Positions 1 to 32,641 of a DNA stretch of 32,641 nt are shown here, piece after piece. A program made the position numbers and the translations under genes. Below the pieces are notes generated by a model. It worked only from the letters and a program-made list of their open reading frames with translations. It had not been told where the DNA came from and made no database searches. This stretch comes from Amycolatopsis rhizosphaerae (GTDB lineage Bacteria; Actinomycetota; Actinomycetes; Mycobacteriales; Pseudonocardiaceae): NCBI RefSeq assembly GCF_007713715.1, contig NZ_VJWX01000020.1, positions 1 to 32,641 of the forward strand, in the 5' to 3' direction. Every line of letters begins with the position of its first letter. Position 1 is the first letter of the stretch.

Positions 1-1360
1 GCGGTGTGGTGCGGTCAAGGAACCGGTAGTTGAGTTCCAGCAGCGCACGGGCAGCAGGGCTCGCCTTGTCGATGACCGTGTCGATGATGGGCAAGAGTTC
101 CGCACGATCGGAGAAGCCGTCGACGACGGCGCAGTCGCAGAAGTAGGCGATCGCCCCGATCTCACCGCCCGCGTGCACGGGCCGCCCACCCGTGAGAGCG
201 GCAAGCTGGGTACCCAGGGTGGCGTACTGGGCCGGGGTGGCCCAGTTCGTGGTGATCGCCGCCTGCCGCCACGGCAAGCCGTGGTGGGCGTCGAACGCGA
301 CCTGCCCCAGGATCGGCACCGCCACCAGCGCGAGCGCCGCGGGACGCGCGGCCGAAACAGCGAGGGCGAGGAACATCGACAGGCAGATCAGGCTCGGCGC
401 GTAATACCAGTGATACGGCGGCACACCCAACGCCGTATAAGCCAGATAGTGCACCACCCCCGCCGCACCCAACGCGGCCGGCAGCACGAGTCGGCGCCGC
501 GCACGCGTCGCGACCACCACAACAAGAGCGAGCACCCCGAGCAGCGCGGGAAGAAACGCCAGCACCGTCGCAGCCGGATAGCTCCGCAGATACAGCAAAG
601 GGCCGTTGCCGAACTGGTAGCTACCCCACGCCTTCTGCTGAGTCTTGATCGCCAGCGTGTCCGGCACCGCCGAACCCAGCACCCGCCAACTGAACGCGAA
701 CCACGGCAGGGCCACCGCCGTCCCGCCCAGCAGCACCTTCCACCACCCGCGCCACAACCCGGCGGCCGCGGCGAACACCACCAGGACGATCACCGCCAGA
801 TCGATCCGGGTCAGCACCGCCAGCCCCGCACACAGCCCGAACAGCCACGGGCGACGCAACACCGCCGCCGCCAGCAACGCACCCAGCACCGCGGCGGTGA
901 GCGTGACCTCCAGACCCACCGCGGACAACAGCAACGGGTTGCCCAGCACCACAAGCCACGCCGCCCAAACACCCCACTCACGCAGCCCCAACGCCCGCGC
1001 CGTCGCCCGCAGCGTCAGGCCGAGCACCATATTGGCCGCGACGAACACCGCGGCCAGCGCCCACACCGGATGCCGCAACACCACCGTGAACCCGGCCAAC
1101 AGCAACACGTTCAACGGCGAGGTCGCCGTGTTCGACGTGCGCTGCGGAATCAGGCCCCAATGCCCATGCAACGCCACATTCCGCGCATAACTCAGCGTGA
1201 TGTAGGAGTCGTCGATGATCGCCGAATGCACCAGCCAGAACACCCCGGCCGACACCACGGCCAACACACCCACCGCGGCCATGGAACCGGACCACCACCG
1301 GGACGCAACACGGACCTGTCTGTCACCGGCGATCCACTCGGCGGTGGGCGCACCCAGCAC
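1..1360 (-). CDS. GT-C type membrane glycosyltransferase (3' end cut by window edge)
   Basis: At least 453 residues read on the minus strand and run off the left edge without a stop. The GTG start at 1360 is preceded by AGGAG (1366-1370) at 5-base spacing. The protein is mostly hydrophobic helices. Near residue 40 there is an IIDDSYITLSYARN stretch followed by a TATSPLN motif; acidic residues in the first extracytoplasmic loop of this kind are typical of GT-C enzymes that use lipid-linked sugars, such as the mycobacterial AftB, Emb and PMT families. A WYYAP motif lies in the later helices. The visible C-terminal soluble part contains GGEIGAIAYF and VVDGFSD, which recalls the AftB-type C-terminal domain. 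The probable job is transfer of arabinose or mannose to a cell-envelope glycan; substrate specificity cannot be read. The gene is separated from the Wadjet operon by 197 bases and looks like a flanking chromosomal gene. Confidence 0.72.
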   Translation of the reverse strand, partial: MLGAPTAEWIAGDRQVRVASRWWSGSMAAVGVLAVVSAGVFWLVHSAIIDDSYITLSYARNVALHGHWGLIPQRTSNTATSPLNVLLLAGFTVVLRHPVWALAAVFVAANMVLGLTLRATARALGLREWGVWAAWLVVLGNPLLLSAVGLEVTLTAAVLGALLAAAVLRRPWLFGLCAGLAVLTRIDLAVIVLVVFAAAAGLWRGWWKVLLGGTAVALPWFAFSWRVLGSAVPDTLAIKTQQKAWGSYQFGNGPLLYLRSYPAATVLAFLPALLGVLALVVVVATRARRRLVLPAALGAAGVVHYLAYTALGVPPYHWYYAPSLICLSMFLALAVSAARPAALALVAVPILGQVAFDAHHGLPWRQAAITTNWATPAQYATLGTQLAALTGGRPVHAGGEIGAIAYFCDCAVVDGFSDRAELLPIIDTVIDKASPAARALLELNYRFLDRTTP

Positions 1361-1365
1361 GGCCG

Positions 1366-1370
1366 CTCCT
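1366..1370 (-). promoter_or_regulatory. Ribosome binding site of the glycosyltransferase
   Basis: AGGAG on the minus strand, five bases before GTG at 1360. It decides the start: the next in-frame ATG, at 1282, would remove 26 residues and has no comparable site. Confidence 0.6.
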
Positions 1371-1397
1371 GAAATCTCAAGCTGTCAAAACGAACGG

Positions 1398-1403
1398 AGT
1401 CTA
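1398..1403 (-). promoter_or_regulatory. Possible -10 element for the glycosyltransferase
   Basis: TAGACT on the minus strand, 38 bases upstream of the GTG start, fits the actinobacterial TAnnnT -10 pattern. I see no convincing -35 hexamer at 16-19 bases, so this is tentative. The 197-base gap 1361-1557 otherwise holds only the hairpin listed separately. Confidence 0.25.
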
Positions 1404-1493
1404 CGGGCGAGTGAAACACCCATCCCACCCGGTCGCCATAAAGATCCACAGACACCGACAAGACAGCCGGTCACACCCCGGTCGCCCCCTTCG

Positions 1494-1527
1494 TTGGCAA
1501 TCCAGAGAGCCGAGCGCCCGGCGCCAA
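1494..1527 (-). terminator. Possible terminator hairpin after jetD
   Basis: About 30 bases past the jetD stop, TTGGC/GCCAA arms (1494-1498 and 1523-1527) enclose a second GCCG/CGGC stem (1509-1512 and 1519-1522). The right-hand arms are contiguous. No T-run follows, which is usual for actinobacterial terminators. The stem is short and carries a 10-base bulge, so the call is weak. Confidence 0.25.
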
Positions 1528-1557
1528 CTGACGACGGAATTACGGGGCACGATCCTG

Positions 1558-2796
1558 TCAGTCGAACGAACGGGACTCGGTCGCAAGGTCGGACAACAGC
1601 AAGGCGAGCACGCGCTCCTCGTGCACCGGCATACCTGCGTGGTCGTAGGCAACCCGCAATTCCGCGACAGCAGCCGCGAGGCTGCCAGAAGTGCCGTGAG
1701 GACCGCTCAGACCACACTGGTCGGCATAGATTCGCACGTCGAAACGCCATGGCAGCGCATCGGGTGCCACGGACAGCACTTGGTCGGCGATGGTGAACCC
1801 CGCCGGGTCGAAGTCCGCACGCGCGTGGATCGTGCAGCCCGCGGTGGCGAGCCCGGCGAGGAGGTCCAGCGCGGCGCCAGAGGCGATCCCGTCGGTGCAC
1901 ACCAGTGGTGGGCAAGCCGGGCCCAGCGCGTCGGCGGCTGTTTCTGCGACCGTGGGGTTCTCGCACACGAAGACATCGACCGCGGGAGCGGTCCAGGGTC
2001 CGGTGAGCGAGCGCAGGGTCAGCCAGACAGGCTCGCCGGGAGCGGCGCGACACAGCCTCGTGGCAGGGGATTCGCCGGTCAGGGGAAGGTTCAATGCCAG
2101 CACGCGGGAGGACACGCCGTCGCACACCACGCCAGCGCCGGCCCACGCGGCACGCCAGGCCCGACCGGCTCGCTGCGGTCGCGGGAGGTCATGCACGATC
2201 GCCAGGAGACGAGCTACCCCGCGTCCCAGTTGCCGGTCGGCATCGAGCGCGTGGGCGTCGTGCAGGGTGTCCGCGGCGAGTTGGGCGAGCCGTACCCCGC
2301 TGCTCGTGGTGCGCAGCCGGGTGATCACGGTCGCCACCTGTTCGGCCAAGGCCTGGAGCTCACCCGAGCCCGGCCGCGGCCAGCCCGTGTCGGCCAGCCA
2401 CCGCTCGACCGCGGGCGCGGCGACACCGGACTCGATCAGGAACGTGGCCGCGCGCCCCCGCTCGGCGGCCGCCTCGGTTTGGGCGCGGCTGCGGCGTTCC
2501 TTGTCGGGTTCGATCTGTTCGCCGTGTAGTGCCTCGACAAGTCCGCGCACGGTCAAATGGTGTTCGGACAGCTTCGCCGCGAGGTCCTGGAGCCGGACGG
2601 GTTTGCCGGACAGTTCCCACCGGGTGCCGAGCAGCAGCGCGACCTCCCGACGCTGCTCCGCGGTCAGCACGACAGTGGTGAGCGTCCCCGTTTCGGTGTG
2701 GTGCCCGCGCCTGGCCCGGGTGTGGACGGCGTCGAGCACGGCCGCGGGCCCCCGCAGGCACGCCCAGTCCTCGATGCCCGGCGGGACCGTGATCAT
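1558..2796 (-). CDS. jetD: Wadjet JetD, TOPRIM-type nuclease subunit (TIGR02679 family)
   Basis: A 412-residue protein beginning MITVPPGIED. Its ATG (2796-2794) shares one base with the jetC stop (TGATG), so translation is probably coupled. The C-terminal half carries the DUF2399 TOPRIM-like signature: a glutamate at 279 (VFVCENPTV) and an acidic pair in ADFDPAG (D328, D330), followed by HEER near 393. In Wadjet systems, JetD is the nuclease that cuts circular DNA after the JetABC condensin-like motor has extruded it. The N-terminal half (about 1-220) matches the helical arm region of the family in position only. Length and gene order fit type II Wadjet (TIGR02677-02678-02680-02679). All expected acidic residues are present, so the nuclease should be active. 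A longer reading of this frame, back to 3831, lies inside jetC and is not used. Confidence 0.88.
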   Translation of the reverse strand: MITVPPGIEDWACLRGPAAVLDAVHTRARRGHHTETGTLTTVVLTAEQRREVALLLGTRWELSGKPVRLQDLAAKLSEHHLTVRGLVEALHGEQIEPDKERRSRAQTEAAAERGRAATFLIESGVAAPAVERWLADTGWPRPGSGELQALAEQVATVITRLRTTSSGVRLAQLAADTLHDAHALDADRQLGRGVARLLAIVHDLPRPQRAGRAWRAAWAGAGVVCDGVSSRVLALNLPLTGESPATRLCRAAPGEPVWLTLRSLTGPWTAPAVDVFVCENPTVAETAADALGPACPPLVCTDGIASGAALDLLAGLATAGCTIHARADFDPAGFTIADQVLSVAPDALPWRFDVRIYADQCGLSGPHGTSGSLAAAVAELRVAYDHAGMPVHEERVLALLLSDLATESRSFD

Positions 2797-5700
2797 CACT
2801 CGGCATCCATCGCGGCGAACAGGCCGTCGGCCGACAACAACGCCTCGTTGGCGTGCCCAGCGCGCACACCGGAGATGGGCAGTGCGACGGCCGTCCACTC
2901 CCCACCGCACCACAGGTACGGAACGGCATCGACTCCCGGCAGCCCCTTGTGCCTGGCCAGGTCGTACACGGCCACCGCGGGGACGGTCGGGTACTTGCAC
3001 CACTCGTCGTGGGCGGTCAGCATCACGTCCAGGTCGAAGCTCACCGTCAGGCCCATGAACGACGCCTTGATCTCCTCGTCGACACCGGTCATCGCCTCGT
3101 CCAGCCACACACAACGCGGGGCATGTCCACCGGCCGCGTTGTAGGCGACGACCGCGGCGGCGAACAGCGGCTGGGACAGCAGCACAACCTTCTCGCCGCC
3201 GGATTTGGCGCCGTGCTTGGCGGCATCGAACGGCACCCAGCGGCTGGTTGAACCTGTCCGGTATTGCAGCGAGATCTTCAGCCAACCGCGGTAGTCGAGA
3301 GCGGTGGACAGTTGCTCCCGCCAGTCGGCGGATCCCCCTTCCGCCGCGTCCGCTCTGGCCGCGTCGATCTTGCGTGCGAGGAAGGAGCGCACGGTCTCCT
3401 GCCGCGCGGGCGAGAGTTGCTGGTAGCCCTGGGTCAGCGCATCCACCACGGTGCCCGCGTCCGGGTCGGTGGGATCGGGCTCCCACTTCAACTGCACGGC
3501 GTTGCCGTGCCGGGTCGGGTGGCTGGCCAACTCCTTGTTGATGTCGGTGAAGGTCCTGGCGGTGTAGTCCAACCGGTCCTTGAGGTGCTCGATGAACGTC
3601 GAGCCGAGCAGAGTGGTCAACACCCGTTGCTGCTCGGAATCGAACGCGTTCTCCTGCGCGCGGACCTGGTCGGCGAGCAGGTCCGCGGCGGCCGGGGGCG
3701 CCTGCCAGCCGGTCGTGCTGTCGACCAGGACCACCACGCGCTGGATCGCGCCGTCGTGCTCCGGCTCCAGCACGCTGGCGTCGCGGTCGGGCAGCAGCCC
3801 CTGCCGCAGTTCCTGATACCTCTCGTAGCACCGCCGCCAGGTGCGGTCCTCATCACCGGGATCCGGCAGTTCCCGGCGCGCGGCACGGGCCGACTCGCGC
3901 GCGGATTCCACACTTCGGCGCTCCGGTTCCTCCAGCCCGAGGGGCGGCGCCAGGCCAGCGTCGTACACCTCCCACCACACCGCGAGCGCAGCATCCCGCC
4001 TGCCTTCCGCGGCCTGACGCCGTTCCTCGTGCCGAGCGAGGGTTCCTTCGGCCTGACCGACCGTGACTCGCGCGCTGGTGAGTACCTCCCCGAGTTCGAC
4101 GAGTTCCTGGTCGAGGCGCTCCACCAGGCGATCAAGCTCGGCGCGCCGCTCCAACTGCGCGTGGACATCACCGGTGAGTGCCTCTTCCGCGGTGCGCAGC
4201 CGGACCTCCTCCTGCCGCTTCCGCCCACGCAGGCCGTTCAGTTCGATATCGACACCCGCAAGCCTCCGCTGAGCGGCTGCGAGTTCGCTTCGCAGTTGTG
4301 CCAAGGTTGCCGCGCGCAGGTCGAGCAACTCCCTACGCCGAGCCATCTCGTCGATGGCCGAGCGGTAGTCCTGCAGGGCCACATCATGACCAGCCAGGTC
4401 GTCCAGGGGGAAAGCATGCTCCCCCGCGTAGGCGGAGAATTCCGCCCACGCGGTGTCCCTGGCGGTCTCGTTCGCGCGGTGGGTGGTCCTGGCCAAGGCG
4501 ACCTTGCGTTCGCTGTCGGCTGCCTGCCGTTCCCTCTCCCGCAGTGTGGTGACAGCGTCGGTGACCACCCGCTCTCCTGGAAGCCGCGCCGATTCCTTGT
4601 CGAGGCGGCGCAGGTCGTCGTCGAGTTCCCCGATTCTGGATTCGATCGCGCTGGTCGACTTATCCAACTCCGCCAATCGGTTCCGCAACCGGTGAATCTC
4701 CCGCTGTCGGGCGGACTCGCGGGCGGTGGCGCCGAGGTAGGAGGCTGGTCGAGCGACTTCCGCACGCCCGGAAAGTGCGGCACACCGCCACGTGCCGTCT
4801 CCAGCCAGCCAGGTTCCGGGCGCCTCGTCGCCGGGGTGGGAGTCGTGCCACCCGATCCCGGTGAGCACGGCGCGGATGGCGCTTTCCGTCACGCCGCCCG
4901 CGGCAGTCGGTTCCAGCACCCTGGTCAGGTTCGCGTCAGCCCCGGTTCCCCCGGCACGCACCACCGTCTCCGCTTGCTCGCTGCCCGCCCCGGTGGTCAG
5001 CTCGCCGTCGGCGCTCAACCAGGCGTCGAGCACACCAGCGGCGGCCAGGGTCGCCTCCAGCAGGTCCACCTCGTCCGTCGACAGCTTGCCGACAGGCTGC
5101 ACACACCGCCAGAACGGCGCGCCCAGTCCGCTGTCCGGTTCCGGCCGATCGCGGCGGCGCCACAAATCGGGAGGGGCTGGTGGGCGCTCCGTCCGGTCGA
5201 GCACCTCCGTCAGTTCCGCCGTGGCCTGCTTGTGTTGGTCCACGAGCGCAGCGCGCTCGTGGACCAGTGCCGCGCGGCGCGACTTCAGCGTGTCGCGAAC
5301 CTGGTCGATGTGCCGGGCGATCGCCGCCCCGGGTGAAGCGACGCGCTGTTCCGCCGGAGTGCCCGACGGGTCCACGGCCGTCAACTCGGCTACCAGATCG
5401 CACCAGAGCTCGACCGTTCGCTCGTCGGCCTTGGCCAGGACGATGCTCGTGTTCCACTCCCGAAGCTGCCTGCGCAGCGTGTCCACCGCGCCCTCGACGC
5501 CGTCACGTGCCAGTTCCCTCTTGTCCGCAGCCTCGCTCAGATCCGACTCCCGGTCGGCCAGCAGGTCGGCCGACCGCGCGGTGTTCGACTCGGCCCGGTC
5601 GAACGCCGCGCGAAGCTTCTGCAAACGCACGAAACGCTCCCTGCGGACCGAGAGATCGGCGCGTAACGCGGGCACATCACGAGTGGGCAGGTGCCGCGCA

Positions 5701-7013
5701 GCCGACTGGTGCAGTCCGGCGGGCTGCGCGACAGCTTCGACGCGCTCGGACGCCCGCACCACCTCCGATTCGGCTTGCTCCGCGGCAGAGGTAGCACTTT
5801 CCTCCACGGCGGCGGCTTTCGCCACGTCCTCGAACGCCCCTGTGCGACGTTCTTCGACTCCCCCGAGTTGGTCAGTCAGCAAACCCAGCTGTTCCCGAAG
5901 CATTTCGACGCGGCTGGCCGCGCTTGTGGCCTCCTGGAAAGCCCGGCTTTCCAGGAGCTCGCGCAGCTCCGTGCCGAGGTCGTCCCGCTGCTCTCGCGCC
6001 TGGGAAATACGCTGGGCCAGTTCGTCGACCTCGCCACGGGCAGTGGTCAATGCGGTTTCAGCAGCCCGGCGGTCTTTGGTGGTGCGGTCCAGTTCCGTGG
6101 TCGCCGCAGTCAGCGCATCGGCGCGGTGGCGCACGACGGTGCGCGCCCAGGGGGTCCAACCAGTGTGGACGAATCGTGACAGTTGCACGGCCGCGCTGCG
6201 GGTCTGTTCCACGGCCGTTCGCAGCTTCTCCAGGTTGTCCCAGCCGTCCGCGAGTTGGGTGATCTCCGTGCTCGCGAGAGGCGGCAGGGCCGCACGCAGG
6301 GTCTCCGCCAGGCTGGCGGGGTTGAGCCGTTCCCCCAACTTGGGCTTGCGTAGTTGCTTGAGCAACTCGGTCAGGTTGTCGTAGGCATCGGAGCCCAGCC
6401 CGAACAGCTCGGAGGCCAACCGTGCGCGGTATCGCGCGGCGCTGTCGGGCACCGTGACGCCAGGGATCTTCTTGAGCTCTTTCTGGTCCAAGGGCCGGTC
6501 CGCCGTGGACAACTGGAGATCGCATCCCGGACGCAGGTGGGTAATCAGGTGCCATGTGTTCACCGGAGACGTGCCGCTGCCGCGACGGGCGCTGACGCCA
6601 AGACCGCAGACGAAGAACCGCGCCGTTCCGTCGTCGTCGATCCTGCCGAACTCGGCCCAGGCGTAACCCAGACCCGCCTCCGAAGGCGGACGTGGGTCGT
6701 CATCCTCGCCCGTGGGCAACAGGTTGAAGCGCATCGTGCGGTGCTGGGAACCGAACGGATCGAGCACGGACGCGCCGATCTCCCCGCGCAGCAGCATCAG
6801 GGTCGTCAGTTCGAGCACCTTGGTTTTGCCCGCCCCATTGCCGCCGCGCAGCACCAGACGGCCGTCGGCGAACCAGAACTCCGCCTGGTCGTACTCCCAC
6901 AGGTTGACGATGCCCACGCGCAACGGCTGCCACCGCCGGAGATTCGGCTCTGGGAGGCCACCCGTCATCGCTGCCGCCAGCCACCGCTCGCGATCAGGTT
7001 CTGGTCGGGTCAA
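2796..7013 (-). CDS. jetC: Wadjet JetC, SMC/MukB-like ATPase (TIGR02680 family)
   Basis: A 1405-residue SMC-type ATPase. Walker A GGNGAGKT lies at residues 57-64. A long coiled-coil region follows, rich in Ala, Glu, Arg and Leu, and is interrupted by a globular hinge-like part around residues 600-720. The C-terminal half of the ATPase head has the ABC signature KSGGEK near residue 1270, Walker B CVWLDEA near 1300 and an AHDEW H-loop-like motif just after. This is the motor of the Wadjet plasmid-defence complex: two copies dimerise, hydrolyse ATP and extrude DNA loops, and they work with JetA (kleisin), JetB (KITE) and JetD (nuclease). It overlaps jetB by four bases (ATGA) and jetD by one. The family is typically about 1300-1450 residues, so this copy is full length. 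Confidence 0.92.
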   Translation of the reverse strand: MTRPEPDRERWLAAAMTGGLPEPNLRRWQPLRVGIVNLWEYDQAEFWFADGRLVLRGGNGAGKTKVLELTTLMLLRGEIGASVLDPFGSQHRTMRFNLLPTGEDDDPRPPSEAGLGYAWAEFGRIDDDGTARFFVCGLGVSARRGSGTSPVNTWHLITHLRPGCDLQLSTADRPLDQKELKKIPGVTVPDSAARYRARLASELFGLGSDAYDNLTELLKQLRKPKLGERLNPASLAETLRAALPPLASTEITQLADGWDNLEKLRTAVEQTRSAAVQLSRFVHTGWTPWARTVVRHRADALTAATTELDRTTKDRRAAETALTTARGEVDELAQRISQAREQRDDLGTELRELLESRAFQEATSAASRVEMLREQLGLLTDQLGGVEERRTGAFEDVAKAAAVEESATSAAEQAESEVVRASERVEAVAQPAGLHQSAARHLPTRDVPALRADLSVRRERFVRLQKLRAAFDRAESNTARSADLLADRESDLSEAADKRELARDGVEGAVDTLRRQLREWNTSIVLAKADERTVELWCDLVAELTAVDPSGTPAEQRVASPGAAIARHIDQVRDTLKSRRAALVHERAALVDQHKQATAELTEVLDRTERPPAPPDLWRRRDRPEPDSGLGAPFWRCVQPVGKLSTDEVDLLEATLAAAGVLDAWLSADGELTTGAGSEQAETVVRAGGTGADANLTRVLEPTAAGGVTESAIRAVLTGIGWHDSHPGDEAPGTWLAGDGTWRCAALSGRAEVARPASYLGATARESARQREIHRLRNRLAELDKSTSAIESRIGELDDDLRRLDKESARLPGERVVTDAVTTLRERERQAADSERKVALARTTHRANETARDTAWAEFSAYAGEHAFPLDDLAGHDVALQDYRSAIDEMARRRELLDLRAATLAQLRSELAAAQRRLAGVDIELNGLRGRKRQEEVRLRTAEEALTGDVHAQLERRAELDRLVERLDQELVELGEVLTSARVTVGQAEGTLARHEERRQAAEGRRDAALAVWWEVYDAGLAPPLGLEEPERRSVESARESARAARRELPDPGDEDRTWRRCYERYQELRQGLLPDRDASVLEPEHDGAIQRVVVLVDSTTGWQAPPAAADLLADQVRAQENAFDSEQQRVLTTLLGSTFIEHLKDRLDYTARTFTDINKELASHPTRHGNAVQLKWEPDPTDPDAGTVVDALTQGYQQLSPARQETVRSFLARKIDAARADAAEGGSADWREQLSTALDYRGWLKISLQYRTGSTSRWVPFDAAKHGAKSGGEKVVLLSQPLFAAAVVAYNAAGGHAPRCVWLDEAMTGVDEEIKASFMGLTVSFDLDVMLTAHDEWCKYPTVPAVAVYDLARHKGLPGVDAVPYLWCGGEWTAVALPISGVRAGHANEALLSADGLFAAMDAE

Positions 7014-8155
7014 CCTTCGCCCTCCTCGTTCAGCTTCGCGTTCACGGCCACCACCCGTGGATCACGGTAGCGTGCCGCAGCGGCGGTCAACCGCCATCTG
7101 TCCGGCTCTCCGGTCGGGCGCAGCAGGTCCAGCGCACCCAGCAGGTCCCGTGCCGCGGATTCCACGGCTTCGCCCGAACTCAGGTCATTGGTCATCGCCT
7201 TGACGTACCTCTCCCGAACCTCGAGCGCGGCCGAACCGAGGTCGTCGGCTGTGACTAACGAGCCCGCACCGTGTGTGCGCACCAGTTTGTCAAGCGCCAT
7301 CAAGGCAGCGAAGTCGGCAGCACGCACCCTCGGGAACGGAAGGTCTGTGTCCGCCTCATCCGCGGCGATGAGCGCCATCCCCTCCGCGCGTTGCTCGACC
7401 ACCCACCCCGTCATCTCCGCGCACCAGGTCAGGACGCGGTGGCGCTGGCCGGTCAGGTAGATCCGCTCGGCGTCGGTGAGATCCTCGTACAGGACCACGG
7501 GCAGTTCCACCAGTTTGCGCATCAAGCCGATCCGCGCTGCTGCCTCGTGGGGCGGTCCGCCATCGTGCCCTCCGGTGAGCGCAGCGCGCAACGAGGCGGG
7601 GTCGACCAGACGCAGCAGCAGCTCGCGGCGTACCTCGTAGGCGCCGCCAATCGCATCACGGCGGTGCGCCCACCCCTCGCGCTGCTCCTCGTCGTCACGA
7701 CCGGTCGGTCGCAGTGCCCCCACGGACACCAGCAGGTGGACGGCTTTGACGAACAACGTGCGCTCGGCGAACCGGTCGGGGTCATAGGGCGCGAGCTCAA
7801 CGTCTTCGTGCGTGGAGAGCACGCGGACCCGGTCGGACAGGTCCTGAGTGGTGGTGATGTCCTCGGTGTCCTCAGCCGCCGCGGCGGCGAGGATGGCCAG
7901 CACGAGCACCCGCCGGGTCGGCGGCCGGAACCGTCGGGGCGCGACGACGGCACCGTCAACGGGCAACCGGAACAAGCGGGCTGCGGAGTCGGTCACCACC
8001 AGCCGGTACCCGAGCCGCTGGGCGAACCACTCGCCCAGCTTCCCCCGGTGTACCCGCACCAGCGGCCACACTTCGGGATGGGTGTGCCGGTCCAGCACCG
8101 GCGAGCGCAGTAAGGCGGTGAACGCCCGTTGCCGTTCGGCCTCGTTGCGGTTCAC
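7010..8155 (-). CDS. jetB: Wadjet JetB, KITE/MukE-like subunit (TIGR02678, DUF2398)
   Basis: A 381-residue soluble protein, starting MNRNEAERQRAFTALLRSPV. The segment LGEWFAQRLGYRLVVTDSAA and the following RLFRLP (about residues 35-65) form the hallmark winged-helix start of the DUF2398 family. This subunit acts as the MukE-like KITE component that bridges kleisin JetA and the SMC heads of JetC. Its start overlaps the jetA stop by four bases, and its stop overlaps the jetC start by four bases. No catalytic motif is expected and none is seen. Identification rests on the family-typical N-terminus plus its fixed place between jetA and jetC. Confidence 0.88.
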   Translation of the reverse strand: MNRNEAERQRAFTALLRSPVLDRHTHPEVWPLVRVHRGKLGEWFAQRLGYRLVVTDSAARLFRLPVDGAVVAPRRFRPPTRRVLVLAILAAAAAEDTEDITTTQDLSDRVRVLSTHEDVELAPYDPDRFAERTLFVKAVHLLVSVGALRPTGRDDEEQREGWAHRRDAIGGAYEVRRELLLRLVDPASLRAALTGGHDGGPPHEAAARIGLMRKLVELPVVLYEDLTDAERIYLTGQRHRVLTWCAEMTGWVVEQRAEGMALIAADEADTDLPFPRVRAADFAALMALDKLVRTHGAGSLVTADDLGSAALEVRERYVKAMTNDLSSGEAVESAARDLLGALDLLRPTGEPDRWRLTAAAARYRDPRVVAVNAKLNEEGEG

Positions 8156-9684
8156 GCGGGATCCATCCTGAAGTACCAGTTCAGGGTCGCCATGCTGCCA
8201 CTACCTGCGCGCAGGCTCGTGGTCTCGTGCGCGGCCGATGGTCGACGCAACGTGATCCGCCATCGGCCGTCTCCGGTCACCGCGCTCTCCGATCGCGTCC
8301 GCCGCACCACGCCGACGAACTCCAGCAACAGGTCCAGTTCCGCGTCCGTGATCTCGCCCCACTCGGCCAGGTGCGTTCCGGAACGCTGACGCAACGCCGC
8401 CTCGGCGCCGCTGCGGGCTGCCTGGGCGGCGAGCCTGGCCCGTCGGGCGGCGCTCTTGCCCGTCGAGTAGTCCGGGATCTTGGTCCGCCTCCCGACCGCG
8501 GCGCGAGCACCTTGTTCCCGGAAGCGGGCGGTGATCGGCGCGCGCGGTGCGTTGGTCCAGCTCAAGTCGTTGTCGTCGGCGGAGTCCGACGCCAACAGCA
8601 GGTGGCGTGCGGAGAACGCGCCCACCGCGGTGTCCCAGATCCGCCAGGCGCTCTCGTCGTCGGGAGCGCGCTCGACCGCGACGGCCAACGCCAGGAGTTC
8701 CGCACGGCGCGTGACCGCGCCGCCGGTGTCCAGCAGGAGGTTCATGTTGCGTGCCCACGGAGCGACCAGGTCCCGCAACTGGCGTCGCAGCTTCCGCGCC
8801 TGACTGTCGCTGCCACCGAACCAGGAGCCGAGGGCCTCCCAGGTGTGCTCCCAGCGTCGTGCCTGGGTGGCCACTACCTCATCGCCCGCCTCGGTGTCCA
8901 ATGCCGCGCGAACGCACGCACGCCACACCTCCGGAGTCAACAGCGGGTCGAGCTCCACCACCAGCTCCGCGATCCGCGGCGTGTGGACGTCGACCTGCTC
9001 ACCCCACATGCCGATGTAGGAGCGCAACGTCTGCCACAGCAGGTCCTGCTTGGCGGGATCCGGCCCACCCGACAAGGCATGCGCCAACGTGCGCTGCCAC
9101 CCGCGAGCCGCGGTGGCCATCGCCTGGTGCATGGCCCCGACCTGCTGGAACTCCGTCGCCGCATCGGTGTAGACCGCCTGGCGAATCGACTCGGCGAACG
9201 CGGTCAACCGTTCGTGGATCGCCCGCGGCGCCAGCGTGAGATCCCCCGCGGCCTCCTCGGTGTCGTCGATGGATGACCAAAAGACGTGCAGACCTGCCGC
9301 TCTCTGCGTGAGCTGGTACCGGTCACGCCGGCGCAGGAAGTCCTCCCCGGAGCGAGCGGGTTCCTGCCAGCGGGTCACGACCCGCCACTGCACCAGTCGC
9401 TCTAGCCGTGCGTCAAGGTGCAGTACGTCCGGAGCAAGCAGCCGGTCGAGGGCCTCGGTCGGCACCTGCCCGGCGAGGTGAGCGCGAACGCCGGTGGCCA
9501 CCTCGTCATAGGACAGGCCGGTCAGGCTCGTGTCCTGCTCGGCCAGCAGGACATCGACGATCACCCGGTACTGCGCCGCGAACCGCGAGGTCAGGTAGGC
9601 CGGAACAAGCTCCTGCCCCGGTAGCAGAGCCGACCACGGATCAGCGGGCGCCTCTATCTCCGGCGTCTCGTCGTAATCGATCAC
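8152..9684 (-). CDS. jetA: Wadjet JetA, kleisin/MukF-like subunit (TIGR02677, DUF2397)
   Basis: A 510-residue protein, first gene of the Wadjet operon, with a GTG start at 9684. After about 28 variable residues it enters the family-typical winged-helix region (AYLTSRFAAQYRVIVDVLLA). A long helical middle follows (about 190-400), and the C-terminal winged helix includes the RWRITLRRP strand near 475. JetA is the kleisin that closes the JetC ring and binds JetB. There is no clear Shine-Dalgarno sequence before the GTG. A TAACCT -10-like element ends six bases before it, suggesting a leaderless transcript. It overlaps jetB by four bases. A later start within the first 30 residues cannot be excluded. 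Confidence 0.87.
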   Translation of the reverse strand: MIDYDETPEIEAPADPWSALLPGQELVPAYLTSRFAAQYRVIVDVLLAEQDTSLTGLSYDEVATGVRAHLAGQVPTEALDRLLAPDVLHLDARLERLVQWRVVTRWQEPARSGEDFLRRRDRYQLTQRAAGLHVFWSSIDDTEEAAGDLTLAPRAIHERLTAFAESIRQAVYTDAATEFQQVGAMHQAMATAARGWQRTLAHALSGGPDPAKQDLLWQTLRSYIGMWGEQVDVHTPRIAELVVELDPLLTPEVWRACVRAALDTEAGDEVVATQARRWEHTWEALGSWFGGSDSQARKLRRQLRDLVAPWARNMNLLLDTGGAVTRRAELLALAVAVERAPDDESAWRIWDTAVGAFSARHLLLASDSADDNDLSWTNAPRAPITARFREQGARAAVGRRTKIPDYSTGKSAARRARLAAQAARSGAEAALRQRSGTHLAEWGEITDAELDLLLEFVGVVRRTRSESAVTGDGRWRITLRRPSAAHETTSLRAGSGSMATLNWYFRMDPA

Positions 9685-9690
9685 CCGTCC

Positions 9691-9696
9691 AGGTTA
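9691..9696 (-). promoter_or_regulatory. Possible -10 element for a leaderless jetA mRNA
   Basis: TAACCT on the minus strand, separated from the jetA GTG by six bases. That places the expected transcription start at the start codon itself, as in many actinobacterial leaderless genes. A TTGCTC further upstream is at 22 bases, too far for an ideal -35. The rest of the 103-base gap 9685-9787 shows nothing else I can name. Confidence 0.35.
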
Positions 9697-9787
9697 CGAA
9701 GACAGGATGCCGATTCGGGAGCAACAGCGACATGTCACCCGTTTCGATGAATCCTGCGCGCATCGGCGCTCGGCCGCCGAAACCGGG

Positions 9788-10561
9788 TCAGGTCACGGGG
9801 AAGTAGGTGGCGATGTCGGCGAGCGCATCCAGGGTGGCATTGTCGACGTGGCCGGTTGCGGTGTCGGTCTCCGCGATGATCATGGCGTTTTTGTCCGGCC
9901 GGGCCTGGTAGTGGTGCCCGGTGATGTGTACGCCGGTGAGGCCGAGTACTGCGGCAATCTCCAGAGGTCGGACATCGCCGCTGCCCTGCACTCGCTCGAC
10001 CTTCTCGAAGGCCTCGGCCTGCTTCGCGCTGCGGAATCCGACCCGGACCACCGACACCACTGCGGCGTTGCCGTGTCCGTCGCCGACAGCCATGAGCATG
10101 CGATCCAGCGAGGTGCACGGGGTTCGAGCCAGGAATTCGCGGACCTTTCCGGTGGATGAGGCGACACAGTCCAGTTCACGCTCGGCTTTGTGCTTGAGTC
10201 GCTTGAGCTTTAGCTTGCCCAGCGCCTCGTCGGTTTTCCCGCGCTTGGCCGATTCGCGGGCCGATGTCCGGCGGGTTTTCATCGACCGCCTTGGCAGCAA
10301 GTCGACCACATCACCTGCGGTGTTTCCCGCTACCGCTTCCGCCGCGGATCCGGCCCCGGCCTCGGCGGCCGCACCGCCCAGTGCACCGATCCCGGCCGCC
10401 CCACCGGCGCCACCCGCGATCACGAGCGCAGCCGCCAACGCTACGATCCCGCCACGTCCCTTGCCGGAACCACCACCGTCGCGAATGAAGATCCGTCGGC
10501 CGTCCTTGGTGATCCAATGCCCGTTTTCCGGCACTCCACGGTTCCCCTCGTCCCCGGACAC
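9788..10561 (-). CDS. Hypothetical protein with one hydrophobic segment
   Basis: I do not recognise this 257-residue protein. The start is GTG at 10561; an in-frame stop lies just upstream. A second GTG at 10534 (residue 10) has AGGGG nine bases before it and may be the true start. Visible parts are an N-terminal GHWITKDGRRIFIRDGG stretch, a Gly/Ala-rich hydrophobic segment at about 37-65 that could span or associate with a membrane, a basic linker at about 90-125, and a C-terminal globular part (about 130-257) with no catalytic motif I know. It sits alone between the composite operon (207 bases away) and the Wadjet operon (103 bases away), in the same direction. It could be an accessory of either, or a remnant of something else. 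Confidence 0.6.
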   Translation of the reverse strand: MSGDEGNRGVPENGHWITKDGRRIFIRDGGGSGKGRGGIVALAAALVIAGGAGGAAGIGALGGAAAEAGAGSAAEAVAGNTAGDVVDLLPRRSMKTRRTSARESAKRGKTDEALGKLKLKRLKHKAERELDCVASSTGKVREFLARTPCTSLDRMLMAVGDGHGNAAVVSVVRVGFRSAKQAEAFEKVERVQGSGDVRPLEIAAVLGLTGVHITGHHYQARPDKNAMIIAETDTATGHVDNATLDALADIATYFPVT

Positions 10562-10768
10562 CTGCCGCGCATGTCATTCTTGCTCATCATGGCCCTGATC
10601 AAGTGGACCAAACCACAGTGAGCCGCGGGAGAAGGGTAACGGATGAGTCAGTCCCGTGTGCCGAGTTTGGCCCACATCGGGATCCGTCGTCCGCCCATAC
10701 GCGACTCTCGACGCCCTCATGCAGCTGAACGTCCCGCGTGCACGATCCCGGGCGCTGAATCACAGTTC
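10562..10768. other. Intergenic gap between the UvrD-type helicase and the hypothetical gene
   Basis: These 207 bases contain no reading frame with a believable start and no strong hairpin. The gap is the largest within the block 9788-29179, so it probably marks the end of the composite operon. A promoter for the hypothetical gene should lie here, but I cannot pick out a convincing -35/-10 pair. Confidence 0.4.
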
Positions 10769-12931
10769 CTATTCCGCGCCTTGCCTGGTGCGATTCGTTG
10801 TGGGCGGCAGAAAAGGGCTGGGCGTGCCGTTCCAGGTGACTGCAAGGGCCTCTCGCGCCCGAGTACAGGCCACGAAAAGCAGGCAACGCTGCTTGAACAG
10901 GTCGGCATCGTGCAGCCGTGGGTCGACCTCCAGCGGCGTGACCTCTTTGCCGAACGGCACGGCTTTCGCGGTGGCCCCGACAACCGCGACACAGCGGAAT
11001 TCGAGTCCCTTCATGGCGTGCATGCTGGCAAGGCGAACTCCCTCATCATCAGCATTGGGCTGGTTCTTCACGAGTACAGCGGGGATTCCCGCAGCAGCCA
11101 GTTCCTTGTTCACCTTGTCGAGCATCAGGTTGAACCGCGCGCAGATGGCGATCTCGCTGGCTTCCACGCCTTGGTCAAGCCATGTCCGCACCCGGTCGAC
11201 GACCGCGGCGACCTCCGCCTGTTCGCTCGGATGGCCTTCGATGTGCGGGCGCTTCCCGTGCAGCAACGAGCGATAGCCGACGAGGCTGTCGTTGCCCTCG
11301 CCACCCAGATCCTCGACGGGAGAGCCATCCATCACCCCGGTCGACCAGGCGAGGATCTCCGCGGTGTTGCGGTAGTTGAGCCGCAGGCGACTACTGCGGC
11401 CGGCCACCGAAATCCCGAGCTCGCGCAGGGACACGCGGGAATCGTAGATCCGCTGGTGCGGGTCGCCGGTGATGAACAGATCGTCCGCCCCCGCGGGCAC
11501 AGCCGCCCGAAGGACCCGCCACTGCGCCGGATGCAGGTCTTGTGCCTCGTCGACGACCACGTGGTGGTAGCCGTGTTCGCCCAGGTTGGCGGTGGCGAGC
11601 AGGTCTGCCGCCTGAGCGCACATCAGCAGTTGGGTGGTGGCCCGCGCACCCTGTAACTCCAGGCGGAACGCCTCGACGGCCTCCCAGAGCCGCTGGCGTT
11701 GGCGTGGCCCCAGTGCGGCGCCGCGGCCGCGCCGTTCGACCCGCAGGTAGTCCTCCCTGCTTTCCACCTGATGTGCGATGACGACGTGCCGGTGCTCCTG
11801 TGCCAGGAACTGCTCGGTCCAGGGCAGGTCGAGGTGGCGGCGGATCCGCCGCCAGATCTGCAGTTCGTCGGCGTCGGTGATGGGGGCGGGGGCGCGGCCG
11901 GACAGTTCCCGCACGACCCGGTGGGCGTAGGCGTTGACGGTGGTGACGTCCACGTTCGACAACTGCTCGTCGTCTATCAGCAGCGCCAGGTTCTCTCGCA
12001 AGGTGCGGGCCAGGGCGGTGGTGAACGTGGTGAGCAGGACCCGGCTGGCGGGATCACGGCTGAGCAGGTGCTTCACTCGGTGGAGGGCGACCACGGTCTT
12101 GCCGGTCCCCGGACCACCCGAGACCTGCGCGGGCCCGTTGTACGACGGGCGGTACGCCACGCGGCGCTGGGACGGGTGCAGAAACACGCGCCAGGCCGCG
12201 AACGGCTTGTCCAGGATCTCGGCCAGTTCGTCCGGACCGGTGACGAGCGTGATGCGGCTGGTGGTGTTGGCGATGGCCATCGCCAGGCTGTCTTCGGTGC
12301 CGGAACTCGTCTCCACGGGTCGCCGGACCGCGACGACGTCCCGGTACACCTCTTCCGGGGTGAAACCTTCGGCCAGGAACTGCAGCACCTCGTACTGGTC
12401 CTCGGGCAGCAAACCGCCGAAGGCGGCCAGTTGTGCCTTGTCCGTGATGGCTCGTGCCGCGCGCAGAACCTGGTCGTCGATACCGAGGTCGCGTAGCACC
12501 GTGTCCGAGTGCTGGGCGAACAGCAGCGTCGGCGCTTGCGCCGCCACTTCCTCCAGGGACGGGGTGAGCTGTTCGATGGCGAGGACGTTCCGGACTTCCA
12601 GGCCCCGGGTGGCGGTGTTGACGGTGTACAGCCGCTTCGCCGCCCAGTTGTAGGCGTCATCGTGCCGCACGACGTTGAGCAGCAGGAACATGTCACTGCC
12701 GTCGTCGGGGGCGAGCACCACCCCACGCCAGAAGTCGGTGACGCGGATCGTGCGCATCCGCGAGTCGCGGGCGTTGTTCACCGACTCCAGGTGCAACCCC
12801 TTGTCCGCGTGCAACTCGGCGACCGACAACTCCTGGAACTTCTCCATCGCCTTGCGCACCCCGGCCTTGATCGGCTTTTCCAGCCGATCCCAGGTCTCCC
12901 AGAACGTGTTGGCGAAGGCGAGTCGAGGCAT
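10769..12931 (-). CDS. UvrD/Rep-type superfamily 1 helicase with RelE/ParE-like N-terminal domain
   Basis: A 720-residue protein starting MPRLAFANTF at ATG 12931, seven bases after the mcrC stop. Residues 1-120 resemble the RelE/ParE fold: a helix pair, then RTIRVTDFWRGVVL and FLLLNVVRHDDAYNWA, where HDDAY parallels the HRDDVY end of RelE-type toxins. The helicase core follows: Walker A GGPGTGKT (272-279), VVVDEAQD (458-465), ITGDPHQRIY (487-496), LNYRNTAEI (518-526), MKGLEF (about 652) and a C-terminal VACTRARE motif. All the motifs needed for ATP-driven 3'-5' DNA unwinding are there. It is the last gene of the composite operon and probably processes DNA for, or after, cleavage by the McrBC part. 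Whether the N-terminal domain is a nuclease, a binding module or inert is unknown. The frame runs 49 residues further upstream, but that part lies within mcrC. Confidence 0.82.
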   Translation of the reverse strand: MPRLAFANTFWETWDRLEKPIKAGVRKAMEKFQELSVAELHADKGLHLESVNNARDSRMRTIRVTDFWRGVVLAPDDGSDMFLLLNVVRHDDAYNWAAKRLYTVNTATRGLEVRNVLAIEQLTPSLEEVAAQAPTLLFAQHSDTVLRDLGIDDQVLRAARAITDKAQLAAFGGLLPEDQYEVLQFLAEGFTPEEVYRDVVAVRRPVETSSGTEDSLAMAIANTTSRITLVTGPDELAEILDKPFAAWRVFLHPSQRRVAYRPSYNGPAQVSGGPGTGKTVVALHRVKHLLSRDPASRVLLTTFTTALARTLRENLALLIDDEQLSNVDVTTVNAYAHRVVRELSGRAPAPITDADELQIWRRIRRHLDLPWTEQFLAQEHRHVVIAHQVESREDYLRVERRGRGAALGPRQRQRLWEAVEAFRLELQGARATTQLLMCAQAADLLATANLGEHGYHHVVVDEAQDLHPAQWRVLRAAVPAGADDLFITGDPHQRIYDSRVSLRELGISVAGRSSRLRLNYRNTAEILAWSTGVMDGSPVEDLGGEGNDSLVGYRSLLHGKRPHIEGHPSEQAEVAAVVDRVRTWLDQGVEASEIAICARFNLMLDKVNKELAAAGIPAVLVKNQPNADDEGVRLASMHAMKGLEFRCVAVVGATAKAVPFGKEVTPLEVDPRLHDADLFKQRCLLFVACTRAREALAVTWNGTPSPFLPPTTNRTRQGAE

Positions 12932-12938
12932 GACCTGA

Positions 12939-14141
12939 TCATCGCACGGCAGCAGCGAGGTGGTCAGCGATGTCGCCGACCTGGCCCAGCAGCGCGGGCG
13001 GTGGCAATTCGAGGTCCAGTGCGTGCTGGTGGATGGTGATGCCCGCGTGCCGCACGCGGTGAGCACCGTGCGGAGCATTGCCCTTGGCGTAGACGAGATG
13101 GCCTTCGGCCAGGTTTAACGCCGTGCAGTAGGCCAGCATCTGATACAAGTCGGCATCGGGAAAGCCCTCGGGTTTTTGGGCTTTGTACTTGGCGTCCGCT
13201 ACCGCGAGCGGCGTGCCCGCGCGGTCGTAGCGGACGAAGTCCGGGATCAGGCGGATGGCGTTGCGGTCGTCGAGGTAATGGGTGGCTTGCAGAACGCAGT
13301 ATCCGTCGCCGTGGGCGAATTCCTCACGGAGCGCGGTCGTCACGAAGTCCTCGAAGACTTTCGCCATGTCGAACAGGAACCCCTGTACGGTCACGTCCCC
13401 GGACCGGTGTTCCACCGAGCAGCCGTGCAACACAAGTTCGGCCAGCCGCAACGCGACCTGGTAACGCGCGTTGAGGCGGCTGGGCCGCCATACCGGCAAC
13501 CGGCCGCCTCTGGTAAGTGGGGAGGCCTCCGCGAGGCGGACCCGCAATCTGAGCAGCACACCTCGCACATCAGGCGGGAGTCGCCCGGGCAGCCGGAGCA
13601 GGGCCTCACAGGCCGCCCGCAGCAGCTGGTTCTCCGCGATATCCGTCGTGTATTCGTCGTGCGTGATCTCCAGCGGGATCAACTGCCCGTAGCGACGGCT
13701 GAGCTGGTCACCGAGCCGGATTCTGCCTCTCACGACCAGTGCGGTTTCGTCGGTGGTGCGGTATCCCTTGAGCAGGCCCTGCCGCAGCGCTTCGTCCGCT
13801 TCCATCGCGAACAGGCGCGCGAAGGCGGGTAACAGGTCCTCGTCGCTGTCCACCTGCACGTGTTCGCTGCGCCACCCTTTGGGGCTACGGCTGAAGCCGA
13901 GGAGGAACAGCAACCGCGCGATGGGCACTTTGGGAGCGATGCGCAGGATGACGGACGAGCCGTCGGGCATGTGCACGGCGGCCACACCCACCTTGTTACC
14001 GGCGCGAACCCGCCAGTTCCCCGCCACCTCCGGGTCAGGTGCGATGTCGAGAAGCCGCGACCGCGCGAGGGCCCGGCCGGTGACGTCGTCCAGCGCCACC
14101 GAGAGCGGTGGCCCGTACTCGGCAAGCTCCAGGACGGTCAT
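12939..14141 (-). CDS. mcrC: McrC-family nuclease subunit of a type IV restriction system
   Basis: A 400-residue protein of the McrBC 5-methylcytosine restriction family. The C-terminal half has a PD-(D/E)xK nuclease core: IPDF (D301), then ADAKYK (D316, K318), then DLYQML (Q334), the usual order in McrC. Residues 1-130 form the N-terminal domain that touches the McrB ring and stimulates its GTPase; RGRIRLGDQLSRR (138-150) and ITHDEYTTDIAENQLL (159-174) are strongly McrC-like. Its ATG at 14141 overlaps the mcrB stop by four bases (ATGA). The expected action is to join McrB rings bound at modified DNA and cut between two sites. All catalytic residues are present. The partner and the operon context support restriction of modified invader DNA. 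Confidence 0.9.
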   Translation of the reverse strand: MTVLELAEYGPPLSVALDDVTGRALARSRLLDIAPDPEVAGNWRVRAGNKVGVAAVHMPDGSSVILRIAPKVPIARLLFLLGFSRSPKGWRSEHVQVDSDEDLLPAFARLFAMEADEALRQGLLKGYRTTDETALVVRGRIRLGDQLSRRYGQLIPLEITHDEYTTDIAENQLLRAACEALLRLPGRLPPDVRGVLLRLRVRLAEASPLTRGGRLPVWRPSRLNARYQVALRLAELVLHGCSVEHRSGDVTVQGFLFDMAKVFEDFVTTALREEFAHGDGYCVLQATHYLDDRNAIRLIPDFVRYDRAGTPLAVADAKYKAQKPEGFPDADLYQMLAYCTALNLAEGHLVYAKGNAPHGAHRVRHAGITIHQHALDLELPPPALLGQVGDIADHLAAAVR

Positions 14142-15979
14142 GTCACCTTGTCGGATGCCGCGCCGGACGGTGGGGAGATCGCGGCGCGCAGGGCGGCCAA
14201 TCCGTAACGCTTCTCGACCTGCACTCCTTCGCCGTAGTGGTGCTCTTCCAGCAGCGGCAGGATTTTTGTCCGCCAGGTGCGTTCCAGCCCGCCCTCCCGG
14301 TACACGCCGCGCTTCATCAGATAGGACGGACCGATCTGGAAGTCCGGGTCGTCGACGCGGGCGTTCAGGGCGTCGAGCAGATCGGCCGGTTCGCTGTCCC
14401 GGCCTTCGCGGGCGAGCCAGCGGCGCAGGAGCCCCTTGGTTGGTTCGGTGCGCGGGGACAGTTCCACGAACGCGAATCGGCGCCGCATGGCGGCATCGAC
14501 CAGGGCGATGGACCGGTCGGCCGTGTTCATGGTACCGATGAGGAACAGATTGGACGGCAGCGCGAAATCGTCGCCGGAGTAGGTGAGCCGCACCGCCTTG
14601 TTGCGGTATTCGAGGAGGAAGTACAGCTCGCCGAATACTTTCGCCAGGTTCGCCCGGTTGATCTCGTCGATCACCAGGAAATGCGGGATGTGCCGGTTAC
14701 CCTCCCGGGCAGCCAGGTCGGCAAGCTCGCGCAGCGGTCCGGCGGTGATGCGCAACGCAACTTCGTGGGTGTCGGGATTTTCCTGGGGGCGGAAGCCCTC
14801 GAAGAAGTCCTCGTACGAGTACGCCGGGTGGAACTGGACCAGTTTGACCTGTTCCGGGCCGCCCCCGAGGAACTCGGCGAGTTTGAGCGCCAGGTAGGTC
14901 TTTCCGGTCCCGGGCGGCCCGTAGAGCACGAGTTGACGGTCGTCCCACAACAGGTCGCGCAGCTCGGCCAGCCAGGCGGTGTCGTGCACCAGCAACTCGT
15001 CGGCCAGCTCCGGCGTCGGGCCGGGCAGGGTGAGTTCGCGCCGGGCGACCAGAGCGGCCTGTTCGAGGCTGGAATCGCCCTGCTGGTCCTGTGCCTCGTC
15101 GGCCAGTTCCTCGTCGCTGCGTCCCAGCCCCGCGACGAGCGCCGCAACGGCGGTGAGATCGACGACGTCGCTCTGGATGGACAGCTTCTGCTGCAGTTCT
15201 TCCGGCAGCTCGTGGTACGGGTACGCCGCGGACTGCCATTCCACCGGTCGCACCAGATTCGACCGGTCGCCCTCCGAGGCAACTTGTTGCACGTCTCCGA
15301 CGATCTCGCCAACGTAAAGGTTGCCGTTGGAAATCGTGCAGACGGTGTCACCGGGTTTCATTTTGGCCAGGAACGCGTGGAGTTCGTCGACCAGCCGGAC
15401 GCGCTGGTTGTAGCTCAGCGTTGCTCCGTAGTCCTCCTCCACGAAGGTCCGCAACTCGTCTTTGCTGATGACCTGACCGATCCCACTACGCAGGTGCGAG
15501 GCGGCCACGCTCACGAGGCTTTCGGGGAGCCAGAGACGCTGCACCAGGTCGAACCCGTTGACGTTGGACCCTCGAACCAGCCAGGTGCGGTTGGGGCCAA
15601 AGGCAGGCACGGACAGGTAGTCGGCAAGCGGGTGGCCGTCGTCGGTCTTCCACTTGGTCCAACCGTTGGCGCTGCGGCCGACCAGGATCTCCGCCGCCGC
15701 AGACGGGGAGCCGCAAGTGATGTCGGTGGCCGTCTCCAGAAAGCCGGGCCATTTCGTGGATTCGACGATCTGCCCGTCCTGAATGAGATGCTCGCGAAAG
15801 ATATGTGAGGACGGCATCCTGATCGGGAATGACGGTACGACGTCGGGGCGAACCGGACATCCGGCGAAGACCACGAACTTCTGGCTGCCGTTGGCGCCCT
15901 TCTCCTCCAGCAACCGTCCCCGCGCGATTGGCCCGCCGTGCGGGAGACGGAGCTGGAACTCGGGATAGGCGCTGGTCAC
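14138..15979 (-). CDS. mcrB: McrB-type AAA+ GTPase with N-terminal DUF4357 domain
   Basis: A 613-residue protein starting at GTG 15979, four bases inside the methyltransferase end (GTGA overlap). The motor domain is at about 340-560: Walker A GPPGTGKT (354-361), VIDEINRA (436-443), and the McrB signature MNTADRS (484-490) that replaces the GTPase NKxD motif. The final part, to about 613, is the helical lid. The N-terminal half is unusual. Residues about 75-125 carry SPSAAAEILVGRSANGWTKW, the DUF4357 signature often found fused to restriction enzymes. Residues about 205-250 (GDTVCTISNGNLYVGEIVG ... RPVEW) look like a small beta-barrel of the type that reads modified bases. The likely role is to recognise modified or marked DNA and use GTP to drive McrC. 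Which base mark is read cannot be seen. Confidence 0.88.
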   Translation of the reverse strand: MTSAYPEFQLRLPHGGPIARGRLLEEKGANGSQKFVVFAGCPVRPDVVPSFPIRMPSSHIFREHLIQDGQIVESTKWPGFLETATDITCGSPSAAAEILVGRSANGWTKWKTDDGHPLADYLSVPAFGPNRTWLVRGSNVNGFDLVQRLWLPESLVSVAASHLRSGIGQVISKDELRTFVEEDYGATLSYNQRVRLVDELHAFLAKMKPGDTVCTISNGNLYVGEIVGDVQQVASEGDRSNLVRPVEWQSAAYPYHELPEELQQKLSIQSDVVDLTAVAALVAGLGRSDEELADEAQDQQGDSSLEQAALVARRELTLPGPTPELADELLVHDTAWLAELRDLLWDDRQLVLYGPPGTGKTYLALKLAEFLGGGPEQVKLVQFHPAYSYEDFFEGFRPQENPDTHEVALRITAGPLRELADLAAREGNRHIPHFLVIDEINRANLAKVFGELYFLLEYRNKAVRLTYSGDDFALPSNLFLIGTMNTADRSIALVDAAMRRRFAFVELSPRTEPTKGLLRRWLAREGRDSEPADLLDALNARVDDPDFQIGPSYLMKRGVYREGGLERTWRTKILPLLEEHHYGEGVQVEKRYGLAALRAAISPPSGAASDKVT

Positions 15980-18456
15980 CGCGCGGCATCCGGGTGACGC
16001 GGGCCGTGCCCCGGCGGCGGGTTGAGCGTCGAGGTGTAGTTCTCCCCGTCGATCAGCGGCGTGGTGAGGCTGACTCCGGCCGCCGCCATTCGGTCGTACT
16101 CCGCGAGGATCAGTTCCTTGGTGCGGTAGCTGCCGTACTTGGCCTCATCCTTGCGCTTGACGATCGGGAAGGTGTCGAGGATGTAGTCCGCGTCCTCGCG
16201 GGAGATCCCGTAGAGGTGGAAGAAGAGCGCGTCGAGTTCGGCGCGGATGATCGCGCGCCGTTCGTCGTCCCAGACGAACGGTGCGCCAGTGTCGCCCAGA
16301 TCTCGAGCGAAGGGGGCGATATCGTGAGCCGTATAGGATAGTTCGAGCACGCGGGATGCGATAAATATGGCGTGCACCGACAACACTGAAGGCGAAGCGA
16401 TCGGAAGCTGATAAACAGTAAAGAACTTTAGGTGCGTTCCTCCAACCTTCTGTCGCGCTGCAAAGTCAAGCACAAACGATGACAAACAGCCAACTAAACC
16501 ACTCACAGGCTCTTCAGTGGGCAGCATCAGCAATGTTCCATCAGGAGCTGCTGCGCGAGCAAATAGACTATTAATCATGGTGCGCTCATCCGTGGCTCGA
16601 CAGATATCGCGCCACCCGACGAGCCAGCCGCGGTCCCAATGTTTTACGGCAAGCCGGGTGGCAACACCGGCTTCGTAGATCCGGTTCCCGTTCTTGCCGA
16701 AGCGATCCGTGGGAATATCTTCCTCGGACACCCAGTAGCGCGGAAGGACGACAGCGTTCGGGTCTTGTTTCTCGGTCAGATCGCGTGTAGATCCATCCTC
16801 GTTGTACGTTGCCCACCGATGGTCGTAGTGGTGCACCATTTTCGCCTCGTACAGCGGCAGCATACGCGCAGTGCCCTTGGCGAAGACGTTGCCGGTGAGG
16901 GTCCAGCCGTCCCGCTCAAGTTCCTCTCGTTTGTGGAAGAGGTGCGAGTCGCTTGTCATGTTGAACAGTCCCTGCATGAACGATACGCCCCACGGGTTGC
17001 TGCCGCCGCGACCAAGCTCATCAGGTTCTTTCACCAGCACCGGTACCCGGCGATAAATCCCGAGCGTTATCTCGGCATCCCGGCGAGAGCGGAAGATAGG
17101 ACACGTTCCGGTGTTGGGGTTGAGGAGGGTGATCTCCTCGGGCGTGAGCGCGAACGCCTTGTTCGCGTCGTCGAGTTCCGCCGGGTCATGCAGGAAGAAA
17201 GCGAACGTGGCGGCATCCTCGCGCAGACCTCGCCCCGTAATCGACAGAACACAGAACTTCATGCGTGAGTCAACGGCAGGAAAGAGATTGCTCCGATTCT
17301 CGAAGTCGTAGAGAGCGGCAAGAGAGGCCGCCTGAACTAAGTCTTTGAAGAAATACTGGGTGGTTGCATCGGTCGCGATGCCGGTGGGAAGAACCATCCC
17401 CATACGTCCACGAGAGCGGATTAACTGTCGCCCTTGCTCGGCAAATACGGGGTCGGTCTTTATTCGACCACGGCCACACAATGGGAAGATTTCAGAATTG
17501 CTCGCGAAATGTCTACTTCCATCAATTTTTCGCTTCGCTTCCTCGTAAATATGGAACAAAAAGGAGTTTTCTTCTCGAAGCCGTCCGATGAGCTTCTTCC
17601 GCTTGTCTCCGGCCGCTGCGGCGATTGCTGGGGAACGAGACGAGAAGAACTCCTGTTCCTTGAGTTCCAGGTGCTCCCACGGCGGGTTACCCAGCACGCA
17701 GTCGAATCCCTCACCCCAACCGGTCCCCTCAGTCACCGCCGAGCCGTCGTCGGGCACCGAGAAGACCTCAGGGAACTCCAGGTGCCAGTGGAAGAACCGG
17801 TACTGCTCGCGCAGCCGGACGATCTCGTCATGCGTCTCCTGCGATGCTGCCTTGCCTTCCGGGTCTTGCAGCCCCCGGAAGACCTTCTCCGTCACCGCCT
17901 GGGGAGCATCCGCGTCCTTGGGCCAGAGGAACGCGGCGCACCAGGCGTCAGCCACGTGCAGCGCGTGCCGGTACCCGGCAGACTCGGCGAACTTACGGTA
18001 GTCAGACTCCTGGCGACGCACTCCGCGCAACTGACCGGGGACGGTCTTCATCAGTTGCCGGACGTCGGCCGCGAACGCGGCGTTGGACACCTTCGTCTCG
18101 GTGTGGATCTCGAACAGCTCTCCCTGGCCGAGGCGTTCCGACTTGTTCTGGCGCGCCAGCGACCTGGCGAACTTCTTGTCGTCGCCCTCGATGGGATTGA
18201 ACGCCTCGTCCGGGATTCCCTTGCGGAGCAAACCAGGTGTGGCGCCGATAAGAGCGTTACCGCACTTGATGTGCGCGTCCAGGAAGCTCAGCGCCGTTCC
18301 CGATTCCATGGCTTCCAGCCACAGCGAGACCTTGGCGAGTTCGACCGCCATCGGGTTGAGATCGACGCCGTAGATACAGCGGGCGATGACCTCATGCAGC
18401 GCGCTGCGCACCGCGTCCGTCGTCGGCTCGGGGTTGTGCTCCCGCACCGACGCCAC
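15976..18456 (-). CDS. Eco57I-type adenine methyltransferase, C-terminal part (frameshifted, DrmMI-like)
   Basis: This 826-residue frame is the catalytic and target-recognition part of a giant N6-adenine methyltransferase. The listed start is the GTG at 18456. The same frame is open back to 18618 and includes the S-adenosylmethionine motif I CDPACGSGHF (18490-18519), followed by IYGVDLNPMAVELAKVSLWL. Motif IV NPPW lies near 17690 (VLGNPPWEH). A protein starting at 18456 would lack motif I and should be inactive, so this frame is best read as a continuation of the gene at 18569-20059. Removing one base gives a continuous frame of 1360 residues, a size close to class 1 DISARM DrmMI proteins. 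The segment after NPPW has clearly lower GC than its surroundings at about 16321-16620 and 17461-17580. It ends in a GTGA overlap with mcrB. Confidence 0.82.
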   Translation of the reverse strand: MASVREHNPEPTTDAVRSALHEVIARCIYGVDLNPMAVELAKVSLWLEAMESGTALSFLDAHIKCGNALIGATPGLLRKGIPDEAFNPIEGDDKKFARSLARQNKSERLGQGELFEIHTETKVSNAAFAADVRQLMKTVPGQLRGVRRQESDYRKFAESAGYRHALHVADAWCAAFLWPKDADAPQAVTEKVFRGLQDPEGKAASQETHDEIVRLREQYRFFHWHLEFPEVFSVPDDGSAVTEGTGWGEGFDCVLGNPPWEHLELKEQEFFSSRSPAIAAAAGDKRKKLIGRLREENSFLFHIYEEAKRKIDGSRHFASNSEIFPLCGRGRIKTDPVFAEQGRQLIRSRGRMGMVLPTGIATDATTQYFFKDLVQAASLAALYDFENRSNLFPAVDSRMKFCVLSITGRGLREDAATFAFFLHDPAELDDANKAFALTPEEITLLNPNTGTCPIFRSRRDAEITLGIYRRVPVLVKEPDELGRGGSNPWGVSFMQGLFNMTSDSHLFHKREELERDGWTLTGNVFAKGTARMLPLYEAKMVHHYDHRWATYNEDGSTRDLTEKQDPNAVVLPRYWVSEEDIPTDRFGKNGNRIYEAGVATRLAVKHWDRGWLVGWRDICRATDERTMINSLFARAAAPDGTLLMLPTEEPVSGLVGCLSSFVLDFAARQKVGGTHLKFFTVYQLPIASPSVLSVHAIFIASRVLELSYTAHDIAPFARDLGDTGAPFVWDDERRAIIRAELDALFFHLYGISREDADYILDTFPIVKRKDEAKYGSYRTKELILAEYDRMAAAGVSLTTPLIDGENYTSTLNPPPGHGPRHPDAAR

Positions 18457-18568
18457 CCGCTTCGCGATACGCCGGGCCGCGGCAACCAGGAAGTGGCCCG
18501 AGCCGCAGGCGGGGTCGCATACCTTCAGCGACAGCAGTTCGTTGACGATCCGCTCGGCCGGATCCGGC

Positions 18569-18618
18569 TCACCTGGCCGCCGTAGCCGCGATCTCGGCCC
18601 GCTTGACCGCGTCGTCGA
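18569..18618 (-). other. Frameshift zone joining the two halves of the methyltransferase
   Basis: Both reading frames are open between 18572 and 18618; the upstream frame ends at TGA 18571-18569 in the context GCC AGG TGA GCC. One extra base in this zone explains the split: dropping the A of AGG gives GCC GGT GAG CCG, which runs directly into the motif I frame. The summed length 15976-20059 is 4084 bases, one more than a multiple of three. A sequencing error, a real inactivating insertion, or +1 slippage at AGG-TGA would all look like this. Confidence 0.7.
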
Positions 18619-20059
18619 TCACTGGGTCCAACGTCGAGTCCAGCAGGCAGTCGATCAGCGAGGACGGGGTGTAGTACGAACCCGTGGTCTTGCGGCTGTT
18701 ACCCGCCATCGCCACCAACTCGAAGGTGCGATCCACCGCGCTGTGTTTCGGCACCAGTTCCAGCAGCGACTCGTAGATCGAGCCGAGTTCTTCGGCGTCC
18801 AGATGCTGGTAGTCGACCGAACGCCACCGGCGCGAGTCCACGTCGCGCACCTGCGCGAGGTGCCGCACGGCGGAGAGCAAGTACTCGTTGGACAGAGCCA
18901 GGCCCCAAAGCGGGGCGTCGGCGTCGTTGTCGTCAAAGATCCCGCCGAGACCCGGCAGGCCCAGTTCGGGGCGGCCCTGCTCGTCTCCCAGCGCGTCGAG
19001 CACAATACGTAGCGCCCGGTACAGGTCGTCGTGCGCGGTTCCCCGCCGACGGCGAGCATGTTCCCGCAGTCTGGCCGTGGAGAAGTAGGCGGTGTAACGG
19101 TCTTTCGCCTGCTGGTCGGCCTCCTTGGAGTGGAGGACACCCCGGTCCTCCACGACGAAGAGGAACAGCATCCGGTACACCAGCCGCAACAGGGCGGTGT
19201 GGAAGGTGTGGACGTCGAGGTTGGCGCGCAGCTCGCCGTTGTCTGGGTGCTTGAGGAAACCGGTGCCGAGCGTGGTGATCGCCTGCTGCACCCCGTCGCG
19301 GAGCTGGTCCAGGGCACGGGTGCCCGACGCGATGGCGTCGACGCGCCACTTCTCCAGCCAGCACGTCGAGGGTGCGGCGCCCTCGGCCACCGCGAACCGC
19401 GTGACGTGCAGCAGCCGGTACAGCAGCACGAACTCGCTGAACAGCTCGCCGTCGAAGATGGCTTCCAGATCGAACTCGACGTACGAAGCAGTCGCAAGGG
19501 CACTGGAGTCCCGCAGCAGCCGGAGCTGGCGGCCGTTGCTCACCACGCCCCACAGGTGGGTTTCCGTCCGGTTCAGGCATTCCTGCACCAGTGACTGTGC
19601 CGGAACGGTGCCCGCACCGCCCGGCCGTTTGTCCAATGAGATGTGCCAGGCGGCCAGATGCACGGGCACGTGGTTCCAGCGGTGGCTGATGGCGAAAGTC
19701 TTCCCGCCGTCGTCCGCGCTGATGCCCGATTCGCCCAGTTCGGTCAGCGCGCCGAAACCGAGTTCGTGAAACAGCGGCGCAAGCCACTGGCTGACCGCGA
19801 GACCGGTCGGGTCGGCGGGCACCTCGGTTTGCGGGGCCGGCGGCAACTTCTCGCGCAGTTCCTTCCACACCGATTTCAAGTAGTCCCAGTGACGTTCCGC
19901 CTCGTCACTCACCGAGCGAGCCCCGACCACCCGGTAGTCGGCGGGCCGGGAGCCGGTCACGTCCTTGCCTTCGCTGATGCGCACCAGCATGTCGGCGGGC
20001 AGCAGGGCGCCGACCGTGTGGACGGCGGAGAAAACCTGGTTACGAGCGACAGCGGACAT
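18569..20059 (-). CDS. Eco57I-type adenine methyltransferase, N-terminal part (frameshifted, DrmMI-like)
   Basis: A 496-residue frame starting MSAVARNQVFSAVHTVGALL; its ATG shares one base with the stop of the SNF2 gene (TGATG). It has the helical N-terminal region typical of very large Eco57I/PglX/DrmMI methylases and ends with TTGSYYTPSSLIDCLLDSTL and DPVIDD, the element that normally lies about 30-60 residues before motif I. The frame then stops, and motif I appears in the next frame. On its own this piece cannot bind S-adenosylmethionine. In a working system the full enzyme would mark host DNA at adenine to protect it from the operon's own helicase-nuclease components. The proximity of the SNF2 gene is the same as in class 1 DISARM (drmD-drmMI). 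Confidence 0.78.
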   Translation of the reverse strand: MSAVARNQVFSAVHTVGALLPADMLVRISEGKDVTGSRPADYRVVGARSVSDEAERHWDYLKSVWKELREKLPPAPQTEVPADPTGLAVSQWLAPLFHELGFGALTELGESGISADDGGKTFAISHRWNHVPVHLAAWHISLDKRPGGAGTVPAQSLVQECLNRTETHLWGVVSNGRQLRLLRDSSALATASYVEFDLEAIFDGELFSEFVLLYRLLHVTRFAVAEGAAPSTCWLEKWRVDAIASGTRALDQLRDGVQQAITTLGTGFLKHPDNGELRANLDVHTFHTALLRLVYRMLFLFVVEDRGVLHSKEADQQAKDRYTAYFSTARLREHARRRRGTAHDDLYRALRIVLDALGDEQGRPELGLPGLGGIFDDNDADAPLWGLALSNEYLLSAVRHLAQVRDVDSRRWRSVDYQHLDAEELGSIYESLLELVPKHSAVDRTFELVAMAGNSRKTTGSYYTPSSLIDCLLDSTLDPVIDDAVKRAEIAATAAR

Positions 20060-22956
20060 CAGGCGGCCCCTCCCGAGACCGGCAGGTACACGTAGGCGCC
20101 GAGAACGTCGGCAGGTTTCTGTGCGACCACGTTCACACCGCGGACGATCTCTCCGGACACGCTGCGCACCCGGCGGTGCGAGGCGAGCAGTTCGGCGGCC
20201 AACTCATCCCCATAGGACAGTAGGTGCTCATCTGCGGCAGGCAGCGCGTCCAGTAGGCGCTTGATGCTCCGCTCGGCGAAGGTCGGGTCGGTGTTCTCGT
20301 CGGCGGTCAGCTCGACAAGGTCCAATGCCTCGTGCGGCGAGAGCCAGGCAGCCTTCTCCGGGGTGCCTCGGAAGGCGAGCAGCCGGGCGTCTTCGGCGAC
20401 CAGTTGCCGTTCCCCCGAGCGGGACGGCAGGGTCAACTGGAAACGGTAACGGACCAGCAGCAGGGTGGTGCGCACGTCCACGCCCTTGGTGCGGATGACG
20501 CCGCATCGCCTCGCCGGACGCGGCCCGCTGACTTTGCCGTCCAGCGCGGCATTGAGCACGTATCCGGCGACGGCGCCCACCACCGGGTCGGTGCGGACCA
20601 GTGCGACCTCCCCGCGTGCGACCGCGGCCGTGGTGCGGAACGGCACGAGCCTTCCCTGTTCGACGGCCTCACCGCCCAGCAAAGGCGCCAGCGCGTCCCG
20701 AAGTCCGGCGGGAGTGCCACTGAAGTCCGCGGTGAACTCGCCCTCGCCGTTGCCCCGCACCACCGCTTCCAGCGCGGGCAACGCGAGCCGGACGAATTCC
20801 CGGACTTCGCTCGCCCGGCCCAGCGTGTCCCGGATGGCGGCGACCTCCCGGGCCACCTCCTCCGGGTGGATGGCGCGCTGGGCGAAGCGGGAGCGGGACG
20901 TCTTCTCCCGCTCCGCCGCCGACTGCCAGTCCGACTCCAGAGCCTTGGCCTTGGCGTCGAGGTTGTCGACCTCGAACAGGCTCGCCTGCTCCGGTTGCTG
21001 CTTGCGCATCAGCAGCCACTCGACGATCGCGTCCGTCACGCCGGACGAAGCCGCATCCGGTACCGACACCGAGATGCCCAGGTCCTTGCGGATCTGGCGG
21101 TGTTTCTTCAGCAGAACTTCGAGCACCTTGCCGTCGATGCCGTTGTCGCTGCCGTAGAGCGTGACCACCCGGACCACGTCGCGCTTCTGGCCGTAGCGGT
21201 CGACCCGGCCTTCCCGCTGGTCGTGCCGGGTCGGGTTCCAGGCCAGGTCGTAGTGCACCACCGCGTCGAAGTGGTGCTGGAGGTTCACGCCCTCGGACAG
21301 GCAGTCGGTGGCGACCAGCACCCGGCGCGCCGCCGGATCCTCCCCGGCCTTCGCGGCAAGTTCCCCGATGCGCTGGAGCCGCTGCTGCGGGGACAGGGTT
21401 CCGGTGACCGCTCGGATCACGGTCTTCTTACCGAGATCGCCCTCAAGGTGCTGGGCGACGTAGTCGGCAGTGGGAATGTAGCGGCAGAAGACGATGGGGT
21501 GGTAGCCGTCGGCGAGCAGTGCCTTGAGGTGTTTGATCAACGCGGCAAGCTTGCGGTCTTCCGCCGGGCCCTCGAGTTGCTTCGCCCGTTCGGCCAGTTC
21601 AGCCAACTGTGCTCCGGCCTGGCCGGTCTCGGCGCCGGGCACCACGTCGAGCCCTTCGAGCGCGTCGCTGTCGCCGCTGTCCCGGGTGAGCGGTGCGCCC
21701 AGGCGATCGGCTTCCTCGGGAGTGGCGGCAGCCGCCGCGGCCGACCTGGTCTCCAGGGTCTGCGCCGCAGCCCGGGGGGACGACACCATCGAGCGCAGCA
21801 GTGCGATAGCCGACCACCAGGCGATGCGGGCTTCGCGCTTGCCCGTCTGGCCTGCCGCGGCGACGCGCTCGCCCGCATACGCGACGGCGTCATCGAGCAG
21901 CGCCCGGTAGGCGGGCGAGAGTTTGTAGGTCTCGTCCTTGAAGAACCGATCCGAGGGAAAGGTAGTGTCCTCACGCAGGCTGGCGTCGGAGATCCCATCC
22001 TGCTCGGTGAGGAACTGCCGCACATCCGCGCGCTTACGTTGCACGAAGTGCGCGGCCAGCAGCCGCCTGCCAGCGGTGCTGTCGAAGTCCACGGCAGACA
22101 GCTCGGGCTTGAGCAGGCCGAGGAGTCCGCGGAACGCCGCCTCCTTGCCACTGTGGGGGGTGGCGGTCACTAACAGCAGATGCCGCTCGGCGTCGGCGGC
22201 GATCCGCTGCAGCAGCTCGTAGCGCAGTTGACTCTGCGTGGACGCGCTGTCGTCCGCGGAGACGCAGGTGTGCGCCTCGTCGACGATGACGAGATCCGGG
22301 CAGTGCTTGACGAAATCGTCTCGGTGCCGGGTCGATTTGATGAAGTCGGTGGACACCACGACGTGCGGGTACTTGTCGAACAGCGACTGTCCCAGGTCCA
22401 GTCCGCGCTCCAGCTTGGACACGGTGGACGCCAGCACCAGTTCGGCGTCGATACCGAACTTGCTGCGCAACTCCTCCTGCCACTGTTCGGCCAGCGCCGG
22501 GGAGCACAGCACCGCCAGGCCGCGGGCGCTGCCCTGAGCCAGCAGTTCGGCGGCGATCAGGCCGGCTTCCACGGTCTTGCCGATTCCCACGTCATCGGAA
22601 ATCAGCATCCGCACCACGCGCTGCCGCAATGCCATCAGCAACGGCACGAGCTGATACGCCCGTGGCTCGACGGCGATTCCGGCAAGCGACCGGAACGGCC
22701 CAGCGCCGGAGCGAAAACCGATGCGCAGCGCGGACCGGAGCAGGCCCGCGGCCAGCGCGTCACCGAGATCGTCGGCCGACGGCGGCGGGAAGGTGGCGTC
22801 ACGAACCTCTTCGAAGGCGGGGAAGACTGCCGCGATGTCGTCATCGGTGCCGCCGAGAGGGCGCAGCACCAGCATGTCCGCCGCGGTCTCCGGCAGGACG
22901 ATCCACTCGCGTCCGCGCGCGGACACCAGGGAACCCGGGATGTAGGTGGTTGTCAT
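20059..22956 (-). CDS. SNF2-family helicase/translocase, DrmD-like
   Basis: A 965-residue superfamily 2 ATPase starting MTTTYIPGSLVSARG at ATG 22956, 25 bases after the kinase-helicase stop; GGAA lies about nine bases before the ATG. Motifs are DDVGIGKT (121-128, a SNF2 variant of Walker A), VIVDEAH (about 223-229), LLVTATPHSGK just after, and a C-terminal helicase domain with ATDCLSEGVNLQ and the arginine-finger motif RHDQREGRVDRYGQ. The first 100 residues contain YIPGSLV and EPRAYQLVPLL, as seen in RapA/DrmD-type proteins. It should translocate on double-stranded DNA. In class 1 DISARM, DrmD sits beside DrmMI exactly as here, which is why I compare them. It does not carry an obvious nuclease domain. 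Confidence 0.85.
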   Translation of the reverse strand: MTTTYIPGSLVSARGREWIVLPETAADMLVLRPLGGTDDDIAAVFPAFEEVRDATFPPPSADDLGDALAAGLLRSALRIGFRSGAGPFRSLAGIAVEPRAYQLVPLLMALRQRVVRMLISDDVGIGKTVEAGLIAAELLAQGSARGLAVLCSPALAEQWQEELRSKFGIDAELVLASTVSKLERGLDLGQSLFDKYPHVVVSTDFIKSTRHRDDFVKHCPDLVIVDEAHTCVSADDSASTQSQLRYELLQRIAADAERHLLLVTATPHSGKEAAFRGLLGLLKPELSAVDFDSTAGRRLLAAHFVQRKRADVRQFLTEQDGISDASLREDTTFPSDRFFKDETYKLSPAYRALLDDAVAYAGERVAAAGQTGKREARIAWWSAIALLRSMVSSPRAAAQTLETRSAAAAAATPEEADRLGAPLTRDSGDSDALEGLDVVPGAETGQAGAQLAELAERAKQLEGPAEDRKLAALIKHLKALLADGYHPIVFCRYIPTADYVAQHLEGDLGKKTVIRAVTGTLSPQQRLQRIGELAAKAGEDPAARRVLVATDCLSEGVNLQHHFDAVVHYDLAWNPTRHDQREGRVDRYGQKRDVVRVVTLYGSDNGIDGKVLEVLLKKHRQIRKDLGISVSVPDAASSGVTDAIVEWLLMRKQQPEQASLFEVDNLDAKAKALESDWQSAAEREKTSRSRFAQRAIHPEEVAREVAAIRDTLGRASEVREFVRLALPALEAVVRGNGEGEFTADFSGTPAGLRDALAPLLGGEAVEQGRLVPFRTTAAVARGEVALVRTDPVVGAVAGYVLNAALDGKVSGPRPARRCGVIRTKGVDVRTTLLLVRYRFQLTLPSRSGERQLVAEDARLLAFRGTPEKAAWLSPHEALDLVELTADENTDPTFAERSIKRLLDALPAADEHLLSYGDELAAELLASHRRVRSVSGEIVRGVNVVAQKPADVLGAYVYLPVSGGAA

Positions 22957-22981
22957 GTTCGCTATTCCGTCTTCCTGATCG

Positions 22982-25900
22982 TCAAGCAGTCGCGCCGGGG
23001 CCGAAATACCGCTGAAACTCCTGAGCAATGGCCCGCCAGTCCCCGTCATGGGGGAATCGGACGACCTCCCAGCCCGCGTCGTAGAGGCGCTCTTGGGCAT
23101 CGGCGTCCCGCTGGGCCACGGTGGCGTGCTCGTGCACCGGGCCGTCGACGAACACCGCGAGGCTGACTCCGGGCAGCCGGTAGATGAAGTCGGGTCGGGC
23201 CAGTGCCTCCGAGACGAAGGTCTGCGCCTCGTCCGGCAGCCGAAGCCCCTGCTCCTTCAGCCACGTGATCAGCCGCTCCTCCAGCCGCGTGTCCGACTGC
23301 GAGGTCAGGCGCGCGAGCTGGTCGGTGCGGGACTCGTTCTGACCGGCAGGCAATGCCTGCGCGCTCGCCAGGCGGAGCAGCAGCTCACGCACGGAATGCC
23401 GGTCGATCGCACCGTGGTTGAGCTGGTTGCCGTAGGTCAGCAGGCAGTCGTAGCAGCCGCGCGCGCACGGGCGGTCAGGGTGCGGACCGCCGCGATCGTG
23501 ACCGTCTCGGTCGAAGTGACAGATGTCCAGTGCGGCGACCGCGGCCCTGGCCAGCGCCGCCGGGTCCGACTGCATCAGTCGAAGCACCCCCGCGCCGCCC
23601 TCGGCCGCCTCGGTGAACAGAATCCGGTCGCGTGGGCCGTGGTCGGGCGGCAGCAGTTCGGCGGTCAGTTCCGCGTCTTCCAGCTCGAACTCGGACTCGA
23701 TACCGCGTTCCAGCGCGTACATCAGCGACAGCGCCACCTCTTCCGGGAGCGGTTGGGCCAGTTGCAGCACCAGAATGTTGCGTCGGTCCTCGACGTAGGG
23801 GATCACCCGCTTCTTGCGGCGCTTCTCGTTGCCGTCCGCGTCGACAACGGGCATTTCGCTGGAGTCGCCGGATGCATCAGCGGCGTCCCGCTCGTTCATC
23901 CACCGCCCGTCCGCGGGATCGAGCCAGAAACCGTCAGGCTCGTCCTCTTTGGCGCGAATGCGGCCCACGTTCGTGATGCGCACGGTTGCCGAATCGCCGT
24001 AGGTCACGGTGGCGATCTCCCCCGTCGCGTCGCTGACTTTCGCGTCACGGCGCCCGGGCCGCAGCCCGTGGTCGTGGAACCGGTAGGAGGTCACGAGGCG
24101 GAACCCGGCGCGGCGGCGTTCCTCTTCGTCAGAAGAGATCCGCTCACGCCGCCGCGTGTAGACCGTGTGCAGATTGAGCAGACCGCTGGTGATCTCGCGC
24201 AGCGGCTCGTCACACATCTGACAACGGTCGGCCTTGTCGTTCTGGTCGTGGTGGTAACCGCACGCCGTGCAGCGTTTGGCGCTTGTGGTCACCACATCGC
24301 CACTGCCATCGGACGGCAACTGGATCCGGGTGACCTGGTAGCGAGCGCCTTCGTGGTAGATCAGCGCTCCGGGCCCGAACTCGCGGATGGCGAGGAACCG
24401 CGGACGCTGCAGGTAGTCACCCTCGCCGAAGCGCCGCCCCGAGGTGGGGATGTAGGCGGCGAGCGGCAGCCGCGGGAAGGAGTAGCCGGGCAGGAACCCC
24501 TCGCTGGCCAAGTAGCGGTACGGGTTGAAGTCCGACAACACCGACTTGCTGTCCGGGGTTTCGTTCTTGAGCAGGTTGAGCTGGGTTTCGGCTTCCCGGC
24601 GACGGTTGACGGCGATCTGACGGTCGCGTTCGGACAGCGTGTGGTCCAGTACTCGCTTGTTCTGCTCGGCCTGGTCGGCCTGCGCGGCGCGAAAGAGATC
24701 GCGCCACCGGTCGAACGCCTCGTTGAACTGCCGGGGTGCCGCCCGGACGGTGTCGTCGATCCACTGGTCGTCCCACCATGCGGAGTCGGCAAGATCGCCC
24801 CGCAAACCGCCGAGCACCTCGCGTGTGGCTTCTGCCGCCCGGCGAGGCACCAGCGCGTCTTTGAGCGCCGTCTCCACGTGGTCGAGCAACGGGAGCTTGG
24901 GGTCACTGATGTCGACGATCTCCGGGACGGCACGACCCAGCTTCAGACCCGACTCCGCCAGCCAGATCGCCTGCACGTGCGAACGGACCAGGTCCTCGTT
25001 GGCCAGATCGAGCCGGGGCGGGGCCACGGCGCCGGCCACCATCCGTTCGGAGCGGCGGAAGTAGTACTGGTCGTGGCTGTTGCCGGTGGCGCAGTAGGTG
25101 GTGACCAGCGCGGGCTGCCCGGACCGGCCCGCGCGGCCGCTGCGCTGGGCGTAGTTGGCCGGAGTGGGCGGGACGTTGCGCATCATCACCGCGTTCAACT
25201 CGGAGATGTCCACACCCAGCTCCATGGTGGGTGAGCAGTACAGCAGTTTCAGCTCGCCCTTGCGGAACGCTTCCTCGCGCTGTTCCCGGTCCGCCGGGGT
25301 CACCTGTGCGGTGTGCTCGCGGGCGACCAGTCCGCCGAGTGTGCCCGCCGTGTCCCGGTAAAGGTCCCGGAAGAACCTGTTGACGCGCGGTCCCTCGCCA
25401 CTGGCGTAGGTACGGGTGAGCGGGTCGTGTACGCCGACCTCGCCGGTGCCCGCCTGCCAGACCAGGATGCGGGCGGCCACCCGGTAGCCGGTGACCGTCG
25501 ACGTGGGCCTGCCACGACGGCCGTACTGGGGAGAAGCCTTGACGCGTTGGACCATGCTCGCGTCGGCGAGCGTTTCCAGCAGATCGGCCACGATCTGCTG
25601 CGCGTCGTCCGGGGACAAGTCGGGAAAGTGCACGCGCCGCAGGTACTTGCCGAACTTGCCACGGCCCGACAGGTACAGGCCCGCGTTGTCCATGCCGGGT
25701 TTGCGGCCGAACGGGAATGCGGTCCCCTCCGGCTCTCGGTCACTGCTGGACAACACCCACGGGTCGATCAGGCGTTCCTCGCTGGCCCGCTGCAGCGTGT
25801 AGAAGTCATCACGGAAATACTGCACGTCGATGGCCAGCGACCGGCGCATCTCGTCAAGCAAGGCGCGGATGATCTCGGTGCGCTGCCCTGGTTCGGCGTC

Positions 25901-28900
25901 ACGCAGCTTCGGATGGGCCTTCGACCACCTCTTCGGCTCGTCGGCCAACCAGTCCAAGTCTTCGTAGTGGATTTCCAGCAGACCCGTCTGCTCCAGGTTG
26001 GGCATGGTGACGCGCCAGCCGCGTTTCAGGTCCAGGTACAGGCGGAAGGCGATGACGTCGCGCAGAGTCTTGGCAGCAGCGCGGGCCAGCGAGGGGGGAA
26101 GATCGTCGGCCCCCGCGAAATCAGCGATCTCCAGATTCAGCGCCTCGGCGACGCGGGCGGCGAGTTCCTCGTGCTGGATTCCCTCGTCGCCAGCCGCGAG
26201 CGCCGCCCGGTACAGGGCCCCACGCAGCTGGATGATCTGCACGAAGTCGTTGAAATGACCGGCTTGCAGCGAGGCGTCCTGCCGGTTGTCGACGAACGTC
26301 AGCAGCTTGCGGGCTTTCGGGTCGAGCGCTTCGGGAGGCGCCTGCTTCAGAGAGCGGACGATGGAAGCAGAGATCAGCGAGGTGGCGGACGACCGGCCTT
26401 CCTGGTCGAGCGTGGCGAGCTTGGCGAAGTCCCTTCCCCTGGTCTGCTCGTAGCTCACGGCACAGTGCAGGCAGAACAGGAACGGTGCCGGAATGAACGC
26501 TGCCCGAAGCTCGCCCTGCCCCTCCACGCCGTAGGGGTCGACCGAGATGGCCTGAGGTAAACGCTTCCGGTAGGAATCGCGAACCGATTCGTACCCGTGC
26601 TCGTCGACCTCCAGCCAGGACTCCGGCAACCGGCGGTCCGCGATCGCCTCCTCCGTGGTCGTCGGCCACGGGCGATCGGAATCGAGGTACAGGTAGCCGT
26701 CGCCGGTACGGCCCCCGGTCGCCGACGTGTCGCGGCGAGGCTCGTAACGAACAGTGGCACCACTGCTGTTCCGCCAGACCGTCAGATACTCCTGGCCACA
26801 ATCGCGGCAGAAGGCGAGCGGCAGCAGGACCTTCCCGTCGGAACCAGGCTGAATCCGCTGGTAGTCACGGGTCAGGTAGCGAGTCTCGCTGTCCTCCAGG
26901 GTGACGTAGACGGTGTCACCCTTCGACAGGAACTGGTGAAGCCGGAAAGCGAACAGCGGCCGGTCGGTCACCGGATGCCGGGCTTGAGACCCCGCCTCGA
27001 GAGTTCGCCGGATCGCTTCCGCACACGTGTCGGCGGCTACGCCGGTCTGCTCCGCGAGCTCGTGAGCGGCCTCTTCGATCTTGGCAGGCCGCTGGCGGAT
27101 CAGCCGCCCCGCGGCGTCCGTGGCCAGGCCGAACTGCGTCTCGATCCACCGGGCCAGCGGGTCGGACACCAGTTCCGCGTAGGAACGGGGAGGGTGCACC
27201 GCGTCGAGCCGCTCCACGGGAACGGCACCGGTGTCCGGTTCGGTGGCGCGCACGAGAGTTTCACCGATGACGTTGGCCGGCTTCACCCCAGTGCCGAAGA
27301 GTTTGCTCGCCACCGCGGCGACGACGGCCTGCTGGTCTTCGAAAGTGCCTTCGCTGGACATGGTCGCCGAGGTGCCGATGCACTGCAGCCCGTCGGCGAG
27401 GCAGGCTTCACGGACCCGGCGGATGAGCAGAGCCACGTCCGCGCCTTGCCGCCCACGGTAGGTGTGCAGTTCGTCGAAGACGAGGAACTCCAGCCCCTTG
27501 GCCATCTTGATGAGCGAACGCCGGTCGTCGGGCCGGGTGAGCATCAGCTCCAGCATCACGTAGTTGGTGAGCAGGATGTCCGGCGGATTGTCCCGGATCT
27601 CCTTGCGGCGCTCGTCGCTCTCCTGTCCCGTGTAGCGGGCATACGTGACGGGTTCGCGACCAGGGCCGTACCCGTCGAGCAAGAACTTGTCCAGCTCTTT
27701 GAGCTGGCTGTTGGCCAGAGCGTTCATCGGGTAGACGACGATTGCGCGGACCCGGCGACGCCCAGCAGGACCTTCTGCGTCTCGCTGCCGCAGCACACGG
27801 TCGACGATCGGCACAATGTAGGACAACGACTTGCCGGAACCGGTACCGGTGGTGAGCACGTAGGACTCTCCGGACCGGGCGATGTCGATCGCCTCACGCT
27901 GGTGCCGGTGCAGGGTCAGGGGCCGCCCGTCACACACCACGGACCCCTCCGTCTTACCGCTCTGGAAGATCCGTGTGCACTCGTCGTGCAGCACACCCTG
28001 ACCCGCCAGCTCAAGCACCGTGCCGCCAGAGGCGAAGAACGGGTTCAGCGACAACCAGGGGTCCGGCCATTGGGACTTCGAGTCCAGATCCCCCTTGACG
28101 AACCGGGCAATTCGCTCGTTCCGAATGGTCGTGCCACCCTCGGTGAAGGACCGGTAGTCGGCGATGAGCTTCTGGTGAACACCGAAGACGTCCATCCCGG
28201 TGACCGGTGACGGGGGCACCGAACCCTCAGGCCGCGCCGGGGACGGCACGTGCGAACCGGAAAGCCAAGCGACGGGGTTCAAGCCGTCCCAGCCCCGTAT
28301 CGTCTCGGTGCCGGTCGCGAAGGGCAGGAGCGCCCGGCGGACAGCGACAGCGTCCGTCGGTCGATCCGAGGGCTCTTTCGCCAGCAGGCGCTCGACGAGC
28401 CGGGAGAGATCTCCGGGTATGTCCTTCCGCAGCAGGCGGATCGGGGGAACCGTGTCGTTCAGATGTTTCTGACCGAGCTCGTGCGCAGAGGCGGTGTCGA
28501 ACGGCGGACCGCCGGTGAGCAACTCGAACAGCACGCACCCCAAGGCGTACAGATCAGCTGCCGGGCCGACAGCGGCGGCAAGGAACTGCTCCGGCGCCAT
28601 GTAACGTGCGGTGCCGACGGTGACGCCGGTGCTGGTGATCCTGCCCGTGTCGGCGTCGTCGACGAGACGACCCATGCCGAAGTCGAGGACCTTGACTCCC
28701 CCGCCCCGCACAATCATCACGTTGGACGGCTTGAGATCACGGTGAACGACACCCACGCCGTGGGCCGCGGACAGGGCATCGGCCATCTGCACACCGATCG
28801 CGGCGACCCAGGAGATCGGCAACTGCGGCCGCTCTGAGAGCAGGTCATACAGCGAACGGCCGTCCAGGTACTCCATGGCCAGGTACGGGACTCCCGCGTC

Positions 28901-29179
28901 GTCCACACCTCCGTCGACGGTGCGAGGAAGGTTGGGATGGTCGAGCCGGTGCATGATGCGCACCTCGCGTTCGAAACGCTCGACGACCTTGACTCCCGGC
29001 TCCGAATCTAGTAAGAAGCCGCCCGAGCTGCGCAGGATTCGTTTCACGGCCACGACGCGGCCCGGGGATCGCTCCGCCGCTTGGAGATCCTCGGCGCGGT
29101 AGACCTCGCCCATGTTGCCCTTGCCGATAGGGCCTAGCAGGCGAAAACGCCCCGCGACGGTCTCCGGCTTCCCCGCCAA
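22982..29179 (-). CDS. Ser/Thr protein kinase - DEAD-box helicase - DUF1998 - nuclease-like fusion protein
   Basis: A 2065-residue protein. The TTG start at 29179 is set by GGAGG seven bases upstream. Residues 11-290 form a complete Hanks-type kinase: GKGNMGEV (19-26), K46, HRDLKPSN (146-153), DFG (166-168), APE (195-197). A Pro/Ser-rich linker leads to MDVFGVH at 329, where the helicase part begins: TGTGSGKS (444-451), FDELH (568-572), GTSATMS (602-608), and QRSGRAGR (about 1345). A CxxC...CxxC zinc ribbon lies at 1637-1656. A DUF1998 region with a Cys cluster (CHFDRDGHD ... CARGCYDCLLTYGN) lies at about 1890-1925. The last 100 residues (LEERL, RPDF, VFVDGPVHEH, GWEVVRFP) look like a DUF559/Vsr-type PD-(D/E)xK nuclease. 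It is the first gene of the operon. The helicase-DUF1998 part corresponds to DrmA/DrmB or DruE functions. The kinase may sense or gate activity, as PglW does in Pgl/BREX. Confidence 0.87.
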   Translation of the reverse strand: MAGKPETVAGRFRLLGPIGKGNMGEVYRAEDLQAAERSPGRVVAVKRILRSSGGFLLDSEPGVKVVERFEREVRIMHRLDHPNLPRTVDGGVDDAGVPYLAMEYLDGRSLYDLLSERPQLPISWVAAIGVQMADALSAAHGVGVVHRDLKPSNVMIVRGGGVKVLDFGMGRLVDDADTGRITSTGVTVGTARYMAPEQFLAAAVGPAADLYALGCVLFELLTGGPPFDTASAHELGQKHLNDTVPPIRLLRKDIPGDLSRLVERLLAKEPSDRPTDAVAVRRALLPFATGTETIRGWDGLNPVAWLSGSHVPSPARPEGSVPPSPVTGMDVFGVHQKLIADYRSFTEGGTTIRNERIARFVKGDLDSKSQWPDPWLSLNPFFASGGTVLELAGQGVLHDECTRIFQSGKTEGSVVCDGRPLTLHRHQREAIDIARSGESYVLTTGTGSGKSLSYIVPIVDRVLRQRDAEGPAGRRRVRAIVVYPMNALANSQLKELDKFLLDGYGPGREPVTYARYTGQESDERRKEIRDNPPDILLTNYVMLELMLTRPDDRRSLIKMAKGLEFLVFDELHTYRGRQGADVALLIRRVREACLADGLQCIGTSATMSSEGTFEDQQAVVAAVASKLFGTGVKPANVIGETLVRATEPDTGAVPVERLDAVHPPRSYAELVSDPLARWIETQFGLATDAAGRLIRQRPAKIEEAAHELAEQTGVAADTCAEAIRRTLEAGSQARHPVTDRPLFAFRLHQFLSKGDTVYVTLEDSETRYLTRDYQRIQPGSDGKVLLPLAFCRDCGQEYLTVWRNSSGATVRYEPRRDTSATGGRTGDGYLYLDSDRPWPTTTEEAIADRRLPESWLEVDEHGYESVRDSYRKRLPQAISVDPYGVEGQGELRAAFIPAPFLFCLHCAVSYEQTRGRDFAKLATLDQEGRSSATSLISASIVRSLKQAPPEALDPKARKLLTFVDNRQDASLQAGHFNDFVQIIQLRGALYRAALAAGDEGIQHEELAARVAEALNLEIADFAGADDLPPSLARAAAKTLRDVIAFRLYLDLKRGWRVTMPNLEQTGLLEIHYEDLDWLADEPKRWSKAHPKLRDAEPGQRTEIIRALLDEMRRSLAIDVQYFRDDFYTLQRASEERLIDPWVLSSSDREPEGTAFPFGRKPGMDNAGLYLSGRGKFGKYLRRVHFPDLSPDDAQQIVADLLETLADASMVQRVKASPQYGRRGRPTSTVTGYRVAARILVWQAGTGEVGVHDPLTRTYASGEGPRVNRFFRDLYRDTAGTLGGLVAREHTAQVTPADREQREEAFRKGELKLLYCSPTMELGVDISELNAVMMRNVPPTPANYAQRSGRAGRSGQPALVTTYCATGNSHDQYYFRRSERMVAGAVAPPRLDLANEDLVRSHVQAIWLAESGLKLGRAVPEIVDISDPKLPLLDHVETALKDALVPRRAAEATREVLGGLRGDLADSAWWDDQWIDDTVRAAPRQFNEAFDRWRDLFRAAQADQAEQNKRVLDHTLSERDRQIAVNRRREAETQLNLLKNETPDSKSVLSDFNPYRYLASEGFLPGYSFPRLPLAAYIPTSGRRFGEGDYLQRPRFLAIREFGPGALIYHEGARYQVTRIQLPSDGSGDVVTTSAKRCTACGYHHDQNDKADRCQMCDEPLREITSGLLNLHTVYTRRRERISSDEEERRRAGFRLVTSYRFHDHGLRPGRRDAKVSDATGEIATVTYGDSATVRITNVGRIRAKEDEPDGFWLDPADGRWMNERDAADASGDSSEMPVVDADGNEKRRKKRVIPYVEDRRNILVLQLAQPLPEEVALSLMYALERGIESEFELEDAELTAELLPPDHGPRDRILFTEAAEGGAGVLRLMQSDPAALARAAVAALDICHFDRDGHDRGGPHPDRPCARGCYDCLLTYGNQLNHGAIDRHSVRELLLRLASAQALPAGQNESRTDQLARLTSQSDTRLEERLITWLKEQGLRLPDEAQTFVSEALARPDFIYRLPGVSLAVFVDGPVHEHATVAQRDADAQERLYDAGWEVVRFPHDGDWRAIAQEFQRYFGPGATA

Positions 29180-29186
29180 CTCTCGT

Positions 29187-29191
29187 CCTCC
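29187..29191 (-). promoter_or_regulatory. Ribosome binding site fixing the TTG start of the kinase-helicase
   Basis: GGAGG on the minus strand, seven bases before TTG at 29179. It supports a TTG start directly before the kinase domain (LAGKPETVAGRF); no in-frame ATG or GTG lies upstream with a better site. Confidence 0.6.
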
Positions 29192-29249
29192 ACGCTTCCT
29201 CGACAGTGCGTATGTGCTACGTCGATCAGGTCACTGAAGGCGCTACAAC

Positions 29250-29262
29250 GCACACTCTGTGC
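29250..29262. promoter_or_regulatory. Operator-like dyad GCACA-CTC-TGTGC upstream of the composite operon
   Basis: A perfect 5-base dyad with a 3-base centre, about 71 bases upstream of the kinase-helicase start codon. It overlaps one arm of a longer inverted repeat: CTCTGTGCAG at 29255-29264 recurs inverted as CTGCACAGAG at 29322-29331. This position suits a repressor or activator of the operon, but no regulator gene is in view and I cannot identify a clear promoter beside it. Confidence 0.35.
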
Positions 29263-29328
29263 AGTTGATCACGCTTCTCACTCTCGGCAATAAACTGGTG
29301 CGTGAAAGCGCAATCAGCGACCTGCACA

Positions 29329-29341
29329 GAGCGTAACGCTC
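29329..29341. promoter_or_regulatory. Second palindrome GAGCGT-A-ACGCTC in the operon leader region
   Basis: A 13-base palindrome (6-base arms, one central base) 150 bases upstream of the kinase-helicase start. Together with the dyad at 29250-29262, it makes this gap denser in symmetry than expected. It could be an operator. No T-run follows on either strand, so a terminator is less likely. Confidence 0.3.
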
Positions 29342-29454
29342 GCAGGGCAGAACGAAAGATCACGATCAGATCAGGGAAGGCCTGGAACAACAGCTCTGAT
29401 CGAGAGAAGGCAAGCCACGGGAGAGTTGCGGCTGCTCGACGTGATAGTCAAGGC

Positions 29455-29509
29455 GCTGGAGTCCATGAACGCGGCCGCCATACCCACATGAACCTCGACG
29501 GACTCCAGC
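29455..29509 (-). terminator. Inverted repeat just after the FxLD methyltransferase, possible terminator
   Basis: GCTGGAGTCC (29455-29464) and GGACTCCAGC (29500-29509) are perfect 10-base inverted arms. The nearest arm lies five bases after the methyltransferase stop. The 35-base loop is long for a standard terminator and no T-run follows, so it could instead be an RNA-stabilising structure or a protein site. Confidence 0.35.
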
Positions 29510-29513
29510 CTGG

Positions 29514-30719
29514 TCAGAAGGTCAGGACAAGCTGTGTGTGCTGCTTGTCGATGACCAGGCCATCAGGCAGCCCGTCATCTGGCGTGCTCGCCGGGTAGGC
29601 GGCGATGACGGGCTGGGCGTCGCGGTCGCGGTCCCAAGCGCGGATGTGGTCGCACAACCGCTCTGCGAGCTGTTCGCCGCTGGGGCCACGGCCAGTGGCT
29701 CCGAGCTCGTATCGGCGTTCGCCCTCACCGTCAGAGGGGCGGGCCTTGGCGAGGTAGGCGATCGAGTCGCCGTCGACCAGCGCCGGGGTGCGGTAGGCGA
29801 AGGCGGGATGGCAAACACCGGCTTCGATCGCGGCGGGCTCGACGGCGAGGCGGCAGGTGCCGGGTTCGGTGGCGGTCAGGCGCAGCCATATGTGGTCGAA
29901 GGGTTCGTTGGCCAGCACAGTGACGCCGGACCACACAGTTGTTTCCGGCTGGGTGAAGGCGGCGCGGATGGCGTCCAGGTCGAGCTTCTGGTCGCTGTCC
30001 CAGTAAAGGCTGACGTCGTCGGCGATGTCCTCGTGCTGCTCACCAGCAGGCACAATGCCGATCATCGGGATGAAGCCGCAGAGTCGGCTGTCTCGTGCCC
30101 TCAGCACCCCGTCCTCCCGGACAAAGGCCACGCTCCGGGCCTGACCGCGCCAGTGCAGCGGCACAACGAGGCGGCCGCCGGGGGCCAACTGGTCGAACCA
30201 GGCTGGGGGCAGGTCCCACGGTCCGACCGTGACGATGATCTTGTCGTAGGGCGCGTGCTCCTGGTCACCGAGGGCACCGTCCCCGGTCAGCACCCGGGCT
30301 TGGCTGTATCCGGTCTCGGAGAGGGCGCCACGGGCATGCTCGGTGACATCGGGGTGGATGTCGATGGTGGTGACCTGGCCCTCCTGGCCAACCAGTTCGG
30401 CCAGCAGCGCGGCGTTGTAGCCGGTTCCCGCGCCGATCTCCAGGATGTTGTCGCCGGGCTGAGCGTCAAGTTGGTCGAGCATCATCGCCACAACGGTCGG
30501 GACTGAGGCGCAACTGGCAGGCCGGTCCTTGCCGGGCTTGATCGTGATGGCCTTGTTCGCATATGCCTCTTCGGCAGGAACGGCGGGCACGAACAGGTGC
30601 CGGGGCACTGTGCGCAACGCCTGCTCGATACGGCTGGACCGCAGGTGACCTGCTTCCTTGATGTGCTGGACCATGCGTTCACGCAGGTCTTCGGCGGGAC
30701 TGCTGGTCGTGCAGGTCAT
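29514..30719 (-). CDS. PCMT-like methyltransferase of the FxLD lanthipeptide type
   Basis: A 401-residue protein starting MTCTTSSPAEDLRERMVQHI; its ATG shares one base with the lanC stop (TGATG). The N-terminal 200 residues are a protein-L-isoaspartate O-methyltransferase fold: SCASVPTVVAMMLDQL, the SAM motif ILEIGAGTGYNAALLAEL, GDGALGDQEHAPYDKIIVTV and PGGRLVVPL. The SCAS and CGFIPM sequences and the roughly 180-residue C-terminal extension ending HTQLVLTF are typical of the methyltransferase, FxLD system family. In lanthipeptide clusters, such enzymes methylate a precursor aspartate, leading to aspartimide or isoaspartate. The substrate here would be a LanBC-modified peptide encoded outside the window. 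A longer reading back to 30782 overlaps lanC and is not used. Confidence 0.85.
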   Translation of the reverse strand: MTCTTSSPAEDLRERMVQHIKEAGHLRSSRIEQALRTVPRHLFVPAVPAEEAYANKAITIKPGKDRPASCASVPTVVAMMLDQLDAQPGDNILEIGAGTGYNAALLAELVGQEGQVTTIDIHPDVTEHARGALSETGYSQARVLTGDGALGDQEHAPYDKIIVTVGPWDLPPAWFDQLAPGGRLVVPLHWRGQARSVAFVREDGVLRARDSRLCGFIPMIGIVPAGEQHEDIADDVSLYWDSDQKLDLDAIRAAFTQPETTVWSGVTVLANEPFDHIWLRLTATEPGTCRLAVEPAAIEAGVCHPAFAYRTPALVDGDSIAYLAKARPSDGEGERRYELGATGRGPSGEQLAERLCDHIRAWDRDRDAQPVIAAYPASTPDDGLPDGLVIDKQHTQLVLTF

Positions 30720-31873
30720 CAAACTCCTTCGAATTGTGCGGCGAGTTGTGTCGGTCTTGCGGTGAGCAGACAGGTGTCCCATGCGGTGGCTGGGCCGACG
30801 ATGGTCTGCCGGGTCAGTGCCACTCCGGCCTTGCCTTCCAACAGCCCATCCCCCGTGGGTAGCCCGGAATGCCGGTGGCCCCAGCAGGCGAGCAGGCGCG
30901 GGAGTAGGGCGGCCAGTTCGCTGTCATCGCCGGCGTCTTCAGCGGCCCGCCACGTAGTGTGGACGAGCCCGGCCCAGCCGTGGCAGAGCGAGGTGTCGCC
31001 AAGTCGGGCGAGTTGCACATCGTCGGTGATACAGGTGGCTAGCACCGCCTCAGCACGCTGCTGCCGTTTGGGGTCGTCCAGCGCGAGCGCGGCCAGTTGC
31101 TGGGCGCGGGCCAGACCGGGCGTTCCATAGCACCAGGACGGTCGCTGCGGGCCGCTTCGGCTCACCGTCCCGCTCTCCAGCTCATCACGGGAGATCCTGC
31201 CCGGCCACCAAGAGCCGCATCGCCATTGGTTCAGCCAGTCGTCAATATGCTCGATGGCTTCAGCTTGGCCGGGGACGGTGACTCCGCAGCTCATGGCGAT
31301 GGACATGAGTGCGAGCGGCCCCGTGACGCCGTGTGCGAGCCCAAGATTGCCGTGTCCGCCCTGCTCGTCGGCTGTCCACCAGCCCGGCAGGCTTCGACCG
31401 TCGATCCTGATCGGCTCTGTGAGCAGGACCAGGTAGTTCAAGACTTCGCGGAGAAGTTCGGGGTTTGCGGCGCTGAGGAGGTAGGCGCCGAGACCGGTGA
31501 GGCCGTTGATCAGGTCGAACTCCCGAGTCTCCGGCGGCGCCCCGCGGTCTATGCGCTCGTGGGCCTTGGTCAAGCGGCGCTCAGTGAGTGCAGTGATGTG
31601 GTGGTCCAGCACGTGAGCGGATCGGCCAGCCATGCGCAGGGCGAAGGCGACTGCGTGTGCCCCGCGGAACAGTCCCGCACCTGAGTGGGCGAGCAGCGGC
31701 TTGCTGGTCATCGCCGCGATCCAGCGGTCCGCGGTGGGCCAGTCCCCGATTCCGGCTCGTGCGTACTCGATGTGAAGTAGCGAGATTCCGGCCCCACCAT
31801 TGCCCAGATCCTGCCCCCAGCCGGGCGCCGGTTCATCCTCGGGTGGCGGCGCGAACGGCTCGGTGAGCCTCAT
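30719..31873 (-). CDS. lanC: LanC-family lanthionine cyclase
   Basis: A 384-residue LanC-like protein starting MRLTEPFAPPPEDEPAPGWG; ATG 31873 overlaps the upstream LanB-type gene by four bases. Double alpha-barrel repeats with Gly-rich turns are visible (GNGGAGISLLHIEYA, GHGNLGLAHGVTGPLALMSI, GLEGKAGVALT-like ends). Zinc ligands sit in PSWCYGTPGLARA and SLCHGWAGLV, giving the Cys, Cys-His triad that activates cysteine thiols. It catalyses Michael-type addition of Cys onto dehydroserine or dehydrothreonine made by the dehydratase, forming lanthionine rings. Length fits the family (about 380-430). It is co-transcribed with the dehydratase and methyltransferase. Confidence 0.9.
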   Translation of the reverse strand: MRLTEPFAPPPEDEPAPGWGQDLGNGGAGISLLHIEYARAGIGDWPTADRWIAAMTSKPLLAHSGAGLFRGAHAVAFALRMAGRSAHVLDHHITALTERRLTKAHERIDRGAPPETREFDLINGLTGLGAYLLSAANPELLREVLNYLVLLTEPIRIDGRSLPGWWTADEQGGHGNLGLAHGVTGPLALMSIAMSCGVTVPGQAEAIEHIDDWLNQWRCGSWWPGRISRDELESGTVSRSGPQRPSWCYGTPGLARAQQLAALALDDPKRQQRAEAVLATCITDDVQLARLGDTSLCHGWAGLVHTTWRAAEDAGDDSELAALLPRLLACWGHRHSGLPTGDGLLEGKAGVALTRQTIVGPATAWDTCLLTARPTQLAAQFEGV

Positions 31874-32641
31874 CCTCGCGCTCCTGCTGCCTGCTGCGCT
31901 TGCCATGCATACGCAGCTTGGCGGGCCAACCGGCGACATGACCTTTCTTGAGCCGGGTCGATGCCGATCGCCCGGTTGTGGTGCATGTGCAGCAACGACT
32001 CCAGGACGCCGTCCTGGTTGACGTCGGTAGAGAGCCAACGCCGATAGGCGGTTAGCGCGTCTGTGCGCGAGTGCCAATGTTGCTCCGAGATCTCCGGTGC
32101 CACCGGGCCGAGGGCGAGGGTGATCGCTTCGTCGGCCAGGGCCCGTTCGGCTGACGGAGTGGCTGGGGCTGGCCGGTTGACCAGCCAGTTCATCGCTGCG
32201 CTCTCGCCGAGGAAACCTTTGACGATACCCACCATGTTTGCCACGACCAAGGCGGTGGAGCGAACGCCGCTGGCCTTCGCCAGGCTGGCTGCCACGACAG
32301 CGGAGTCGGCCACGAAGACTGCTTCGGCTGCTTCCATAGCGGGCCCGGAACCGTAGCGTCCGTTCTCGGGGTAGTAGGTGTCGAAGGCGAGGCGCCCCGC
32401 GAGATTCGCCTGCCGTAGTCGCTGCGCCCACTCGCCGATCTTGTCCACACAGGCGTGCTCGCTACGGATCCGCAGGCGGAGGTGGTCGGTCTCTTGCGGG
32501 CTTCGGTAACGCAGCCACCAGCAGGAATCCGTGCCGAGTGCTGTGAGCAGGCTGGGTAGGTGCTCGGCGATGATCTCGTTCATCCGCTCGGGGTGAGTGT
32601 AGATCTTCGCCGCGAGCCAGGTTGTTGTCGGGGAACCGGGG
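31870..32641 (-). CDS. LanB-type dehydratase C-terminal (glutamate-elimination) domain, 5' end outside window
   Basis: At least 256 residues are visible, ending AGARG at 31870. The obvious ATG at 32583 is not the start: the same frame stays open to the window edge and encodes TTTWLAAKIYTHPERMNEII, the conserved WL-AKLYGHP opening of the SpaB_C / thiopeptide-type biosynthesis domain (TIGR03891). CWWLRYRSPQETDHLRLRIR follows at about 20 residues past that ATG, as expected. This domain removes glutamate from glutamylated Ser/Thr to make dehydro-amino acids. I cannot tell whether it is fused to the LanB glutamylation domain or stands alone. It overlaps lanC by four bases. Confidence 0.82.
   Translation of the reverse strand, partial: PGSPTTTWLAAKIYTHPERMNEIIAEHLPSLLTALGTDSCWWLRYRSPQETDHLRLRIRSEHACVDKIGEWAQRLRQANLAGRLAFDTYYPENGRYGSGPAMEAAEAVFVADSAVVAASLAKASGVRSTALVVANMVGIVKGFLGESAAMNWLVNRPAPATPSAERALADEAITLALGPVAPEISEQHWHSRTDALTAYRRWLSTDVNQDGVLESLLHMHHNRAIGIDPAQERSCRRLARQAAYAWQAQQAAGARG

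What the first reader, a model, noticed from the sequence alone, without database searches (positions are those of the whole stretch)
10769..29179. Candidate composite defence system: kinase-helicase-nuclease + SNF2 + adenine methylase + McrBC + UvrD in one operon
Seen: six genes (one split by a frameshift) on one strand with junctions of 25 nt, TGATG, GTGA, ATGA and 7 nt, so co-expression is nearly certain. Known: class 1 DISARM pairs DrmD (SNF2) with DrmMI (adenine methylase) plus DUF1998 and helicase proteins; McrBC is a separate type IV system; Pgl/BREX type 2 uses the PglW kinase. Inferred: parts of these systems have merged into one unit in which the methylase marks self, the two helicases and McrBC attack unmarked or wrongly marked DNA, and a kinase controls the machine. 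I do not know a named system with this exact set, and I saw no PLD (DrmC-like) gene.
Basis: partly seen in the sequence, partly recalled or inferred. Interest (0 to 1): 0.9.

Follow-up and report, generated by a model that had tools for sequence, protein, structure and literature searches.

The report
Kinase-fused ARMADA anti-phage operon
Six bacterial genes in a row form a variant of a recently described anti-virus system called ARMADA, in which the main DNA-cutting motor has gained a protein-kinase switch and a second enzyme that may read chemical marks on DNA sits in the same gene row; this makes the control of such systems testable.

Summary
In detail: six same-strand genes with the stated junctions, one (the adenine methylase) frameshifted. 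The reading as an unnamed merger is only partly right. The first three genes (YprA/DUF1998 helicase with a Vsr-like nuclease, SNF2/BrxHII-like ATPase, PglX-like methylase) match ARMADA Type I (2025 preprint), and a McrBC link was noted in 2024. Three things are unreported in the texts I searched. (1) A catalytically intact Ser/Thr kinase is fused to the ARMADA helicase, with one origin on the tree. (2) The last gene is a RelE-UvrD protein, homologous end to end to E. coli ArmD, a Type II hallmark; it is linked to 14 of 16 kinase forms against 1 of 13 kinase-less forms in a family sample. (3) In many actinomycetes, mostly streptomycetes, the first three genes and the RelE-UvrD end stand 14-45 kb apart on one strand with other defence genes between them (39 of 50 genomes searched); the window is the compact form. 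McrB carries DUF4357/RAMA-like and weakly YTH-like domains, candidate m6A readers, beside an adenine methylase. Best reading: a kinase-gated ARMADA with a built-in second cut that reads adenine methylation. The biochemistry is inferred.

The parts
22982..29179 (-). Kinase - YprA-type DEAD helicase with DUF1998/MZB - C-terminal Vsr-like nuclease (ArmC-like), 2065 aa
   Evidence: Pfam Pkinase, DEAD, Helicase_C, MZB; DUF559/Vsr/MTES_1575 weak at the C-terminus; fused in one ORF in 77 of 78 named loci with upstream sequence
28310..29179 (-). N-terminal Hanks-type Ser/Thr kinase domain (residues 1-290)
   Evidence: PknB-like 247 bits; K46, H146-R-D148, K150, D166-F-G, A-P-E197 invariant in 98 of 98 and N153 in 97 of 98 aligned rows (89 distinct proteins)
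22985..23302 (-). C-terminal PD-(D/E)xK (Vsr/DUF559-like) nuclease domain
   Evidence: D1997 in 98 of 98, D2012 in 95 of 98 kinase-form rows
20059..22956 (-). SNF2/BrxHII-like ATPase (ArmA-like), 965 aa
   Evidence: SNF2-rel_dom, Helicase_C; PADLOC model labelled DpdE 1649 bits, DrmD 276 bits
18569..20059 (-). PglX-like adenine methylase, N-terminal fragment (ArmB-like)
   Evidence: DrmMI models; continuous with the C-terminal part in nearly all relatives
15976..18456 (-). Same methylase, C-terminal fragment (Eco57I family, NPPW at about 17688); motif I at about 18516 is in this frame but upstream of its first start codon
   Evidence: Eco57I E 1.6e-17
16200..17700 (-). Variable, low-GC stretch of the methylase, probable target recognition region
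   Evidence: GC 0.53-0.60 against 0.64-0.69 around; identity among 17 relatives 0.46-0.65 here against 0.71-0.84 in the first 580 residues
14138..15979 (-). McrB: DUF4357/RAMA-like domain, YTH-like domain, AAA+ GTPase with NTAD motif
   Evidence: DUF4357, AAA_5; RAMA E 4.5e-4, below Pfam's cut-off; YTHDF2 top fold match; NTAD
15626..15796 (-). DUF4357 / RAMA-like domain of McrB (residues 62-118)
15155..15592 (-). YTH/PUA-like candidate reader domain of McrB (about residues 130-275)
   Evidence: AlphaFold2 model, mean pLDDT 76; Foldseek prob 0.99-1.00, E 1.2e-3 to 2.3e-3 to four YTHDF2 chains, rmsd 7.7-11
12939..14141 (-). McrC nuclease subunit
   Evidence: Pfam McrBC E 1.5e-56; PDF and DAK motifs
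10769..12931 (-). RelE-like domain fused to UvrD/GajB-like helicase (ArmD-like), 720 aa
   Evidence: UvrD, GajB; 35% identity to an E. coli ArmD-type protein over residues 2-708, E 7e-126
12587..12931 (-). RelE-like N-terminal domain
   Evidence: AlphaFold2 pLDDT 78; six RelE/YoeB-type chains at E < 0.001, prob 1.00

Best explanation
This is the compact form of a kinase-gated ARMADA Type I system of actinomycetes, extended by McrBC and by an ArmD-like RelE-UvrD helicase. Shown by sequence: the gene set, the domain fusions, one origin of the kinase fusion among the ARMADA I-type helicases sampled, co-inheritance of the RelE-UvrD gene, and the two-ended arrangement around cargo in relatives. Inferred mechanism: (1) the PglX-like methylase, through its exchangeable C-terminal recognition region, sets which sites the complex treats as its own; (2) the SNF2 ATPase and the YprA helicase load on invading DNA, as DruE does on 3'-tailed DNA, and the Vsr-like nuclease cuts it; (3) the kinase fused in front of the helicase holds or releases that nuclease in response to infection, a check that kinase-less ARMADA must get otherwise; (4) RelE-UvrD unwinds, and perhaps cleaves RNA on, the processed DNA; (5) McrBC, carrying two candidate N6-methyladenine reader domains, is a second cut for DNA that bears adenine methylation in a foreign pattern or that escaped step 2 by being methylated.
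For: Gene order and domains match ARMADA I. Kinase: one clade of 30 rows, SH-aLRT 100, one change on a tree of 59 helicases; catalytic residues kept. RelE-UvrD: in the family sample 15 full-length genes of at least 68% identity, the window's own included; 14 are linked to a kinase-form core and one (G011) is on another contig of a fragmented assembly whose kinase I did not check. It is linked to 14 of 16 kinase forms (one copy broken, G131) against 1 of 13 kinase-less ones, Fisher p 2e-5. Helicase and UvrD distances correlate, Mantel r 0.961, 0 of 5000 permutations, n 16. In named genomes 15 of 80 loci hold it within the flank; of 50 further genomes searched 39 have it on the same contig and strand 13.9-44.7 kb downstream at 63-75% identity. 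Readers: RAMA-like and YTH-like. All four ArmA-D genes are essential in E. coli; DruE loads on 3'-tailed DNA and cleaves DNA.
Against: No experiment on this variant. The kinase's substrate and sign (activate or inhibit) are unknown. McrBC is missing from 6 of 16 kinase forms, so it is not essential to the core. In 11 of the 50 genomes no linked RelE-UvrD was found, and in three of these (L224, L264, L266) the close gene is on another contig. A methylase making m6A next to an m6A-reading McrBC would seem self-harming unless specificity or gating separates them. The YTH-like match is weak (no hit below E 0.001, TM 0.44-0.47 by target, 0.24-0.25 by query, rmsd 7.7-11), and RAMA is below Pfam's cut-off. 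In the window itself the methylase is broken. Co-inheritance of neighbours can also come from joint transfer.
Confidence: 0.6

Rival explanations
1. Three independent defence units (ARMADA I with a kinase, McrBC, RelE-UvrD) stacked by defence-island clustering and read from one promoter, with no joint mechanism.
For: The core exists without McrBC in 6 of 16 kinase forms and without RelE-UvrD in 12 of 13 kinase-less forms. A McrBC-UvrD block of 46-54% identity without an ARMADA SNF2 match exists in G148. RelE-UvrD relatives at E <= 1e-100 occur in 54 of 297 family genomes, many without the core.
Against: Three of the five junctions overlap and the other two are 25 and 7 nt; RelE-UvrD of this lineage is almost only with the kinase core; matching divergence; the same four protein kinds form ARMADA II in E. 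coli, where all are essential.
Confidence: 0.25
2. Mark-and-cut: the methylase modifies invading or replicating DNA and McrBC reads that mark and cuts, so methylation directs the attack rather than protecting self; the kinase restricts it to infection.
For: Adenine methylase (NPPW) whose stop overlaps the start of a McrB with RAMA-like and YTH-like domains; ArmB needed for defence in E. coli; an m6A-reading YTH domain is known in Thermococcus gammatolerans McrB (passages in PMC7897488 and PMC11037411).
Against: The host chromosome would carry the same marks; McrBC is optional; reader specificity untested here and both domain matches are weak.
Confidence: 0.15
3. Classical restriction-modification: the methylase marks self, both helicases and McrBC attack unmarked or wrongly marked DNA.
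For: Eco57I-type methylase with a variable recognition region; DISARM and BREX relatives are host-marking (recalled).
Against: In E. coli ARMADA II, loss of the methylase removed protection (I saw no mention of toxicity in the parts read).
Confidence: 0.2
4. The two conserved ends are simply borders of an integrative element or recombination hot spot, and the shared strand and order reflect transfer rather than function.
For: Cargo differs between genomes and includes whole other defence systems; of 193 cargo genes in 26 stretches 64 have no match in another stretch and 88 at most one; Wadjet-like genes lie beside the operon in the window.
Against: I saw no recombinase conserved at either end in the genes scanned (most cargo genes were not scanned), and the compact form has overlapping start and stop codons at the join.
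Confidence: 0.2

Closest known systems
ARMADA Type I (Bell et al. 2025 preprint, PMC12458937)
   Same: YprA/DUF1998 helicase with C-terminal Vsr-type nuclease, then BrxHII/SNF2-like helicase, then PglX-like methylase, in this order
   Different: N-terminal Ser/Thr kinase on the helicase (the word kinase occurs 0 times in that main text; supplements not seen); RelE-UvrD gene present; McrBC in the same operon
ARMADA Type II (E. coli ArmA-ArmB-ArmC-ArmD)
   Same: All four protein kinds present, including the RelE-UvrD protein end to end
   Different: Gene order is YprA first, not ArmA-B-C-D; helicase far from the E. coli ArmC-type protein (24% identity); kinase and McrBC added
McrBC Type IV restriction, 'DISARM-like associated' branch (PMC11090510 Fig. 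2 legend and passage)
   Same: McrB GTPase with NxxD motif and McrC, next to a YprA-SNF2-PglX cassette
   Different: Here McrB has DUF4357/RAMA-like plus YTH-like domains and sits between methylase and RelE-UvrD
DISARM class 1
   Same: DrmD-like SNF2 and DrmMI-like methylase homologues
   Different: Helicase and DUF1998 are one protein, nuclease is Vsr-like, no DrmC seen; the DrmD score 299 is below the NCBIfam cut-off 610
Druantia III (DruE-DruH)
   Same: YprA-type helicase-nuclease; DruE models score 350 bits on the helicase
   Different: No DruH seen, Vsr-like nuclease in place of PLD, SNF2 and methylase present

Membership tests
ARMADA Type I | YprA helicase fused to DUF1998 with C-terminal Vsr-type nuclease | tested here: met
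   DEAD, Helicase_C, MZB; DUF559/Vsr weak; D1997 and D2012 conserved
[quoted passage not shown]
ARMADA Type I | YprA falls in the Type I clade | tested here: inconclusive
   Groups with D. radiodurans and Nocardioides loci of Type I gene order, apart from the E. coli ArmC-type protein and DruE, which are very long branches; the authors' Type I reference sequence was not used
ARMADA Type I | Anti-phage activity | not testable with these tools
   -
ARMADA Type II | RelE-UvrD (ArmD) gene | tested here: met
   35% identity over residues 2-708; RelE fold
ARMADA Type II | Strict order ArmA-ArmB-ArmC-ArmD | tested here: not met
   compare L187
DISARM class 1 | Separate DrmA and DrmB, DrmC PLD nuclease | tested here: not met
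   One fused protein; no PLD domain in the 13 window proteins scanned
DISARM class 1 | DrmD at the curated cut-off | tested here: not met
   298.7 bits, cut-off 610
Dpd | DpdE with the 7-deazaguanine genes | tested here: not met
   PADLOC model labelled DpdE 1649 bits but NCBIfam DpdE 194 against cut-off 500; no deazaguanine gene among the 13 window proteins scanned
Druantia III | DruH partner and PLD domains | tested here: not met
   No DruH-like gene and no PLD domain among the window proteins scanned
BREX type 2 / Pgl | PglZ and PglW | tested here: not met
   No PglZ among the proteins scanned; PglW 56.5 bits against cut-off 990, kinase part only
McrBC Type IV restriction | McrB GTPase with NxxD motif plus McrC with PD-(D/E)xK | tested here: met
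McrBC Type IV restriction | Cleavage of modified DNA | not testable with these tools

The most novel reading that the evidence does not exclude
A new ARMADA subtype in which a Hanks-type kinase fused to the helicase-nuclease gates an adenine-methylation-centred two-step attack: the methylase writes m6A, and a McrBC with two m6A-reader domains reads it. The operon is also a two-ended scaffold (kinase-helicase, SNF2, methylase at one end; McrB, McrC, RelE-UvrD at the other) that opens between methylase and McrB to take up other defence systems as exchangeable cargo.
Probability: 0.25. Interest if true: 0.85.

Novelty: new variant of a known kind. Interest (0 to 1): 0.62.

Why it matters
ARMADA-like systems cut DNA with several motors and nucleases, and what keeps them off the host genome is not settled. 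A lineage in which a single protein joins an intact kinase to the helicase-nuclease, next to otherwise similar kinase-less relatives, gives a direct way to ask whether phosphorylation is that switch. The coupled adenine methylase and candidate adenine-methylation-reading McrBC make a sharp test of whether the methylase protects self or marks the target. The two-ended arrangement with exchangeable cargo offers a concrete model of how defence islands grow inside an operon.

Tried and rejected
Considered and rejected: (a) a Dpd system, suggested by the PADLOC label DpdE, rejected on the NCBIfam cut-off and missing partner genes. (b) DISARM class 1. (c) A wholly new merger: rejected after PMC12458937 was read (abstract, introduction, results to the start of the co-occurrence section, conclusions, figure legends and passages; methods and supplements not read). 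(d) Phase variation of the methylase: not favoured, since 29 of 32 family loci and 71 of 80 named loci have one whole frame, but a break at another place in L264 and a methylase annotated in two pieces in D. radiodurans mean that broken methylases do recur; sequencing error and recent inactivation cannot be told apart for the window.

Led nowhere or limited: sequence search of solved structures with the McrB and RelE profiles found no relevant relative (best E 0.06 and 0.13). A first regular-expression count of nuclease motifs was replaced by an alignment-based count. My first extraction of named helicases took antisense frames in some loci and was redone. The 98 rows hold nine genomes twice, 89 distinct proteins. 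The named scan used an alignment of kinase-form SNF2 proteins and kept the best 80 of 378 relatives, so 'kinase in all' there is partly by choice; the less biased counts are the family and phylum samples. Of the 80 named loci, 50 were searched for UvrD beyond the flank; 15 of the other 30 hold it within the flank and 15 (contig-cut, or L279 and L282) were not tested. A first count of 41 linked cases rested on coordinates alone; the contig lengths bear out 39 and show that the hits for L224 and L275 are on other contigs. The 11 of 50 without a linked gene are L211, L212, L224, L232, L247, L253, L257, L263, L264, L266 and L275. Gene calls in cargo are my own simple codon-score calls, not annotation. 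An earlier wording of mine that most cargo genes are unique was wrong: 64 of 193 have no match in another stretch. These corrections do not change my odds.

Papers: PMC11090510, PMC13192584, PMC11037411, PMC7897488 and PMC12715929 were seen as passages; the others only as search listings. 'Not in print' for the kinase fusion rests, open-access texts only.

Full report
Observation. The window is a whole contig (C122, 32,641 bases) of a 7.67 Mb draft genome in 896 contigs. Pfam finds a protein kinase, DEAD helicase, Helicase_C and MZB/DUF1998 in the first protein, with a weak Vsr/DUF559-like nuclease at its end; SNF2 in the second; an Eco57I methylase in the second fragment of the third; DUF4357 plus AAA_5, McrC, and UvrD in the last three. 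The methylase is in two frames. It is one whole open frame in 29 of 32 family loci (two contig-cut, one matching only from residue 131) and in 71 of 80 named loci; seven more are open as far as the sequence runs, one is cut before the gene, and L264 is broken at another place. Motif I sits in the window's second frame upstream of its first start codon.

What it is. PADLOC labels the SNF2 protein DpdE with 1649 bits, but the curated DpdE and DrmD models stay well under their cut-offs. The order YprA helicase with Vsr-type nuclease, BrxHII/SNF2-like helicase, PglX-like methylase is that of ARMADA Type I as described in PMC12458937. The same group had earlier noted a DISARM-like cassette with YprA, SNF2 and PglX next to McrBC operons (PMC11090510). 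So the core and its McrBC link are known. The main text of PMC12458937 holds the word kinase 0 times, and searches for kinase with YprA, DUF1998 or DISARM gave nothing on such a fusion.

Recurrence. In a sample of 297 genomes of the window's family the SNF2 protein has relatives in 35, the window's own included. The family appears to be Pseudonocardiaceae, because several of these genomes have contigs of the same length as named Prauserella, Saccharopolyspora, Actinokineospora and Thermocrispum records (family placement recalled). I fetched flanks of 32 of these loci, leaving out the own genome, G011 and G048. All 32 have helicase, SNF2 and methylase in this order; G216 has a shortened SNF2, and in G191 and G057 the helicase frame is interrupted. 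The kinase is fused in the 17 loci whose SNF2 is 71-85% identical to the window's and absent in the 15 whose SNF2 is 46-59% identical. In a phylum-wide sample of 396 genomes 23 hold the helicase; only the window's own copy and one other (G319) match over the kinase, and four partial matches (G666, G397, G653, G536) do not reach the helicase's start and cannot be judged. A scan of named genomes with kinase-form SNF2 found 378 relatives and kept 80. Of these, 78 have upstream sequence; all 78 have the kinase, in 77 in one reading frame with the helicase (L236 is frameshifted). They include Pseudonocardiaceae, Micromonosporaceae, Streptosporangiaceae, Thermomonosporaceae, Nocardiopsidaceae, Actinospicaceae and Streptomycetaceae (labels and genus names).

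The kinase. In 98 aligned kinase-form rows (89 distinct proteins) the Lys, HRD, DFG and APE residues are invariant, and Asn153 is kept in 97. On a tree of 59 helicases the 30 kinase forms are one clade with SH-aLRT 100 and one change of state, nested among kinase-less ARMADA I-type helicases. A quick search was used; the E. coli ArmC-type protein and DruE are very long branches, so their places are unsure. The nuclease aspartates D1997 and D2012 are kept in 98 and 95 of the 98 rows.

The RelE-UvrD gene. It aligns end to end (residues 2-708, 35% identity, E 7e-126) with the ArmD-type protein of an E. coli plasmid that carries Zorya II, what I take for Druantia III, and ARMADA II by gene order, in a row. 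Its N-terminal domain folds like RelE toxins. In the family sample the close lineage occurs as a full-length gene in 15 genomes, the window's included: 14 linked to a kinase-form core, one (G011) on another contig. There are also a broken copy in kinase-form G131 and a partial remnant in G160, which lacks the core. More distant relatives are common: 54 of 297 genomes match at E <= 1e-100. The gene is linked to 14 of 16 assessable kinase forms (G289 and G216 lack it) and 1 of 13 kinase-less forms (G115, 46% identity), Fisher p 2e-5; kinase forms were read further downstream, but the whole-genome search also shows no other linked case among the kinase-less. McrB is linked to 10 of 16 and 9 of 13 (p 1.0), so McrBC is the older and looser partner. 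G173 keeps McrBC and G160 remnants of McrC and UvrD without the core. Divergence of helicase and UvrD is correlated (Mantel r 0.961, n 16, 0 of 5000 permutations; helicase against SNF2 0.98).

A two-ended operon. In the compact form, as in the window and seven named genomes, methylase and McrB abut. Elsewhere the same two ends stand apart. With the 15 loci that hold it within the flank this makes 54 of 65 tested. Between the ends lie other systems: a DISARM pair DrmA-DrmB in G319, a Mokosh-like helicase in G259, GmrSD in G128 and Hsp70 in Streptomyces BHT-5-2, and SMC-like, dynamin-like and second McrBC genes in further streptomycetes. In G289, which lacks the UvrD end, pPIWI-RE genes follow the methylase. 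Of 27 stretches compared, 26 hold the UvrD, 23 McrB and McrC and 20 an N6-methylase gene related to the convergent one; of 193 cargo genes in the 26 stretches with UvrD, 64 have no match in any other stretch and 88 at most one, the rest recur in several. I did not see a recombinase conserved at either end, but most cargo genes were not scanned.

Readers and writer. McrB residues 62-118 match DUF4357 (E 1e-16) and, below Pfam's cut-off, RAMA (E 4.5e-4), a domain suggested to read adenine methylation (passage in PMC11037411). A model of residues 1-309 (mean pLDDT 76, nine rows) has as its four best solved matches the m6A-binding YTH domain of YTHDF2 (prob 0.99-1.00, E 1.2e-3 to 2.3e-3, rmsd 7.7-11; none below 0.001), a weak match. 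An m6A-reading YTH domain is known in the McrB of Thermococcus gammatolerans (passages in PMC7897488 and PMC11037411). The kinase-less ARMADA McrB proteins matched share the YTH-like part but their alignments start after or at the end of the DUF4357 part. The neighbouring methylase has the NPPW motif, and its C-terminal recognition part is more variable than its first 580 residues (0.46-0.65 against 0.71-0.84 identity), with a GC dip in the window and milder dips in most of eight relatives, as expected for exchanged recognition regions.

Mechanism. In E. coli ARMADA II each of the four genes is needed, and loss of the methylase removes protection, so a plain self-marking role is doubtful. DruE, a relative of the helicase, loads on 3'-tailed DNA and cleaves DNA (PMC13192584 passages). 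I therefore think most likely that helicase, SNF2 and RelE-UvrD form the attacking machine, with the methylase supplying specificity; that the fused kinase gates the nuclease; and that McrBC is a second cut that reads adenine methylation. Only the anatomy and its evolution are shown; every catalytic step is inferred.

Verdict. A new variant of a known kind: the core is ARMADA I, the kinase fusion and the tied ArmD-like gene define a lineage not described in the texts searched, and the two-ended cargo arrangement is unexpected.

Noticed in passing
window 9684-2796 (-), perhaps 2796-1558: Wadjet-like genes (DUF2397, DUF2398, SbcC Walker B) lie directly downstream; a further ORF of about 412 aa may be the fourth gene (not scanned). 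Wadjet-like genes also lie near the locus in G128 and G289 and beside the remnants in G160.
   Followed up: partly
window 29514-32431 (-): A PCMT-like methyltransferase and a LanC-like protein lie upstream of the operon.
   Followed up: no
window 9788-10561 (-): A 257-aa ORF with a weak BlmB-type acetyltransferase match (E 6e-4); relatives lie near the locus in G128 and G144.
   Followed up: no
L101 (G000:C621): The same genome holds a second, kinase-less ARMADA-like locus, about 50% identical.
   Followed up: partly
L068:5831-7573 and others: A gene for an N6_Mtase protein lies convergent to RelE-UvrD in many loci; 20 of 27 stretches hold a related gene; none in the window.
   Followed up: partly
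L285:10907-12607: In streptomycetes the cargo often begins with an HTH-DUF5753 regulator, sometimes a DUF397 gene, and an anti-sigma-type HATPase gene.
   Followed up: partly
L189:6884-18380: Deinococcus radiodurans R1 plasmid MP1 carries an ARMADA I-type locus with its methylase annotated in two pieces beside an IS element, and McrBC further on.
   Followed up: no
L264:12700-17093: A Streptomyces relative has its methylase broken in the N-terminal part, at another place than the window.
   Followed up: no
L188: Nocardioides sp. JS614 plasmid pNOCA01 carries DISARM drmAB and a kinase-less ARMADA I with McrBC close together.
   Followed up: no
L187 and L202: A conjugative E. coli plasmid carries Zorya II, what looks like Druantia III, and ARMADA II in a row.
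   Followed up: no
window 20059-22956 (-): PADLOC model PDLC02853, labelled DpdE, matches this ARMADA I SNF2 protein over its full length, so PADLOC may mislabel ARMADA as Dpd.
   Followed up: partly
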